Shown here one piece after another: positions 1 through 64,000 of a stretch of DNA of 64,000 bases (the stretch's first letter is position 1; each line of letters begins with the position of its first letter). The stretch is taken from contig JAPSLM010000001.1 of assembly GCA_031180825.1 (NCBI GenBank), positions 372,001-436,000 of the forward strand. The letters are read 5' to 3'. The position numbers were made by a program, and so were the translations under genes. The notes under the pieces were generated by a model that made no database searches, was not told the DNA's origin, and worked only from the letters and a program-made list of their open reading frames with translations. This DNA comes from Paenibacillus sp. (lineage in GTDB: Bacteria; Bacillota; Bacilli; Paenibacillales; NBRC-103111).

Positions 1-1
1 G

Positions 2-1552
2 CAATCGATCGCAGCGCTGTACAAGCAGTTGAACATGATTTATATCGTCGGGCAGCACCGTCGTTCCGTTATTTACGATAACCAGAACCTGATTTTTCTG
101 GACCCTGCGGAGTATAAGACCAAGTTCGAATATATCATGAAAAATACGCCCGACGACGGGCAGATGGTTTTGCTGAACGCGAGCCTGCGGTCGGAAGATA
201 AAGGGACCGTTGTCACAATGGCGCGAAAGGTGCGCGATTCCGCCTACAACGATGCGAACCGCGGGGTCGTCGCCATCGAATTTAAGCTCGCGGAGCTGGC
301 GAAAATATGGCAGCGAGCGAATGTGGGCAGGGACGGATACTTCTTCATCATTAATGGAAAAGGAGAATTTATTTACCACCCGGCCTTGCCGCTGAAGGAC
401 GCAAAGCTGGAACCGGAGCTGTTCGGGCATATGGAGCAGAGTGCGGGGCAATCGGTCATCGACCGCTATGAGGGGCAGGAGCGGCTGTTTGTCTCCCGAG
501 GTTCGAGCTACTCGGATTGGAAGCTTGTCGCCTCCATTCCGGTACAGGAGCTCCGCCGTCCGGCATCCACGATCCGTACGACGACGCTCGGCGTCGGTCT
601 GCTCACGCTGATTGCCGCGCTGTGGCTCGCCTATCGTTTCGGCCGTTCCATCGTCGCGCCGATTCGCGAGCTGAAAGAAAGCATGCGGCAGACGGAGAAA
701 GGGAACTGGCGGCACATCGACGAGATCGGCCGGACGGACGAGATCGGCGGATTGATTCACAGCTACAACCTGATGGTGACGCGATTGTCGGAGATGATCG
801 AGAAGGTATACGAAGCCGAGCTCCAGCAGCAAAAAAATGCGCTTGAGCTGGGCCGGGCGGAGCTGGAGCGGCAGCGGGCGGAATTTCAATCGCTTCAGCT
901 TCAGATCAATCCGCATTTTTTGTATAACACGCTGGAAACGATCAACTGCTACGCCATCGTACAGGATTCGTACGAGATTACCGAGATGGTGGAAGCGATG
1001 GCCTTCATGCTGCGCTATTCGATCCAAACCAATCTGGAAGAGATCACCGTGGCCAACGAATTGAACCACGTGCGCAATTACATGATCGTGCTGCGGCACC
1101 GGATCGGCCGGGAATTCGAAATCGACGTCGTCATCCCGCCATCGCTGCTGCTGGAAAACATGGTGCGCTTGACGCTGCAGCCGCTGATCGAAAATATTTT
1201 TCAGCATGCGTTTCCCGGCGGCTTCGAACCGCGCCATTATATCCGCATCGACGCGCAGAAGCAGGGCGAGCGGTTCCAAGTGTCCGTCGAAGACAATGGA
1301 GCGGGCATAGAGCCCGACCGGCTGGATGAGCTGCGCAGACGTTTGAAGCAAAACCGCCTTGCCGACGAGCACGAAGTCGGACGGCAGCGCGGGGGGATCG
1401 GACTGATGAACGTTCACCGGCGCATCCAGATGGTGTTCGGAGAGCAGTACGGCCTGTCGATTGAAAGCGAATGGGGCCATGGCAGCCGCATTACGATGAC
1501 GATGCCGGAAACGTCGGCGCCAGCGCTGCGCTCCATTAAAGATCATGCCTGA
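2..1552 (+). CDS. YesM-type sensor histidine kinase (5' end outside window)
   Basis: The frame is open to the first base, so the N-terminus (first membrane segment and part of the extracellular sensor) is missing. The visible part starts inside an extracytoplasmic Cache-like region. A membrane segment (about bases 580-640) and a HAMP linker (about 650-810) follow. The His_kinase domain has the INPHFLYNTL motif, with the phospho-accepting His at base 914. The ATPase domain ends with a glycine-rich GIGLMNVHRR box. This layout is that of YesM/YpdA-family kinases, which pair with AraC-type YesN regulators and usually control ABC sugar importers and polysaccharide-degrading enzymes in Paenibacillus. 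The two lyase-family genes downstream fit that role. The SDR start lies 43 bases after the stop, so co-transcription is likely. The partner regulator should lie upstream, outside the window. Confidence 0.9.
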   Translation, partial: QSIAALYKQLNMIYIVGQHRRSVIYDNQNLIFLDPAEYKTKFEYIMKNTPDDGQMVLLNASLRSEDKGTVVTMARKVRDSAYNDANRGVVAIEFKLAELAKIWQRANVGRDGYFFIINGKGEFIYHPALPLKDAKLEPELFGHMEQSAGQSVIDRYEGQERLFVSRGSSYSDWKLVASIPVQELRRPASTIRTTTLGVGLLTLIAALWLAYRFGRSIVAPIRELKESMRQTEKGNWRHIDEIGRTDEIGGLIHSYNLMVTRLSEMIEKVYEAELQQQKNALELGRAELERQRAEFQSLQLQINPHFLYNTLETINCYAIVQDSYEITEMVEAMAFMLRYSIQTNLEEITVANELNHVRNYMIVLRHRIGREFEIDVVIPPSLLLENMVRLTLQPLIENIFQHAFPGGFEPRHYIRIDAQKQGERFQVSVEDNGAGIEPDRLDELRRRLKQNRLADEHEVGRQRGGIGLMNVHRRIQMVFGEQYGLSIESEWGHGSRITMTMPETSAPALRSIKDHA

Positions 1553-1595
1553 TTTTAATTTAATATTCCTTTTCATGGAGACGGAGGAAATTCAT

Positions 1596-2363
1596 ATGAA
1601 AATCGATTTGACGGGCAAAGTGGCTTTGGTTACGGGCTCTAACGCGGGGATCGGCCGTGCGATCGCGATCGCGCTTGCTGCGGGCGGGGCCAAGGCAGGC
1701 GTCAACTGCTTGCGCAACGTGGCGCAGGGGGAAGAGACGGTTGCCGCTATCCGGGCAGCCGGAGGCGAAGCGGTGCTCGTACAGGCCGATGTTACGGACA
1801 CTGCGGAGATCGACCGTCTCGTATCGGAAGTCGAGCGGGCGTTCGGCGGAACGGTCGATATTTTGGTCAACAACGCCGGCCATCTGGTGAAGCGCCAGCC
1901 GAACATCGACATGACCGAAGAGTTGTACCAGCAGATCATGGATGTCAACCTGAAAAGCACGGTATTCATGTGCAAGCGCGTCCTCCCGGGCATGAAGGCG
2001 AAAGGGGCGGGCCGCATTATTAACATGTCGTCCGTTGCCGCACACAACGGGGGCGGACCGGGTTCGAGCGTTTATGCCGCAAGCAAGGCGGCTGTTTCCG
2101 CGTATTCCAAGGGACTTGCCAAGGAAGCGGCGTCCAGCGGCATTACGGTCAATCTCGTGTCCCCCGGCTTTATCGGCAGCACGATGTTCCATGCGACCTT
2201 TACGACGGATGAAGCGCGCAAAGCGACGGTAGCCGGAATCCCGCTGCAGCGGGAAGGAACGCCGGAGGATGTGGCGGGCGCCGTCCTGTACCTGGCCTCC
2301 GATCTGGCTTCTTATTTGACCGGCGAAACGATTGAGATCAACGGCGGGATGATGATGCGATGA
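1596..2363 (+). CDS. SDR-family NAD(P)-dependent oxidoreductase
   Basis: Classical short-chain dehydrogenase of 255 aa. It has the TGSNAGIG dinucleotide-binding motif near residue 14, an NNAG motif near residue 92, and a catalytic Ser plus YxxxK (YAASK) near residues 145-165. The frame is open further upstream, but the ATG at 1596 is preferred because GGAGG at 1583-1587 sits 8 bases before it and the protein then starts with the usual LTGKVALVTG sequence. Its stop overlaps the next start (ATGA), so the two are probably translationally coupled. Next to two heparinase/alginate-lyase-like proteins, a plausible job is reducing an unsaturated-uronate-derived keto sugar (DEH- or KduD-like). That is inferred from the neighbours. 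The sequence alone supports only SDR. Confidence 0.9.
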   Translation: MKIDLTGKVALVTGSNAGIGRAIAIALAAGGAKAGVNCLRNVAQGEETVAAIRAAGGEAVLVQADVTDTAEIDRLVSEVERAFGGTVDILVNNAGHLVKRQPNIDMTEELYQQIMDVNLKSTVFMCKRVLPGMKAKGAGRIINMSSVAAHNGGGPGSSVYAASKAAVSAYSKGLAKEAASSGITVNLVSPGFIGSTMFHATFTTDEARKATVAGIPLQREGTPEDVAGAVLYLASDLASYLTGETIEINGGMMMR

Positions 2364-4501
2364 GTACGGGGATCCGGATGAAAGCGGAGAAGCATGCCTG
2401 GGGACGGCGGGTGCTGGCCGAGCTCAAGGAGGAGCTGGACCGGCTGGAAGCGGCGGGCAGCCTGCATATTCCCGTGGAGCCGGGCGGCTGGTGGCACCAA
2501 TATGTGTGCCCCCGCCACCATGCGGAGCTGCTGTTCGATCCTGCCGAGCGGGATGCGCAGTCGTTCCGCTGCCCGCACGGCTGCCGGATCGAAGGCGAAG
2601 CGTACCGCGGGGCTTGGCTGGTAATCAAGCACCAGTCCTTGGCCCGCGCCGCGCTTCAAGCGGCGGCGGTCTATGCGGCTTCGCGCGAAGCTTCCTATGC
2701 GCAGCTGGCGAAGCGGATCATTGCCGGGTATGCGCGCCGGTTTCCCGATTATCCGGTGCATCCGGACGCACAGCCGTGGATGCTGAAAGGCCGGGCGTTT
2801 CATCAGGCGCTGACGGAAGCGATCTGGTCGACGACGCTGCTTCGCGCCTGCTTGCTGCTAAGCGACGAAGGCGTAGGTTGGACGGAGGCCGAGCGTGAGG
2901 CGGTCGACGGCTATTTGCGATTGCTGGAGACAAGTATGACGGAGTACCGTCATATTTTGATTCACGAGCGGGGCAATGCGGAGAACAATTATACGGCTTG
3001 GCTCAATGCGGCGCTTTCGTGCATTTACGCGGTGAAGGAAAATCGCGCTGGATTGCTTGCCCTGATCGCGGGCGAAGGGGGCTGGAAGCATCATCTGTCC
3101 ATCGGCGTCAAGCCGGACCAGCTGGAGTTTGAAGGCAGCACGTACTATCACGTGTTTGTTCTGCGGGCATACCTGATATCGGCGGAAATGGCCGAGCGTT
3201 TCGGCATCGATCTGTACGGCGCCGAAGGGACGGCGGGTCAGTCGATGACGGGCATGTTCGACGTGCTGGCTGCGCTTGCCGACGACCGGGGCGTGCTGCC
3301 GGCTCTGCATGACGGCCCGATGGAGCGGCGGCCTTATGCCCGAGAAATCGCCGAGATTATGGAGATCGGCCTGGGCCGGTACCGGCAGCACGGGATCGTC
3401 CCGATCCTGCGCGAAGCGTACCGGCAGATGGGCGGACCGGACGGCGCGCGCTGCCAGCTTGAGGCGCTGCTGTACGGCGAAGGCGAGGAGCCTGCCGCGC
3501 GCCGGTTCGGCGAAAGCGCCGCAGCCGCAGCGAAAGCGGCCGGCGGCGAAGAAGCGGGGACGCGTCGGAGGTCCAGACTGCTCCGTGATTCCGGTTTTGT
3601 TGTGGGCCGAAGGGCGGCGAACGCGCTATCATTTTTGGCTGATTTCGGCCCGCACGGAGGCTCGCACGGCCATTTTGACAAGCTTCATTTGACGATGATG
3701 CACCGGGAGACGGCATTTACGCCGGACTTCGGCATGGTGCCTTACGGCTCGGAGCTCCGCAAGCAGTGGTTCGCCGAAACGGCAAGCCATAACACCGTAT
3801 CGCTCGGCGGAGCGTCGCAGGCGGCTCACGCCGGAAGCTGCCTCCGCTTCGAGGAGACGTCGGCCCACACGTACGTGTGGCTGCGGTCGGAGGGCGCATA
3901 TCCGGGCTGCCGGATGGACCGGCACCTGCTGCTGACCGACCGGTGGCTGCTGGATTGGTTCGAGGTTACGGCAGCGCAAGAAGCGTCTATCGAATGGTGG
4001 ATGCATCCGGTTGTGCCGGTTGAAGCAGAAGCGGACCCCGCCGGCGTTGAGACCCGCCCGGAGCAATCGCCGGACGAAGGCGGCTTCTATCCGCTGGCGA
4101 TTGAGGGCGAGTGGCGGCGTCTGCCTGTCGTCAAGCGTTACGGGGGTGCGGCCCCCGTCAGCGCAGCGCAAGAGCTGCACCTGGCGTACAAGGTGCCGGG
4201 CGGCGGGAGGATTTATCATACGGCGCTGCTTCGTCCGGGAGACGAAGCCTATGCCGTGCGGACGCCGGGCACCAGCGTCGACCCGAGCCGGCCGCTGACC
4301 GCTTTGCTTCATCGCAGATACGGCCGCAGCGCAAGCTTTGTTCACGTGTACAGCGCCGGAGAACAAACGGCCTTGAAGGAGTCGTCCGCCGGTGCGGTTC
4401 AAGTGGAGGCGGCCGGGGAAGCTTGCAGCTGCGGGCTTACGGAACAGGGACTAATCGTTACGGGAGGAGAGCGACATGAGCAGCCCGGCACCGTTATATG
4501 A
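2360..4501 (+). CDS. heparinase II/III-like family protein (putative oligosaccharide lyase)
   Basis: 713 aa with no signal peptide, so probably cytoplasmic. The N-terminal half looks like an alpha/alpha toroid (GNAENNYTAWLNAAL near residue 205). The C-terminal half has Heparinase_II_III-type motifs: FGPHGGSHGHFDKLHL near residue 430 and HNTVSLGG near residue 475. Proteins of this shape (PL12/15/17/21-like) act on uronate-containing oligosaccharides by beta-elimination. The substrate cannot be read from sequence. It starts inside the SDR stop (4-base overlap) and overlaps the next gene by 26 bases, showing a tight operon. Overall fold and motif order are clear. Lyase activity is inferred from the family. 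Confidence 0.8.
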   Translation: MSTGIRMKAEKHAWGRRVLAELKEELDRLEAAGSLHIPVEPGGWWHQYVCPRHHAELLFDPAERDAQSFRCPHGCRIEGEAYRGAWLVIKHQSLARAALQAAAVYAASREASYAQLAKRIIAGYARRFPDYPVHPDAQPWMLKGRAFHQALTEAIWSTTLLRACLLLSDEGVGWTEAEREAVDGYLRLLETSMTEYRHILIHERGNAENNYTAWLNAALSCIYAVKENRAGLLALIAGEGGWKHHLSIGVKPDQLEFEGSTYYHVFVLRAYLISAEMAERFGIDLYGAEGTAGQSMTGMFDVLAALADDRGVLPALHDGPMERRPYAREIAEIMEIGLGRYRQHGIVPILREAYRQMGGPDGARCQLEALLYGEGEEPAARRFGESAAAAAKAAGGEEAGTRRRSRLLRDSGFVVGRRAANALSFLADFGPHGGSHGHFDKLHLTMMHRETAFTPDFGMVPYGSELRKQWFAETASHNTVSLGGASQAAHAGSCLRFEETSAHTYVWLRSEGAYPGCRMDRHLLLTDRWLLDWFEVTAAQEASIEWWMHPVVPVEAEADPAGVETRPEQSPDEGGFYPLAIEGEWRRLPVVKRYGGAAPVSAAQELHLAYKVPGGGRIYHTALLRPGDEAYAVRTPGTSVDPSRPLTALLHRRYGRSASFVHVYSAGEQTALKESSAGAVQVEAAGEACSCGLTEQGLIVTGGERHEQPGTVI

Positions 4502-6785
4502 ACCGCAGAGCGGGGGATTGACCGTACAGTATGCACCGGACGAACAGACCGTCCTTACGGAAAATCCGCCCCGGTTTACCTGGATTCCGGCGCAGTTGGA
4601 GCACGACCGGTACGTGCTGCAAATTTCCCGCAGCGCCGCGTTTGCGGAGGAGGAAACGGAGACGGTCGAGCCGGTTCCGTATAATTTGTATACGCCGGAC
4701 CATATGCTGGAGCCGGGAACGTATTACTGGCGCTATGCGCTGCTGGCGGACGATGAAGCGGGCCGCACGGCCTGGAGCCGGGTACGGCGCTTTGCCGTGC
4801 CCGAAGGGCTCCCCGAGACACCGCTGCCGTCGCCGGGGCGCCGCTATGCGCAAGCCTCGGCGGCACATCCGCGGCTGTGGCTTCAAGCTTCCAGGCTGCC
4901 GGATTTCCGCCGCAGGGTCAAGGAAGACGCGTCCTATTGCGGCTGGGATACGTTCTACGAGCGCTCCGTCCGGCCATGGATCGAGCGCGGGCTTATTGCG
5001 GAGCCTCAGCCGTATCCGGACCACAAAAGGGTCGCCAGCCTGTGGCGGAACATGTATCTGGACTGTCAGGAAGCGCTGTATGCGATCCGGCATTTGGCGG
5101 TGGCCGGCGTCGTGCTGGAGGACGAGGCGCTTATCGGGCGCGCCAAGCTGTGGCTGCTGCACGTAGCCGGCTGGAATCCCGAAGGAACGACCTCGCGCGA
5201 TTATAACGACGAAGCGTCGTTTCGGGTAGCGGGCGCGCTTGCCTGGGGCTATGACTGGCTGTACGACGCTTTAAGCGAGACGGAGCGCGGGCTTGTCCGC
5301 GGCTCGCTGCTTGCGCGAACGCGGCTTGTGGCGCATCACGTGATGGAGCGGTCCAAAATTCACCACGTGCCGTTCGACAGCCACGCGGTACGCTCGCTGT
5401 CCAGCGTGATAGTGCCCTGCAGCATCGCATTGCTTGGGGAAGAGCCGAAGGCGCAGGAATGGCTCGATTATACGCTCGAATATTACGCCAACCTGTACAC
5501 GCCGTGGGGAGGCGCGGACGGAGGCTGGGCGGAAGGTCCGATGTACTGGACGACCGGCATGGCGTTTGTGACCGAAGCGTTCAATCTGCTCAAAAACTAT
5601 ACCGGCATCGACTTTTACCGCCGTCCGTTTTTCACCAAAACCGGCGATTTTCCATTGTACTGCTTCAGTCCGGATACGCTGCGCGCCAGCTTCGGCGACC
5701 AGTCCACGCTCGGCGATCCCGTCAGCTTGAAAACCGCCTTCAACATCCGCCAGTTTGCCGGAGTAACCGGCAACGGTCTGTATCAGTGGTATTTCGAGCG
5801 GGTCAAGGAGATCGATACGGACTCGGAAACGAAGTTTTACAATTACGGCTGGTGGGATTTCCGGTTCGACGAAATGATGTACCGCCACGATTACCCCGCG
5901 ATCGAGCCGGTTCCGCCGACGGAAGCGTCGATCGAGCCGGTTAAATGGTTCCGGGATGTCGGCTGGGTCGCTTTCCATGGGAACATGGCCGACCCGGAGC
6001 GCCATATCATGCTGCTGACGAAAAGCAGCAAGTACGGCTCCGTCAGCCACAGCCACGGCGATCAGAACGGCTTCCTGCTGCATGCCTACGGCGAGCCGCT
6101 TGCCATCGAGAGCGGGCATTACGTCGCTTTCGGCAGCACGATGCACCGCAACTGGAGGCGGCAGACGCGCTCCACCAACAACATTCTCGTGGACGGGCTC
6201 GGCCAATACGCCGGCACGGATAAAGCGCTGGCGATGGCGGCCTCCGGCATCGTCGAGGCGGCGGAGCAGCGGGACGGTTACGGCTATTCCCGCTGCAATG
6301 CGACGGCGGCCTACCGGCATCACGTTCCTTACTTGAAGCGGTATGTCCGGGAGCTGTACTTTTTCGGGAAGTCGTTCGTCGTCGTCACGGATCTGGTCGA
6401 TCTGGAGCGGCCCGGCCGCATCGAGTGGCTGTTTCATACGCTGTACGAGATGAAGCTGTCCGGACAATCGTTTCAAGTGCAGGGCCGCAAGGCGGATATG
6501 GACGGACGATTCGTCTATTATTCATCCGGCGAACTGGAGCTGACGCAGCACAACGAATTTACGGACGTCGATCCGTCCGAGTACGAAGGGCTGCCGGTCC
6601 ATTGGCATTTGAAAGCGGCGACGAAGGAAGCGCAAAGCCATCGGCTCGTCACCCTGCTGGTGCCCGTGAAGCACGGTGAACCGAAGTACGTCTCGTATTT
6701 TCTGGACGATCAGGACCACGGCGTCCATCTGTATTTTACGGAGGACGGGGTAACCCGCAAGGTCGAGGTGCCGAAGGCATATTAA
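4476..6785 (+). CDS. DUF4962 / heparinase II/III-like family protein (putative polysaccharide lyase)
   Basis: 769 aa with no signal peptide. The N-terminus (about residues 15-110) is the beta-sandwich-like DUF4962 type, with the ENPPRFTWIPA motif. A toroid with YNDEASFRVAGALAWGYDWL near residue 240 and HVPFDSHAVRSL near residue 300 follows. A heparinase II/III beta-domain has SHSHGDQNGFLLHA near residue 525, carrying the His residues typical of the active cleft, and NNILVDG near residue 570. GGGAGGAGAG precedes the ATG, which lies inside the previous gene. It is the last gene of the operon, since a strong terminator follows 30 bases later. Two different family members side by side suggest sequential cleavage of an imported acidic oligosaccharide. 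The target glycan is unknown. Confidence 0.82.
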   Translation: MSSPAPLYEPQSGGLTVQYAPDEQTVLTENPPRFTWIPAQLEHDRYVLQISRSAAFAEEETETVEPVPYNLYTPDHMLEPGTYYWRYALLADDEAGRTAWSRVRRFAVPEGLPETPLPSPGRRYAQASAAHPRLWLQASRLPDFRRRVKEDASYCGWDTFYERSVRPWIERGLIAEPQPYPDHKRVASLWRNMYLDCQEALYAIRHLAVAGVVLEDEALIGRAKLWLLHVAGWNPEGTTSRDYNDEASFRVAGALAWGYDWLYDALSETERGLVRGSLLARTRLVAHHVMERSKIHHVPFDSHAVRSLSSVIVPCSIALLGEEPKAQEWLDYTLEYYANLYTPWGGADGGWAEGPMYWTTGMAFVTEAFNLLKNYTGIDFYRRPFFTKTGDFPLYCFSPDTLRASFGDQSTLGDPVSLKTAFNIRQFAGVTGNGLYQWYFERVKEIDTDSETKFYNYGWWDFRFDEMMYRHDYPAIEPVPPTEASIEPVKWFRDVGWVAFHGNMADPERHIMLLTKSSKYGSVSHSHGDQNGFLLHAYGEPLAIESGHYVAFGSTMHRNWRRQTRSTNNILVDGLGQYAGTDKALAMAASGIVEAAEQRDGYGYSRCNATAAYRHHVPYLKRYVRELYFFGKSFVVVTDLVDLERPGRIEWLFHTLYEMKLSGQSFQVQGRKADMDGRFVYYSSGELELTQHNEFTDVDPSEYEGLPVHWHLKAATKEAQSHRLVTLLVPVKHGEPKYVSYFLDDQDHGVHLYFTEDGVTRKVEVPKAY

Positions 6786-6814
6786 TCATCGGACGAAAAT
6801 AGGGCGATCAATCC

Positions 6815-6863
6815 AAAAGCTGCCAAAAGGATAGCATACGTTATCCCTTCGGCAGCTTTTTTT
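6815..6863 (+). terminator. Rho-independent terminator of the lyase operon
   Basis: Long hairpin: AAAGCTGCC and GGCAGCTTT form the base, with an inner GGATA/TATCC arm, followed by a run of seven T. It lies 30 bases after the lyase stop and separates the polysaccharide operon from the NRPS regulatory region. Confidence 0.9.
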
Positions 6864-6985
6864 GCGTTTAAAAATATTAAGTATTTGAAAAAAGCTCTCC
6901 AGGCCTGTCGGCTGTATACGAAAAAAAGCGGATGGTTCATTGACCGTTTTTTCATTTTTTGGCTGCGGAGCGGCCGATAATCTAC

Positions 6986-7012
6986 ACATTTTGTCATCAA
7001 TCGACAAAATGT
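6986..7012. promoter_or_regulatory. perfect 10-base inverted repeat, candidate operator
   Basis: ACATTTTGTC at 6986-6995 and GACAAAATGT at 7003-7012 are exact reverse complements separated by 7 bases. No T-run follows, so it does not look like a terminator. It lies about 110-140 bases upstream of the promoter-like sequence of the lipopeptide cluster and could bind a dimeric regulator. The regulator is not identifiable from the sequence. Confidence 0.5.
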
Positions 7013-7123
7013 TAGAACATGGAAGTCGAATCTTCTGAATCGCTTTTGTAAAGCAGTTGTAAAAATGTCTAATTATTGAACAAATGTTTATAATGGATTA
7101 CAAAATAGGTCTTTACTACCATG

Positions 7124-7151
7124 TTAAGATTACCTAATAATTGTATATAAT
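7124..7151 (+). promoter_or_regulatory. putative sigma-A promoter for the lipopeptide cluster
   Basis: TTAAGA at 7124-7129 and a perfect TATAAT at 7146-7151 with a 16-base spacer. A transcript from here would carry a leader of about 490 bases before the aminotransferase start. A second TATAAT at 7089-7094 has no good -35 box. Confidence 0.5.
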
Positions 7152-7197
7152 TAGCAGGTGTTGGGTATTTCTGTAATCTTATAGAAGGGGGTGACAA

Positions 7198-7298
7198 CCG
7201 GACGTTCTCACGAAGGCCTTCTTGGATTTTAAAGCCAATGCAAGCTTTCGCACGCAGCGAAAGAAACCGCAAAGCATTTGGCCTTCGTAAGCTCCGGG
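7198..7298 (+). ncRNA. nested structured leader element (putative cis-regulatory RNA)
   Basis: Four nested complementary arm pairs: CCGGA 7198-7202 with TCCGG 7294-7298; ACGAAGGCC 7210-7218 with GGCCTTCGT 7281-7289; AATGC 7237-7241 with GCATT 7275-7279; TTTCG 7246-7250 with CGAAA 7258-7262. Together they fold into one long rod with internal loops. It matches no riboswitch consensus I know, including T-box. It lies in the expected 5' leader of the aminotransferase-lipase-PPTase-NRPS transcript. Confidence 0.45.
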
Positions 7299-7480
7299 CA
7301 AAACATGCGAAGCCGATTTGTTGAAGTCCGTCTGCTCCGTCTCAAACATCTTGTTCAACCCACGTTCTGTTCATCGCATCAAGAACCGCACCGTTTCATT
7401 CCTACACACAAAGATCTTGCTTCTTAGTCTATCGCACGGCCCGTTTTCGGAACAAGCTTAGGATTCCAAAGAGAACACCC

Positions 7481-7602
7481 GAAGGGAGTTGCAGCATGAC
7501 GAACCGATAAATGATCAGGTTCCGGCCTTGCTGCAGGCGTTATTGCCGAATGTCAGGCGCCAAATAAAAAATTACGAACGAAAGACCACACCGCGGAGGT
7601 AA
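7481..7602 (+). pseudogene. possible frameshifted small ORF upstream of the aminotransferase
   Basis: GAAGGGAG at 7481-7488 is well spaced for the ATG at 7496, but that frame stops after four codons (7508-7510). The neighbouring frame from about 7498 to the stop at 7600-7602 reads like real protein: a Pro/Asp-rich start, a LLQALLP stretch, and a basic Arg/Lys-rich end. One base inserted near 7503-7505 would join start and body into a protein of about 36 aa. This may be a recently broken small gene, a sequencing error or chance. Confidence 0.3.
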
Positions 7603-7653
7603 GCCCAAACCTAATTTATAACGGATTAAATCATACCTGAGGAGAGATTTGAT

Positions 7654-8940
7654 ATGACAGTGAACACATTCGAAGCCTTGGAATCCAATGTTAGATCTTA
7701 TTGCCGGTCGTTCCCTGACGTTTTCGTGCGGGCTAAAGGCTCTGTCTTGCATGCGCAGTCCGGCAAGTCGTATATCGATTTCTTTGCCGGCGCGGGCGCG
7801 TTGAATTATGGACATAATAACGACTTTATCAAAGAACGGCTCATCAGTTATTTGCAATCGGACGGCATCAGCCACGGGCTGGATATGTACACTTCGGCCA
7901 AGGAAACATTCCTGCAGGCGTTCTCTGACAAGATCCTTAAGCCACGCGGTCTGAACCATAAGGTTCAATTTTGCGGTCCGACGGGAACCAATGCGGTAGA
8001 GGCGGCCTTCAAGCTGGCGAGAAAAGTAAAAGGGCGCACGGGCGTGTTCGCCTTCATCGGCGCATTTCACGGCATGTCGCTCGGCAGCCTGGCCGCCACC
8101 AGCAGCTTGTATCACCGCGAAGCGGGCGGAGTTCCGCTGCACGACGTCACCTTCATGCCTTTCCCTGCGGGCTTTATCGATGGGTTGGACACGATCGGGT
8201 ACATGGAGGCGATTTTGACGGACGACCATTCGGGTATCGCTAAACCGGCTGCGATCATCCTCGAAACGATCCAAGCGGAAGGCGGCTTAAACGAGGCTCC
8301 GATCGAATGGCTCCGCCAGCTTCGCGATCTGTGCGACCGTCACGACATTCTGCTTATTTGCGACGAAATCCAGGTAGGATGCGGGCGGACGGGCCCATTC
8401 TTCTCCTTCGAGCGTGCCGGCATCGTTCCCGATCTGGTCGTGCTTTCCAAATCGATCAGCGGTTACGGGCTGCCGATGTCCCTGCTGCTGCTGAAGCCGG
8501 AGCTCGACGTCTGGAAGCCGGCAGAGCACAACGGCACGTTCCGGGGAAATCAGCTTGCTTTCGTCGGCGCGACGGCGGCTCTCGAATTCCGCGAGCTGGC
8601 CGGACTGGAAGAGGAGACGGAACGCAAGGCGGCATTCGTCGAGCAATTTTTGAAAGAGCAAATTTTGCCGATCGACCCGCGTCTCAGCGTAAGAGGCAGA
8701 GGGCTTATCTGGGGAATCGATACGTCGGCCAGCGGGGATGAGACACTCTCCAAAGCGATTGCCTCGCGCTGCTATGAGCTCGGGCTTATCATCGAGCGGG
8801 CGGGACGTCGCGATGCGGTCGTCAAGCTGATGCCTGCGCTCACGATTCCAATGGAGGAGCTCGCCAAGGGCTGCGAGATTTTGAAGCAGGCCGTAACGGA
8901 AAGCTGCGCATCGCACTTGCTTCAACCGGAGTTGGTCTAA
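7654..8940 (+). CDS. ectB: diaminobutyrate-2-oxoglutarate aminotransferase (class III, EctB-like)
   Basis: 428 aa, a full-length PLP fold-type I class III aminotransferase. The FAGAGALNYGHNN motif lies near residue 40, CGPTGTNAVEAA near residue 108, ICDEIQVGCGRTG near residue 240, and the PLP lysine is in LSKSISGYG near residue 271. These are EctB/Dat-family motifs. The enzyme makes L-2,4-diaminobutyrate from aspartate semialdehyde and glutamate. No ectA or ectC lies alongside, so this is not an ectoine operon. Three downstream NRPS adenylation domains carry a Dab code, so it very likely supplies Dab for the peptide. GAGGAGAG lies 8 bases before the ATG. It opens the biosynthetic cluster; the next gene starts about 60 bases later. 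Confidence 0.92.
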   Translation: MTVNTFEALESNVRSYCRSFPDVFVRAKGSVLHAQSGKSYIDFFAGAGALNYGHNNDFIKERLISYLQSDGISHGLDMYTSAKETFLQAFSDKILKPRGLNHKVQFCGPTGTNAVEAAFKLARKVKGRTGVFAFIGAFHGMSLGSLAATSSLYHREAGGVPLHDVTFMPFPAGFIDGLDTIGYMEAILTDDHSGIAKPAAIILETIQAEGGLNEAPIEWLRQLRDLCDRHDILLICDEIQVGCGRTGPFFSFERAGIVPDLVVLSKSISGYGLPMSLLLLKPELDVWKPAEHNGTFRGNQLAFVGATAALEFRELAGLEEETERKAAFVEQFLKEQILPIDPRLSVRGRGLIWGIDTSASGDETLSKAIASRCYELGLIIERAGRRDAVVKLMPALTIPMEELAKGCEILKQAVTESCASHLLQPELV

Positions 8941-9000
8941 AGCCCGGTCTGCGGCGGGTCGCAGCGAAAATGCACTTGGTTCACCAATATTATTTGGGGA

Positions 9001-10575
9001 GTGAATTTATTGATGAATAAAAGAGTTCTGACGTTACTGTTATCATGCTTGCTGCTCTGGGCGGCTGTCGCAGCGCCTGCTTCCGCTGCCGCACCCAACC
9101 CGGACTTGTCCGGAGTGCCCGGAACCTGGGCGCCCGGCGCTACACCGGGTAATCTGAACCCGGACTACCCCGTCATTTTGTTCGTACAAGGCTTAACAAG
9201 CAACGCAGGAACTTGGTACCAAACGAACGATATGTACCAAACGGCTTACAATAACGGGTATCAGACCGCATTCGTCGAGCTGTACGATTCTGGAGGACCG
9301 TCGAAAAACATGTGGGATAACGGCAAGCTGCTTGCCGATAAAATCGTGGAGATTTCCAAGGCGTTCCCGGGCAAAAAGATCGTGGTCGTCGCCCACAGCA
9401 AAGGCGGAGTCGATACGCAAACGGCTCTCGTGCATTACGGCGCTTATCCGTACGTTTCGAACGTCATCACGTTGGGGAGCCCTCACCACGGGTCGCAGCT
9501 CGCCGATTTGGCTTATTCCGACTGGGCCGGATGGCTGGCGGAGCTGATCGGGTATAAGACTGAGGGCACCTACTCCATGCAAACGTCTTACATGAACTAT
9601 TTCCGTTCGATTACCGATACGCATGCCAATGCTTCGAAGAACAAGATTTACACCTTCGCCGGTGACAGCTGGCACGATTCGAGTCTGATTTACCTCCTCG
9701 GAGGGCTGTACTTGTCGAAATTCGGTGCGAACGACGGCGTCGTGACCGTCAGCAGCGCTCATAATCCGAAGGGCACCATGGTGAAGATCGGACCTTGGGA
9801 TCACAATGTGGTTCATAACGGCTCGCCGATGTTCCCGCTGATCAAGCCATATTTGACAAGCGCAGCAGGTTTGGCGGCGGAGGCGGAAAGCAGCGGGCAA
9901 AGTACGGCGCGGGATGCGAATCCGCTTGAACCGGTGCAGCCCGGCAGCACGCTGATTCGCGGAGGCAAACATGAAAGCATCGCCGTCGAGCGTTTTCTCG
10001 TCGAGAACGACGTGCGGAGCATCACGTTCGACTGGATCGCCGATCAACCGGCCGACCGCCTGGAACTGATTGCGCCAAGCGGCGAGAAAAGAACGATCGA
10101 CGTCAAGGTGGAGCAGGATCAGGAGCTGTTCAAGAACGGCTGGCACCATACCGCGGTCGTTGCCAAGCCGGAGCAGGGCGAGTGGACGCTGCAGGTGCAA
10201 TCCCAAAAGCCCGGCGCGCACCTGCTGACGGTTCAATACGATTCGGCCCTTTCCGATTCGCTCAAGCTGACGACAAAAGATAAGCATAAATTCCGTGTAG
10301 AAACCGACGGCAGCGGATTGTCCTCCGACAAGCTGAACGTCCGCTACAATGTAAACTTTATCCCTGAGCAAGGCAATCCGGGCAAAAAGCACATCCAATC
10401 GTTGAAAAAACAAGCGGCGGCAGGCGCGAATAACGAATTGGAACTGACGGCAGCCCAAGAGCCGGGCGTCTACCAAACGTCCGTCGAAGTCCGGGGGGAG
10501 ACGGCGCAAGGCGTTCCGTTCGAAAGATCTCTGCTTCGCTCGGTCTATGTCGATAAACAGGGGGGAAGGCACTAA
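9001..10575 (+). CDS. secreted lipase/esterase-like alpha/beta hydrolase
   Basis: About 520 aa. The start could be GTG 9001, TTG 9010 or ATG 9013. GGGGAG at 8996-9001 favours TTG 9010 or ATG 9013. The N-terminus is a clear signal peptide (NKRV, a Leu-rich core, then APASAAA). The hydrolase domain has FVQGLTSNAGTW near residue 60 (oxyanion region), AHSKGG near residue 130 with the nucleophile Ser, an Asp in GANDGVV near residue 243, and a His in WDHNVVHNG near residue 265. The last 200 residues form a beta-rich region, probably a separate sandwich domain. It resembles secreted bacterial triacylglycerol lipases. It sits between the Dab aminotransferase and the PPTase, 9 bases before the latter, so it belongs to the lipopeptide operon. 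Its role there (acyl supply, product trimming or deacylation) is not shown by sequence. Confidence 0.85.
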   Translation: MNLLMNKRVLTLLLSCLLLWAAVAAPASAAAPNPDLSGVPGTWAPGATPGNLNPDYPVILFVQGLTSNAGTWYQTNDMYQTAYNNGYQTAFVELYDSGGPSKNMWDNGKLLADKIVEISKAFPGKKIVVVAHSKGGVDTQTALVHYGAYPYVSNVITLGSPHHGSQLADLAYSDWAGWLAELIGYKTEGTYSMQTSYMNYFRSITDTHANASKNKIYTFAGDSWHDSSLIYLLGGLYLSKFGANDGVVTVSSAHNPKGTMVKIGPWDHNVVHNGSPMFPLIKPYLTSAAGLAAEAESSGQSTARDANPLEPVQPGSTLIRGGKHESIAVERFLVENDVRSITFDWIADQPADRLELIAPSGEKRTIDVKVEQDQELFKNGWHHTAVVAKPEQGEWTLQVQSQKPGAHLLTVQYDSALSDSLKLTTKDKHKFRVETDGSGLSSDKLNVRYNVNFIPEQGNPGKKHIQSLKKQAAAGANNELELTAAQEPGVYQTSVEVRGETAQGVPFERSLLRSVYVDKQGGRH

Positions 10576-10584
10576 CCGACGCCT

Positions 10585-11319
10585 ATGACGATCGAAGTTT
10601 ACGCGGTCCGGTTACCCGGTGAGCCGGAGGCCGGAATCATGCAGCAGTTGTACGATTGCGTATCGGAAGAAAAACAGGCGAAGGCCGCAAGATTAAAACA
10701 ACCGGCGGACCGGTGCCGAACGTTGGCCGGGGAAGCGCTGGCACGGTGGCTCATCGGACAAAAATGGGGACTTCGCTCCTCGGATATCCGGTATATCTAT
10801 AATGCTTACGGAAAGCCGTCTTTGGACGGTTTTCCGAATATTCATTTCAACGTATCCCATTCCGGCGAATGGGTCGTATGCGCTATTTCGGAGCAGCCGG
10901 TTGGCGTTGATATCGAACGGCAGCAGCATATCGATTTTTCGTGGTCCTATCATTATTTTGCACCCGAAGAGGCATACGATTTGCAGCAGCGTCCGTTTGC
11001 GGAGAGGTTATCTTATTTTTACGATCTGTGGACTTTGAAGGAAAGCTTTATTAAACAAAGAGGGGTTGGGCTTTCTCTTCCTTTGGACCGTTTCGCGGTC
11101 CGGGTCACGTCGGAAGGCAATCCCGTCCTGCTGCACAGCCCGGATTTGAAGGAGTACTGGTTCAAGCAGTATTCTGTGGACGGTCCGTACAAGCTGGCCG
11201 TGTGCGGGCAGGAACGCGATTTTGCGGAAGAACTGACCGTCCTGCCGTTCGACCAATTTATAAGCTCGCCGGGCGCTTTGCAGCTCGTTCCGCATACGGC
11301 GCAATCCGGCGAGTATTAG
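10585..11319 (+). CDS. Sfp-type 4'-phosphopantetheinyl transferase
   Basis: 244 aa, normal for the Sfp class. The signature is present: FNVSHSGEWVVCAI near residue 90, GVDIER near residue 110 (Mg-binding Asp and Glu) and WTLKESFIK near residue 150. It transfers phosphopantetheine from CoA to the conserved Ser of carrier proteins, here the nine NRPS thiolation domains, and is required for their activity. It lies directly after the lipase and before the NRPS genes. The ribosome binding site is distant (GGGGGAAGG about 15 bases upstream), so translation may rely on coupling to the lipase. The cluster has neither an MbtH-like protein nor a type II thioesterase. Confidence 0.95.
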   Translation: MTIEVYAVRLPGEPEAGIMQQLYDCVSEEKQAKAARLKQPADRCRTLAGEALARWLIGQKWGLRSSDIRYIYNAYGKPSLDGFPNIHFNVSHSGEWVVCAISEQPVGVDIERQQHIDFSWSYHYFAPEEAYDLQQRPFAERLSYFYDLWTLKESFIKQRGVGLSLPLDRFAVRVTSEGNPVLLHSPDLKEYWFKQYSVDGPYKLAVCGQERDFAEELTVLPFDQFISSPGALQLVPHTAQSGEY

Positions 11320-11386
11320 ACCGTTTTTCAGACGCATCTGTTCGTATCATTCCACAACAAAGTAACGATTCGGCGTAGGAAGCTCA

Positions 11387-11436
11387 GCAGCCGGCGATCG
11401 TTCGCACCTTCTGGCACATAAGAGCGCACCGGCTGC
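11387..11436 (+). promoter_or_regulatory. stem-loop in the PPTase-NRPS gap
   Basis: GCAGCCGG at 11387-11394 and CCGGCTGC at 11429-11436 are exact reverse complements with a 34-base loop. A small TGGTC/GACCA dyad follows near 11450-11461. There is no T-run, so it is not a simple terminator. The gap of about 170 bases could hold an internal promoter, an attenuator or an mRNA-stabilising structure for the NRPS genes. Confidence 0.4.
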
Positions 11437-11492
11437 GTCCTTAGGTTGCGTGGTCTGACCAACGAATTTTTCTAGACTAGGGGAGTGTCCAT

Positions 11493-14400
11493 GTGAGCGA
11501 GAATACGAATCAACGATTTCCATTAACGCAAGCGCAGCTGAGAATTTGGTACACGGAAATGATGAACCCGGATACCACCTTAAGCATGCTCTCTGAATCT
11601 TTGAAAATACAGGGAGGCCCCCTCGATGTAGAGGTTTTAAAACAGGCGATTTTTCTAATCATCCGGCAAAATGACGCGTTTCGGATTCGGATCGGATTCG
11701 AAAATAACGAGCCGGTGCAGTGGTTCGAGCATCCCTCGAATATCGTTCCGGAATGCGATTATGCGGAGGTTGACGGCTACGCCGAAGCGGAAGTGTGGCT
11801 GGATCGCTTCAACCGGATTCCCATCGGCATGTTCGAGCCCCGATTGTATCATATCGTGATTCTGAAAATAAACGAGAACGAGCATTGGGTCGTTTGCAAA
11901 TTCAATCATATTATTTTGGATGGCTTATCTTCGGATACGATGCTCCATCTGATCATGGAGTACTATATAGAGATTGCAAAAGGCAGCGTTCCGGCGCATC
12001 ATGCGCAGAGCACGTACCTCGATTACATTCACGCCGACCGGGAATACGAGAAGTCGGACCGTTGCCAGAAAGACAAGGAATACTGGCTGGAGAAGTTTCG
12101 CACTTTGCCTGAGGTCATGGGCGTAAAATCGTATTCCTCGTATGCCGTAAGCACCGAGGCAAAAAGAAAGAGCGTCGTGCTTAGCGGTGCTTTTTACGAG
12201 AGGTTGAAGGTTTTTAGCGATCAGCACAACGTCAGTTTGTTTACCTTGTTTTTGGCCGTGCTGTACATCTACCTGTACAAAGCAACCGGGAACGAGGATA
12301 TCTCGGTCGGCACGATTTTGGCCAACCGGACGTCGAAGAAAGAAAAAGAGACGCTCGGAATGTTTGCAAGTACGGTTGCGGGGAGAATATCGGTCGATCC
12401 GGACCAGACGCTGATTTCCTTGCTCCATTACATCGCGAAGGAACAAAAGTCGGATCTGCGCCACCAAAAGTACCCCTATAACCAGCTTATTCAGGACTTG
12501 CGGGAGATTTATCCGAACAAGCAGGAGGTTCAAGATTTATTCCGCGTGTCGATGGAATACTTGCCGCTCCGGCACGCGGATTACGATAACTTGAGCGTCC
12601 GGCATTACCCTAACTTTTGCGGCCATGAAGCGGGAGATTTTCTCGTGGACGTGTACGATTCCATCGACGATCAAGTGATCGATCTGCATGTCAGCTACCG
12701 GGCCCAATTGTACGACGACGGCGAAGCGTCCCGGCTGGTCGACCAGCTGCTTGCGATTGTCAATCAAATCCTGGATCGTCCGGATCAGACGCTTCGCGAG
12801 CTGTCGCTGCTGGGCGAAGCCGAGAGGGAAAACATATTGACCCGCTTCAATCCGCCGGCCGTTGCCGATTCGCAGGAGCAAATGCTGTCTATGCGGTTCG
12901 AAGAGCAGGCGGCGAAGGCCCCGGAACGGATTGCCGTCGTCGATAAGGACAAGCAATTGACCTACGGGGAGTTGAACGAGCGGGCGAACCGGCTCGCCGG
13001 TATGCTGAGAAACCTCGGCATCGGCAGGGAATCGATTGTCGGCATATTGGCCGAACGTTCGGCGGAAACGCTCGTCGGCGTCATGGCGGTGTGGAAAGCG
13101 GGAGGCGCCTATGTTCCGCTCGACCCCGATTATCCGCAGGACCGCATCCGGTTTATGCTGGAGGACAGCGCATCGGCCGTGCTGCTGACGCAGACGGGGC
13201 TTAAGGACCGTGTCGATGCTTGGCTAAAGCAGGATGCGGCGCTGCAGACCGTGCTCTGCCTTGATGACGAAGCGCTGTATGCTGCCGGCGATCCGGCGAA
13301 CGCGCCGAACGTGAACGAGCCGCACGATCTGGCCTACGTAATTTATACGTCTGGCACGACGGGACGCCCGAAGGGCGTGATGATCGAGCACCGCAGCCTG
13401 ACGAATACGGCGGCCGCCTACCGGCGGGAATACCGGCTTGACGAGTCCATGCGGCTGCTGCAGCTCGCCAGCTTCTCCTTCGACGTCTTCGTCGGGGACG
13501 TGGCGCGAACGCTATACAACGGCGGGACGATGGTCATATGCCCGAAGGAGGATCGCATCGATCCGGCCCGTATGTACGGATGGATCCGCGATTACGGAAT
13601 TACCGTCTTCGAATCGACGCCGGCGCTGATCGTTCCGTTTATGGAGTACGTAGCCGAGAACGGGCTGGATATGAGCTCGATGAAGCTGCTGATCACGAGC
13701 TCGGACAGCTGCAGCGTGTCGGATTACCGGGTGCTGCAGGAGCGCTACCGCTCGCAATTCCGCATTATTAACGCTTACGGCGTCACCGAGGCCGCCATCG
13801 ATTCCAGCTTCTACGACGAGCCGCTATCGAAGCTGCCAAATACGGGCAACGTGCCGATCGGCAAGGCGTGGCTGAACGCGAAGTTCTACATCGTCGATCC
13901 GCAGATGAATCCGGTGCCTGTAGGAATTCTCGGGGAATTGTGCATCGGCGGCATCGGGGTGGCGCGCGGTTACTTGAACCGTCCCGAACTGACGGAAGAG
14001 AAGTTTGTAGACAGCCCGTTCGTGCCGGGCGAGCGTTTGTACCGTACGGGAGATTTAGCCCGCTGGATGGAAGACGGCAACGTGGATTTTATCGGCCGGA
14101 TCGACTATCAGGTGAAAATTCGCGGCTTCCGTATCGAGCTCGGCGAGATCGAAAGCGCGATGCTGCGTTTCGAGGGCATTCGGCAGGCCATCGTAGTCGA
14201 CAGGACGGACGAACGGGGACAAAAATATTTGGCGGGCTACGCCGCAGCCGAAGAAACGCTCAAGCTGGACGAGCTCCAGAATTATTTGAAGCAAACCTTG
14301 CCTGCGCATATGGTTCCTTCGCGCTTGATGCGGCTCGAGCGGTTACCGCTGACACCGAACGGCAAGATCGACCGGAAGGCGCTGCCGGTTCCGGACGGAA

Positions 14401-14660
14401 TCGTACAGACGGGGGCGGAGTACGCGGCGCCAAGCACGCCGTTGGAAATCAAGCTGGCCGGGATCTGGCAAGACGTGCTCGGCCTGGAGAAGATCGGCTT
14501 GAACGATAATTTCTTCGACCTTGGCGGCCATTCGCTGCGCGCAACTATTTTGGCGGGCAAGATACAGAAGGAAATGAATGTGGACTTTCCGATGCGGGAC
14601 GTGTTCCGCTTCTCGACGATGGGCGAAATGGCTCAAGCGATCGCCCGGATGGACGAGAGC
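11493..14660 (+). other. NRPS module 1: Cstarter-A-T, predicted acyl-Dab
   Basis: Pocket residues by alignment to GrsA positions 235-331: D, V, G, E, I, S, A, I, D. No epimerisation domain follows, so L-Dab is expected. No acyl-CoA ligase or acyl carrier gene is in the cluster, so the acyl donor probably comes from primary metabolism as acyl-CoA. Confidence 0.8.
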
Positions 14661-16019
14661 CTGTACGAATCGATCCCGGCGGTGGAGGAAAGGGCTTACT
14701 ACCCGGTCTCTTCCGCGCAAAAACGGCTTTATATTTTGCGTCAATTGGACGGTGCCGAGCATATCTACAATATGCCCGTTGCGCTGATCATTGAGGGAGA
14801 GCTGGATCATGGGCGCGTGGAGCAAGCTTTTCGCGGGCTGATTGCGCGCCACGAGGCTCTGCGCACAGGCTTCGAGCTGGTGAACGGTGATCCGGTGCAG
14901 CGCGTATACCGCGAGGTGGAGTTTACGCTGGAGACCGGGCAAGCGAGCGAGGAAGAAGCCGGCGAGATCATCCAGCAATATGTCCGTCCGTTCGATTTGG
15001 AGCGTCCTCCTTTGCTTCGGGCCGGACTGATTTCGCTCGGCCGGGAACGGCAAATTTTGCTGTTCGACGTGCATCACATCGTTTCCGACGGGATCTCCTT
15101 GAACATTTTACTGGACGAGCTTGTCCGGCTGTATCGTGGGGAAGAGCTGCCGCCTTTGCGGGTGCAGTACAAGGATTATGCCGTGTGGCAGCACTCTGAT
15201 TCGCAGCGCGAACGGATGAAACGGCAGGAGGCATATTGGACGAGCGTGTTGGACGGCGAGCTTCCCGTGCTGGAGCTGCCGACGGACTACGCGAGACCGT
15301 CCGAGCGCAGCTATGAGGGGGACGAGCTTCGTTTTACCGTTGACAAAGCGCAAGCGGAAGGATTGCTGCAGCTCGCCGAAGACACTGGGGCTACGCTCTA
15401 TATGCTGCTGCTGGCGGCCTATACGATTTTGCTGCACAAATATTCGGGGCAGGAGGACGTGATCGTCGGTACGCCGGTCGCGGGCAGAACGCACGCCGAT
15501 GTGGAGCCGATCGTCGGAATGTTCGTCAATTCGCTCGCGATCCGAAGCTATCCGGCGGCAGACAAGCCGTTCCTCTCCTATATCGAGGAGATCAAGGAAA
15601 CGACGCTTCAGGCCTTCGAAAACCAGGATTATCCGCTGGAGGAGCTGCTCGAAAAAGTCCAGGTCGCGTGGGATCAGGGACGGAATCCGCTGTTCGATAC
15701 GATGTTCGTGCTGCAAAACGCAGACGATCAAATTACGCATTTCGGCGAGCTTCCCGCACAGGCCTACGCATTCAGGCACACGATCGCCAAATTCGACCTC
15801 ACCCTGGAAATTACGTTGGAAAACGATGGGCTAAACGGTCTTTTTGAATACTGCACGAAACTGTTTACCCAAAATATGATCGATAATTTCGCTCAAGATT
15901 TCGTGGAAATTGTTTCCCAGATTTGCGAGCGACCCCATATCCTGATCAAGGACATTGCATTAAGCGGAAACGCGGAACGGGAGGAGATTTCAGCCGAGGC
16001 TATCGATTTTGTATTCTAA
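11493..16019 (+). CDS. NRPS subunit 1: Cstarter-A(Dab)-T-C
   Basis: 1508 aa. GTG start with GGGGAG 7 bases upstream. Domains: starter C, about residues 8-440; A, about 465-970 (D664 starts the pocket code; GKIDRK Lys at 958); T, about 985-1050 (LGGHS, phosphopantetheine Ser1014); C, about 1055-1490 (HHIVSDG, catalytic His1195). The first C domain reads NHIILDG: the first His of HHxxxDG is Asn, but the catalytic second His (139) and the Asp are kept. As the first domain of the line it probably loads a fatty acyl group on residue 1, as in other lipopeptide synthetases. The A pocket reads D-V-G-E-I-S-A-I-D(-K), which I know as the Dab code of polymyxin-type synthetases. The C-terminal domain is a complete C domain that passes the acyl-Dab to subunit 2. 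The protein ends in a short acidic tail with IDFVF at the C-terminus. Confidence 0.95.
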   Translation: MSENTNQRFPLTQAQLRIWYTEMMNPDTTLSMLSESLKIQGGPLDVEVLKQAIFLIIRQNDAFRIRIGFENNEPVQWFEHPSNIVPECDYAEVDGYAEAEVWLDRFNRIPIGMFEPRLYHIVILKINENEHWVVCKFNHIILDGLSSDTMLHLIMEYYIEIAKGSVPAHHAQSTYLDYIHADREYEKSDRCQKDKEYWLEKFRTLPEVMGVKSYSSYAVSTEAKRKSVVLSGAFYERLKVFSDQHNVSLFTLFLAVLYIYLYKATGNEDISVGTILANRTSKKEKETLGMFASTVAGRISVDPDQTLISLLHYIAKEQKSDLRHQKYPYNQLIQDLREIYPNKQEVQDLFRVSMEYLPLRHADYDNLSVRHYPNFCGHEAGDFLVDVYDSIDDQVIDLHVSYRAQLYDDGEASRLVDQLLAIVNQILDRPDQTLRELSLLGEAERENILTRFNPPAVADSQEQMLSMRFEEQAAKAPERIAVVDKDKQLTYGELNERANRLAGMLRNLGIGRESIVGILAERSAETLVGVMAVWKAGGAYVPLDPDYPQDRIRFMLEDSASAVLLTQTGLKDRVDAWLKQDAALQTVLCLDDEALYAAGDPANAPNVNEPHDLAYVIYTSGTTGRPKGVMIEHRSLTNTAAAYRREYRLDESMRLLQLASFSFDVFVGDVARTLYNGGTMVICPKEDRIDPARMYGWIRDYGITVFESTPALIVPFMEYVAENGLDMSSMKLLITSSDSCSVSDYRVLQERYRSQFRIINAYGVTEAAIDSSFYDEPLSKLPNTGNVPIGKAWLNAKFYIVDPQMNPVPVGILGELCIGGIGVARGYLNRPELTEEKFVDSPFVPGERLYRTGDLARWMEDGNVDFIGRIDYQVKIRGFRIELGEIESAMLRFEGIRQAIVVDRTDERGQKYLAGYAAAEETLKLDELQNYLKQTLPAHMVPSRLMRLERLPLTPNGKIDRKALPVPDGIVQTGAEYAAPSTPLEIKLAGIWQDVLGLEKIGLNDNFFDLGGHSLRATILAGKIQKEMNVDFPMRDVFRFSTMGEMAQAIARMDESLYESIPAVEERAYYPVSSAQKRLYILRQLDGAEHIYNMPVALIIEGELDHGRVEQAFRGLIARHEALRTGFELVNGDPVQRVYREVEFTLETGQASEEEAGEIIQQYVRPFDLERPPLLRAGLISLGRERQILLFDVHHIVSDGISLNILLDELVRLYRGEELPPLRVQYKDYAVWQHSDSQRERMKRQEAYWTSVLDGELPVLELPTDYARPSERSYEGDELRFTVDKAQAEGLLQLAEDTGATLYMLLLAAYTILLHKYSGQEDVIVGTPVAGRTHADVEPIVGMFVNSLAIRSYPAADKPFLSYIEEIKETTLQAFENQDYPLEELLEKVQVAWDQGRNPLFDTMFVLQNADDQITHFGELPAQAYAFRHTIAKFDLTLEITLENDGLNGLFEYCTKLFTQNMIDNFAQDFVEIVSQICERPHILIKDIALSGNAEREEISAEAIDFVF

Positions 16020-18560
16020 CAAACCCAGACTTTCTACTATGGAAGGAGATATAGAGAAGCGATGAAGGTAGCATTTGAGAGAGAAACCGCGTTTTGGAAC
16101 AAGGTATTCGAAGGTGAAGAAAACACGCCTGCGGCGCTTCCTTACAGCAAAGCTCCGAATCAAGCTCCCGCCCTTGTCCGGACGATGTCCGTCGCCTTGT
16201 CCAAAGGGGTTTCCGAGCGGATCGTTCAAATGAGCAAAGGCGCCCCTCTGGCCGCCTATATGATTTTGCTGACAGGAATCCAAAGCTTACTATATAAATA
16301 TACAAGCAGCAGCTCGATTTTGGTGGGGATGCCTGTCGTCACCAAGCCGAATGAGACCCGTCGTCCCGTCAATCAATTGGTAATTCTCCGAGAAGAAGTC
16401 CGCGACGACAGCACCTTTAAGGCTTTGCTCGGCGAAGCGAAAACCTCGGTTACGGCTGCGATTAATCATCAGAACGTTCCGTTTCGCCTGATGACGGAAC
16501 GTCTGGAGCTGCAATATGCGGACGGCTTGCCTGTCGTCAGTACGCTCGTTGCATTAAAGCAGCTTCATGTGACGGACTATCGGCAAAGCGCGGTTTCGGA
16601 TGCGGTGTTCGAATTCGAGTTGGACAAGGATGCGGTCCGGCTCCATCTAACCTATAACGGGAATCTGTATACCGAATCGTTCATTGCGCAGACGGTCGAT
16701 CACTTAGACCGGTTGTTTTCCGTCGTCTTGTTCCAGCCGGACCTTGCGTTGGGACAGGTCGATCTGTTGTCGGAGACCGAAAAGCACCAACTGCTGGATG
16801 TGTTCAATCAAACGGGCACGGATTATCCCCGGGACACGACGATCCACCGGTTGTTCGAGGAACAGGCGGAGCGACGCCCGGATGCGGTGGCCGTTGCCTT
16901 TGAAGACCGGCAGCTGACGTACGGCGAGCTGAACGAGCGCGCCAATCGCCTGGCAAGAACGCTGCGGAACGCGGGCGTGCAGGCGGACCAACTGGTAGGC
17001 ATTATGGTGGAGCGTTCGCTCGACATGATCGTGGGCATTATGGGCATTCTGAAAGCCGGCGGGGCGTATGTACCGATCGATCCGGAATATCCGGAAGAGC
17101 GCATCCGCTACATGCTGGAGGATTCGGGGACGCAGGTGCTGCTTTCGCAGGGGCATTTGCAGGCGCGCGTTTCTTTCTCCGGCACATGGATCCTCCTGGA
17201 CGACGAGGCGGCCTACCACGAAGACGGCTCCAATCCGGAGCCTGTCAACGGTCCGGAGCATTTGACCTACGTGATCTATACGTCGGGCACGACGGGCAAG
17301 CCGAAAGGAAACTTAACGACGCACCGCAACATTATTCGCGTCGTCAAAAATACGAACTACATCGATATCACCGAGCAGGACAAGCTGCTGCAATTGTCGA
17401 GTTATTCCTTCGACGGTTCGACCTTCGACATTTTCGGCGCTTTGTTGAACGGAGCGAAGCTGGTTCTTGTTCCGAAAGAAACCGTGCTGGACGTGGCGAA
17501 ATTGGCCGGTTTGATCGAGGAGCAGCAAATTTCGGTGATGTTCATTACGACCGCGTTTTTCAACGTTCTCGTCGACATGAACCCGGATTGCTTGCGCCAT
17601 GCGCGCGCCATTCTGTTCGGCGGGGAGCGAGTGTCGGTCAGCCATGTGCGCAAAGCGCTCGGCCATTTGGGGCCGGGAAAAATCAAGCACGTATACGGCC
17701 CGACGGAGAGCACGGTCTATGCGACGAGCTACGACGTGCATGAAGTCGAAGAGGGGGCTGTCAGCGTCCCGATCGGAGGCCCGATCAGCAACACGGCGAT
17801 TTATATCGTGAACGCTCAAAACAAGCTGCAGCCGATCGGCGTCGCCGGGGAGCTGTGCGTGGCGGGAGACGGGCTGGCCCGAGGCTACCTGAACCGTCCC
17901 GACCTGACGGCGGAGAAGTTCGCGGACAATCCGTTCGCTCCCGGAGAGCGGATGTACCGGACAGGGGACCTGGCAAGATGGCTGCCGGACGGCACGATCG
18001 AGTACGTCGGACGGATCGACGACCAGGTGAAAATCCGCGGCTTCCGGATTGAGCTTGGCGAAATCGAAGCGCACCTGCTGAAATTGGACGCGATCGAGAA
18101 GGCAACGGTCGTCGTTCGGGAAAGCGCGAACGGCGAGAAGCAATTGTGCGCTTATTATGTGGCGGGTCGTTCGCTTCCGGCGAACGAGGTAAGGAGCACC
18201 CTGTCTCAGGAGCTGCCCGCTTACATGCTTCCGTCCTATTTTGTGCAGCTGGAGCAGATGCCACTCACCACGAACGGAAAGGTCGACCGCCGAGCGCTGC
18301 CGTCACCGGAGGAAAGCATGCAAACCGGCGTGGAGTTCGTGGAGCCACGGACGGAGCTGGAAGCCGGAATCGTTAAAATTTGGAAAGAAATTCTTAAAAT
18401 AGAAAAAATAAGCGTCAAAGAAAGTTTCTTCGAGCTTGGCGGCCATTCGCTGCGCGCGACGACCATGGTCAGCCGGCTTCATAAAGAGCTGAACGTCAGT
18501 CTGCCGCTGCGGGACGTATTCCGGTATCCCACGGTCGAAAAGCTGGCCGAAGCGATCAGC
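14690..18560 (+). other. NRPS module 2 (split over two subunits): C // half-C-A-T, predicted Ile
   Basis: The C domain is the last domain of subunit 1. Subunit 2 opens with a half C domain, then A (D451 begins the pocket code) and T (Ser796). Pocket: D, G, F, F, L, G, V, V, Y, the Ile code known from bacitracin and lichenysin synthetases. Confidence 0.82.
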
Positions 18561-21500
18561 GGAATGGGCGAACAGGCGTACAGCTCGATTCCTGCGGCAG
18601 AGGAACGAGAGGTTTACCCGCTATCGTCTGCGCAAAAAAGGCTCTACATTTTGCACCAGCTGGAAGGGGCCGAGCAAAGCTACAACATGCCTGGCGTGAC
18701 GCTGCTCGAAGGAGCGCTCGACCGCAGCCGGCTCGAAGAGGCGTTCCGGGCGCTGATTGCGCGTCATGAGACGCTGCGCACCGGCTTCGAGATGGTAGAC
18801 GGGGAGCCGATGCAGCGGATCTACCCCGAAGTGGAGTTTGCGGTAGAGCATATCCGGGCGAACAAGGAAGAAGCCGATGCAGCGGTGAAGCAATTTATCC
18901 GCGCCTTCGACTTGGCGAAGCCGCCGCTTTTGCGGGTGGGCTTGATCGAGCTGGCGCCCGAGCGGCATCTCTTGATGTTCGATACGCACCATATTGTCTC
19001 CGACGGGATATCCATGGACGTTCTGGTGGAGGAATTCGCCCGTCTGTACGGCGGGGAAGAGCTGCCGCCGCTGCGTATTCAGTATAAGGATTATGCCGTA
19101 TGGCAGCAGTCCGAAGCGCAAAAAGAGCAGTTGAAGCGCCAGGAGGCGTATTGGCTTGAGGTATTCCGCGGGGAGCTGCCGGTGCTCGAAATGCCGACGG
19201 ACTATGCCCGTCCTGCCGTGCAGAGCTATGCGGGGAATGCGCTCCGCTTCGAGATCGATGCACACAAACGGGAAGGTCTGCAGCGGATCGCTGCGGAGAG
19301 CGGCGCGACGCTGTACATGGTGCTGCTTGCCGCTTACACAATTCTGCTGCAAAAGTACACCGGCCAGGAGGACATCGTCGTCGGTACGCCGATTGCGGGC
19401 AGAACGCACGGCGATCTGCAGCCGCTGATCGGGATGTTTGTGAATACGCTGGCGATCCGCAACTATCCGGGCGCGGACAAAACGTTCCTCTCGTATTTGG
19501 AGGAAGTGAAGGAAACGACGCTTGGCGCGTTCGAACGCCAGGATTATCCGTTCGAAGAGCTGGTGGACAAGCTGAAGCTGGCTCGCGACTTGAGCCGCAA
19601 TCCGCTCTTTGACACGATGTTTACTTTGCAAAATACGGAGAACAAGGAGTTCCACCTGCCGGGCTTGCAGCTGACGCCGTACCCGGTTGAAGAACATACG
19701 TCGAAATTCGACCTGAGCCTGGACATCATGGAAAGCGGCGACGGCTTCCTTTGCGGAATCGAATACGCAACGGCTCTGTACAAGCGGGAAACGATCGAAC
19801 GGCTGGCGAAGCATTTCGAGCAATTGCTGGGCGCCATTGTGAGCGATCCTGCGGCGAAAATCGCGTCGCTGGGCATCCTGACGGCGGAAGAGAAGGCGCA
19901 GATCGAGCACGCGTTCAACCCGGCCCCGCCGGAGCTGCCGGAGAACGAAGCGTTCCACGCGCTGTTCGAGAAGCAGGCGGAACGCACCCCGGAGGCGACG
20001 GCGGTCGTCTGCGAGAACGTCCGGCTGACGTACCGGGAGCTGAACGAACGGGCGAACCGTCTGGCGCGCACACTGAAGGCCCAAGGCGTGAAGCCGAACC
20101 AGCTGGTGGGCATTTTGGCCGACCGTTCGGCCGATCTGCTTGTCGGCGCGCTGGCGGTATGGAAAGCGGGCGGAGCCTATGTGCCGCTGGACCCGGATTA
20201 TCCGTCCGACCGCATCCAGTTCATGCTGGAGGACAGCGCGGCCGCGGTGCTGCTGACGCAAACGCATCTGCAGGAGCGGGCGCGGCAATGGGTGCAGGGA
20301 GAGCAGACGCTGCAAGCGGTGCTCTGCCTGGACGACGAGGCGGCGTATGCCGAACACGCGTCGAACGTGCCGAACGTGAACGAGCCGCACGATCTGGCCT
20401 ACGTGATCTATACGTCGGGTACGACAGGACGTCCGAAAGGCGTAATGATCGAGCACCGCAGCCTGGTCAATACGGCGGCGGGATACCGCCGGGAGTATCG
20501 TTTGGACCAGTTCCCGGTACGGCTTCTGCAGCTGGCGAGCTTCTCGTTCGACGTGTTCGTCGGAGACATCGCGCGGACGCTGTACAACGGCGGCACGATG
20601 GTCATCTGCCCGAAAGACGACCGGATCGATCCTGCGCGTCTGCACTACTGGATCAGCAAAGAGAAGATTACGATCTTCGAATCGACGCCGGCCCTCATCG
20701 TGCCGTTTATGGACTATGTAGCGGAGCACGGGCTGGACATGAGCTCGATGGAGCTGTTAATTACCAGCTCGGACAGCTGCAGCGTGACGGATTACCGGGT
20801 GCTGCAGGAGCGGTTCGGGTCGCAGTTCAGAATCATCAACGCCTACGGAGTAACGGAAGCGGCGATCGATTCGAGCCTGTACGACGAGCCGCTGGAGAAG
20901 CTGCCGGAGGCGGGGAACGTGCCGATCGGGAAGGCGGCGCTGAACGCGAAGTTCTACATCGTGGACGCGCACTTGAACCCGGTGCCGGTAGGCGTGCTGG
21001 GCGAGCTGTGCATCGGCGGCATCGGCGTGGCGCGAGGCTACCTGAACCGTCCGGAGCTGACGGAAGAGAAGTTTGTGGACAGCCCGTTCGTGCCGGGCGA
21101 GCGCTTGTACCGGACGGGCGACCTGGCGCGGTGGATGCCGGACGGCAACGTGGACTTCATCGGCCGGATCGACAACCAGGCGAAAATCCGGGGGTACCGG
21201 ATCGAGACGGGCGAGATCGAGACGCAGCTGCTGAAAGCGGAAGGCGTGCGGGAAGCGGTCGTCGTGGTGCGGGAGGATGCGAAGGGCCAGAAGGTGCTGT
21301 GCGCGTACTTCACGGCGGAGAGCAAGCTGAAGCTGAGCGAGCTGCGGAGCAGCCTGTCGCAGGAGCTGCCGGGGTACATGATCCCGTCGTACTTTATGCA
21401 GCTGGAGCAGCTGCCGCTGACGGCGAACGGGAAGATCGACCGCAAAGCGCTGCCGGCGCCGGATGCGAGCATGCAGACGGGCGTGGAATACGTCGCGCCG

Positions 21501-24500
21501 CGGACGCCGCAGGAGGCGAAGCTGGCAAGCATCTGGCAGGAAGTGCTCGGCCTGGAGAAGGTGGGCGTGAAGGACAACTTCTTCGAGCTGGGCGGCCACT
21601 CTCTGCGCGCGACGCTGCTGGTCGGCAAGGTGCATAAGGAGATGAACGTGGAGCTTCCGCTGCGGGATGTGTTCCGCTGCTCGACGGTGGAAGACATGGC
21701 CCAGGCGATCGCCCGAATGGAAGAGCAGGCCTACGTGTCCATCCCGACGGTCGAAGAAAGAGAGTACTATCCGGTATCTTCCGCGCAGAAGCGTCTCTAC
21801 ATCCTGCACCAACTGGAAGGGGCGGAGCAAAGCTACAATATGACCGGCGAGCTGGTGCTCGAAGGAGCGCTGGACCGCGGGCGGCTGGAGGAAGCGTTCC
21901 GCCAGCTGATCGCGCGGCACGAGACGCTGCGCACGGGCTTCGAGCTGGTGAACGGCGAGCCGGTGCAGCGGATATACAAGGAAGTGGACTTTGCCGTCGA
22001 GCATTATCGGGCGAGCGAGGAGGAAGCCGGGGACATCGTATGCGGATTCGTGCGCGCGTTCGAATTGGCGAAGCCGCCGCTCCTGCGCGTAGGCTTGGTC
22101 GAGCTGGCGAAGGACCGGCACATTCTGCTGCTCGATATGCACCACATCATCTCCGACGGTATGTCGACGGACGTGTTGACGGAAGAGTTCGGCCGGTTGT
22201 ACAACGGGGAAAGCTTGGCGCCGCTGCGCATACAGTACAAGGACTACGCGGTATGGCAGCAGTCCGAGGCGCAGCGGGAACTGATGAAGCGGCAGGAGGC
22301 CTACTGGCTTGACATGTTCCGCGGCGAATTGCCCGTACTCGAGCTGCCCACGGATTACCCGCGTCCTGCGGTGCGGAAGTTCGAGGGAAGCACGCTTTCC
22401 TTCCGCCTGGACGCCGGGCTGAACGAAGCCTTGAAGCGGGTCGCGGCGGAAAGCGGCGCAACGCTGTACATGGTCTTGCTGGCTGCATACAACGTCATGC
22501 TGCAAAAATATACGGGTCAGGAAGACATCGTCATCGGTACGCCGATTGCGGGAAGAACGCACGGAGATCTGCAGCCGCTTATCGGGATGTTTGTCAATAC
22601 GCTGGCGATCCGCAGCTACCCGGAAGGGGAGAAGACGTTCCGTTCGTTCCTGGACGAAGTGAAGGAAACGATGCTGGGAGCCTACGAGCATCAGAGCTAC
22701 CCGTTTGAAGAGCTGGTGGAGAAGCTGCAGGTGCCCCGGGATATGAGCCGCAACCCGATTTTTGACGCGATGTTCGTGCTGCAAAATACGGAAAACGAGG
22801 AGCTTCAGCTTGAAGGGCTTCGATTGGCCCCGTATCCGAACGACAATACGATTGCGAGATTCGATCTGACGCTGGACGTGACGGAAACGGACAGCGGTCT
22901 GGAATGCAACCTGGAATATGCAACCGCCTTGTATACAAGGGAAACGATCGAACGGATGGCGAGGCATCTGGGGCAATTGCTTGTCGCGATCGTGCAGGCT
23001 CCGGAAGCGCCGCTTGCTTCGCTGGAGATGATTACGGCGGAGGAAAAGGCGCAAATTCAGCGAGTATTCAATTCTACGGCAGCAGGCTATGAATCGGACA
23101 AAACGATTCATCAATTGATTGAGGAACAGGCGGAGCGCACTCCGGATCACCTTGCCGTCGTGTTCGAGGGCAAGCGGCTGACATATCGCGAGTTGAACGA
23201 ACGGGCGAACCGGTTGGCGCGCACTTTGCGGGAAGCGGGAGTGCAGCCGGATCAGCCCGTCGGATTGATGGTCGAGCGTTCCTTGGAAATGGTCATCGGA
23301 CTGTTCGCTGTGCTGAAAGCCGGAGGCGCTTATGTTCCGATCGATCCGGAATATCCGGAAGAACGCATTCGATACATGCTTGAGGATTCCGGGGCGCAAG
23401 TGCTGCTGACCCAGCGTCGTCTGCTGGATCGGATTTCATTCGCCGGAAAATGGCTGGCGGCGGACGACGAGCAAGCCTACCACGCAGAAGGCTCGAATCT
23501 GGAGCCTGTCGTAGGTCCGAATCATTTGGCGTACGTCATTTATACGTCGGGGACGACCGGCAAGCCGAAAGGGGTTATGGTCGAGCATCACGGGCTGTGC
23601 AGTCTGAAGCTGATGTTTGCCGAGACGCTGCGCATCACCTCGCAGGATCGGGTCGTCCAATTCGCAAGCTTTTCGTTCGACGCATCGTGCTGGGAAGTGT
23701 TCAAGGCCTTGTTCTTTGGCGCGACGCTGGTAATTCCGTCGTCGTCGACAATTCTCGATTATCTGTTGTTCGAAAGCTTTATGAATGAGAACGGAATTAC
23801 GGCAGCGATCTTGCCTCCAAGCTATGCGGCTTATCTGAATTTAGATCGTTTGCCGCATCTGAAAAAGCTGATTACGGGAGGTTCGGCGTCCTCCGTCGAG
23901 TTCGTTCAACAATGGAAAGATAAAGTTATGTATTTCAACGCCTATGGCCCCACGGAAGCTTCGATCGTTACTTCGATCTGGGATGCTTCGGCAGATGGGC
24001 TTGAAGGCAAGAAATCGGTGCCGATCGGACGTCCGATTGCCAATCACCGTCTTTATGTGGTGAATTCGTACAATCAGCTGCTTCCTGTAGGCGTGCCCGG
24101 GGAGCTGTGCATCGCAGGCGCGGGACTTGCGCGCGGGTATTTGAACCGACCCGAGCTGACCGCGGAGAAATTTGTGGATAATCCATTCGAGCCGGGCGAG
24201 CGGATGTACCGGACGGGCGATTTGGTCCGCTGGCTGCCGAACGGCAATATCGAATATTTGGGCCGGATCGACCATCAGGTTAAAATCCGCGGTTACCGGA
24301 TTGAACTCGGCGAGGTTGAGGAGCAATTGCTGAAAGTAGCGTCTGTCCAAGAAGCGATTGTCCTCGCGCGCGACGACGCAAGCGGACAGAAGCAGCTGTG
24401 CGCCTATTTCGTGGCGGACCGCGCGCTGACGGTAGGCGAGCTGAGGGGAGAGCTTTCCGGAGCGCTGCCAGGGTATATGATCCCGTCACACTTTGTGCAG

Positions 24501-27500
24501 CTGGAGCGGATGCCGCTGACGCCGAACGGGAAGATCGACCGCAAAGCGCTGCCCGCTCTGCAAGGAAACGCGTCCATGGGAGCAGAATATGTCGAGCCCC
24601 GGAGCGAGGAGGAAAAAGTTCTCGCCGCCGTGTGGCAGGCCGTGCTGGGCTCGGAGCGCGTCGGAGCGACAGATCATTTCTTCGAGCTGGGCGGAGATTC
24701 GATCAAGTCGATTCAAGTTTCTTCCCGCTTATATCAGGCTGGCTACAAGCTGGAAATCCGCGACTTGTTCAAATATCCGACCGTCGCGCAGCTGAGCAAG
24801 CATATCCGGCCGGTGGCGCGGATGGCCGATCAAGGCGAGGTCAGCGGCAACGTCGCGCTGACGCCGATCCAGCATTGGTTCTTCGAGCAGCAGTTTGCCG
24901 AGCCGCATCATTTCAACCAATCGGTCATGCTGCATCGGAAGGACGGCTTCGACGAGGCGGCGATTCGCAAGGTGCTGCAGAAGCTTGTGGAGCATCACGA
25001 TGCGCTGCGCATTGTATTCCGCAAGTCCGGGAACGGCTATATCGCATGGAACCGGGCTGTCGGAGAAGGCAAGCTTTTCGGTCTGGAAGTGGTGGACCTC
25101 AAAGGAATCGAGGCGCCCGCACAAGCGGTCGAAGCCAAAGCGAACGAAATCCAGAGCAGCATCGATCTGGAAGCGGGACCGCTTGTCAAAGCAGGGCTGT
25201 TCCGATGCGCGGACGGCGACCATTTGCTGATCGCTATCCACCACGGAGTGGTCGACGGCGTATCGTGGCGGATTTTGCTGGAAGATATTGAGATCGGCTA
25301 CGAGCAGGCCGCGAAGGGAGAAGAGCTTCGTCTGCCGGCGAAAACCGATGCATACCGCACTTGGTCCGAGCAGCTAGCGGCGTACGCGCAAAGTCCCGTC
25401 ATGGAGCGCGAGCTGGCCTATTGGCAGCGCATCGCGCAAACGAAGGTGCAGCCGCTGCCTAAGGACTGGCAAGCAGACATTTCCTTGCAGCAGGACAGCG
25501 AATCCATCACGGTGCAGTGGACCCGCGAGGAGACGGATCAGTTGTTGAAGGGCGTTCATCGCGCGTACAACACCGAAATGAACGATATTTTGCTGACGGC
25601 GCTGGGGATGGCCGTGCAGAAGTGGAGCGGTCTTGACCGGGTGCTGGTGAACCTGGAAGGCCACGGCCGGGAGTCCATCAGGACGGATATCGACATTACC
25701 CGCACCGTAGGCTGGTTCACGAGCAAATATCCGGTTGTGCTTGAGCTGGAGCCAGAGAAAGACCTGTCTTACTTGCTCAAGAAAACGAAGGAAGACCTGC
25801 GTCAAATTCCGAACAAAGGGATCGGCTACGGCATCTGCAGGTACTTGCACGCGGCCAAAGACGATATCGTCTGGGGCGCGGAGCCGGAAGTCAGCTTCAA
25901 CTATCTGGGACAATTCGATCAGGATCTGCAGAACAGCGATATCGGAGTATCGCCGCATACGGGCGGCAAGCAGTCAAGCGACCGGCAAAAGCGAAGCTTC
26001 GCGCTGGATATCAACGGCATGATTGCAGACGGCACGCTATCGCTCGAACTGAGCTACAACGGCAAGGAATACCGCCGGGAGACGATGGAGCGACTGGCCG
26101 CTTCGCTTCAGGAAAGTCTGCGCGACATCATCGCTCACTGCGTTTCGAAAGAGCGGGCGGAATTGACGCCGAGCGACATACAGTTTAAAGGACTCACCTT
26201 AGAGGAGCTTGAGCAAATTTCCAGACAAACGCAGCCGATCGGGGACATCGAGAACATCTATGCGCTCACGCCGATGCAAAAAGGGATGTGGTTCCACAAC
26301 ACCTTGAACCGCCATGGCGGCGCATATATCGAGCAAACGCTGTTTAACGTTCAAGGCGCTCTGAACATCGAGCTGTTCACCCGAAGCTGGAACGAGCTGG
26401 CGGCGCGGCATGCCGTGCTGCGGACCAACTTCTGCAGCGGGTGGGGAGGAGAACCGCTGCAGATCGTTTACCGCTACAAGCCGGTCGAGTTTGCTTACGA
26501 AGACCTGCGCCATCTGGCCGAAGCCGAATGGAACGCGTATCTCGATCGGATGGTGAACGAAGACAAAACCCGGGGCTTCGATCTGGAGCAGGATGCGCTG
26601 ATGCGGGTGAAAGTGGTCCGCACACAGGAAGAAAGCTTCCATGTGCTCTGGAGCTTCCATCATATTCTGATGGACGGCTGGTGCTTGCCTTTAATTGCCA
26701 AAGAGCTGTTCGACACGTACGAGGCGTACCTGCGCAACGATCTGTCCGAACGGCCTGCGCCTCCCTCTTACAGCCATTACATCGAATGGCTGGAAAAACA
26801 GGACATGGAAGCGGCGGCCCGTTATTGGTCCGAGTACTTGGCGGGATATGACAGCCAAACGACGCTGCCTCAAGGCAAGTGGAACAAAAGGGACGGAGAG
26901 TACGAGGAAGCGAACATTCTCCACCCACTGGGCAAGAGCTTGACCGAACGGATGAGCCGGATTGCCAAGCAGCATCAGGTGACCGTGAATACGGTGATGC
27001 AGGCGGCTTGGGGCATTATTTTGCAGAAGTATAACGGAACGGACGATGCGGTATTCGGCAGCGTCGTTTCGGGAAGATCCGCGGAGATTCCGGGGATCGA
27101 AGAGATGATCGGGCTGTTCATCAACACGATTCCGGTCCGCGTCTCCTGCGAGGCGGAGCAAAGCTTTGCCGACGTGATGAAGCGCGTGCAGGAAGCGGCC
27201 CTGGAGTCGGGACGCTACGATTACTACCCGCTGTATGAAATTCAGGCGCAGAGCGCCCAAAAGCAGGATCTGATCAGCCATATTATGGCCTTCGAAAACT
27301 TCCCGATGGACGAGCAGATCGAGCAGGCGGGCGGCGATGAGAACGGAAAGCTTGCGATTACGGATGTCGACATCGCGGAACAAACGAACTATGACTTCAC
27401 CTTGGTCGTAATGCCGGGAGAAGAGCTTGTCGTCCGTTTCTATTACAATGCTTCCGTGTACGAACAGACTGCCATGGAGCGGTTGATGGGACATCTTGTC

Positions 27501-30500
27501 CACGTGCTTGAGCAGATCACGGCCAACCCGCAAGCTCCTGTAAGTGCGCTGGAGCTGGCGACCGAGGCGGAGAAAGCGGAGATTATCCAAGTATTCAACA
27601 ATACGGCGGCGGAATATCAGCAGGAACAGACGATTCACGGGCTGTTCGAAGAGCAGGTGCTGCGCAATCCCGATGCGGTGGCGGTTGTTTTTGAGAAATC
27701 GCAGCTTACGTACGGGGAGCTGAACGAGCGGGCGAACCGGCTGGCGCGAACGCTGCGCGACGCCGGAGTGCGGCCGGATCAGCTGGTAGGCCTTATGGTC
27801 GAGCGCTCGCTGGAGATGGTCATCGGCATAATGGCGATTATGAAAGCCGGCGGCGCCTATATTCCGATCGATCCGGAATATCCGGAAGACCGTATCCGAT
27901 ACATGCTGGAGGATTCCGGCGCGCAAGTGCTGCTGACGCAGCGCCATTTGCGGGAACGCGTATCGTTTGCCGGGACGTTTGTTGCGGTGGACGACGAACA
28001 GGCCTACCATGCGGACGGCTCGAATCTGGAGCCGGTCGTCGGGCCGAATCATTTGGCATATGTGATCTATACGTCGGGAACGACGGGCAAGCCGAAAGGG
28101 GTTATGGTCGAGCATCATGGGCTCAGCAGCCTGAAGCTGATGTTCGCGAACACGCTGCAAATTACGGAGCAGGACCGCATCGTGCAGTTTGCCAGCCTGT
28201 CGTTCGACGCGTCGTGCTGGGAGATTTTCAAAGCGCTGTTCTTCGGTGCAACGCTGTATATTCCGACTTCCACGACCATTCTCGATTATCCGTTGTTCGA
28301 GAGCTATATGAACGAGAACGGCATTACGGCGGCGATCCTGCCGCCGACTTACGCGAGTTATCTGAATCCGGACCGGATGCCAAGCCTGAAGAAGCTGATT
28401 ACGGGCGGATCGGCGGCTTCCGTCGAATTCGTTCAGCAGTGGAAGGATAAGGTTCGGTATTTCAACGCCTACGGACCGACGGAAGCCTCGATCGTAACGA
28501 CGATTTGGGACGCCGCATCGGACAGTCTCGGCGACCGGAAGTCGGTGCCGATCGGCCGGCCGCTTGCGAATCACCGCATCTATGTCGTAGACTCGCACAA
28601 CCGGATGCTGCCTGTCGGCGTGGCCGGGGAGCTCTGCATCTCCGGCGTCGGGCTGGCTCGAGGGTACTTGAATCGTCCCGAGCTGACGGCGGAAAAATTT
28701 GTCGATAATCCGTTTGAGCCGGGCGAGCGGATGTACCGGACGGGCGACCTGGTCCGCTGGCTGCCGGACGGCAATATCGAATACTTGGGCCGGATCGACC
28801 ATCAGGTGAAAATCCGCGGCTACCGGATCGAGCTCGGGGAAGTGGAAGCGCAGCTGGCGAAGGTCGATGCCGTTCAGGAAGCGATTGTCCTCGCGCGCGA
28901 GGATGCAGGCGGACAGCAGCAGCTCGTGGCCTACTTTGTAGCGCAAGGAGAGCTGACGGCGGCGGAACTGAGGGCGGCGCTGTCGCAGGAGCTGCCGAAT
29001 TACATGATTCCTTCATATTTTGTGCAGCTGGATCAGATGCCGCTTACGCCGAACGGGAAGATCGACCGCAAAGCGCTGCCTGCTCCGGAAGGAAGCATGC
29101 ATGCGGGCGGGGAGTACGTCGCGCCGCGGACGCCGACGGAAGCCAAGCTGGCGCGCATTTGGCAGGATGTGCTCGGACTGGAAAAGGTTGGCGTGAAAGA
29201 CAACTTCTTCGTGCTTGGCGGACATTCGCTGCGCGCGACGGCATTGGCCAGCAAGGTTCGCAAGGAGCTGAATATGGAGCTTCCGCTGCGGCACATTTTC
29301 CAATTCCCGACGGTCGAGCAGTTGGCGGAGGCGATCGGACAGCTGGAGCAGCAGGAATTCGATGCGATTCCAGTCGTCGAAGAACGGGAGTACTATCCGG
29401 TTTCCTCGGCTCAGAAACGGCTCTATATCCTGCACCAGTTGGAAGGCGCGGCGCAAAGCTACAACATGCCGGGCGTGATGGGGCTTGATGGAGCGCTGGA
29501 CCGCGAGCGGTTCGAAGAGACGTTCCGCAAGCTGATAGCGCGTCATGAGACGCTCCGGACGGGCTTCGAGCTGGTGGACGGCGAACCGGTGCAGCGGATT
29601 TATCCGGAGGTGGATTTTGCCGTCGAGACGATCCAGGCCGGCGAGGAAGAAGCCAAAACGATCGTGCGCGACTTTATCCGTCCGTTTGATCTGGCGAAGC
29701 CGCCTCTTCTGCGGGTAGGCTTGATCGAGCTGGCGCCCGAGCGGCACATCTTGATACTGGATATGCATCACATTGTTTCCGACGGCGTATCGGCGGATGT
29801 CTTGGTGGAAGAGTTCGCCCGGCTGTATAGCGGGGAGGAGCTGCCGGCGCTTCGCATCCAGTACAAGGATTATGCCGTATGGCAGCAGTCCGAAGCGCAA
29901 AAAGAGCAGTTGAAGCGCCAGGAGGCGTACTGGCTCGAAGCGTTCCGCGGGGAGCTGCCCGTGCTCGAAATGCCGGCGGACTATGCCCGCCCTGCCGTGC
30001 AGAGCTATGCCGGCGATACGCTTGATTTCCGCATGAGTTCGGAAATCGCCGAGGGGCTGAAGCGGATCGCCGCGGAGAGCGGCGCGACGCTGTACATGGT
30101 GCTGCTGGCCGCCTACACGGTGCTGCTGCAAAAATACACCGCTCAGGAGGATATTGTGGTCGGTACGCCGATTGCCGGAAGAACCCATGCCGATCTGCAG
30201 CCGCTGATCGGGATGTTCGTCAATACGCTGGCGATCCGCAGCTATCCGGCGGCGGACAAAACGTTCCTCTCGTATTTGGAGGAAGTGAAAGACACGACGC
30301 TCGGCGCGTTTGAACACCAGACTTATCCGTTCGAAGAGCTGGTGGACAAGCTGCAAATGGCTCGTGATTTAAGCCGCAATCCGCTCTTTGACACGATGTT
30401 TTCCCTGCAAAATACGGAAAACAAAGAGATGCAGCTTCCGGGACTTCACCTGACACCGTACCCGACCGAGTACGGCATGTCGAAGTTCGATCTGAGCCTC

Positions 30501-33500
30501 GACCTGATGGAGGACAGCGAAGGCCTGGAATGCAGTCTCGAATACGCAACCGCTTTGTATAAGCGGGAAACGATCGAACGGCTGGCGAAGCATTTCGGGC
30601 AATTGCTCGCAGCCATCGTGAGCGATCCCGCGGCGAAAATCGCGTCGCTGGGCATCCTGACGGCGGAAGAGAAGGCGCAGATCGAGCACGTGTTCAACCC
30701 GGCCCCGCCGGAGCTGCCGGAGAACGAAGCGTTCCACGCGCTGTTCGAGAAGCAGGCGGAGCGCACGCCGGAGGCGACGGCGGTCGTCTGCGAGAACGTC
30801 CGGCTGACATACCGGGAGCTGAACGAACGGGCGAACCGTCTGGCGCGCACACTGAAGGCCCAAGGCGTGAAGCCGAACCAGCTGGTGGGCATTTTGGCCG
30901 ACCGTTCGGCCGATCTGCTCGTCGGCGCACTGGCGGTATGGAAAGCGGGCGGGGCCTATGTGCCGCTGGACCCGGATTATCCGTCCGACCGCATCCAGTT
31001 CATGCTGGAGGATAGTGCAGCCACCGTACTGCTGACACAAACGCACCTGCAGGAGCGCGCGCAGCAATGGGGGCAGACGGTGCAAGCGGTGCTTTGCTTT
31101 GACGACGAGGCGGCGTATGCCGAAGACGCGTCGAACGTGGGGAACGTCAACGAGCCGCACGATCTGGCCTACGTGATCTATACGTCGGGTACGACGGGAC
31201 GTCCGAAGGGCGTAATGATCGAGCACCGCAGCCTGGTCAATACGGCGGCGGGATACCGCCGGGAGTATCGTCTGGACCAGTTCCCGGTACGGCTTCTGCA
31301 GCTGGCGAGCTTCTCGTTCGACGTGTTCGTCGGAGACATCGCGCGGACGCTGTACAACGGCGGCACGATGGTCATCTGCCCGAAAGACGACCGGATCGAT
31401 CCTGCGCGTCTGCACTACTGGATCAGCAAAGAGAAGATTACGATCTTCGAATCGACGCCGGCCCTCATCGTGCCGTTTATGGACTATGTAGCGGAGCACG
31501 GGCTGGACATGAGCTCGATGGAGCTGTTAATTACCAGCTCGGACAGCTGCAGCGTGACGGATTACCGGGTGCTGCAGGAGCGGTTCGGGTCGCAGTTCAG
31601 AATCATCAACGCCTACGGAGTAACGGAAGCGGCGATCGATTCGAGCCTGTACGACGAGCCGCTGGAGAAGCTGCCGGAGGCGGGGAACGTGCCGATCGGG
31701 AAGGCGGCGCTGAACGCGAAGTTCTACATCGTGGACGCGCACTTGAACCCGGTGCCGGTAGGCGTGCTGGGCGAGCTGTGCATCGGCGGCATCGGCGTGG
31801 CGCGAGGCTACCTGAACCGTCCGGAGCTGACGGAAGAGAAGTTTGTGGACAGCCCGTTCGTGCCGGGCGAGCGCTTGTACCGGACGGGCGACCTGGCGCG
31901 GTGGATGCCGGACGGCAACGTGGACTTCATCGGCCGGATCGACAACCAGGCGAAAATCCGGGGGTACCGGATCGAGACGGGCGAGATCGAGACGCAGCTG
32001 CTGAAAGCGGAAGGCGTGCGGGAAGCGGTCGTCGTGGTGCGGGAGGATGCGAAGGGCCAGAAGGTGCTGTGCGCGTACTTCACGGCGGAGAGCAAGCTGA
32101 AGCTGAGCGAGCTGCGGAGCAGCCTGTCGCAGGAGCTGCCGGGGTACATGATCCCGTCGTACTTTATGCAGCTGGAGCAGCTGCCGCTGACGGCGAACGG
32201 GAAGATCGACCGCAAAGCGCTGCCGGCGCCGGATGCGAGCATGCAGACGGGCGTGGAATATGTCGCGCCGCGGACGCCGCAGGAGGCGAAGCTGGCAAGC
32301 ATCTGGCAGGAAGTGCTCGGGCTGGAGAAGGTGGGCGTGAAGGACAACTTCTTCGAGCTGGGCGGACACTCTCTGCGCGCGACGCTGCTGGTCGGCAAGG
32401 TGCATAAGGAGATGAACGTGGAGCTTCCGCTGCGGGATGTGTTCCGCTGCTCGACGGTGGAAGACATGGCCCAGGCGATCGCCCGGATGGAAGAGCAGGC
32501 TTACGTGTCCATCCCGACGGTCGAAGAAAGGGAGTACTATCCGGTATCTTCCGCACAGAAGCGTCTCTACATCCTGCAGCAGCTGGAAGGAGCGGAGCAA
32601 ACGTACAACATGCCGGAAATGCTGGTGCTCGAAGGAGCGCTGGACCGCGGGCGGCTGGAGGAAGCGTTCCGCCAGCTGATCGCGCGGCACGAGACGCTGC
32701 GCACGGGCTTCGAGCTGGTGAACGGCGAACCGGTGCAGCGGGTGTACAAGGAAGTGGACTTCGCGGTCGAGCATTATCGGGCGAGCGAGGAGGAAGCCGG
32801 AGACATCGTACGCGGATTTGTGCGCGCGTTTGACTTGGCGAAGGCGCCGCTCCTGCGCGTAGGCTTGGCCGAGCTGGCGAAGGACCGGCACATTCTGATG
32901 CTGGATATGCACCACATCATCTCCGACGGGGTCTCGACGGATGTGTTGACGGAAGAGTTCGGCCGGTTGTACAACGGGGAAAGCTTGGCGCCGCTGCGCA
33001 TACAGTACAAGGATTATGCAATATGGCAGCAGTCCGAGGCGCAGCAGGAGCTGATGAAGCGGCAGGAGGCCTACTGGCTTGACATGTTCCGCGGCGAATT
33101 GCCCGTGCTCGAGATGCCGACGGATTACCCGCGCCCTGCGGTGCGGAAGTTCGAGGGAAGCGTGCTTCAGCGCCGGCTGGATCCGAGGCTCGGCGAAGGC
33201 TTGCAGCGGATCGCGGCGGAAAGCGGCGCAACGCTGTATATGGTCTTGCTGGCCGCCTACAAGGTGCTGCTGCAAAAATATACGGGCCAGGAAGATATCG
33301 TCGTCGGCACGCCGATTGCGGGAAGAACGCACAGCGATTTGCAGCCGGTCATCGGGATGTTTGTCAATACGCTGGCAATCCGCAGCTGCCCGAACGGCAA
33401 GAAATCGTTCCGTACGTTCCTGAACGAAGTGAAGGAAACGATGCTGGGAGCCTACGAGCACCAGAGCTATCCGTTTGAAGAGCTGGTGGAGAAAGCGCAG

Positions 33501-36500
33501 CCTGCCCGCGATTTAAGCCGCAACCCGCTGTTCGATACGATGTTTGTCCTGCAAAACAAAGAAACCGGAGAGCTTCGGCTCGAAGAACTGCGGCTGATCC
33601 CGTATCCGGGCGATCATACCGTGGCGAAATTCGACCTGAGCGTGGATGTTACGGAAGGCAGCGAAGGTTTGGAATTAAGCATGGAATACGCGACCGCCTT
33701 GTATACAAGGGAAACGATCGAACGGATGGCGAAGCATTTCGAGCAATTGCTTGCTTCAATTGTGCAGGCTCCGGAAGCGGCGCTTGCTTCGCTTGAGATG
33801 CTGACAGCCGAGGAGAAAACCCAACTTCATCGCGTGTTCAACGATACGGCGACGGATTATGAAGCGGAGAAAACGATCCATCAATTGTTCGAGGAGCAGG
33901 CGGAGCGCACCCCGGATCACCTTGCCGTCGTGTTCGAGGGCAAGCAGCTGACATACCGCGAGTTGAACGAACGGGCAAACCGGTTGGCGCGCACGTTGCA
34001 GGCTCTGGGCGTACAGACGGACCAGCCTGTCGGCCTTATGCTTGAGCGCTCTTTGGAAATGGTCGTCGGTATGTTTGCCGTCCTGAAAGCCGGAGGTGCC
34101 TACGTGCCGATCGATCCGGAATATCCGGAAGACCGCATCCGTTACATGCTGGAGGATTCGGGCGCGCAAGTGCTGCTAGCTCAGCGTCATTTGCAGGAGC
34201 GCGTTCCGTTTGCCGGGACCGTAGTGACGGTGGATGATGAACAGGCATACGCCGCGGACGGCTCGAACCTGGAGTCCGTTGCAGGCCCGAACCATCTGGC
34301 ATATATCATCTATACGTCGGGGACGACCGGCAAGCCGAAAGGGGTAATGGTCGAGCATCACGGGCTGTGCAGCTTGAAGCAACTATTCGCGAAAACCTTG
34401 CAAATAACAGCTCAGGATCGGGTCGTTCAATTCGCGAGCCTGTCATTCGACGCATCGTGCTGGGAAGTATTCCAAGCTCTGTTCTTCGGCGCGACCTTGT
34501 ACATCCCGACGAAGGAAACGATTCTGGATTACCAGTGGTTCGAGCAGTACATGAGCGACAACGGCATTACGGTTGCTACGCTGCCGCCGACCTATGCGGT
34601 CTACTTGAACCCGGACCACATGCCTAGCTTCAAAAAGCTGATCACGGCAGGTTCCGCTTCATCCTTGGAGCTTACTCTGCAATGGAAAGACAAAGTAAAA
34701 TATTTCAACGCTTACGGTCCGACGGAAGACTCGATCTGCACAACCATTTGGACGCCTACGACCGAAGACATCAGCCAGCTGAAGTCGGTGCCGATCGGAG
34801 GTCCCATCGCCAATCATCGGATTTATATTGTCGATGCCCATTGTCAACCGGTGCCCGTCGGCGTGGCCGGAGAGTTGTGCGTCGCAGGCGCAGGCCTTGC
34901 GCGAGGCTATTTGAACCGTCCTGAGCTGACGGCGGAAAAATTCGTGGACAACCCGTTCGAGCCAGGCGGACGGATGTACCGGACAGGCGATTTGGCCAAG
35001 TGGCTGCCGGACGGAACGGTCGAGTACCTGGGCCGGATCGACCATCAGGTTAAAATCCGCGGCTACCGGATCGAGCTTGCCGAGATTGAGGAGAAGCTTC
35101 TGAAAATAGCGTCCGTCCAAGAAGCCATAGTTATCGCGCATGACGATGCAAGCGGACGAAAGCAGCTGTGCGCCTACTTTGTGGCGGAACGGACGCTGAC
35201 GGTAGGCGAGCTGAGAGGGGAGCTATCCGGAGAGCTTCCGGGGTATATGATCCCGTCGCATTTCGTACAGCTGGAGCGGATGCCGCTCACGCCGAACGGG
35301 AAGATCGATCGCAAGGCTCTGCCTGCCCCGGAAGGAAACGCGCCTGCGGGGGCGGACTATGTCGCTCCCCGGACCGAGGAGGAAAAAACGCTCGCGGCCG
35401 TATGGCAGGCGGTGCTGGGCGCGGAACGCGTCGGGGTGACCGATCATTTCTTCGAGCTGGGCGGAGATTCGATCAAGTCGATTCAAGTGTCGTCCCGCCT
35501 GCATCAGGCCGGGTACAAGCTGGAAATCCGCGATTTGTTCAAGCACCCGACGATTGCGCAGCTGAGCCGGCATATCCAGCGGGTGGCGCGGATGGCCGAT
35601 CAAGGCGAGGTGACCGGCGAGGTCGGGCTGACCCCGATTCAGCGTTGGTTCTTCGATCAGCAGTGGGCCGATTCGCATCATTTCAACCAGGCTTTCATGC
35701 TGTACCGGAAGGACGGCTTCGATGAACCGGCGATTCGCAAGGTGCTGCGCAAGCTTACCGAGCACCACGATGCGCTGCGCATCGTATTCCGCAAGTCGGA
35801 GAATGGCTATGCTGCATGGAACCGCGCTGTCGGGGAAGGCGAGCTTTATAGTCTGGAAGTTTCCGATTTCAGAGGAAGCGGGGCGCCTGAGCAAGCGATC
35901 GAAGCCAAAGCGAACGAAATTCAAAGCAGCATCGATCTGGAAGCCGGACCGCTGTTCAAGGCGGGCCTGTTCCAATGCTCCGACGGCGATCACCTGCTGC
36001 TGGTCATTCACCATGGCGTCGTTGACGGCGTTTCGTGGAGGATTATTTTGGAAGATCTTGCGCTTGGCTACGAACAAGCTCTGAAAGAAGAGGAGATTCG
36101 CCTTCCGGCGAAGACCGACTCGTTCCGCATTTGGTCGGAACGGCTTGCAGCGTACGCGCAAAGTCCGGACATGGGACGCGAGCTGGCTTACTGGCAGCGC
36201 ATCGCGCAATCGGAGGTGCAGCCGCTGCCCAAGGACGAGCAAGCGGACGTTTCCCTGCAGCAGGATAGCGCATCGATCACGATTCAGTGGAGCCGTGCCG
36301 AGACGGACCAGCTGTTGAGGAAGGTTCACCGGGCATACGGCACCGAAATGAACGATATTTTGCTGACGGCGCTGGGCATGGCGGTACAGAAATGGAGCGG
36401 CCGCGAGCGCGTGCTGGTGAACCTGGAAGGCCACGGCCGGGAGTCCATCGTGTCGGATATCGACATTACGCGCACCGTAGGCTGGTTTACGAGCAAATAT

Positions 36501-39500
36501 CCGGTTGTGCTTGAGCTGGAGCAAGGGAAAGATCTGTCCAGCCATATCAAGAAAGTGAAGGAAGACCTGCGTCAAATTCCGAACAAGGGGATCGGGTACG
36601 GCCTTTGCCGCTACTTGTCCGGCCACGCGGACGAAACCGACTGGGGAGCAGAGCCGGAAATCAGCTTCAACTACCTCGGACAGTTCGATCAGGATTTGCA
36701 AAATAACGAAATGGGTCTCTCGCCGTATTCGAGCGGAGCGGAAATGAGCGACCGTCACCCCCGCAGCTTTGCGCTGGATATTAACGGGATGATCGCGGAC
36801 GGGTCGTTATCGCTCGAATTGAGCTACAGCCGCAAGGAATACCGTCAGGGGACGATGGAGGAGTTTGCCGGCAAGCTGCAAGAGAGCCTTCAGGAAATTA
36901 TTGCGCATTGTGCAGCCAAAGAATGGGCGGAATTGACGCCTAGCGATGTGCAGTTCAAAGGGCTCAGCATGGAAGAACTGGAGCAGATTGCCGAGCATAT
37001 GCGGCACATCGGGGTCATCGAAAATATTTATGCGCTCACGCCGATGCAGAAGGGGATGTGGTTCCATGCGGCACTAGACCGGCAAGCGGGCGCCTACTTC
37101 GAACAGACGCTGTTTACATTGAAAGGAAACCTGGACGCAGACCGGTTTGCCCAAAGCTGGAACGATCTGGCCGCGCGCCACATGATCCTGCGGACAAACT
37201 TCTACAGCGGCTGGAAAGGCGAACCGCTGCAAATCGTATTCCGCGACAGACAGATCGGATTTGGCTATGAAGATCTTCGTCATTTGCCGGAGCTCGAGCG
37301 TAAGGCGCATGTCGAGAAGTTGAGGCAAGAGGACAAAGCTCGCGGATTCGATCTGGAGCAGGATGCGCTGATGCGCGTGGCGGTCGTACGTATGGAGGAA
37401 GACAGCTATCAGGTGCTGTGGAGCTTCCATCATATTTTGATTGACGGCTGGTGCCTGCCTTTGGTTATCAAAGAGCTGTTTGAAACGTACGAGGCTTACA
37501 TCCGCAACGAAGAACCCGAACGGAATGCCGTGCCGGCTTACAGCCAATATATCGAGTGGCTGGAAAAGCAGGACGGAACGGCGGCGTCGGCCTATTGGAC
37601 CGATTATTTGGCAGGATACGAAGGCCAGACGCAGCTTCCTCAAGGGAAAGCAAAAGCACAGGGCGAGGGCTATCTGGCCGACCATATCTTGTGCGAGCTT
37701 GATAACGAATTGAGCGGCCGGATGAATCTGGTGACGAAGCAGCATCGGGTGACCTTGAATACGCTAATGCAGGCCGCATGGGGCGTCATCCTGCAGAAAT
37801 ATAACGGCACCGGCGATGCGGTGTTTGGCAGCGTCGTTTCGGGCAGACCCGCGGCGATCCCGGGAATCGAAGAGATGATCGGGCTGTTCATTAATACGAT
37901 ACCGGTTCGCGTCGTCTGCGAAGCGGAGGACCGCTTTGCGGAAGTCATGGACAGGCTTCAGGAAAAAGCGCTGGAATCCGGGCGTTACGACTATTACCCG
38001 CTGTATGAAATTCAGGCGCAGAGCGCTCAAAAGCAAGATTTGATCAACCATATTTTGGTGATCGAAAATTACCCGATCGACGAACAGGTAGAGCAGGCCG
38101 CCGGAGCGGACAGCGGCATGCTGGCGATTACGGATATGGACGTAGCGGAGCATACGAATTATGACTTCACCTTGACGGTTTATCCGGGAGAAAGGATCAC
38201 AGTCCGGTTCGATTTCAACGCGATGTCGTTCGACCGGACGGACATGGAGCGTCTCCGGGGACATATGCTGAATGTGCTCCGGCAAATAACCGCCGACCCG
38301 CAAATGGCCGTAGGGGACGTGGTGCTGGCCACCGAGGAGGAGAAAGCGGAGATCGTCGGCTCCTTCAACGATACGTCGGCGCAATATCCGGCCGAAAAAA
38401 CGATCCATCAATTGTTCGAGGAGCAGGCAGAGCTGGCGCCGGACCGACTCGCCGTGACATTCGAAGACCGGTCGCTCACGTATGGGGAGCTGAATGAGCG
38501 GGCGAACCGCCTGGCGTTGACTTTGCGGCAAGCGGGCGTTCAACCGGACGAATCGGTAGGCCTGATGGTCGAACGTTCTCTCGAGATGGTCGTCGGCATG
38601 CTTGCGATCCTGAAAGCCGGGGGCGCGTACGTGCCGATCGATCCGGAATATCCGGATGACCGTATCGGCTATATGCTGGAAGATTCGGGCGCGAAGCTGA
38701 TGCTTGTCCAAGGTCATTTGCGGAATCGCGTGCCGTTCGCCGGCAAGCTCATCGATTTGAACGATGCGCAATCCTACGGGGAAGTCGGAACGAACCTGCA
38801 GCCTGCCGGCCGCCCGGATCAACTCGCGTATGTGATCTACACGTCGGGAACGACGGGCAGACCAAAAGGCGTGATGCTCGAACACCGGAATGTCGTGCGT
38901 CTGGTGAAAAATACCAACTATGTGGAGCTTGATGAGCAAACGCATATTTTGCAAACGGGAGCCGTCGTATTCGACGCCTCGACCTTCGAAATATGGGGCG
39001 CTTTGCTGAACGGCGGAAAACTGTTCGTCGTACGCAACGAAACGATTCTGGATGCAGCGAGCCTGAAGAACGCGATTCAGCGTTACGACATTACCACCAT
39101 GTGGTTGACGGCTCCGCTGTTTAACCAGCTGACGCAGCAGGAAAGCGGAATGTTCGCCGGACTTGGAACCTTAATCGTCGGGGGAGACGTATTGTCCGTG
39201 CCGCACGTAAACCGGGTTCTGCGGGAGCATCCGGAACTCAAGCTCGTCAACGGATACGGACCGACGGAAAACACGACATTCTCCACTACCCATGCGATTG
39301 CCGGCGAGCAGACCGAAGCGGTGCCGATCGGGAAGCCGATCAGCAACTCTACGGCGTATGTGGTCGATCAGCGGCTGAACCTGCTGCCCGTCGGAGTATG
39401 GGGCGAATTGATCGTCGGCGGGGACGGCGTCGCGCGCGGCTATTTGAACCGGCCAGATCTGACGGCGGAGAAATTTGTGGATAGTCCTTTCCGCGACGGC

Positions 39501-41495
39501 GAGCGCTGCTACCGTACAGGGGACTTGGCAAGATGGACGCCGGATGGAACGCTGGAATACAAAGGCCGGATCGACGAGCAAGTGAAAATCCGGGGTTACC
39601 GGATCGAGCTTGGCGAGATCGAAGAGCAGCTTCTGAAAATAACGTCCGTGCTGGAAGCAACAGTCATTGCCCGCGAGGACGCAAGCGGACAGAAGCAATT
39701 GTGCGCGTACTTTGTGGCAGACCGGGAGCTTACGGTGGGCGAGCTGAGAGAAGCGCTGCTGCAGCGGCTGCCGGGCTACATGATCCCGTCGTATTTCATA
39801 CAGCTGACGCAGATTCCGCTGACGCCGAACGGGAAGATCGACCGCAGAGCGCTGCCTGCTCCGGAAGGAAGCGCGCATACGGGCACGGAGTTCGTAGAGC
39901 CGCGCACGGCCGCGGAAGCCGAACTGGTTCGGATCTGGCAGGAGGTTCTCGGACTCGACCGGATCAGCGTAATCGACAATTTCTTCGAGCTCGGAGGCCA
40001 TTCCTTGCGCGCTACGGTATTGGCAAGCAAGGTGCATAAGGAGATGAACGTGAATGTGCCGCTGCGGGATATATTCCGCTTCCCTACAGTTGAAGCGCTG
40101 GCGCGCTTCATCAACGAGACGGAAACGCAAGAGTACCGGGCTATTCCTGTCGTCGAAGAACGCGAGGTTTATCCGGTATCCTCGGCACAAAAACGTCTTT
40201 TCATCCTGCATCAGCTGGAAGGCGCGCAGCTTAGCTATAACATTCCGGGCTTCGTTACCATCGAAGGGCCGCTGGACCGCGGGCGTTTCGAGGAGGCGTT
40301 CCGGAAGCTGATCGAGCGGCACGAGACGCTGCGCACCGGCTTTGCGATGGCAAACGGCGAACCGGTGCAGCGGGTATACCGCGAAGTCGAATTTGCCGTG
40401 GAATACAGCTCGGCGGGAAGTCAGGAAGAAGCCGAAGAAATCGCCAGCCGCTTCATCCGGCCGTTCGACTTGAGCAGACCGCCTCTGCTCCGCGTCGGCT
40501 TGGTGGAATTGGAGCCGGAACACCATATTCTGATGCTGGATATGCACCACATTATTTCCGACGGAGCTTCCGTAGGCATTTTGCAGGAGGAGTTCTCCCG
40601 ACTGTATACGGGCGAGGAACTGCCGCCGCTGCGGATTCAATATAAGGATTATGCGGTATGGCAGCAGTCCGGTGCGTATGCCGAGCGGGTGAAGCAGCAG
40701 GAAGGCTATTGGCTGCAAACGTTAGCGGGCGAGCTTCCCGTCGTCGACTTGCCGACCGACTACGAAAGACCTTCGACCCGAAGCTTCGAAGGGGCGGAGT
40801 TGGAGTTCGAAGTCGACGAGGCCCTCACGCAGCAGCTGAATGAGCTGGCGGCCCGGCAGGAAAGCACGCTGTATATGGTGCTGTTTGCCGCGTATACCGC
40901 GCTGCTGTCCAAATACAGCGGACAAGAAGACATTATCGTAGGCACGCCGATAGCCGGAAGATCGCACGCCGACGTCGAGCCGCTGATCGGAATGTTTGTC
41001 AATACGCTCGCGATCCGCAATTATCCGTCCGGGTCCAAAACTTTCCTCTCCTATTTGGAGGAGGTCAAAGAAACGACCCTGGGAGCCTTCGAGCATCAAG
41101 ACTATCCGTTCGAAGAGCTGGTGGAACGACTGAACGTGAAGCGGGACGCAAGCCGCAATCCGGTGTTCGATACGATGTTTGTGCTGCAGAATAACGAGGA
41201 TCGCGGCATTGAGGTCGACGATCTTAACTTGACTCCGTTTGCGTTTGACCAAGCGCACGATGTCAAGCTGGACCTGAACCTGCACATGACCGAAGATGAC
41301 GGCGTGCTCAGGGGGAGCTTCCAGTACGCGGCCAAATTGTTTAAAGCGGCGATGATTCATAACATGTCGCAGGACTATGTATCGATCCTTTCGCAAATTT
41401 GCGAAAATCCCGAAATCCGCTTAAGCGAAATCCGGTTGAGCAGCCCTTCGGCGGACGCCAAAGGAACGCTGGACTCCATCGAATTCGCGTTTTAG
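16062..41495 (+). CDS. NRPS subunit 2: seven modules (Ile, Dab, D-Leu, Leu, Dab, D-Phe, Val)
   Basis: 8477 aa (about 940 kDa). Domain order: half-C, A, T; C, A, T; C, A, T, E; C, A, T; C, A, T; C, A, T, E; C, A, T; C. Carrier Ser residues are at 796, 1847, 2880, 4389, 5437, 6470 and 7981. The two carriers before E domains read LGGDS, the rest LGGHS. The seven complete C domains have intact HHxxxDG with catalytic His at 977, 2028, 3534, 4570, 5618, 7124 and 8163. The C domains after E domains carry the SFHHI(L)xDGW form usual for D-aminoacyl donors. E domains have HHGVVDGVSW (His 3061 and 6651). The first about 235 residues match only the C-terminal lobe of a C domain and lack HHxxxDG. Modules 3-5 and 6-8 are a tandem duplication. 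The protein ends with a complete C domain and a tail ending IEFAF. The gene starts 42 bases after subunit 1, with GGAAGGAGA upstream of the ATG. Confidence 0.96.
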   Translation: MKVAFERETAFWNKVFEGEENTPAALPYSKAPNQAPALVRTMSVALSKGVSERIVQMSKGAPLAAYMILLTGIQSLLYKYTSSSSILVGMPVVTKPNETRRPVNQLVILREEVRDDSTFKALLGEAKTSVTAAINHQNVPFRLMTERLELQYADGLPVVSTLVALKQLHVTDYRQSAVSDAVFEFELDKDAVRLHLTYNGNLYTESFIAQTVDHLDRLFSVVLFQPDLALGQVDLLSETEKHQLLDVFNQTGTDYPRDTTIHRLFEEQAERRPDAVAVAFEDRQLTYGELNERANRLARTLRNAGVQADQLVGIMVERSLDMIVGIMGILKAGGAYVPIDPEYPEERIRYMLEDSGTQVLLSQGHLQARVSFSGTWILLDDEAAYHEDGSNPEPVNGPEHLTYVIYTSGTTGKPKGNLTTHRNIIRVVKNTNYIDITEQDKLLQLSSYSFDGSTFDIFGALLNGAKLVLVPKETVLDVAKLAGLIEEQQISVMFITTAFFNVLVDMNPDCLRHARAILFGGERVSVSHVRKALGHLGPGKIKHVYGPTESTVYATSYDVHEVEEGAVSVPIGGPISNTAIYIVNAQNKLQPIGVAGELCVAGDGLARGYLNRPDLTAEKFADNPFAPGERMYRTGDLARWLPDGTIEYVGRIDDQVKIRGFRIELGEIEAHLLKLDAIEKATVVVRESANGEKQLCAYYVAGRSLPANEVRSTLSQELPAYMLPSYFVQLEQMPLTTNGKVDRRALPSPEESMQTGVEFVEPRTELEAGIVKIWKEILKIEKISVKESFFELGGHSLRATTMVSRLHKELNVSLPLRDVFRYPTVEKLAEAISGMGEQAYSSIPAAEEREVYPLSSAQKRLYILHQLEGAEQSYNMPGVTLLEGALDRSRLEEAFRALIARHETLRTGFEMVDGEPMQRIYPEVEFAVEHIRANKEEADAAVKQFIRAFDLAKPPLLRVGLIELAPERHLLMFDTHHIVSDGISMDVLVEEFARLYGGEELPPLRIQYKDYAVWQQSEAQKEQLKRQEAYWLEVFRGELPVLEMPTDYARPAVQSYAGNALRFEIDAHKREGLQRIAAESGATLYMVLLAAYTILLQKYTGQEDIVVGTPIAGRTHGDLQPLIGMFVNTLAIRNYPGADKTFLSYLEEVKETTLGAFERQDYPFEELVDKLKLARDLSRNPLFDTMFTLQNTENKEFHLPGLQLTPYPVEEHTSKFDLSLDIMESGDGFLCGIEYATALYKRETIERLAKHFEQLLGAIVSDPAAKIASLGILTAEEKAQIEHAFNPAPPELPENEAFHALFEKQAERTPEATAVVCENVRLTYRELNERANRLARTLKAQGVKPNQLVGILADRSADLLVGALAVWKAGGAYVPLDPDYPSDRIQFMLEDSAAAVLLTQTHLQERARQWVQGEQTLQAVLCLDDEAAYAEHASNVPNVNEPHDLAYVIYTSGTTGRPKGVMIEHRSLVNTAAGYRREYRLDQFPVRLLQLASFSFDVFVGDIARTLYNGGTMVICPKDDRIDPARLHYWISKEKITIFESTPALIVPFMDYVAEHGLDMSSMELLITSSDSCSVTDYRVLQERFGSQFRIINAYGVTEAAIDSSLYDEPLEKLPEAGNVPIGKAALNAKFYIVDAHLNPVPVGVLGELCIGGIGVARGYLNRPELTEEKFVDSPFVPGERLYRTGDLARWMPDGNVDFIGRIDNQAKIRGYRIETGEIETQLLKAEGVREAVVVVREDAKGQKVLCAYFTAESKLKLSELRSSLSQELPGYMIPSYFMQLEQLPLTANGKIDRKALPAPDASMQTGVEYVAPRTPQEAKLASIWQEVLGLEKVGVKDNFFELGGHSLRATLLVGKVHKEMNVELPLRDVFRCSTVEDMAQAIARMEEQAYVSIPTVEEREYYPVSSAQKRLYILHQLEGAEQSYNMTGELVLEGALDRGRLEEAFRQLIARHETLRTGFELVNGEPVQRIYKEVDFAVEHYRASEEEAGDIVCGFVRAFELAKPPLLRVGLVELAKDRHILLLDMHHIISDGMSTDVLTEEFGRLYNGESLAPLRIQYKDYAVWQQSEAQRELMKRQEAYWLDMFRGELPVLELPTDYPRPAVRKFEGSTLSFRLDAGLNEALKRVAAESGATLYMVLLAAYNVMLQKYTGQEDIVIGTPIAGRTHGDLQPLIGMFVNTLAIRSYPEGEKTFRSFLDEVKETMLGAYEHQSYPFEELVEKLQVPRDMSRNPIFDAMFVLQNTENEELQLEGLRLAPYPNDNTIARFDLTLDVTETDSGLECNLEYATALYTRETIERMARHLGQLLVAIVQAPEAPLASLEMITAEEKAQIQRVFNSTAAGYESDKTIHQLIEEQAERTPDHLAVVFEGKRLTYRELNERANRLARTLREAGVQPDQPVGLMVERSLEMVIGLFAVLKAGGAYVPIDPEYPEERIRYMLEDSGAQVLLTQRRLLDRISFAGKWLAADDEQAYHAEGSNLEPVVGPNHLAYVIYTSGTTGKPKGVMVEHHGLCSLKLMFAETLRITSQDRVVQFASFSFDASCWEVFKALFFGATLVIPSSSTILDYLLFESFMNENGITAAILPPSYAAYLNLDRLPHLKKLITGGSASSVEFVQQWKDKVMYFNAYGPTEASIVTSIWDASADGLEGKKSVPIGRPIANHRLYVVNSYNQLLPVGVPGELCIAGAGLARGYLNRPELTAEKFVDNPFEPGERMYRTGDLVRWLPNGNIEYLGRIDHQVKIRGYRIELGEVEEQLLKVASVQEAIVLARDDASGQKQLCAYFVADRALTVGELRGELSGALPGYMIPSHFVQLERMPLTPNGKIDRKALPALQGNASMGAEYVEPRSEEEKVLAAVWQAVLGSERVGATDHFFELGGDSIKSIQVSSRLYQAGYKLEIRDLFKYPTVAQLSKHIRPVARMADQGEVSGNVALTPIQHWFFEQQFAEPHHFNQSVMLHRKDGFDEAAIRKVLQKLVEHHDALRIVFRKSGNGYIAWNRAVGEGKLFGLEVVDLKGIEAPAQAVEAKANEIQSSIDLEAGPLVKAGLFRCADGDHLLIAIHHGVVDGVSWRILLEDIEIGYEQAAKGEELRLPAKTDAYRTWSEQLAAYAQSPVMERELAYWQRIAQTKVQPLPKDWQADISLQQDSESITVQWTREETDQLLKGVHRAYNTEMNDILLTALGMAVQKWSGLDRVLVNLEGHGRESIRTDIDITRTVGWFTSKYPVVLELEPEKDLSYLLKKTKEDLRQIPNKGIGYGICRYLHAAKDDIVWGAEPEVSFNYLGQFDQDLQNSDIGVSPHTGGKQSSDRQKRSFALDINGMIADGTLSLELSYNGKEYRRETMERLAASLQESLRDIIAHCVSKERAELTPSDIQFKGLTLEELEQISRQTQPIGDIENIYALTPMQKGMWFHNTLNRHGGAYIEQTLFNVQGALNIELFTRSWNELAARHAVLRTNFCSGWGGEPLQIVYRYKPVEFAYEDLRHLAEAEWNAYLDRMVNEDKTRGFDLEQDALMRVKVVRTQEESFHVLWSFHHILMDGWCLPLIAKELFDTYEAYLRNDLSERPAPPSYSHYIEWLEKQDMEAAARYWSEYLAGYDSQTTLPQGKWNKRDGEYEEANILHPLGKSLTERMSRIAKQHQVTVNTVMQAAWGIILQKYNGTDDAVFGSVVSGRSAEIPGIEEMIGLFINTIPVRVSCEAEQSFADVMKRVQEAALESGRYDYYPLYEIQAQSAQKQDLISHIMAFENFPMDEQIEQAGGDENGKLAITDVDIAEQTNYDFTLVVMPGEELVVRFYYNASVYEQTAMERLMGHLVHVLEQITANPQAPVSALELATEAEKAEIIQVFNNTAAEYQQEQTIHGLFEEQVLRNPDAVAVVFEKSQLTYGELNERANRLARTLRDAGVRPDQLVGLMVERSLEMVIGIMAIMKAGGAYIPIDPEYPEDRIRYMLEDSGAQVLLTQRHLRERVSFAGTFVAVDDEQAYHADGSNLEPVVGPNHLAYVIYTSGTTGKPKGVMVEHHGLSSLKLMFANTLQITEQDRIVQFASLSFDASCWEIFKALFFGATLYIPTSTTILDYPLFESYMNENGITAAILPPTYASYLNPDRMPSLKKLITGGSAASVEFVQQWKDKVRYFNAYGPTEASIVTTIWDAASDSLGDRKSVPIGRPLANHRIYVVDSHNRMLPVGVAGELCISGVGLARGYLNRPELTAEKFVDNPFEPGERMYRTGDLVRWLPDGNIEYLGRIDHQVKIRGYRIELGEVEAQLAKVDAVQEAIVLAREDAGGQQQLVAYFVAQGELTAAELRAALSQELPNYMIPSYFVQLDQMPLTPNGKIDRKALPAPEGSMHAGGEYVAPRTPTEAKLARIWQDVLGLEKVGVKDNFFVLGGHSLRATALASKVRKELNMELPLRHIFQFPTVEQLAEAIGQLEQQEFDAIPVVEEREYYPVSSAQKRLYILHQLEGAAQSYNMPGVMGLDGALDRERFEETFRKLIARHETLRTGFELVDGEPVQRIYPEVDFAVETIQAGEEEAKTIVRDFIRPFDLAKPPLLRVGLIELAPERHILILDMHHIVSDGVSADVLVEEFARLYSGEELPALRIQYKDYAVWQQSEAQKEQLKRQEAYWLEAFRGELPVLEMPADYARPAVQSYAGDTLDFRMSSEIAEGLKRIAAESGATLYMVLLAAYTVLLQKYTAQEDIVVGTPIAGRTHADLQPLIGMFVNTLAIRSYPAADKTFLSYLEEVKDTTLGAFEHQTYPFEELVDKLQMARDLSRNPLFDTMFSLQNTENKEMQLPGLHLTPYPTEYGMSKFDLSLDLMEDSEGLECSLEYATALYKRETIERLAKHFGQLLAAIVSDPAAKIASLGILTAEEKAQIEHVFNPAPPELPENEAFHALFEKQAERTPEATAVVCENVRLTYRELNERANRLARTLKAQGVKPNQLVGILADRSADLLVGALAVWKAGGAYVPLDPDYPSDRIQFMLEDSAATVLLTQTHLQERAQQWGQTVQAVLCFDDEAAYAEDASNVGNVNEPHDLAYVIYTSGTTGRPKGVMIEHRSLVNTAAGYRREYRLDQFPVRLLQLASFSFDVFVGDIARTLYNGGTMVICPKDDRIDPARLHYWISKEKITIFESTPALIVPFMDYVAEHGLDMSSMELLITSSDSCSVTDYRVLQERFGSQFRIINAYGVTEAAIDSSLYDEPLEKLPEAGNVPIGKAALNAKFYIVDAHLNPVPVGVLGELCIGGIGVARGYLNRPELTEEKFVDSPFVPGERLYRTGDLARWMPDGNVDFIGRIDNQAKIRGYRIETGEIETQLLKAEGVREAVVVVREDAKGQKVLCAYFTAESKLKLSELRSSLSQELPGYMIPSYFMQLEQLPLTANGKIDRKALPAPDASMQTGVEYVAPRTPQEAKLASIWQEVLGLEKVGVKDNFFELGGHSLRATLLVGKVHKEMNVELPLRDVFRCSTVEDMAQAIARMEEQAYVSIPTVEEREYYPVSSAQKRLYILQQLEGAEQTYNMPEMLVLEGALDRGRLEEAFRQLIARHETLRTGFELVNGEPVQRVYKEVDFAVEHYRASEEEAGDIVRGFVRAFDLAKAPLLRVGLAELAKDRHILMLDMHHIISDGVSTDVLTEEFGRLYNGESLAPLRIQYKDYAIWQQSEAQQELMKRQEAYWLDMFRGELPVLEMPTDYPRPAVRKFEGSVLQRRLDPRLGEGLQRIAAESGATLYMVLLAAYKVLLQKYTGQEDIVVGTPIAGRTHSDLQPVIGMFVNTLAIRSCPNGKKSFRTFLNEVKETMLGAYEHQSYPFEELVEKAQPARDLSRNPLFDTMFVLQNKETGELRLEELRLIPYPGDHTVAKFDLSVDVTEGSEGLELSMEYATALYTRETIERMAKHFEQLLASIVQAPEAALASLEMLTAEEKTQLHRVFNDTATDYEAEKTIHQLFEEQAERTPDHLAVVFEGKQLTYRELNERANRLARTLQALGVQTDQPVGLMLERSLEMVVGMFAVLKAGGAYVPIDPEYPEDRIRYMLEDSGAQVLLAQRHLQERVPFAGTVVTVDDEQAYAADGSNLESVAGPNHLAYIIYTSGTTGKPKGVMVEHHGLCSLKQLFAKTLQITAQDRVVQFASLSFDASCWEVFQALFFGATLYIPTKETILDYQWFEQYMSDNGITVATLPPTYAVYLNPDHMPSFKKLITAGSASSLELTLQWKDKVKYFNAYGPTEDSICTTIWTPTTEDISQLKSVPIGGPIANHRIYIVDAHCQPVPVGVAGELCVAGAGLARGYLNRPELTAEKFVDNPFEPGGRMYRTGDLAKWLPDGTVEYLGRIDHQVKIRGYRIELAEIEEKLLKIASVQEAIVIAHDDASGRKQLCAYFVAERTLTVGELRGELSGELPGYMIPSHFVQLERMPLTPNGKIDRKALPAPEGNAPAGADYVAPRTEEEKTLAAVWQAVLGAERVGVTDHFFELGGDSIKSIQVSSRLHQAGYKLEIRDLFKHPTIAQLSRHIQRVARMADQGEVTGEVGLTPIQRWFFDQQWADSHHFNQAFMLYRKDGFDEPAIRKVLRKLTEHHDALRIVFRKSENGYAAWNRAVGEGELYSLEVSDFRGSGAPEQAIEAKANEIQSSIDLEAGPLFKAGLFQCSDGDHLLLVIHHGVVDGVSWRIILEDLALGYEQALKEEEIRLPAKTDSFRIWSERLAAYAQSPDMGRELAYWQRIAQSEVQPLPKDEQADVSLQQDSASITIQWSRAETDQLLRKVHRAYGTEMNDILLTALGMAVQKWSGRERVLVNLEGHGRESIVSDIDITRTVGWFTSKYPVVLELEQGKDLSSHIKKVKEDLRQIPNKGIGYGLCRYLSGHADETDWGAEPEISFNYLGQFDQDLQNNEMGLSPYSSGAEMSDRHPRSFALDINGMIADGSLSLELSYSRKEYRQGTMEEFAGKLQESLQEIIAHCAAKEWAELTPSDVQFKGLSMEELEQIAEHMRHIGVIENIYALTPMQKGMWFHAALDRQAGAYFEQTLFTLKGNLDADRFAQSWNDLAARHMILRTNFYSGWKGEPLQIVFRDRQIGFGYEDLRHLPELERKAHVEKLRQEDKARGFDLEQDALMRVAVVRMEEDSYQVLWSFHHILIDGWCLPLVIKELFETYEAYIRNEEPERNAVPAYSQYIEWLEKQDGTAASAYWTDYLAGYEGQTQLPQGKAKAQGEGYLADHILCELDNELSGRMNLVTKQHRVTLNTLMQAAWGVILQKYNGTGDAVFGSVVSGRPAAIPGIEEMIGLFINTIPVRVVCEAEDRFAEVMDRLQEKALESGRYDYYPLYEIQAQSAQKQDLINHILVIENYPIDEQVEQAAGADSGMLAITDMDVAEHTNYDFTLTVYPGERITVRFDFNAMSFDRTDMERLRGHMLNVLRQITADPQMAVGDVVLATEEEKAEIVGSFNDTSAQYPAEKTIHQLFEEQAELAPDRLAVTFEDRSLTYGELNERANRLALTLRQAGVQPDESVGLMVERSLEMVVGMLAILKAGGAYVPIDPEYPDDRIGYMLEDSGAKLMLVQGHLRNRVPFAGKLIDLNDAQSYGEVGTNLQPAGRPDQLAYVIYTSGTTGRPKGVMLEHRNVVRLVKNTNYVELDEQTHILQTGAVVFDASTFEIWGALLNGGKLFVVRNETILDAASLKNAIQRYDITTMWLTAPLFNQLTQQESGMFAGLGTLIVGGDVLSVPHVNRVLREHPELKLVNGYGPTENTTFSTTHAIAGEQTEAVPIGKPISNSTAYVVDQRLNLLPVGVWGELIVGGDGVARGYLNRPDLTAEKFVDSPFRDGERCYRTGDLARWTPDGTLEYKGRIDEQVKIRGYRIELGEIEEQLLKITSVLEATVIAREDASGQKQLCAYFVADRELTVGELREALLQRLPGYMIPSYFIQLTQIPLTPNGKIDRRALPAPEGSAHTGTEFVEPRTAAEAELVRIWQEVLGLDRISVIDNFFELGGHSLRATVLASKVHKEMNVNVPLRDIFRFPTVEALARFINETETQEYRAIPVVEEREVYPVSSAQKRLFILHQLEGAQLSYNIPGFVTIEGPLDRGRFEEAFRKLIERHETLRTGFAMANGEPVQRVYREVEFAVEYSSAGSQEEAEEIASRFIRPFDLSRPPLLRVGLVELEPEHHILMLDMHHIISDGASVGILQEEFSRLYTGEELPPLRIQYKDYAVWQQSGAYAERVKQQEGYWLQTLAGELPVVDLPTDYERPSTRSFEGAELEFEVDEALTQQLNELAARQESTLYMVLFAAYTALLSKYSGQEDIIVGTPIAGRSHADVEPLIGMFVNTLAIRNYPSGSKTFLSYLEEVKETTLGAFEHQDYPFEELVERLNVKRDASRNPVFDTMFVLQNNEDRGIEVDDLNLTPFAFDQAHDVKLDLNLHMTEDDGVLRGSFQYAAKLFKAAMIHNMSQDYVSILSQICENPEIRLSEIRLSSPSADAKGTLDSIEFAF
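18607..21730 (+). other. NRPS module 3: C-A-T, predicted Dab
   Basis: Catalytic C His977. A pocket from D1497: D, V, G, E, I, S, A, I, D (Dab). Carrier Ser1847. The A-T part is almost identical in DNA to module 6. Confidence 0.82.
20503..21490 (+). repeat. direct repeat in the module 3 Dab A domain (identical to 31273-32260)
   Basis: Reading both copies line by line I see no difference over about 988 bases, including third codon positions. Single differences appear on either side (20502 and 21491), and similarity stays high to about 22300. Confidence 0.9.
21766..26200 (+). other. NRPS module 4: C-A-T-E, predicted D-Leu
   Basis: C His2028. A pocket from D2540: D, A, W, I, I, G, A, I, V, which I associate with Leu in Paenibacillus lipopeptide synthetases; another branched or aromatic hydrophobic residue is possible. 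The carrier is LGGDS (Ser2880) and the E domain has His3061, so the residue should be incorporated in D form. Confidence 0.72.
26245..29340 (+). other. NRPS module 5: DCL C-A-T, predicted L-Leu
   Basis: The C domain follows an E domain and has the SFHHILMDGW form (His3534). A pocket from D4049: D, A, W, I, I, G, A, I, V, identical to module 4. Carrier Ser4389. No E domain. Confidence 0.72.
29389..32500 (+). other. NRPS module 6: C-A-T, predicted Dab
   Basis: C His4570. A pocket from D5087: D, V, G, E, I, S, A, I, D. Carrier Ser5437. It is a near-exact copy of module 3 through the A and T domains. Confidence 0.82.
31273..32260 (+). repeat. direct repeat in the module 6 Dab A domain (identical to 20503-21490)
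   Basis: Partner of the module 3 repeat, exactly 10,770 bases downstream. Identity at synonymous sites points to recent duplication or ongoing gene conversion. Confidence 0.9.
32536..37000 (+). other. NRPS module 7: C-A-T-E, predicted D-Phe
   Basis: C His5618. A pocket from D6130: D, A, W, T, I, A, A, I, C, identical to the Phe code of gramicidin S synthetase GrsA. Carrier LGGDS Ser6470, E domain His6651. Confidence 0.85.
37018..40125 (+). other. NRPS module 8: DCL C-A-T, predicted Val
   Basis: The C domain has the SFHHILIDGW form (His7124). A pocket from D7638: D, A, F, W, I, G, G, T, F, the Val code known from gramicidin S and tyrocidine synthetases. Carrier Ser7981. Confidence 0.83.
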
Positions 41496-41525
41496 AAGGA
41501 CTCTTTTTTGCCCGGTAACAGATCG

Positions 41526-41577
41526 CCTGGAAGAGTGTGTGTCCGCCATCCGGACACACACTCCGGGCGTTTTGTTG
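41526..41577 (+). terminator. terminator-like hairpin between NRPS subunits 2 and 3
   Basis: A perfect 13-base stem (GAGTGTGTGTCCG 41533-41545, CGGACACACACTC 41551-41563) with a 5-base loop, extended by a CCTG/CGGG base, followed by a short weak T-run (TTTTGTT). It could be a partial terminator or attenuator between two NRPS genes, or a stabilising structure left after mRNA processing. Confidence 0.6.
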
Positions 41578-41675
41578 CGTAAGGACGCGCTTCGGCGCCA
41601 CTCGCTTTGGGCTCAAAACAAACACGCTCTGTCTTCACGGACGGAGAAGCCGGTTATTCTGGGGGAGGTTAACGA

Positions 41676-44600
41676 ATGAAGTCGGTATTTGAGAAGGAAG
41701 AGGCTTATTGGACCGCAAAATTTGATGCCGAAGACAGCATAAGCTTTTTGCCCTACGGCCCATCCTCCAATAAAAGCAACAGTATGAATCCCGCAAATCA
41801 TGCGGGCGCGGTCCGGCGTATGCTTCCGCAAGAGCTGTCGGCAAGAATTCAATCCCTCGCGAAGGGATCGGATATGGCCGTGTACATGATTTTGTTGGCG
41901 GGGGTCAACGCGCTGCTTTCCACGTATGCCAATCAGGAACATGTGCTGGTAGGCATGCCTGCATGCCCCGCGTTCAACGCCGACAATCCGCCGGTTCACG
42001 ATGTGCTGATTATTAAAAATAAAGTAAGCGGGGAAAGCACATTTAAAACGTTATTAGGCGAAGTCAAAGCGTCGGTGATCGGAGCCCTCGAACACCAGCG
42101 GCTTCCTTTCCGGAAAATGATTCAAGGCCTGAATTTGCATTTTAGTCCCGCAGGCCAGCCGGTATTCAACACGATCGTTTCGCTGGCGAATCTGCATACG
42201 GATGCTTTTGCAACAAGCGTGGCGGCGGACGCCGTGTGGCGGTTTGAATCGGCGGCGGAGGGCGCTCTCGCTCTCGATTTAAGCTTTGATGAGCAGCGGT
42301 ACGAGCAGGAGTTTATGGATAGGGCGGTCGATCATTTCTTTCGCCTCCTGTCCATCGTTTTGTTTCAGCCCGACCTTGCGCTCGGCCAGGTTGACCTCTT
42401 GTCCGAAGCCGAGAAGCATCAGCTGTGCGTCTTGTTCAACGACACTGCGACGAATCGCTATCCGCAAAATAAAGCGCTTTTCTCCGTGTTCGAGGAGCAG
42501 GCGGAACGTACCCCGGATCGGCTTGCCGTTGTCTTTAAAGACAACCGGTTAACGTACGGGGAACTGAACGAACGGGCGAACCGGATTGCGCGGGTGCTGC
42601 GGGCGGAGGGCGTTACGGCGGACCGGCCGGTGGCGATGCTGATGGAGCGCTCGGTAGAAATGATCGTCGGCATGCTGGCGGTGTTGAAGGCGGGCGGGGC
42701 TTACGTGCCGATCGATCCGCAGCATCCGGAGGACCGAATCCGCTTTGTGCTGGAAGACAGCGGCGCCGACCTTCTTCTGACGCAAGCCCGCTGGGCGGAT
42801 AAAGTGGATTTCCGCGGGAAGACGCTGTGTTTGGACGACACCGGACTTTATGATAGTCCGGCGGAGGACGGCTTGAACCTGGAGCCGGTGTCCGGGGCGA
42901 ACAACCTGGCGTATTTGATCTATACGTCCGGTACGACGGGCAAGCCGAAAGGGGTCATGATCGAGCAGCGCAGCGTGGTGAATTTTACGCTCAGCCTGTT
43001 CGAGCCGATCTATGCCGCTTACCCGGAATACCGGAATATGGCGCAATTGGCGCCGTACGTCTTCGACATGTCGGTAAAACCGATCTACGGCGCTCTGCTG
43101 CTGGGGCGGACGCTGCACATCGTCCCCGAAGAGACGCGGTTGGACGGGGAGAAGCTGCTTAAGTTTTTCCGCGAGCACGAGATCGACATTACGGATGCGA
43201 CGCCGACCTTTTTGTCCGTTCTGGTGCAAGCGGCTCAAGGGGCCGGCGGGGAAGCGGGAGCGAAACATTATGTGGTTGGCGGGGAAGCGTTAACCACGAA
43301 GGTCGTAAGGGCGGTATGGTCGACGTTCGGAGAACAGGTGAAAATCACGAACGTTTACGGACCGACGGAGTGTACGGTCGACTCTACGATTTACGAGGTC
43401 TCGCCGGAGCGTCTTGCCGAACTGACGGATACCGTGCCCATCGGGAAACCGCTGCCGAACCAAAAGCTCTGGATTCTGGATTCGCGTCAGCGGCTTCTGC
43501 CGGTCGGGGTAGCGGGCGAGCTTCACATCAGCGGAGCCGGTGTGGCCCGAGGGTATAACCGGCGTCTGGAGCTTACGGCCGAGAAGTTTGTGGCAAATCC
43601 GCACGATCCGGGCGAGCGCATGTACAAGACGGGCGATTTGGCCCGCTGGCTGCCGGACGGCAATATCGAATATTTGGGACGCATCGACCATCAGGTGAAA
43701 ATACGCGGCTTCCGGATTGAGCTCGGGGAAGTGGAGGCGCAGCTCTTGAAGCTGGAGCCCGTGCAAGAGGCGATTGTTTTGGCGCGGGAGGACGACAGCG
43801 GGCAGAAGCAGCTGTGCGCCTATTTCGTGGCTGTCCGGCCGCTGACGGTAAGCGAGCTTAGAGGCGCATTGTCGCAAGAAATGCCGGCTTATATGATTCC
43901 GGCGCATTTCATCCAATTGGACCGGCTGCCGCTGACGACGAACGGGAAGGTCGACCGGCGAGCGCTGCCTGCCCCGGAAGGAGACATCGACACGGGGACG
44001 GAATATGTGGCTCCGCGTACGGCGCAGGAGGCGCAGCTTGCCCGAATCTGGAAAGAGGTTCTGGGCCTGGAAAAGGTCGGCGCGAAGGATAATTTCTTCG
44101 TCCTCGGCGGCCATTCCTTGAATTTGATGCAGCTGATTCAGCGGGTATACACCGAAACGGGCGTCGAGCTTCCGATTCACAAAGTATTTCAAAATCCGAC
44201 CGTGGAATCGATGGCTTACGAGATTTGGGAATCCGGGCAGGACGGGGACGGCGGAAGCCGTTTCGTGAAGCTGAACGGAGAAGGGCCGTTGAACGTATTT
44301 TGTTTCCCGCCGGGAAGCGGATACGGCTTCGCTTACTTGGAGCTGGCGAAACGGCTGGAAGGTCACTGCACCTTGCACGTCATTGATTTTATCGATGATG
44401 CGGAAACGAAGGAAAGTCTCGCGGAGCGGTATGTGGACGAGGTGATCCGCATTCAGGATCAATCGCCGTATATCCTTCTCGGATATTCCGTAGGCGGCAA
44501 TCTGATGTTCGAAGTGGCGGAAGCGATGGAAAAAGGAGGATGCCGGGTCTCGGATCTGATTATCGTAGACTCGTTGATTCGACGAAACGCAACGGACCCC

Positions 44601-44993
44601 ACGCCTGTCGAAGAATTGGAAAACGATATCGAAGATATCCTCGGCCTGGTTGAAGGACTGGACGAAGGAGCGACGGGCAATCCGCTTATTCGCGAACGCA
44701 TGGAACGGAAAATAAGAGCGTATTTGTCTTATGGAAGCGAACTGGTGAATACGGGCACGGTAACGGCAAATATTCATGCGTTATTTACGGAAGAAGTCAA
44801 TGCCGTCCGGTCTCGGTACCCAGTGGCGTCGTGGCGCGAGGGTACGCGGCAAAGCTATAGCGAATATAACATTGCCGGCCCTCATGCCAAAGTGCTGCAC
44901 CCCGAGTATGTGGAAGAAAACTCCAAAGTATTTCTCCGCATCCTCCGGCAAATCTCCGGGCATACAAACGAAGTCCAAGAAGTGCTGAACTGA
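41676..44993 (+). CDS. NRPS subunit 3: half-C-A(Glu-like)-T-TE
   Basis: 1105 aa, ATG with GGGGGAGG upstream. Residues 1 to about 245 match only the C-terminal lobe of a condensation domain and begin with MKSVFEKEEAYW, similar to the start of subunit 2. The A domain (about 265-775) contains LIYTSGTTGKPKG and a pocket starting at D464. The carrier domain (about 780-850) has LGGHS with Ser814. The type I thioesterase (about 865-1105) has the nucleophile in GYSVGG (Ser938), an Asp in IIVDS near 965, and a likely catalytic His in the GPHAKVLHPEY segment near 1068-1075. The TE should release the nonapeptide by hydrolysis or macrocyclisation. Which one cannot be read from sequence. It is the last biosynthetic gene; a strong terminator follows about 110 bases later. 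Confidence 0.95.
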   Translation: MKSVFEKEEAYWTAKFDAEDSISFLPYGPSSNKSNSMNPANHAGAVRRMLPQELSARIQSLAKGSDMAVYMILLAGVNALLSTYANQEHVLVGMPACPAFNADNPPVHDVLIIKNKVSGESTFKTLLGEVKASVIGALEHQRLPFRKMIQGLNLHFSPAGQPVFNTIVSLANLHTDAFATSVAADAVWRFESAAEGALALDLSFDEQRYEQEFMDRAVDHFFRLLSIVLFQPDLALGQVDLLSEAEKHQLCVLFNDTATNRYPQNKALFSVFEEQAERTPDRLAVVFKDNRLTYGELNERANRIARVLRAEGVTADRPVAMLMERSVEMIVGMLAVLKAGGAYVPIDPQHPEDRIRFVLEDSGADLLLTQARWADKVDFRGKTLCLDDTGLYDSPAEDGLNLEPVSGANNLAYLIYTSGTTGKPKGVMIEQRSVVNFTLSLFEPIYAAYPEYRNMAQLAPYVFDMSVKPIYGALLLGRTLHIVPEETRLDGEKLLKFFREHEIDITDATPTFLSVLVQAAQGAGGEAGAKHYVVGGEALTTKVVRAVWSTFGEQVKITNVYGPTECTVDSTIYEVSPERLAELTDTVPIGKPLPNQKLWILDSRQRLLPVGVAGELHISGAGVARGYNRRLELTAEKFVANPHDPGERMYKTGDLARWLPDGNIEYLGRIDHQVKIRGFRIELGEVEAQLLKLEPVQEAIVLAREDDSGQKQLCAYFVAVRPLTVSELRGALSQEMPAYMIPAHFIQLDRLPLTTNGKVDRRALPAPEGDIDTGTEYVAPRTAQEAQLARIWKEVLGLEKVGAKDNFFVLGGHSLNLMQLIQRVYTETGVELPIHKVFQNPTVESMAYEIWESGQDGDGGSRFVKLNGEGPLNVFCFPPGSGYGFAYLELAKRLEGHCTLHVIDFIDDAETKESLAERYVDEVIRIQDQSPYILLGYSVGGNLMFEVAEAMEKGGCRVSDLIIVDSLIRRNATDPTPVEELENDIEDILGLVEGLDEGATGNPLIRERMERKIRAYLSYGSELVNTGTVTANIHALFTEEVNAVRSRYPVASWREGTRQSYSEYNIAGPHAKVLHPEYVEENSKVFLRILRQISGHTNEVQEVLN

Positions 44994-45100
44994 TGCGAAC
45001 GCCGCTAGCCTGTTTTGAAAGAGACGAACGGGTGACACAAGCAGCTTAACCGGGGCACTTAACGACTTTGGCGGCATACGGACGATCATCCGCAAGATGC

Positions 45101-45145
45101 AAAAATGAGGCAGAAGCCGATAACGGCTCCTGCCTCATTTTTTTT
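45101..45145. terminator. bidirectional terminator after the NRPS cluster
   Basis: AATGAGGCAG and CTGCCTCATT form a 10-base stem with an inner AGCC/GGCT arm. Five A precede it and eight T follow. It lies between convergent genes (NRPS subunit 3 and the importer lipoprotein) and can serve both strands. Confidence 0.9.
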
Positions 45146-45167
45146 GCGCTGCGGCGCAGTTTGCGTT

Positions 45168-46229
45168 TTACTTGCCCTGCTTCACTTCGTTCAAAAGCGA
45201 GAGGTCGAGGAATTTGCTTAGGTCCAGCTCCTCTTTCTTCACGTCCTTGATGTAGCCGGCCTCAATGGAGACGCGCGCCATTTCTTCGATCGCTTCCTTG
45301 CTCACGTCCGTCGTCAGGTTCAAATGGGAGATCGCCGCTTTAATCAAAGCGATATCCATTCCTTTTCCGCTCAGCGACTTCAGTTGGTTGTTGATCAGCT
45401 CATATGCTTGGTCCGGGTCTTTCTTGATAAAATCGATCGCGTCCGCATTCGCTTGAATGGCTCCCTTCGCCAGCTCGCGGTTGTCCTTCAGGAATTTGTC
45501 GCCGGCAACGAGAACCGTAAGCGGATAGTTGCCGTTGTTCGGCGGGATTTGATCCCACGGCACGATTACTTTGCCGATGCCTTCCTGCTCCATCTGCGTG
45601 CCCCAAGGCTCCGGAATGAGCGTCGCGTCGATTTCTTTCTGGCGCATCGTCACGAGCGTATCGGCCGGGGCGCGGGCGATGATCTGTACGCCGCTTTTAT
45701 CGGTCGTCACGTTCAGATTGTTTTGCTTCAGAAGCAGGCGGAGCGAAATTTCGTTCGTGCTGCCCTTCGTCGGGATGGCCACGGTTTTGCCGACCAGATC
45801 CTTGACGCTGTTGATGCCGGAATCTTTGCCGGCGACAAGCACCGCGCCTCCGTTATTCGAACCGGAAATGACGCGGAAGTTTTTGCTTTTTAAAAACTGA
45901 TTCGTCGAAGGTCCGGGACCGACGAAGCCCAGGTCGATCTGATCGGTAGCCAGCGCGGTGGAGAAGTCGGACCCGTTGTCGAACGGCGTCACCTCGATCT
46001 TAACGTTCTCGCCCCAGTATTTTTTGAATAAACCCTGCTCCAGAGCGACGTAGCCCGGCGCGTGGGTAACGTTCTTGAAGATGCCGAGCCGTACCGTTTT
46101 CGCCGCGGCCGGTTTATTCGCCCCCGCGCCTCCGGCTCCGTCTTTCGGCGCATCCGTTTTGCTTCCGCAGGCGGAAAGCGCAAGCGTTGCGGTCAGAATT
46201 ACCGCCAGCAGTGCAGACCACTTTTTCAT
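45168..46229 (-). CDS. ABC importer substrate-binding lipoprotein (NitT/TauT/SsuA family)
   Basis: 353 aa. The N-terminus is a lipoprotein signal with lipobox LSAC; Cys21 would be lipidated and anchor the protein outside the membrane. The rest is the NMT1/SsuA-type periplasmic-binding fold: LGIFKNVTHAPGYVALEQGL near residue 48, then a typical DLGFVGPGPSTNQFL near residue 100. The family binds aliphatic sulfonates, taurine, nitrate or thiamine precursors. Sulfonate is the commonest guess for this gene order in Bacillales, but the substrate cannot be assigned. It is the last gene of a three-gene minus-strand operon (ATPase, permease, binding protein). GGAGAG lies about 11 bases before the ATG. 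Confidence 0.88.
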   Translation of the reverse strand: MKKWSALLAVILTATLALSACGSKTDAPKDGAGGAGANKPAAAKTVRLGIFKNVTHAPGYVALEQGLFKKYWGENVKIEVTPFDNGSDFSTALATDQIDLGFVGPGPSTNQFLKSKNFRVISGSNNGGAVLVAGKDSGINSVKDLVGKTVAIPTKGSTNEISLRLLLKQNNLNVTTDKSGVQIIARAPADTLVTMRQKEIDATLIPEPWGTQMEQEGIGKVIVPWDQIPPNNGNYPLTVLVAGDKFLKDNRELAKGAIQANADAIDFIKKDPDQAYELINNQLKSLSGKGMDIALIKAAISHLNLTTDVSKEAIEEMARVSIEAGYIKDVKKEELDLSKFLDLSLLNEVKQGK

Positions 46230-46287
46230 CGTACCGTTTCTCTCCTTTTATTTAGCACCGGCCGTTCGGCCGAATTGCCCCGTTTGA

Positions 46288-47052
46288 TTATTTTTTGCCG
46301 CTGATCAACCCGTAGCGCAGCAATAGTTTATCCTCAAGCCGCTTGAAGCAAAAGTGGTCGGACACCGTACCGAGCACGGCGATGATGATCACGATGCAGA
46401 GCATAAGCGCCGTATCCGCCAGATTGCGGCCGTCCTGCAGCAGCTGTCCGAGTCCGACGCCTTTGGCGATCAGCTCGCCCGCGACAAGAGCCCGCCAGGC
46501 AAAAGCCCAAGCGACGCGAACGCCGGTAATCATATGAGGGAACGCGGCAGGCACCATGATTTGGTAAAACATGCGCATGCCGTCGCCGGTTCCCATCGTT
46601 TGCGCCGCCTTGATATAGATGGAAGGAATATTTTTGATCCCCGTCCGGCTGGCCATGGCCATCGTCCACGTCGCGCCAAGCATGGTGATGAAAATGACGG
46701 AAAAATCGTTCATTCCGAACCAGATGATGGCAAAAGGCAGCCAGGCAATGCTCGGTACCGTCTGCAGCGCGACGACCAAAAAGCCGATCGTGTCGTCCAT
46801 CAGACGATACCGGGCGAACAAGAAGCCGAGCACCGTGCCGACCAGGATCGAGACGGTAAACGCGAGAAGAAGCCGCTTCAGGCTTTGATACGTCGCTTCA
46901 AGCAGCTGGCCGTGGACGAATCCGTCGTAGAACGCTTGAAACGTCTGGGTGACGGAAGGAAACTTCCAGCCCCAGTCGAATATTCTAAATCCCGCTTCCC
47001 ACGCTATCAAGAGCAGAACCAGGAAGAGGCCCCTTCTTAATGCTGTACTCAT
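46288..47052 (-). CDS. ABC importer permease (SsuC/TauC family)
   Basis: 254 aa, polytopic. A first membrane helix lies near residues 8-22, then about five more. The cytoplasmic coupling loop (KAAQTMGTGDG near residue 155) is the place where the ATPase docks. It belongs to the BPD_transp_1 family, subgroup of sulfonate/taurine/nitrate permeases. GGAGGAG precedes the ATG. The gene starts 68 bases inside the 3' end of the ATPase gene, so their translation is probably coupled. It works as a homodimer with the ATPase and lipoprotein encoded next to it. Confidence 0.9.
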   Translation of the reverse strand: MSTALRRGLFLVLLLIAWEAGFRIFDWGWKFPSVTQTFQAFYDGFVHGQLLEATYQSLKRLLLAFTVSILVGTVLGFLFARYRLMDDTIGFLVVALQTVPSIAWLPFAIIWFGMNDFSVIFITMLGATWTMAMASRTGIKNIPSIYIKAAQTMGTGDGMRMFYQIMVPAAFPHMITGVRVAWAFAWRALVAGELIAKGVGLGQLLQDGRNLADTALMLCIVIIIAVLGTVSDHFCFKRLEDKLLLRYGLISGKK

Positions 47053-47833
47053 CGCCCATCTCCTCCTTTACCACTTTTTCCAGCTCGTCGGCCAGCGCAT
47101 CCATAATGCTGGCTTCCACGTGATGCAGGACGGAGTCGGCGTAATCGCGCGGACGCGCCGCTTGCACGGCGAATTCCTTCTTGATCTTCCCGGGACGGGT
47201 CGACATGACCAGCACGCGGTCCGACAAGATGACGGCTTCGCGGATGTTATGCGTAATGAACAGGATCGTTTTGCGCGTCCGCATCCAAATTTCTTCAAGC
47301 TCCTTGTGCAAAATGAGCCGGGTCTGTTCGTCCAGTGCCGCAAAAGGCTCATCCATCAGCAAGATTTCCGGGTCCATCGCCAAGGCGCGGGCAATCGCCG
47401 CCCGCTGCTTCATCCCGCCCGACAGCTCGTGCGGGTAGCGGTCCGCGAATTTGCTCAAATGCACCGCCTTAATCTGCTCCATGGCCAGAGCCTCGCGTTC
47501 CTTTTTGCCGATGCCTTTTTGCTTCAATCCGAACGCGACGTTATCCAGCACCGTCAGCCACGGGAACAAGGCGTGCTCCTGAAAGACGACGACGCGGTCG
47601 GGGCCGGGCGAGCTGCAGGGTTTGCCGTTCACCGTGATGGTTCCCTGTTCGGCCTGCTCCAGGCCGGCGACCAGATTGAGCAGCGTGGACTTGCCGCACC
47701 CCGACGGGCCGAGCAGCGAGACGAATTCGCCCTTGCGGATCGTCAGGGAAACGTTGTCGATCGCGGTAAAGCTGCCGCCGGTACGCTGATGGAACGTCTT
47801 GCTGACGTCTTTGATTTCAATCAATGGATTCAC
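46985..47833 (-). CDS. ABC importer ATPase (SsuB/TauB family)
   Basis: Up to 282 aa. Walker A GPSGCGKST near residue 40, signature LSGGMKQR near 140, Walker B ILLMDEPFAALD near 160, switch His in LFITHNIREA near 195. First gene of the importer operon. The start is unsure: GTG 47833 lies only 1-2 bases after GAGGAGA, whereas TTG 47824, three codons later, has an ideal 9-base spacing, so the shorter form may be the real one. The C-terminal 40 residues are longer than the minimal ATPase and overlap the permease gene. Confidence 0.9.
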   Translation of the reverse strand: MNPLIEIKDVSKTFHQRTGGSFTAIDNVSLTIRKGEFVSLLGPSGCGKSTLLNLVAGLEQAEQGTITVNGKPCSSPGPDRVVVFQEHALFPWLTVLDNVAFGLKQKGIGKKEREALAMEQIKAVHLSKFADRYPHELSGGMKQRAAIARALAMDPEILLMDEPFAALDEQTRLILHKELEEIWMRTRKTILFITHNIREAVILSDRVLVMSTRPGKIKKEFAVQAARPRDYADSVLHHVEASIMDALADELEKVVKEEMGDEYSIKKGPLPGSALDSVGSGI

Positions 47834-47880
47834 TCTCCTCGAAGAGACATGAGAAAACGCAAAATCAACTATACCAACTT

Positions 47881-47923
47881 ATTTTATAGGAATTAGGTGT
47901 ATTGTCAACTGCAAATTTTGCAG
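47881..47923 (-). promoter_or_regulatory. promoter of the importer operon with an upstream palindrome
   Basis: On the minus strand, TTGACA (47908-47903), a 16-base spacer and TAAAAT (47886-47881) form a near-consensus sigma-A promoter. Directly upstream of the -35 box lies the palindrome CTGCAAA-T-TTTGCAG (47909-47923). A looser CTATA/TATAG dyad (47869-47889) overlaps the -10 box. Either could bind a sulfur- or nitrogen-responsive regulator. Confidence 0.65.
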
Positions 47924-47997
47924 GATTTCGCGGTCTCGTGTCGAATGATAGAGGCAGACCACATTTTTCCTATTATTATAGAAAGGTATGGGTGTGA

Positions 47998-48921
47998 ATG
48001 AAGCGAATGAAGCGAGTCGCGGCGCTGGCCGCGATCATTAGCGGAGCGTTCGCCGCCGGCGTTTACGCCGAGGATGTTTTGCAGCGGGTCGACGCCTACC
48101 TGCGTCCCGATTTCAATCTCGTACTGGATGGGGAGCCCGTCAAGCTGTCGGAATCGCCGCTGGTGTACAAGGACAAGAGCTACCTGCCGCTGGCCGATCT
48201 GACCCGGCTGCTTGGCGCCAACCTGCTCTGGAGAGAAGATACGAAGACGATCTACATCAACAGCCGGATCAATCCCGAGCAGAAGCCGGTGGATTCGAAC
48301 CAGGAATACGAATCGATCGAATTGTCCGACCCGTACTCGATTACGCTCAAGTATCTTGGGGCCGAATACCCGATGCTTCTGACATACAACAAGAAGAACT
48401 TGTCCGCCTATGTTCCTTATTACCGGGAAACCGACGTCAAACGGATGGGAATCGATACGAGCGGTTTGAAGAAAGCGCGGGAACGCTTGACCGGCGTGGT
48501 GTATGTGAGCGAGCAGGAGCTGAAGAAGCGCTGGCGGCAAAACCCGGAGCAGGTTTATTCCACCAACGGCGACAACTATATCATCAACGGGGAAGTCAGT
48601 CCGAAAAAGATCGATGCACTGCGGACGTTCATCAAAAATTCGCAGACGCTCAAGTATGGGGAAATGGTGTTTTACCAAAAAGCGGTAATTATCGACAAGC
48701 GCGAGGAAGAGGACGAATACGATTATTTATTCCACGAAACCTTGCAGCTGCCCATCGCTCCGAACAGCCCGCCGCCGCCGAACGGAGGCGTGGTCAAGCA
48801 GTTTATACTGGGCCGTGTGAAGCTGACCAAAAACAATGCTTCCTCCGAGCTCAGCTACACGGTCAATATGATCGACCGCATCGATTTGCAGGAGGAAGCC
48901 AACAAACGGGGCGTCCGTTAA
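47998..48921 (+). CDS. secreted protein with a copper amine oxidase N-terminal-like (stalk) domain
   Basis: 307 aa. A signal peptide (KRMKRVAALAA, hydrophobic core, YAE) ends near residue 24. Residues 40-95 (VLDGEPVKLSES, SYLPLADLTRLLGANLLW, TKTIYIN) match the short repeat-like domain called copper amine oxidase N-terminal domain, common in secreted Paenibacillus proteins and usually without enzymatic activity. The remaining 200 residues are charged and I recognise no domain. A basic MSRT-like region near 150-190 and a Pro-rich NSPPPPNGG near 258 are visible. It is convergent with the response regulator gene, their stops overlapping by 4 bases. Function unknown; likely cell-surface. Confidence 0.8.
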   Translation: MKRMKRVAALAAIISGAFAAGVYAEDVLQRVDAYLRPDFNLVLDGEPVKLSESPLVYKDKSYLPLADLTRLLGANLLWREDTKTIYINSRINPEQKPVDSNQEYESIELSDPYSITLKYLGAEYPMLLTYNKKNLSAYVPYYRETDVKRMGIDTSGLKKARERLTGVVYVSEQELKKRWRQNPEQVYSTNGDNYIINGEVSPKKIDALRTFIKNSQTLKYGEMVFYQKAVIIDKREEEDEYDYLFHETLQLPIAPNSPPPPNGGVVKQFILGRVKLTKNNASSELSYTVNMIDRIDLQEEANKRGVR

Positions 48922-49604
48922 TCTTCGTGTTTCCAATAGAGAATGGCAATTTGCGTCCGGTCTCTCAATCCGAGTTTGCTCAAAATCTCCGATATGTAAT
49001 TTTTGATCGTCCCTTCGCTCAGGAACATTTCCTGGGCGATTTCTTTATTGGACAGCCCTTCCGCGATTTTCTCGACCACCTGCTTCTCCGTAGGGGTGAG
49101 GCCGTACGATTCGAACCTGGCAAACGGGTCCTTGCGGCTCTGCGTCGCTTGCTCCGCAGCCGCCTCCGCTTGCGCGGAAGATTGGGGATGAATCCAGCCG
49201 GTCAGCTTGCGGGCGATATCCGGATGGATGAGCCAGTTGCCTTGATGAACCGTCTTAATGCCTTGTACGATCCGGTCCGGCGGGATATTTTTGAGCAGGT
49301 AGCCGCTCGCGCCGTTGCGCAGCGCCTCGACGATATACTCGTCGTCGTCGAAGGTCGTCAGAATGAGCACGCGGGTATCGGGCGACGTCCGCTTGATGTT
49401 CAGCGTGCCTTCGACCCCGGAGCAGTTAGGCATGCGAATATCCATCAGCACGACGTCGGCGGTTTGTCCGTCGGTAAAAAAGCGATGGGCTTCGTGTCCG
49501 TCGCCGCACGCCCCCACGACGCTTAATTCGGGGTCCAGCTCCAAAATCATTTTCATGCTTTCCCGGATAAACGGGTCGTCGTCAACAATCAATACTCGAA
49601 TCAT
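48918..49604 (-). CDS. NarL/LuxR-family response regulator
   Basis: 228 aa. Receiver domain with acidic pocket VDDD near residue 8 and phospho-acceptor Asp55 in VLMDIRMP. The C-terminal LuxR-type helix-turn-helix (LTPTEKQVVEKIAEGLSNKE and the TIKNYISEILSKLG recognition region) is near residues 160-225. A linker of about 35 residues rich in Ala and Gln separates them. The kinase gene lies 46 bases upstream, so the pair forms a two-component system. The divergent ABC exporter is the most likely target, through the palindrome near 50830. Confidence 0.93.
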   Translation of the reverse strand: MIRVLIVDDDPFIRESMKMILELDPELSVVGACGDGHEAHRFFTDGQTADVVLMDIRMPNCSGVEGTLNIKRTSPDTRVLILTTFDDDEYIVEALRNGASGYLLKNIPPDRIVQGIKTVHQGNWLIHPDIARKLTGWIHPQSSAQAEAAAEQATQSRKDPFARFESYGLTPTEKQVVEKIAEGLSNKEIAQEMFLSEGTIKNYISEILSKLGLRDRTQIAILYWKHED

Positions 49605-49650
49605 GGCAGGTTTGCCCGCCTCCTAATGTTGGGATATTCGTCGGTGTCCC

Positions 49651-50778
49651 TTAGGGCAAGCCGGGCGTCGGCACAAGGGTCGTGACGGCGAACCGTCCGC
49701 CGGTTTCGATGCGGAGCTCTCCGCCTACCAGCCGCGTGCGTTCCTCCATGCCGCTGAGGCCGAGGCCTTTGGCCATAGCGGCCGGGTCCGGCAGTGTTCC
49801 GTTGTTGGAAACGGTCATGGAGACGCCGGACTCCTCGAAGCTCAGCTCGATAAGCACCTCGGTTGCCTGCCCGTGACGAAGGGCGTTGGTCACGGCTTCT
49901 TGGGCATTCCGGTAAAGCACGATTTCAAGACTCGGATAGAGCGGACGCGGCATGCCGGAAATTTCGCAGCGAATTTGAAGCTGAGGATCGGCTGCGAACC
50001 CCTCGATCAGCCGCTTCAGCGAGAAGCTCTGTTCCTCCTCCGGCGGCTTCATCCGCCGGACCGTCCGCCGCAGCGTGTCCATCGCTTCCGTCAGCTGATC
50101 CCGGACGATCCGGGTCATCTCCATGCCTTTTTCCGGCTGCCCGGGCGAGATCCGGATGATGGCTTCCAGCATCATTTTCAAGCGAATCAGCTTATGTCCG
50201 AGATCGTCGTGTATTTCATGCGAAATGCGGGTCCGCTCCTCCGTCTGGGCCAGCTGCTCTACCTTGCCGGCGTATTCGACAAGCCTTTTGCGGGCGGCAT
50301 CCAGCTCGTAGGCTTTGCTTCGCAGCTCGTCGTACACCTGCTCCAGCTCCCGTTTCCGGTCGCCGGTTTCCGCCCAACCGTACAGGAGCAGCGCGCCGGT
50401 GGCCAGCAGCAGGTTGGCCGTAAGCTTCAGCTCCATGTCGGGATGGGCAGTAAGCGAGACGTTCAACAGCAGGGCCTGCAGCGCCAGCAAAAACCAGCGG
50501 AGTCCCGAGCGCTCCTTCAGCATATAGGCCGTCAACGTGGAGTAATGGCAGGCGAACATCATTCCCTCCATTTGCTGACTGAGCCAAGTGACGAACAGCA
50601 TTTCGGCGGCAGCCGCCAAGTTCTGCGCCCGCCCCGGCAGCCAGGACCGGCTTATTTCCGCAACGGCAAGCAGGACCAATGTATAAAAAGCGAGCTGCCC
50701 GCTTCGTTCGAGCGGCAGCATGTAAGCCGTGCTGACGGCGGGAAAAAGAATCAGTGCGTATCGCAGCAGTAACAGCAT
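49651..50778 (-). CDS. sensor histidine kinase, HisKA_3 (DesK/LiaS-like)
   Basis: 375 aa. The N-terminal 135 residues hold about five or six hydrophobic segments with almost no extracellular loop, the plan of intramembrane-sensing kinases that detect envelope or membrane change. A coiled-coil linker (about 140-180) leads to the dimerisation motif ISHEIHDDLGHKL (His190), and the ATPase domain has an NAQEAVTNALRHG box near 285 and GLGLSGMEER near 345. GGAGG lies 10 bases before the ATG. It transcribes away from the ABC exporter genes, sharing a 147-base intergenic region with them. Such kinase-regulator-exporter sets in Firmicutes often answer membrane-active antibiotics. Confidence 0.92.
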   Translation of the reverse strand: MLLLLRYALILFPAVSTAYMLPLERSGQLAFYTLVLLAVAEISRSWLPGRAQNLAAAAEMLFVTWLSQQMEGMMFACHYSTLTAYMLKERSGLRWFLLALQALLLNVSLTAHPDMELKLTANLLLATGALLLYGWAETGDRKRELEQVYDELRSKAYELDAARKRLVEYAGKVEQLAQTEERTRISHEIHDDLGHKLIRLKMMLEAIIRISPGQPEKGMEMTRIVRDQLTEAMDTLRRTVRRMKPPEEEQSFSLKRLIEGFAADPQLQIRCEISGMPRPLYPSLEIVLYRNAQEAVTNALRHGQATEVLIELSFEESGVSMTVSNNGTLPDPAAMAKGLGLSGMEERTRLVGGELRIETGGRFAVTTLVPTPGLP

Positions 50779-50822
50779 CCCTTATGCGCCTCCATATGCG
50801 ATTATATCATAAGGCGCGCCTC

Positions 50823-50850
50823 ATGACTTTCGTCATTCTCAACAAATGAC
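50823..50850. promoter_or_regulatory. palindrome ATGAC-N4-GTCAT plus half-site, likely response-regulator operator
   Basis: ATGAC at 50823-50827 and GTCAT at 50832-50836 form a perfect dyad. A further ATGAC half-site lies at 50846-50850, 23 bases from the first. The site lies in the divergent region between the kinase and the ABC exporter genes and resembles targets of NarL/DesR-type regulators. A TACAAT box follows at 50883-50888, without a clear -35 box, as expected of an activator-dependent promoter. Confidence 0.6.
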
Positions 50851-50925
50851 CAAAGCTACCTGTTTTGCGCCTTGAAGGGCGGTACAATACAATCAAAGCA
50901 CATCACCTTGAAGGAGCGGAAGCGC

Positions 50926-51861
50926 GTGTCATTTATCGAAATCAGAGATGTCGTCAAACGGTACGGCGGCAACATTTCCGTAGATCATCTGAATTTAAGC
51001 ATCCGGCAGGGGGAGATATTCGGCCTGCTCGGACCGAACGGAGCCGGGAAAAGCACCACGATCAAAATGCTCTGCGGGCTGCTTAAAATCGATCAAGGCG
51101 AGATGCGGATCGAAGGCGTTTCCGTGGCCGCCAGTCCGCTGGAGATCAAGCGGAAGATCGGACTCGTGCCGCAGGAGCTCGCGATTTACGAAAACTTGAC
51201 GGCGCGGGAAAACGTCACGTTTTTCGGCAAGCTGTACGGTCTGCGCGGAGAATTGCTGCGTCAGCGGGTGCAGGAAGCGTTGGAGTTCGTAGGTCTGTCG
51301 GACCGGCAGAGCGATAAGCCGGGAGCTTATTCGGGAGGGATGAAGCGGCGGCTCAACATCGCGTGCGCGATCATGCACCGGCCGAAGCTCATCATCATGG
51401 ACGAGCCGACGGTTGGAATCGATCCGCAATCCCGCAACCATATTCTCGATTCGGTCCGCAAGCTGAATCAGATGGGCTCGACCATCATTTATACGAGCCA
51501 TTATATGGAAGAGGTTGCCGCTATCAGCACGCGGGTCGGCATTATCGATCACGGTCATTTGATCGCGTGCGGCACGCAGGAGGATTTGCGTGCGCTCGTC
51601 TCCTCGGATGAGAAGCTGATCGTCAAAGTCGCAGAGGTCAAAGAAGAGGCCGTGGCCGAGCTGCAGGCGCATCCGCGCATCGGGCAGGTGACGAGAGACG
51701 ACCGGACGCTTGAAATTTATTTGCCGTCCTCGCCCAATTCGCTGCAGGACATTTTGTATATTTTATCGAAGCATCAGGTCGTCATTCAATCGCTGACCCG
51801 CGTGGAGCCGGACCTGGAGGCGCTGTTCCTGTCCTTGACGGGACGGACGCTTCGGGATTAG
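50926..51861 (+). CDS. ABC-2 exporter ATPase
   Basis: 311 aa from GTG 50926. The frame is open from TTG 50872, but AAGGAG sits 9 bases before the GTG and the usual family start ([13 protein letters not shown]) follows directly. Walker [10 protein letters not shown] near residue 42, Q-loop in LVPQELAIY, signature YSGGMKRRL near 135, Walker [12 protein letters not shown] near 155, switch His in [10 protein letters not shown]-terminal regulatory region of about 90 residues follows. The family (CcmA/DrrA-like) drives export of drugs, lipids or peptides with ABC-2 permeases, here the two genes immediately downstream. It is divergent from the two-component system, which probably controls it. Confidence 0.93.
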
Positions 51862-51873
51862 GGGGCGGAAAGC

Positions 51874-53049
51874 ATGCGCATTTTATGGACCGTCGCCGGT
51901 TACGAGCTTCTCCGGCTAAGCCGCATCAAAGTGGTGATGCTCGTTTTGTTTTTGCTGCCGCTGCTTCTGATCTTCATTCTGGGCGCTGCGCTCTCCAAGG
52001 AATTTAAAGCGGAGGATGTCAAGATTACGCCCGTGAAGGTCGCTGTGGTGAATCAGGATCAGAGCCGGTGGAGCGGGCCGCTCAAAGCGTATTTGGACCA
52101 TCCGAAAACTAAGGAAATCCTCCAGACGCAGGAATCGCCCAACCGCGAGGAAGCGGTGCGCGCGCTTCGGGAGGGAAGGGCCGAATACGGTTTGATCTTA
52201 CCCGAGGGCTTCGGGGAAGCTTTAATGCAGGGCAAGCCGGCTTCGTGGGAGCTGATTGCCGGCAAAGACCGGGGACAAAACCTGATCGCCGAGACCGCGC
52301 TGGAAAGCTATCTCGCTTACGCGAACAGCATGCAGGCTGTCGCCCTGACTTTGGGGCCGGAGGCCGCAATCGCCCAACTGGCGGATACGTCCGTCTATGC
52401 CGGCGCTGCGGAGTCGTTCGTTGCGGCGGGCAGGCTGGGAAACGAGGGCAAGGAATATACCGCGCTTCAATATTATGCCGTCTCGATGCTCGTCATGTTC
52501 ATGCTGTACGCCGGAATGACCGCATCCATCAGCCTGGTGGGCGAACGCGAGGACCATACGCTGTTCAGACTCGGCTCCATGCCGGTTACGATGAATCAGG
52601 TCGTTTTCGGCAAAATGCTCGGGAACGGTCTTCTGACCCTGGCCCAGGCGTCGGTCATCATCGGCGTGACGCACTATGCGTATGGCGTCGACTGGGGAAA
52701 TCGGCCGGCCATTCTGCTTGCGGTATGTCTGGCCGTCACGCTGGCTTCGATGGCGCTGGCGATGCTAAGCTCGCTCTATTGCCGCAATGTCAAGTCGGTG
52801 ACGATGGCGTTTCAAATCATCATTATGTTTATGACTTTTTTGAGCGGAGGCTTTGTTCCGCAGCTGGGGGCGTTGGAGTGGATCGGGAAATTTACGGTCA
52901 ACCATTGGGCCATGCAAAGCATCCTGCAGTCGCTGCTGGGCGGAAACCCGCAGCTTGTACTGCATCATGTTACGGTTTTGGCTGCGATCGCCGCCGCGCT
53001 GGCGGCCGTTGCCTTCGCGGCGTACCGGAAGGTGGGATACCGTGAATAG
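51874..53049 (+). CDS. ABC-2 type permease 1
   Basis: 391 aa. One N-terminal membrane helix (about 18-40), a large extracellular region (about 45-200), then five C-terminal helices, the ABC2_membrane_3 plan. It starts 12 bases after the ATPase stop and overlaps the second permease by 8 bases, so the three genes form one unit. With permease 2 it probably forms a heterodimeric pore. The large external domain is typical of exporters of membrane-active or lipid-like substrates. Substrate unknown. Confidence 0.9.
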   Translation: MRILWTVAGYELLRLSRIKVVMLVLFLLPLLLIFILGAALSKEFKAEDVKITPVKVAVVNQDQSRWSGPLKAYLDHPKTKEILQTQESPNREEAVRALREGRAEYGLILPEGFGEALMQGKPASWELIAGKDRGQNLIAETALESYLAYANSMQAVALTLGPEAAIAQLADTSVYAGAAESFVAAGRLGNEGKEYTALQYYAVSMLVMFMLYAGMTASISLVGEREDHTLFRLGSMPVTMNQVVFGKMLGNGLLTLAQASVIIGVTHYAYGVDWGNRPAILLAVCLAVTLASMALAMLSSLYCRNVKSVTMAFQIIIMFMTFLSGGFVPQLGALEWIGKFTVNHWAMQSILQSLLGGNPQLVLHHVTVLAAIAAALAAVAFAAYRKVGYRE

Positions 53050-54181
53050 TCTGTTTATTGCCTTCAATTTAATCAAAAGGACGATCGGTAACCGGAAAGG
53101 CTTCCTGTTGTTTATCGCAGCCCCGGCTTTGATCGTATCGCTGATTATCGGTTTTTCCGCGAGCAATGACGAGAAGGCATCCGTCCTTTATATCAATTCG
53201 GACGAAGGAGCGGCAGGCCGGCATATTTTGCGGGAGCTTGAGCGGACCGGCCGCTACCGGCTTTCCGCAGCGGCAACTCCCGACGCGATGAGGACGGCGG
53301 TGATCGAGCACAAAGCGGATGCGGCTTTCATCATCCCCCCGGGCTTCTCTCAAGGGCTGAAGGAAGGCCGGACCATGCATGTGGAACTGTTGGAGCTGTC
53401 CATGAGCGAGGCGTCCTTTACGCTTCGGGTAAGCTTGGACCAGACGATCCATCGAGTGAGCGCGGCGATGCGCGCGTTGGATGCTTCAGGTCAGGCAGAC
53501 GACCGTCTGAATCTGATTCTGGAGCAGGCGGAGAAGCATCAGGTTCGTGCGGCCCGCACCGATTACGGCTGGTACGCCAGTCCGTCGCTCGGCCTTGCTA
53601 CGGGTATCCTCCTGATGTTCCTGATGGGGCTGATCAACGGTTCCGTCTCCATCATGGTCGAAGACCGGAAGCAAAAAACGATGACCCGAATCTTTACGGC
53701 TCCGGTCCGCGCCTACGAAATCATGCTCGGCAATTTCCTCGGCAGCTTCGCGTTAGGAACGCTGCAAATCGTGCTGGTGCTGGCGTTTACCCGGTATGTG
53801 ATGAATTTTTCGTACGGGCTGCCTTTCATGCAGCATCTGCTTGTGATGGAGTGCTTCCTGCTGGCGGTTATAGGCATCGGCAGCGCAGTGGCCGGATTGA
53901 TTCGCAACAGCGAAAATATCGGCGCCGTCAACTCGATGGTCGCGACACCGACCTGCATGCTGGGCGGCTGCTTCTGGCCGGTATCGATCATGCCCGAGTT
54001 CATGCAGAAGCTGGCTAATTTCGTGCCGCAAACCTGGGCGATCGAGGCCATTCGCAGGCTCGGCTCGGGTCAAGGGCTGGGGGATGTCGCCATGCATCTG
54101 GGCGTGCTGGGACTTTTCGCTCTGGTGCTGCTCGGTATCGGCTCCGTCGTCATGAAGCCGGGGGAAACGGAAGCCGGCTAG
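53042..54181 (+). CDS. ABC-2 type permease 2
   Basis: 379 aa from GTG 53042. An upstream open frame exists, but the GTG overlaps the previous stop by 8 bases and gives the family-like start NSLFIAFNLIKRTIGNRKG. Same topology as permease 1: one helix near residues 18-38, an external domain to about 165, then five helices. It contains EDRKQKTMTRIFTAPVRAYEIMLG near 205, a conserved ABC-2 stretch. A terminator follows about 30 bases after the stop. It is only moderately similar to its neighbour, so the pair acts as a heterodimer. Confidence 0.9.
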   Translation: MNSLFIAFNLIKRTIGNRKGFLLFIAAPALIVSLIIGFSASNDEKASVLYINSDEGAAGRHILRELERTGRYRLSAAATPDAMRTAVIEHKADAAFIIPPGFSQGLKEGRTMHVELLELSMSEASFTLRVSLDQTIHRVSAAMRALDASGQADDRLNLILEQAEKHQVRAARTDYGWYASPSLGLATGILLMFLMGLINGSVSIMVEDRKQKTMTRIFTAPVRAYEIMLGNFLGSFALGTLQIVLVLAFTRYVMNFSYGLPFMQHLLVMECFLLAVIGIGSAVAGLIRNSENIGAVNSMVATPTCMLGGCFWPVSIMPEFMQKLANFVPQTWAIEAIRRLGSGQGLGDVAMHLGVLGLFALVLLGIGSVVMKPGETEAG

Positions 54182-54212
54182 CGGCGGGAGCCATCGATAT
54201 ATATACGTTATG

Positions 54213-54242
54213 ACGTCTTCGCCTCGGGGCGTAGGCGTTTTT
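54213..54242 (+). terminator. Rho-independent terminator after the ABC exporter
   Basis: ACGTCTTCGCC and GGCGTAGGCGT pair over 11 positions with one wobble and one mismatch around a TCGG loop, followed by five T. Confidence 0.75.
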
Positions 54243-54491
54243 CGTTTCGAAGGCAAGACGATCGCAAAAAAATAGGTTAAAAAAACGTTAAAAAAATCAA
54301 TAATCCAAGTTGCTAAATCATATGATTCATAATAAGATAGAACTAACAAACAGAATAGTCAGAAAATTCTATCAAAGAGAGAAGCATGTTCGACTAGCGT
54401 TCACGCCAATACACACGCCGGCAGCAGCACGGGCCATACCAGAAGACGTCGCTGTTCAACCAAGCTAGATATCATCAAGGAGGGGATTGCC
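54243..54491. other. AT-rich gap before the 198-aa gene
   Basis: About 250 bases with A-rich runs near 54267-54300, a promoter-like pair and palindrome (54310-54338), and otherwise nothing I recognise. Confidence 0.6.
54310..54338 (+). promoter_or_regulatory. promoter-like pair with a perfect palindrome in the spacer
   Basis: TTGCTA (54310-54315), 17 bases, TAAGAT (54333-54338). The first 12 spacer bases are the perfect palindrome AATCATATGATT (54316-54327), a position where a bound repressor would block RNA polymerase. Confidence 0.45.
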
Positions 54492-55088
54492 GTGAGCAAG
54501 AGTCATGAAGTGGAATACTGCAACCTTGAGTTACGGTTTGACCGTCGGCTAATCCGTAACTTTATCAAAACGCTCATTCAAGAAGGCTATTCGCTCTATT
54601 GGAACGAGAGCGACCAACAGTTTATCGTCTCGATTCGAACCGGACGGAAGCTGGTAAAGCTGCGGTTTCAGCGGATCGGCGAGCGATATAAAATTGTAGG
54701 CAATTATTCCTTCAAAGATGAAAAGCTGGCGGAGCTGATGGAGAAGATGATCGGCGATACCCGCGGACACGCGGTAGTAAAGCGCTTTAAAGACCGGCAG
54801 ATTCTGATTGAAAACATCATGTTCGGCGAAATCATCCGTATGGTTGAAATTTCGGGGGTGGAACATAAGGTGTTATTCCAAAAGGAACCAGTGGTCACGG
54901 TGGAAGAAATGATGCAGGCGTTCCGGTCCAGACGTCCGGACGAACGGATTCCGGTGCTCCGGCTGGAGCTGGATTACGAGCTGGCTACGCTGCATGATGC
55001 GCTTGAAGAGGGAGACCGGGAAACGGTCGAACGATGCAAGGAAAGGCTGATGGAACTCCGGCAGGAGATGCTGCTGCTGGAAATGTAA
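54492..55088 (+). CDS. conserved hypothetical protein, 198 aa
   Basis: GTG start with AAGGAGGGG 6 bases upstream, so the gene looks real. No signal peptide or membrane segment. The N-terminal 110 residues are mixed alpha/beta (LYWNESDQQFIVSIRTGRK, then a short sheet) and the C-terminal 45 residues are strongly helical and charged (DALEEGDRETVERCKERL). I recognise no family. It stands alone between two terminators, so it is probably monocistronic and cytoplasmic. The palindrome in its promoter suggests it is regulated. Confidence 0.75.
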   Translation: MSKSHEVEYCNLELRFDRRLIRNFIKTLIQEGYSLYWNESDQQFIVSIRTGRKLVKLRFQRIGERYKIVGNYSFKDEKLAELMEKMIGDTRGHAVVKRFKDRQILIENIMFGEIIRMVEISGVEHKVLFQKEPVVTVEEMMQAFRSRRPDERIPVLRLELDYELATLHDALEEGDRETVERCKERLMELRQEMLLLEM

Positions 55089-55151
55089 CAGATTTCGGCT
55101 GTGGAAGGGCGTTGACGGAATATACCGCGGCGCACCGGACAGCCGCTGAAC

Positions 55152-55183
55152 GGCCTGTGCGGAATGGGAGCACAGGCCTTTTT
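55152..55183 (+). terminator. Rho-independent terminator of the 198-aa gene
   Basis: Perfect 9-base stem GGCCTGTGC (55152-55160) / GCACAGGCC (55170-55178), 9-base loop, five T. Confidence 0.9.
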
Positions 55184-55235
55184 GATGTGTTCACAAAAAG
55201 TCCGTTTAATGCCCAATATGACTATGAAAATAGCA

Positions 55236-55265
55236 TTGTTAACGTGTGCATTTCTATGTTATGAT
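55236..55265 (+). promoter_or_regulatory. promoter region with a LacI/cre-like operator
   Basis: TTGTTA (55236-55241), 18 bases, TATGAT (55260-55265). The bases 55236-55250 resemble the cre/LacI-family operator pattern (TTG..AACG....CA, central CG) with two mismatches and overlap the -35 box, which suggests autoregulation or catabolite control. The start would lie very close to the ribosome binding site, so the promoter call itself is weak. Confidence 0.4.
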
Positions 55266-55282
55266 GAAGGGGAGGTGGTTCC

Positions 55283-56281
55283 ATGAGTGTTACGATCAAA
55301 GACATCGCCAAACTGGCCGGCGTGTCGCACACGACCGTTTCCCGGGCATTGAACGATAGCCCGCTGATCAACCCGGAAACGAAGGAGCGCATCAAAGCGA
55401 TTGCGGGAAGCATGAATTATACGCCGAATTACAGCGCGCGAAGCTTGGTGCTGGATCGATCATACAATTTAGGGCTGTTTTTTACAACCCTGCATACCGG
55501 TACTTCCGCCGGATTTTTGTACGAAGCCGTCAAAGGCGTGAACGACGTCATCAAAGACGACTACAACTTGATTGTCCGGGGGATTGACGATTACAAGAGC
55601 TTTCATAAGGTGAACCGCAAAAATTTCGACGGCATCATCGTCATGAGCCAAAGCGAAAGCGATCAGTCGTTCATCGAATATGCATCGGACAAAGAAATCC
55701 CGCTGGTGGTGCTGAACCGGCCCGTCGAAAGCGTCCAAGTGATGAACTTCGTCCCGGACGACCAGAGCGGCGCTTACCGTTTGACCGAATACTTGGTGCA
55801 GCAGGGACACCGCAAGATTGCCATCATCGAGGGAAAAAAGGGGTTCAAATCAACGCAAGCCCGCCGCGACGGCTATCGCGAGGCGCTCCGCAAGCACGGG
55901 ATCTCCGTGCCGGAATCGTTTTACGTCAGCGGCAATTACGATCTGGAAAGCGGTCATGCGGCCATGAGCAGGCTGCTGGAGCTGCCCGACCGTCCGACGG
56001 CCGTCTTTTGCTGCAACGACGATATGGCGCTCGGTGCGGTGAAAGCCGTAACGGAGCGGGGGATGTCCGTGCCGGAAGACATATCGGTGGCGGGATTTGA
56101 CGACCACCTGTTTTCGGCTTTTATGTCGCCTGCGCTGACCACGGTCCGCAGACCGATTGAAGAAATAAGCCGGGCCGGGGCGGAAAAGCTCCTGAACTTC
56201 ATCGAGAAGAAGCATTCGGAAAAATCGGTCGTTCTTTTCCGTACGGAGCTGGTCGTCCGCGACTCCGTCAAATCCATCTAA
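55283..56281 (+). CDS. LacI/PurR-family transcriptional regulator
   Basis: 332 aa. The N-terminal helix-turn-helix and hinge (TIKDIAKLAGVSHTTVSRAL, residues 3-22, then NYTPNYSARSLV) are classic LacI. The effector domain follows, with a CNDDMALGAVKAV motif near 250 and GFDDHLFSAFMSPALTT near 272. GGGGAGGTGG precedes the ATG. The operon of LarA-like protein, gluconate kinase and SDR begins 22 bases after its stop, so it most likely senses a sugar acid or its phosphate and controls that operon and itself. Confidence 0.93.
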   Translation: MSVTIKDIAKLAGVSHTTVSRALNDSPLINPETKERIKAIAGSMNYTPNYSARSLVLDRSYNLGLFFTTLHTGTSAGFLYEAVKGVNDVIKDDYNLIVRGIDDYKSFHKVNRKNFDGIIVMSQSESDQSFIEYASDKEIPLVVLNRPVESVQVMNFVPDDQSGAYRLTEYLVQQGHRKIAIIEGKKGFKSTQARRDGYREALRKHGISVPESFYVSGNYDLESGHAAMSRLLELPDRPTAVFCCNDDMALGAVKAVTERGMSVPEDISVAGFDDHLFSAFMSPALTTVRRPIEEISRAGAEKLLNFIEKKHSEKSVVLFRTELVVRDSVKSI

Positions 56282-56303
56282 TTCGTTTGGGGAGGCAAGT
56301 AAC

Positions 56304-57572
56304 ATGAGCGTACTCAGAACGCTTCTGCAAGACATCCCGATTCCGCAAGTGGTCCGCATCCGTCAAAAGTTCGACGGAACCCGGCTGGAGCGCCCGGCCG
56401 AGGATTTGGAGCGCGAGCTGGCGAAGCCCGGCGCGATCGACCGGATCAAGCCGGGCCAGCAGGTGGCCGTGGCCGTAGGCAGCCGCGGGGTGGCGAACAT
56501 CGCCGCCTTCACCCGGACGACGGTCGACGCGATCAAACGGGCGGGCGCCCATCCGTTCATCGTTCCCTGCATGGGCAGCCATGGCGGCGCGACCGACGAA
56601 GGGCAGAAGGAAGTGCTTCATCATCTCGGCGTCACGGAGGAAGCGATGGGAGTGCCGATCCGCTCGACGATGGAAGTCGTGCAGATCGACCAGTTGCCGA
56701 ACGGCCTTCCGGTGTACGTCGACAAATACGCTTACGAGGCGGACGCCATCGTCGTTATCAACCGGGTGAAGCCGCACACCGCCTTCCGCGGGAAAATCGA
56801 AAGCGGCATTATGAAAATGATTGCCATCGGGCTCGGCAAGCAAAAAGGGGCGGAAGCGTGCCACCAGCTCGGCTTCAAATATATGGCTGAAAATGTGCCG
56901 GCCATGGCACGCATTATGCTTGAAAAGCTGCCGATCCTGTTCGGCGTGGCGCTGGTGGAAAATGCATACGACGAGACGTGCATCGTCGAAGTGCTGCCCG
57001 CTGCCCGAGTGGAAGAACGCGAGATGGCGCTGCTCGAGATCGCCAAGACGCGGCTGCCGAAAATTTTGTTCGATCAAATCGACGTGCTGGTCATCGATTA
57101 CATCGGCAAAAACATCAGCGGCGACGGCATGGATCCGAACATTACCGGCCGTTATCCGACGCCGTACGCGCATGGCGGCCCCGACGTGTCCAAGATGGTC
57201 GTGCTTGACACGACGCCGGAAACGAAAGGCAATGCCAACGGCGTCGGCACGGCCGATTTCACCACGCAGCGGCTGGTCGACAAGATGGATCTGGCCGCGA
57301 CCTACGCCAACGGGCTGACTTCCACCGTCTGTGCGCCGACCAAAATCGCAACGACGCTCGAAAACGACCTGTACGCCATCAAAGCCGCGGTTAAAACATG
57401 CAATATTTTGGATTATACCCAATGCCGGCTTGTGCGTATACGGGATACGCTGCATTTGGGCGAAATCGACATTTCGGTCAACCTGCTCGAGGAGGCCAAG
57501 CTCCATCCGGATATCGAGATATTGACCGACCCGTACGATCTGCCATTCAACAGCGAAGGGAATCTGGTATAA
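56304..57572 (+). CDS. LarA-family (DUF2088) nickel-pincer racemase/epimerase-like protein
   Basis: 422 aa, matching the length of lactate racemase LarA. The N-terminal DUF2088 domain has VAVAVGSRGVANI near 54, the family GSHGGAT motif (His93), and KPHTAFRGKIESG (His158) followed by KMIAIGLGK (Lys171, Lys179), in the area that holds the Lys/His ligands of the nickel pincer in LarA. I cannot assign the pincer-binding Lys with certainty. Known members racemise or epimerise 2-hydroxy acids. Lying directly before a gluconate kinase and after a sugar-type LacI regulator, this one probably acts on a sugar acid such as gluconate/mannonate, not lactate. That is inference. The cofactor genes larB, larC and larE are not in the window. 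Confidence 0.82.
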   Translation: MSVLRTLLQDIPIPQVVRIRQKFDGTRLERPAEDLERELAKPGAIDRIKPGQQVAVAVGSRGVANIAAFTRTTVDAIKRAGAHPFIVPCMGSHGGATDEGQKEVLHHLGVTEEAMGVPIRSTMEVVQIDQLPNGLPVYVDKYAYEADAIVVINRVKPHTAFRGKIESGIMKMIAIGLGKQKGAEACHQLGFKYMAENVPAMARIMLEKLPILFGVALVENAYDETCIVEVLPAARVEEREMALLEIAKTRLPKILFDQIDVLVIDYIGKNISGDGMDPNITGRYPTPYAHGGPDVSKMVVLDTTPETKGNANGVGTADFTTQRLVDKMDLAATYANGLTSTVCAPTKIATTLENDLYAIKAAVKTCNILDYTQCRLVRIRDTLHLGEIDISVNLLEEAKLHPDIEILTDPYDLPFNSEGNLV

Positions 57573-59132
57573 ATGAGCGGATTGTCTGTACCCAAGCCTT
57601 ACATTATCGCCGCGGATATCGGTACGACGAGCACCAAAACGCTGGTGATCGACCGGAGCGGCCGCGTGCTTGCGTCCCATGCGGTGGAGTATCCGCTTTA
57701 TACGCCCAAGCCGGACATGGCCGAGCAGGATCCGGCAGAAATTTTTCAGGCGGTTCTTACCGCCATCCGCGCAGTCGTCGGCAAAGCGGCCATCCTGCCC
57801 GGACAAGTGCTCTGCGTCTCGTTCAGCTCGGCGATGCACAGCCTGATTGCGGTAGACCGCGAATTGCAGCCGCTGACGCGCTGCATTACATGGGCGGACA
57901 ATCGCAGCGTCGGCTACGTTAAAGTGCTGAAGGAAGAACGGAACGGCCATGACATTTACCGCAACACGGGCACCCCGATTCATCCGATGTCGCCCCTGCT
58001 GAAGCTGATGTGGCTCCGGGACAACCGGCCGGATCTGTTCGAGCGGGCGCATAAATTTATCGGTATCAAAGAATACGTGTTCGGCAAGCTGTTCGGCAAG
58101 CTCGTGATCGATTACTCGCTGGCAAGCTGCACCGGGCTGTTTAACCTGAAGGAGCTGGCATGGGATAAGCAGGCGCTCGAAGCCTGCGGCGTCCGGCCCG
58201 AGCAGCTGTCGGAGCCGGTATCGACCACGCACGTGCTGCAGGGGCTAAACGCCGAGGACGCAGCCACGATGGGACTTGCGGCGGATACGCCTTTTGTCGT
58301 GGGCGCGTCCGACGGCGTGCTGGCCAACCTTGGCGTCGGCGCTTTCGAGCCGGGCGTTTACGCGGTGACGATCGGGACCAGCGGCGCTGTCCGCGGTGTC
58401 GTGCGCGAGCCGATAACCGATCCGAAAGGCCGGCTGTTCTGCTATGCGCTCAAGGAAGATTTCTGGATCGTCGGCGGGGCGATCAACAACGGCGGCATCA
58501 TGTTCCGCTGGGTGCGCGATCAGCTGGCCACGGCGGAAGCGGAGGAAGGACGCCGCCTGGGCATGGATCCGTACGACTACTTGACTTCTTTGGCGCGCGA
58601 GGTGGCACCCGGCTCGGACGGGCTCATCTTCCTGCCGCTGCTTACCGGCGAGCGGGCGCCGTACTGGAACGCGAATGCGCGCGGCGTCTTTTTTGGATTG
58701 TCGCTTTATCACCAGAAGAAGCATATGATCCGCGCGGTGCTGGAGGGCGTCATGTATCGGATTCATTCGGTCGTTTCCGCGCTGGAGGAGCTCAGCGGTC
58801 CGACCCGGGAGATACGCGCCTCCGGCGGCTTTGCCCGCTCTTCGTTCTGGCTGCAGATGATGGCCGACGTGCTGAATGCGAACGTCGCCGTGCCGAATAC
58901 GATCGAAAGCTCCGGCCTTGGAGCGGCGCAACTCGGCATGCTGGCGCTCGGCGAGATTAAGGACTTCTCCAGCGTTCACGATTGGATGCGGGTGGAGCAG
59001 TCGCTTCGCGCAAGCGGGCCGAATCATGAAGTATATCAACAGTTGACAAAAATTTATAATCGTGTGTACCATCAGTTGAAGGATGAGTTTGATGCCATCG
59101 CCGCCTTTCAACAGATTCACACGAAATCTTAG
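57573..59132 (+). CDS. gntK: FGGY-family carbohydrate kinase, probable gluconate kinase
   Basis: 519 aa. FGGY-type N-terminus IAADIGTTSTKTLVID near residue 10 (phosphate-binding loop), substrate region PDMAEQDPAEI near 50, and the C-terminal ATP-binding region with a conserved GGFARSSFWLQMMADVL near 420. This is close to the GntK type of FGGY kinases in Bacillales, which phosphorylate D-gluconate to 6-phosphogluconate. The gene starts immediately after the LarA-like stop (TAA then ATG), with GAAGGGAA upstream. Downstream gnd would use the product. Other sugar acids are possible substrates. Confidence 0.82.
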   Translation: MSGLSVPKPYIIAADIGTTSTKTLVIDRSGRVLASHAVEYPLYTPKPDMAEQDPAEIFQAVLTAIRAVVGKAAILPGQVLCVSFSSAMHSLIAVDRELQPLTRCITWADNRSVGYVKVLKEERNGHDIYRNTGTPIHPMSPLLKLMWLRDNRPDLFERAHKFIGIKEYVFGKLFGKLVIDYSLASCTGLFNLKELAWDKQALEACGVRPEQLSEPVSTTHVLQGLNAEDAATMGLAADTPFVVGASDGVLANLGVGAFEPGVYAVTIGTSGAVRGVVREPITDPKGRLFCYALKEDFWIVGGAINNGGIMFRWVRDQLATAEAEEGRRLGMDPYDYLTSLAREVAPGSDGLIFLPLLTGERAPYWNANARGVFFGLSLYHQKKHMIRAVLEGVMYRIHSVVSALEELSGPTREIRASGGFARSSFWLQMMADVLNANVAVPNTIESSGLGAAQLGMLALGEIKDFSSVHDWMRVEQSLRASGPNHEVYQQLTKIYNRVYHQLKDEFDAIAAFQQIHTKS

Positions 59133-59146
59133 GGGGCATCGGGGCC

Positions 59147-59914
59147 ATGAACTTATTCGATTTATCGGGAAAAACGGCAGTGATCATCGGAGGCAACAGC
59201 ACCTTGGGCGGAACGATGGGAGTTGCGCTTGGCGGACACGGGGCCGATGTCGCGGTGGTCGGGCGCAATATGGAGAAGTCCGAAGAAGTCGCCAAGCGGA
59301 TCGAAGCGGCCGGCGGACGGGCCAAGTGCTTTGCGGCGGACGCGACGAAAGCCGAGGATTTGAAGCGGGTGCTGGCCGAGGTGCTGGCGTGGACGGGACG
59401 CTGCGATATTTTGATGAACTGTCCGGGCAAAAACAGCGCGACGCCGTTTTTTGACATCACGATGGACGAATGGGATTCGATTATGGAAGTGAATCTCAAA
59501 AGCGTCGTGTTGGCGTGTCAAATTTTTGGGAAGCATATGGTGGACAAGGGCGAAGGAGGCAGCATCATTAACATTTCCTCCGTATCTTCGGATCCGCCGC
59601 TGTCCAAAGTATTCACGTACTCCGCTTCCAAAGCGGCGGTGAATAACGTCACCCAATTTCTGGCGCGTGAATTCGCTCCGGCTCGCGTGCGCGTCAATGC
59701 TATCATTCCGGGCTTCTTCCCGGCCGAGCAAAACCGCAAAATTTTGTCTCCCGAGCGTGTCGAATCGATCATGCGTCATACGCCGATGAACCGTTTCGGC
59801 GAAGCGGAAGAGCTTCAGGGCGCAGCCGTGTATCTGGCTTCGGAGAAAGCTTCGAGTTTCGTCACCGGCACGGTGCTGCGGGTCGACGGGGGCTTCGGAG
59901 CGATGACGATTTAA
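59147..59914 (+). CDS. SDR oxidoreductase, D-mannonate/gluconate dehydrogenase-like
   Basis: 255 aa. NAD(P)-binding IIGGNSTLGGTMG near residue 13 (a variant with Asn/Ser in the glycine-rich turn), NCPGKNS near 90 where most SDRs have NNAG, catalytic Ser in NISSVSS near 143 and YSASK near 160. The C-terminus VTGTVLRVDGGF is typical. The NCPG variant and length resemble UxuB-type D-mannonate oxidoreductases and gluconate 5-dehydrogenases of Firmicutes. Together with the LarA-like protein it could link mannonate/fructuronate and gluconate pools. It starts 14 bases after the kinase stop, same operon. Exact substrate unproven. Confidence 0.85.
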   Translation: MNLFDLSGKTAVIIGGNSTLGGTMGVALGGHGADVAVVGRNMEKSEEVAKRIEAAGGRAKCFAADATKAEDLKRVLAEVLAWTGRCDILMNCPGKNSATPFFDITMDEWDSIMEVNLKSVVLACQIFGKHMVDKGEGGSIINISSVSSDPPLSKVFTYSASKAAVNNVTQFLAREFAPARVRVNAIIPGFFPAEQNRKILSPERVESIMRHTPMNRFGEAEELQGAAVYLASEKASSFVTGTVLRVDGGFGAMTI

Positions 59915-59930
59915 GGGTGGGTGAGGAGGC

Positions 59931-60088
59931 TTTCAAAAAGGAAGCGACCCTACGGTGCAGCAATATCCATCTCCGGTCGCTCTTGAAAATGGATTCCTTG
60001 AACTTACTTTGCGGTAAGAATCCATTTTCAAAGGCGACACGCAGGCTCTCCGATGGATATTCTGACCTCCGTCCCAGACTTTTTGAAA
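59931..60088. repeat. 158-base nested palindromic element between the SDR gene and gnd
   Basis: Five nested arm pairs, all exact: TTTCAAAAAG 59931-59940 / CTTTTTGAAA 60079-60088; AATATCCATC 59962-59971 / GATGGATATT 60052-60061; GTCGC 59976-59980 / GCGAC 60034-60038; TTGAAAATGGATTC 59983-59996 / GAATCCATTTTCAA 60018-60031; CTTAC 60003-60007 / GTAAG 60014-60018. It could be a MITE-like mobile repeat or a structured RNA. It fills most of the 239-base gap. Confidence 0.8.
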
Positions 60089-60153
60089 ACAGTAGAGCAG
60101 AAACCCCTTAAATCGTCAAATTAAAATAGAAAAAGGAAGGAAGAGAAACCACA

Positions 60154-61566
60154 ATGTCCAAACAACAAGTCGGCGTTATCGGTCTTGCGGTCATGGGGAA
60201 AAACCTGGCTCTGAACATCGAAAGCAGAGGCTTCACGGTGTCCGTGTTCAACCGTTCGCGGGAGAAGACGGATGCGCTGCTCGCTGAGGCGCAAGGCAAG
60301 AAGCTGGTCGGTACATACAGCATCGAGGAATTCGTAGCTTCGCTCGAAACGCCCCGCAAAATTTTGATCATGGTGCAAGCGGGCCATGCGACGGACGATA
60401 CGATTAACCAGTTGGTGCCTCATCTGGAAAAAGGCGATATCATCATCGACGGCGGCAACGCGTTTTTCCCGGATACCCAGCGCCGCAACAAAGAGCTGGA
60501 AGCGCACGGCCTCCGCTTTATCGGTACCGGCGTGTCGGGCGGCGAGGAAGGCGCGCTGAAAGGCCCTGCCATCATGCCGGGCGGGCAGAAGGACGCCTAC
60601 GAGCTAGTCGCTCCGATTCTGACGGCCATTTCGGCCAAAGTGAACGGCGACCCTTGCTGCACCTACATCGGACCGGACGGCGCCGGCCATTACGTCAAGA
60701 TGGTGCATAACGGCATTGAGTACGGCGACATGCAGCTCATCTGCGAAGCGTACCACCTGCTCAAAGACGTGCTTGGCGTCAGCACGCAGGAGCTTCACGA
60801 GATTTTCGCCGACTGGAACAAGGGCGAGCTGGACAGCTACCTGATCGAAATCACAACCGATATTTTCACCAAATACGACCTGGAAACGGGCAAGCCGATG
60901 GTCGATGTCATTCTCGATTCCGCCGGCCAGAAGGGCACGGGCAAGTGGACAAGCCAAAGCGCGCTCGATCTCGGCGTTCCGCTGTCCATCATTACCGAGT
61001 CCGTTTTCTCCCGCTTCATCTCGGCCATGAAAGAAGAGCGCGTAGCCGCCAGCAAAGTGCTGAACGGACCGAAGCATGCGGCGTTCGACGGCGACCGTGC
61101 CGCGTTTATCGAGGCGGTACGGAAGGCGCTCTATGCGAGCAAAATTTGCTCCTACGCACAGGGCTTCGCCCAAATGAGAGCGGCAAGCGAGGAATACAAC
61201 TGGAGCTTGGACTACGGCAGCATTGCGATGATTTTCCGCGGCGGCTGCATTATCCGCGCCCGTTTCCTGCAGAACATCAAGGATGCGTACGACCGCAATC
61301 CGGAGCTGAAAAACCTGCTGCTTGACGAATACTTCAAGGGCATCGTGGAGCAGTACCAGGACGCTTGGAGAAGCGTCGTCGCAACGGCAATTACCCGCGG
61401 CGTGCCGGTTCCGGCTTTCGCTTCCGCGCTCGCTTACTACGACAGCTACCGGACCGAGCGTTTGCCGGCCAACCTGCTGCAAGCGCAGCGCGATTATTTC
61501 GGCGCGCATACCTTTAAGCGGGTCGACAAAGAAGGCACCTTCCACTTCCACTGGATGGAAAACTAA
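60154..61566 (+). CDS. gnd: 6-phosphogluconate dehydrogenase (decarboxylating)
   Basis: 470 aa, full length. Rossmann motif [13 protein letters not shown] near residue 10 with the NADP-binding Asn-Arg-Ser in VFNRSREKT near 33, substrate motif GVSGGEEGA near 128, and catalytic [13 protein letters not shown] near 183. C-terminal helical domain with the FRGGCIIRA segment near 363. It converts 6-phosphogluconate to ribulose 5-phosphate and CO2 with NADPH, in the cytosol. AAGGAAGGAAGAG lies before the ATG. It follows the gluconate kinase/SDR genes, so it can finish gluconate catabolism, although the palindromic element between them may separate the transcripts. Confidence 0.97.
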
Positions 61567-61570
61567 GCGG

Positions 61571-61912
61571 CTACAGGTGCCTTTTGATGCGGTCCGGCTT
61601 GAGCGGATGCAGACCGAAGGACGCCTCGTACAGCCAGTTCTTGAGCCGGTCGGCCTCCATATCGTGGCCGCCCCGCCGCTGGATGAGCATCAAAGCGATT
61701 TCGGCAAAATATCTGAAGTTTTTAAGCAGCCGTGGCTGGGAAAGATCCGTTAAGTTCGGGTCTTCCTCGGCCACCTTTTTTTTAATATACTCCAGCATCC
61801 AGACGATTTCTTCTCGGCATAAGGGTCTTGTGGGATCCATGATTTGTTCCAGCTTGTGCTCGGTCCAGTCGGGACCGGCCGCGCTGGTTTGCGGCAGAGC
61901 GCCTTGCGTCAT
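61571..61912 (-). CDS. small conserved hypothetical protein
   Basis: 113 aa from ATG 61912. The frame extends to ATG 61954, but AAGGGAG lies 11 bases before 61912 and no ribosome binding site precedes the longer start. Soluble, helical and charged, with WMLEYIKKKVAEEDPN near the middle and a Leu/Arg-rich end. It is convergent with gnd, 4 bases apart, without a visible terminator between them. No family recognised. Confidence 0.7.
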   Translation of the reverse strand: MTQGALPQTSAAGPDWTEHKLEQIMDPTRPLCREEIVWMLEYIKKKVAEEDPNLTDLSQPRLLKNFRYFAEIALMLIQRRGGHDMEADRLKNWLYEASFGLHPLKPDRIKRHL

Positions 61913-62077
61913 ATGACCTTGTTCTCCCTTCGGGGAAATATGCATTAACATCATGACTGATCTGACTGGAATTTATTCACAACCATCTTATGTTTTTGCC
62001 AAACTTTCTATTCACACGGTGCCGGCTATGATATGATAGGGTCAGTTGAATGATGCGAAAGTCAGAGGTGCAGAGAA

Positions 62078-62593
62078 GTGAAATACCGTAACATCGTGCT
62101 GGTCGGTTTGATGGGTACCGGCAAATCCTCCGTCGGACAAGCGCTCGCTTCGAAACTGAACTGGGTGTTCGAGGATACGGACGCCGCCATAGAACGGGCT
62201 CAGGGCATGAGCATTACCCGAATGTTTGCGGAGCTCGGAGAGCCTTTCTTCCGCCAAGCGGAAAGCGAGACGATCGAACGGACGCTGCAAGGCGTGCATC
62301 AAGTGATCGCAACCGGGGGCGGAGCCGTCCTGACCGAGCGGAACCGGATGCTTATGCAGCGCGGCGGCCTGGTTGTGGCGCTGAAGGCGTCGGCCGAAAC
62401 GATCATCGAGCGGGTCCGGTCGGATCAAAGCCGTCCTTTGCTGCAGGGCGGAGTCGAGGAACGCGTACGCCACATCATGGAAAGCCGCAGGCACGCGTAC
62501 GATTTTGCGGATCTCCATGTGGATACGGACGGCAAGACCGTCGGACAGATCGTCGACGAAATTTGCAGCCGCTTGGAGCGGGAGAGGGCTTAA
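62078..62593 (+). CDS. aroK: shikimate kinase
   Basis: 171 aa, standard length, GTG start. P-loop GLMGTGKSSVG near residue 8, substrate Asp in FEDTDAAIER near 31, the shikimate-binding GGGAVL near 76, and the LID Arg in RPLLQGG near 115. It phosphorylates shikimate to shikimate 3-phosphate in aromatic amino-acid synthesis. aroA, the next enzyme, begins 1.2 kb downstream. Its stop overlaps the convergent rhodanese gene by 4 bases. A weak TTCACA/TATGAT pair with 15-base spacing lies at 62011-62037. Confidence 0.96.
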   Translation: MKYRNIVLVGLMGTGKSSVGQALASKLNWVFEDTDAAIERAQGMSITRMFAELGEPFFRQAESETIERTLQGVHQVIATGGGAVLTERNRMLMQRGGLVVALKASAETIIERVRSDQSRPLLQGGVEERVRHIMESRRHAYDFADLHVDTDGKTVGQIVDEICSRLERERA

Positions 62594-62883
62594 AGCTGCT
62601 CCCACTCCAGCATGCCGCCGGTCATGTTGACAAGTCCGGTGAAGCCTTGCGCTTCCAAATATTCAAGGGCCCGTCCGCTTCGGTTGCCGCTGCGGCAGAC
62701 GAGGATCGTCTCGCTGTGCTGCGGGATTTCGCCGAGGCGCTGGGGAATTTCCATCAGAGGAATATGCTTGGCGCCCGGGATCATGCCGAGCGCGACTTCT
62801 TCCGGTTCGCGCACGTCGATGATGGTAAGCTTTTCACCGTTTTCAAGCCGTTGCTTGACTTCTTGCGGGGTAATTGTATGCAT
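62590..62883 (-). CDS. single-domain rhodanese-like protein
   Basis: 97 aa. One rhodanese domain with IIDVREPEEVALGMIPGAKHIPL near residues 20-42, split here as IIDVREPEE and GMIPGAKHIPL, and an active-site loop CRSGNRS near residue 63 whose Cys would carry the persulfide. No signal peptide: a cytosolic sulfurtransferase, similar to GlpE/YqhL-type proteins. AAGGAGG lies about 8 bases before the ATG. Confidence 0.94.
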   Translation of the reverse strand: MHTITPQEVKQRLENGEKLTIIDVREPEEVALGMIPGAKHIPLMEIPQRLGEIPQHSETILVCRSGNRSGRALEYLEAQGFTGLVNMTGGMLEWEQL

Positions 62884-62996
62884 CCATATAGCCTCCTTCT
62901 CATGCGGCTTGCGGCCGACTTGCCTTCATCATAAAAAGAAAACGGCGGCGTTGTCAAACAAGTCGGGACATCTGCCGTTAAGGACGTTAATTTCGA

Positions 62997-63404
62997 ATGG
63001 GGCGATATCGGATGACCGTACTTTATGTTGGTCTGGCGGGAATCGCCGGAGCGCTGGCACGGTACGGATTGTCTGCCGCGATGAATCCGCAGCAGGTTAC
63101 TTCCCTGCCGTGGGGAACGCTCCTGTGCAATCTGGCCGGCTGCCTGTCGCTCGGCTTTTTGGCCTGTTTGCCCGGCTTGCAGCGATATCCGGACCTTCGC
63201 GCCGCGCTGACGACCGGCTTCGTCGGATCGTTTACGACCTTCTCGACGTTAAGCTGGGAGCTTGTATCCATGCTCCAGCAGCAGCTTTGGACGAGTTCCG
63301 CGCTCTATTTTATCGTCAGCCTGTGGGGCGGGATCGGCTGCGTCCGACTCGGACGCCGATTCGGCTTGAATTTGCCGGCGGTAAAAAGGGGTTCTGAGGG
63401 ATGA
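62997..63404 (+). CDS. crcB: CrcB/FluC fluoride channel subunit 1
   Basis: 135 aa from ATG 62997. ATG 63012 (GGGG 9 bases upstream) gives the more family-like start MTVLYVGLAGIAG. Four membrane helices. Conserved GALARYG near 18, WGTLLCNLAGC near 40 with the channel Asn, and TTGFVGSFTTFSTLSWE near 72 with the Phe-box. It exports fluoride as a dual-topology dimer. The next gene encodes a second CrcB and overlaps by 4 bases, so the pair probably forms a heterodimer. I do not see the fluoride riboswitch consensus upstream; only an AACGGC/GCCGTT stem at about 62941-62980. Confidence 0.93.
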   Translation: MGRYRMTVLYVGLAGIAGALARYGLSAAMNPQQVTSLPWGTLLCNLAGCLSLGFLACLPGLQRYPDLRAALTTGFVGSFTTFSTLSWELVSMLQQQLWTSSALYFIVSLWGGIGCVRLGRRFGLNLPAVKRGSEG

Positions 63405-63784
63405 TGTCGAATACATTAGGAACGCTGCTGCTCGTAAGCGCAGGAGGCTTTGCCGGCGCCGTCGCAAGGTATTGGATCTGCAGCCGGATCGCGAAACGGC
63501 TTCGAGGCTCGCTTCCATACGGAACGCTGACGGTCAATCTTGCCGGTTCGTTTTTGCTGGGCGTCCTGTGGGGAGGCGGGGCCGACGTGCGGCTGATGGC
63601 GCTCCTTGGCAGCGGATTTATGGGGGCGTTCACGACCTTTTCGACGCTAAAGCTGGAAAGCGAAGCGCTGCTTCGCCAAGGCGAAAGCCGGACGGCCTGG
63701 CTGTATCTGGGGCTGTCGTACACGCTCGGTTTGCTGCTTGCTTATTTAGGCTATATCGTTTCACTTACATATATAAAGCTCTGA
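63401..63784 (+). CDS. crcB: CrcB/FluC fluoride channel subunit 2
   Basis: 127 aa, four helices. Conserved GAVARYW near 18, YGTLTVNLAGSF near 40 with the channel Asn, GSGFMGAFTTFSTLKLE near 70. ATG overlaps the previous stop (ATGA). Paralogue of the preceding gene; such pairs in Firmicutes form a heterodimer with fixed opposite topologies. The last helix is followed by a short tail ending shortly before aroA. Confidence 0.95.
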   Translation: MMSNTLGTLLLVSAGGFAGAVARYWICSRIAKRLRGSLPYGTLTVNLAGSFLLGVLWGGGADVRLMALLGSGFMGAFTTFSTLKLESEALLRQGESRTAWLYLGLSYTLGLLLAYLGYIVSLTYIKL

Positions 63785-63805
63785 CGGACAAGGAGAGATA
63801 TTACG

Positions 63806-64000
63806 ATGAAAGCCATTGTCAAACCGACCCCGCGCCTCGGCGGGACGATTAACGCGCTGTCTTCCAAAAACTACACGACCCGTTATCTGCTCATCGCCGC
63901 GCTTGCGGACGGGACAAGCAGGGTAAACTATCCGGCCCACAGCGAGGACAGCGATGCGATGCGCCGCTGTATCCGGGACTTGGGTGCCGTGCTGGAAGAG
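63806..64000 (+). CDS. aroA: 3-phosphoshikimate 1-carboxyvinyltransferase, N-terminal part (cut by window end)
   Basis: 65 codons visible, open to the window edge. AAGGAGAG precedes the ATG. The protein starts KAIVKPTPRLGGTI, then SSKNYTTRYLLIAALADGTS, the divergent N-terminal substrate-binding segment (Lys-Asn-Tyr-Thr-Thr-Arg) of Bacillales-type EPSP synthases. It follows shikimate kinase in the pathway, with the crcB pair and the antisense rhodanese gene between them. Confidence 0.85.
   Translation, partial: MKAIVKPTPRLGGTINALSSKNYTTRYLLIAALADGTSRVNYPAHSEDSDAMRRCIRDLGAVLEE

Follow-up and report, generated by a model that had tools for sequence, protein, structure and literature searches.

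The window, a 64,000-nucleotide stretch of Paenibacillus sp. contig JAPSLM010000001.1, carries an NRPS of the pelgipeptin/polypeptin family that has probably been reprogrammed by recombination, and that would release a predicted acyl-nonapeptide. Judged by sequence identity, trees and topology tests, modules 4, 7, 8 and 9 each combine a foreign A-domain core with a cognate C domain; this mosaic nature is better supported than the chemistry of the product. The system is of a known kind, and as a variant it is new within the reach of the literature search.

The source assembly comprises 4.33 Mb in 31 contigs and is 85% complete. Between positions 7654 and 44993, the list of open reading frames, together with matches to Pfam, gives six plus-strand genes in the order plpA–F of the pelgipeptin cluster; on this gene content the region is the plpA–F locus of the pelgipeptin/polypeptin family:

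7654–8940, plus strand: plpA-type diaminobutyrate aminotransferase (class III), for Dab supply (Pfam Aminotran_3)
9001–10575, plus strand: plpB-type secreted lipase/esterase (AHSKG nucleophile motif; 86–92% identical genes in 9 of 24 other genomes of the genus)
10585–11319, plus strand: plpC-type Sfp phosphopantetheinyl transferase (Pfam ACPS and AASDHPPT_N)
11493–16019, plus strand: plpD-type subunit, starter C – A1 (Dab) – T – C2 (Pfam; code DVGEISAIDK)
16062–41495, plus strand: plpE-type subunit, half-C, modules 2–8 (in order Ile/Val, Dab, Leu+E, Leu, Dab, Phe+E, Val), terminal C9 (codes, motifs)
25239–25259, plus strand: E-domain motif HHGVVDG of module 4
36009–36029, plus strand: E-domain motif HHGVVDG of module 7
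41676–44993, plus strand: plpF-type subunit, half-C – A9 (Glu-type) – T – TE (Pfam; code DMKDVGVVDK; GYSVGG motif)

The three NRPS genes thus hold one, seven and one A domains (a ‘1+7+1’ plan), their reading frames are open, and the C, T and TE motifs that were checked are intact; a scan for the HHGVVDG motif confines E domains to modules 4 and 7. Paenipeptin synthetases may be of a similar type. Searched against NCBIfam, each half of plpE returned generic NRPS and ligase matches only, among the best 25 of 107. Upstream lie an SDR gene and two heparinase II/III genes, and downstream, on the opposite strand, nitrate/sulfonate-type ABC genes, both as in P. elgii; the locus occupies the same chromosomal place in P. 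elgii, P. tyrfis and P. ehimensis. Six sister loci were found to carry plpA in the corresponding position, in copies 96–97% identical (homologs at other loci, in genomes G016 and G011, are 80–81% identical), plpD is 87–95% identical to sister module 1 in its C part and 94–95% in its A core, and the plpF TE is 65–67% identical to those of five sister clusters. The kinship with pelgipeptin that the initial annotation had proposed, with its 1+7+1 plan and E in modules 4 and 7, is borne out by genes and motifs, and by comparison with the plpA–H synthetase of P. elgii B69 (PMC3479019), which has the same order of genes A–F, the same subunit plan and E positions, the same Dab at 1, 3 and 6, Ile/Val at 2 and Leu at 5, and the same flanks.

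Recomputed pocket codes, obtained by alignment to the window’s own Phe domain, read DVGEISAIDK (Dab) for A1, A3 and A6, DGFFLGVVYK (Ile/Val) for A2, DAWIIGAIVK (Leu) for both A4 and A5, DAWTIAAICK (Phe) for A7, DAFWIGGTFK (Val) for A8 and DMKDVGVVDK (Glu-type) for A9. Seven of the nine equal a code printed for the pelgipeptin synthetase and that of A2 is one residue away from one (Y for F; PMC3479019); since the codes equal or approach those of pelgipeptin, we read residues 1–8 as Dab, Ile/Val, Dab, Leu, Leu, Dab, Phe and Val. As controls, the same script returned from P. tyrfis Q-3-15 exactly the nine codes published for pelgipeptin (PMC3479019), and for position 9 of P. ehimensis NBRC 15659 it gave DFWNIGMVHK, a code of Thr type; a polypeptin with Thr9 is made by strain B7 of the same species (PMC3637185). 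Together with the HHGVVDG motifs at 25239 and 36009, the recomputed codes agree with the order first read from nine codes and two E domains, and give the predicted sequence Dab-Ile/Val-Dab-D-Leu-Leu-Dab-D-Phe-Val-Glu. One residue is amended: position 2, originally given as Ile, is better read as Ile/Val.

The proposal that a Glu-like residue replaces the C-terminal Ser of pelgipeptin likewise fits the code of A9, a domain whose core groups with Glu-type cores (below). Position 1 of surfactin is Glu. It is from the likeness of DMKDVGVVDK to the code at that position, DAKDLGVV, annotated as Glu/Asp (PMC10548584), that we infer Glu at A9; the exact code has no match in print within the openly licensed papers searched. 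Predictions of residues from codes are sometimes wrong, as with paenilipoheptin A, in which a predicted Dab and Val turned out to be Lys and Ala (PMC11959601).

Working along the line of modules in 80-residue tiles and by 30-residue sliding identity, we see that modules 1, 2, 3, 5 and 6 track pelgipeptin-type modules, mostly at 90–100%. (A global MAFFT alignment of the plpE proteins, of ~8,500 residues, was set aside, because the repetition of modules made it leave ~3,600 window residues unaligned; tiling and module-wise alignment were used in its place.) The remaining four modules each contain an island:

23200–24300, plus strand: A4 core island, Leu-type (DAWIIGAIVK) in a module-4 frame (tiling, sliding identity)
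33800–35400, plus strand: A7 island, a Phe-type A domain (DAWTIAAICK) of pelgipeptin module-4 type in a module-7 frame (tiling, sliding identity, AU test)
38400–39700, plus strand: A8 core island, Val-type (DAFWIGGTFK) in a module-8 frame (tiling, sliding identity, trees, AU test, best hits)
42400–43750, plus strand: A9 core island, Glu-type, found otherwise in other NRPSs of the genus (best core matches, genome search)

In the five sister clusters read, module 4 holds Phe, module 7 Val and module 8 Leu. The module 4 core of the window finds its best match, at 82–84%, in module-5 Leu cores, and is flanked by a C part (91–92%) and an Asub-T segment (92–94%) close to those of sister module 4. 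Module 7 has a core 90–92% identical to the module-4 Phe cores of its sisters and a C part 89–91% identical to module 7; module 8 a core 85–86% identical to the Val cores of modules 7 and 2, with a C part at 74–76% to module 8; and module 9 a core 81–83% identical to Glu-type cores from four other loci, its C region standing at 88–90% to the sisters at the C9 end of plpE and 54–65% in the half-C of plpF. Modules 4, 8 and 9 also keep a cognate Asub-T flank. The pattern agrees with the general mode of NRPS recombination, a core swap with the C–A linker and Asub-T mostly kept, as described by Baunach et al. (2021; PMC8097286), whose Firmicutes cases include iturinic lipopeptides and polymyxins and whose main text does not contain the word pelgipeptin. 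Module 7, with an Asub-T flank of module-4 type like its core, departs from that mode.

Trees place the cores in the same way. The set for the core tree and best hits names 75 modules and holds 73 cores, leaving out module 7 of G013 and the Glu-type domain of G005:C387; within it, the module 4 core of the window lies at the base of the Leu/Phe group, that of module 7 joins the module-4 Phe cores (SH-aLRT 99), that of module 8 the Val cores (SH-aLRT 94) and that of module 9 the Glu-type cores (SH-aLRT 100). C parts were obtained for 55 of the 75 modules, 51 of which, less the Glu and G008 donor rows, form the rows of the C-part tree; here window modules 4, 7 and 8 each join their own number, module 8 with a support of 91 and on a long branch. 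Modules 2 and 9 of the window fall outside this tree, because a gene border splits their C from their A domains, and genome G011, which gave broken codes, was kept in the tile database and left out of the trees. AU tests on 48 rows, without Dab-type cores, reject the same-numbered grouping of the A cores for all four modules, at log-likelihood losses of 75 (module 4), 333 (module 7), 274 (module 8) and 260 (module 9).

Set against pelgipeptin, the window therefore has Leu rather than Phe at A4, Phe rather than Val at A7 and Val rather than Leu at A8, the same three residues permuted, and at position 9 a Glu-type core in place of the Ser/Thr core of the sisters; comparison with the pelgipeptin and polypeptin clusters gives a match at the scaffold and differences at precisely the four positions listed in the initial annotation. 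Its picture of a Phe ‘and its partner’ shifted to the second block is apt, and can be sharpened: module 7 now holds a Phe core of pelgipeptin module-4 type, module 8 a Val core and module 4 a Leu core, each behind a cognate C domain. A search of 296 genomes of the order (a draw from a larger group) gave the Glu-type core, at E ≤ 1e-90, in eight, the window’s own included; all eight belong to its genus, in which the core sits elsewhere within synthetases of other architecture, and in the genome of the window it occurs at this locus only.

Beyond the core islands, the right-hand end of the locus is divergent as a whole:

35400–44993, plus strand: 3′ block, comprising E7, module 8, C9 and plpF (DNA identity to four sister loci)

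In 600-base tiles the identity of this block to the four sister loci is 64–86% (84–86% at the 35.4-kb tile, 64–85% from 36.0 to 45.0 kb), as against 88–97% immediately to its right (45.0–51.6 kb) and mostly 88–97% to its left outside the islands, with 81–82% at 7.2 kb. Tiles against Paenibacillus sp. MZ04-78.2 are lower where its module 2 is Val-type; those against P. ehimensis and P. elgii at 19.8–22.2 and 30.6–33.0 kb were disregarded, because the contigs of both were read without modules 3 and 6. On most tiles the named species nearest to the window is P. ehimensis. Given how far the block stands from the sister loci compared with its surroundings, it probably derives from a divergent, unsampled relative of pelgipeptin type; the A8 and A9 cores, both of which sit inside it, may have arrived with it.

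How would such a synthetase work? Reasoning from the family, PlpA would make Dab and PlpC prime the carriers; the starter C domain would acylate Dab1 with a short 3-hydroxy fatty acid; the modules would extend in order, with E4 setting D-Leu4 and E7 D-Phe7; and the TE would release acyl-Dab-Ile/Val-Dab-D-Leu-Leu-Dab-D-Phe-Val-Glu, probably as a macrolactone closed, as in polypeptin, between the C-terminal carboxyl and the hydroxyl of the fatty acid, with an expected role as a membrane-active antibiotic. The N-terminal C domain and the TE are present by Pfam and motif; acyl chain and macrolactone are predictions from the genes. The cyclic C7 form should have a mass of 1142.706 Da ([M+H]+ 1143.714); applied to polypeptin PE1, the same arithmetic yields 1114.711, and 567.368 for the doubly charged ring-opened ion, where 1,114 Da and 567.4 were reported (PMC3637185). 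For 3-hydroxyacyl chains of C6, C7 and C8 the predicted cyclic ions are m/z 1129.698, 1143.714 and 1157.729, each 14 lower with Val2 and 18.011 higher once the ring is opened; the C6 value falls 0.036 from that of a C8 polypeptin (1129.734). In composition the predicted product is pelgipeptin permuted, except for Glu in the place of Ser/Thr, and the one acidic side chain is predicted to lower the net charge by one.

It is possible, if less likely, that the synthetase is real and its product differs from this: the peptide may leave as a linear acid, may end in Gln, Asp or a modified Glu, may have Val as its second residue, or may contain a D-Glu arising by other means. The pelgipeptin domain whose code lies one residue from that of A2 took Val, Leu and Ile in vitro (PMC3479019), paenilipoheptin A contains a D-Glu with no gene-based prediction (PMC11959601), and a TE just 65–67% identical to its sisters could release the peptide in another form. 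Saying this, the TE motif and the overall fit to the family are intact, and A9 groups with other Glu-type cores.

The sequence predicted for the preferred product, the macrolactone, has to our searching no exact match among described peptides, as had been claimed at the outset; the search covered the openly licensed literature. Polypeptin (PE1/PE2 of P. ehimensis B7) shares the nonapeptide plan, and has Thr9 and the pelgipeptin order at 4, 7 and 8 (PMC3637185). An undescribed nonapeptide, with variants, is mentioned for P. mucilaginosus, P. elgii B69 and P. terrae in a survey from 2015 (PMC4397504), which may thus hold an earlier in silico mention of a relative.

The genus group of the window holds 25 genomes, P. 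elgii, P. tyrfis, P. ehimensis and MZ04-78.2 among them, and in 10 of these plpB (86–92% identical; 100% in the window) marks the locus. The other nine comprise five loci of pelgipeptin/polypeptin type, as far as read, and four whose synthetases (in G013, G001, G024 and G005) we liken to that of octapeptin. Octapeptin synthetases have eight modules. Eight domains were read in G013 and G001 (two contigs), three in G024 and only the last in G005; the codes of the first two give Dab-Dab-Dab-Phe-(DGFLLGAVYK)-Dab-Dab-Leu. These octapeptin-like systems share with the window plpA-B-C, the flanks, the half-C subunit junctions and a Dab-rich product; they differ in having eight modules against nine, and a TE 48–51% identical. 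We put forward, at about even odds in our own estimation, that Dab-lipopeptide synthetases undergo allelic exchange at this locus, and that in this species it carries a third chemotype, in which Phe, Val and Leu cores have been permuted three ways among modules 4, 7 and 8 and a Glu core and a 3′ block from an unsampled lineage have been captured.

The direction of change could be the reverse, the order of the window being ancestral and the pelgipeptin order of the sister species derived, which we regard as rather unlikely. The Phe core of module 7 and the Val core of module 8 do branch outside the sister cores, and an eleven-module cluster in G016 also ends in Val-Glu: its final D-X-Val-Glu has E in the module before Val and a last code, DMKDVGVVDK, identical to that of A9, although it differs in its eleven modules, its flanks (save for the plpA homolog) and a TE 50% identical. 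Against this, the frames of modules 4 and 7 are sister-like, and the five other nonapeptide loci all share the pelgipeptin pattern as far as they can be read (the P. elgii and P. ehimensis contigs lacking modules 3 and 6).

The pelgipeptin cluster continues after plpF with two ABC exporters, plpGH (PMC3479019), a pair absent at this position from the window locus and present in 9 of the 11 loci examined (window included; judged in P. tyrfis MSt1 and MZ04 from ORF size and place). The cluster might then be silent or decaying, with no means of exporting its peptide; we consider this improbable. The NRPS frames and the catalytic motifs checked are intact, and the pair is likewise absent from the locus in P. 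ehimensis NBRC 15659, a different strain of which species secretes polypeptins (PMC3637185), albeit that this is indirect. Moreover, the genome contains 18 other ABC protein matches at E ≤ 1e-30, including pieces 42% and 65% identical to PlpG that lie near another NRPS A domain on contig C1.

Least credible, and very unlikely, would be a 3′ block created by chimeric assembly of two strains over a true locus of ordinary polypeptin type: the assembly is incomplete and the block is edged by identity steps, the right one sharp, but a chimera would need two junctions 9.6 kb apart with frames intact, the left step falls inside an open frame of 8477 codons, the core islands of A4 and A7, which lie outside the block, would still stand, and no other TE in the family genomes searched exceeds 67% identity (16 of 104 genomes, own included, matching at E ≤ 1e-70). 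With the best TE elsewhere at 67%, no sampled genome could be a contaminant; contamination by another genome as the source of the block was judged unlikely on this search and on the DNA tiles.

Recombination within a pelgipeptin/polypeptin-family synthetase, our preferred reading, would make this locus a natural experiment in NRPS engineering, in which four A cores differ along an otherwise collinear line, three of the four changed positions hold the same residues redistributed, and close sister clusters serve as controls. Were the locus indeed a site of exchange, the product would keep the composition of pelgipeptin in rearranged form, with an acidic C-terminal residue in its ring, and would be altered in charge and possibly in target or cation dependence; with a composition so nearly that of pelgipeptin, amino-acid analysis alone could mislead. 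The locus predicts a new candidate antibiotic, its structure as yet a prediction from the genes, and, if the peptide is made, it would show both workable borders for exchange and the tolerance of C domains for new residues.

Working from the N-terminal ends of the downstream synthetase subunits, we see that PlpE and PlpF each open with an incomplete condensation domain:

16062-16835, half-C at the N-terminus of PlpE; C-terminal half of a C domain, lacking HHxxxDG
41676-42461, half-C at the N-terminus of PlpF; C-terminal half of a C domain, lacking HHxxxDG

Despite this start, the subunit upstream of PlpE is already closed by a whole C domain, as is that upstream of PlpF. In the excerpted description of the pelgipeptin synthetase (PMC3479019), PlpE and PlpF begin with an A domain. 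In our alignment the half-C is common to all ten N-termini compared, including those of octapeptin-like synthetases and one tridecaptin-like synthetase; the last-subunit half-Cs of nonapeptide and octapeptin-like clusters share 56-58% identity with that of the window PlpF, the remaining N-termini only 38-44%—a pattern of sequence identity that might fit a junction-specific ‘docking’ element.

The starter C domain at the N-terminus of the assembly line carries FNHIILDG (11901-11924) where elongation C domains have HHxxxDG. Further along, two Dab modules share their A core:

20142-21900, Dab module 3; A core same as module 6
30940-32600, Dab module 6; A core same as module 3

The identity extends over about 200 residues, and in the three sister clusters for which both modules were read the cores are again identical or near-identical; they seem, from sequence comparison, to evolve in concert inside each genome.

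A further group of genes is kept downstream of the locus in sister genomes too:

48918-54181, response regulator of LuxR type together with a HisKA_3 kinase, adjoining an ABC ATPase and two more long ORFs

By analogy with lipopeptide-sensing ABC operons, this group could form a self-protection system.

The Glu-type code DMKDVGVVDK occurs at two modules of a synthetase in another genome (G008:C28, loci L100-L101), whose code order is like that of tridecaptins, one of the two matching the position of Glu10 (tridecaptin sequence as excerpted from PMC11106739). Elsewhere (genome G016, contig C7, loci L032-L034), A-domain codes define eleven modules, Dab-Thr-Dab-Leu-Dab-Phe(E)-Leu-Dab-X(E)-Val-Glu, X being the code DASIVAAICK in a module with an E domain; the predicted product is a further Dab lipopeptide with a Val-Glu end.
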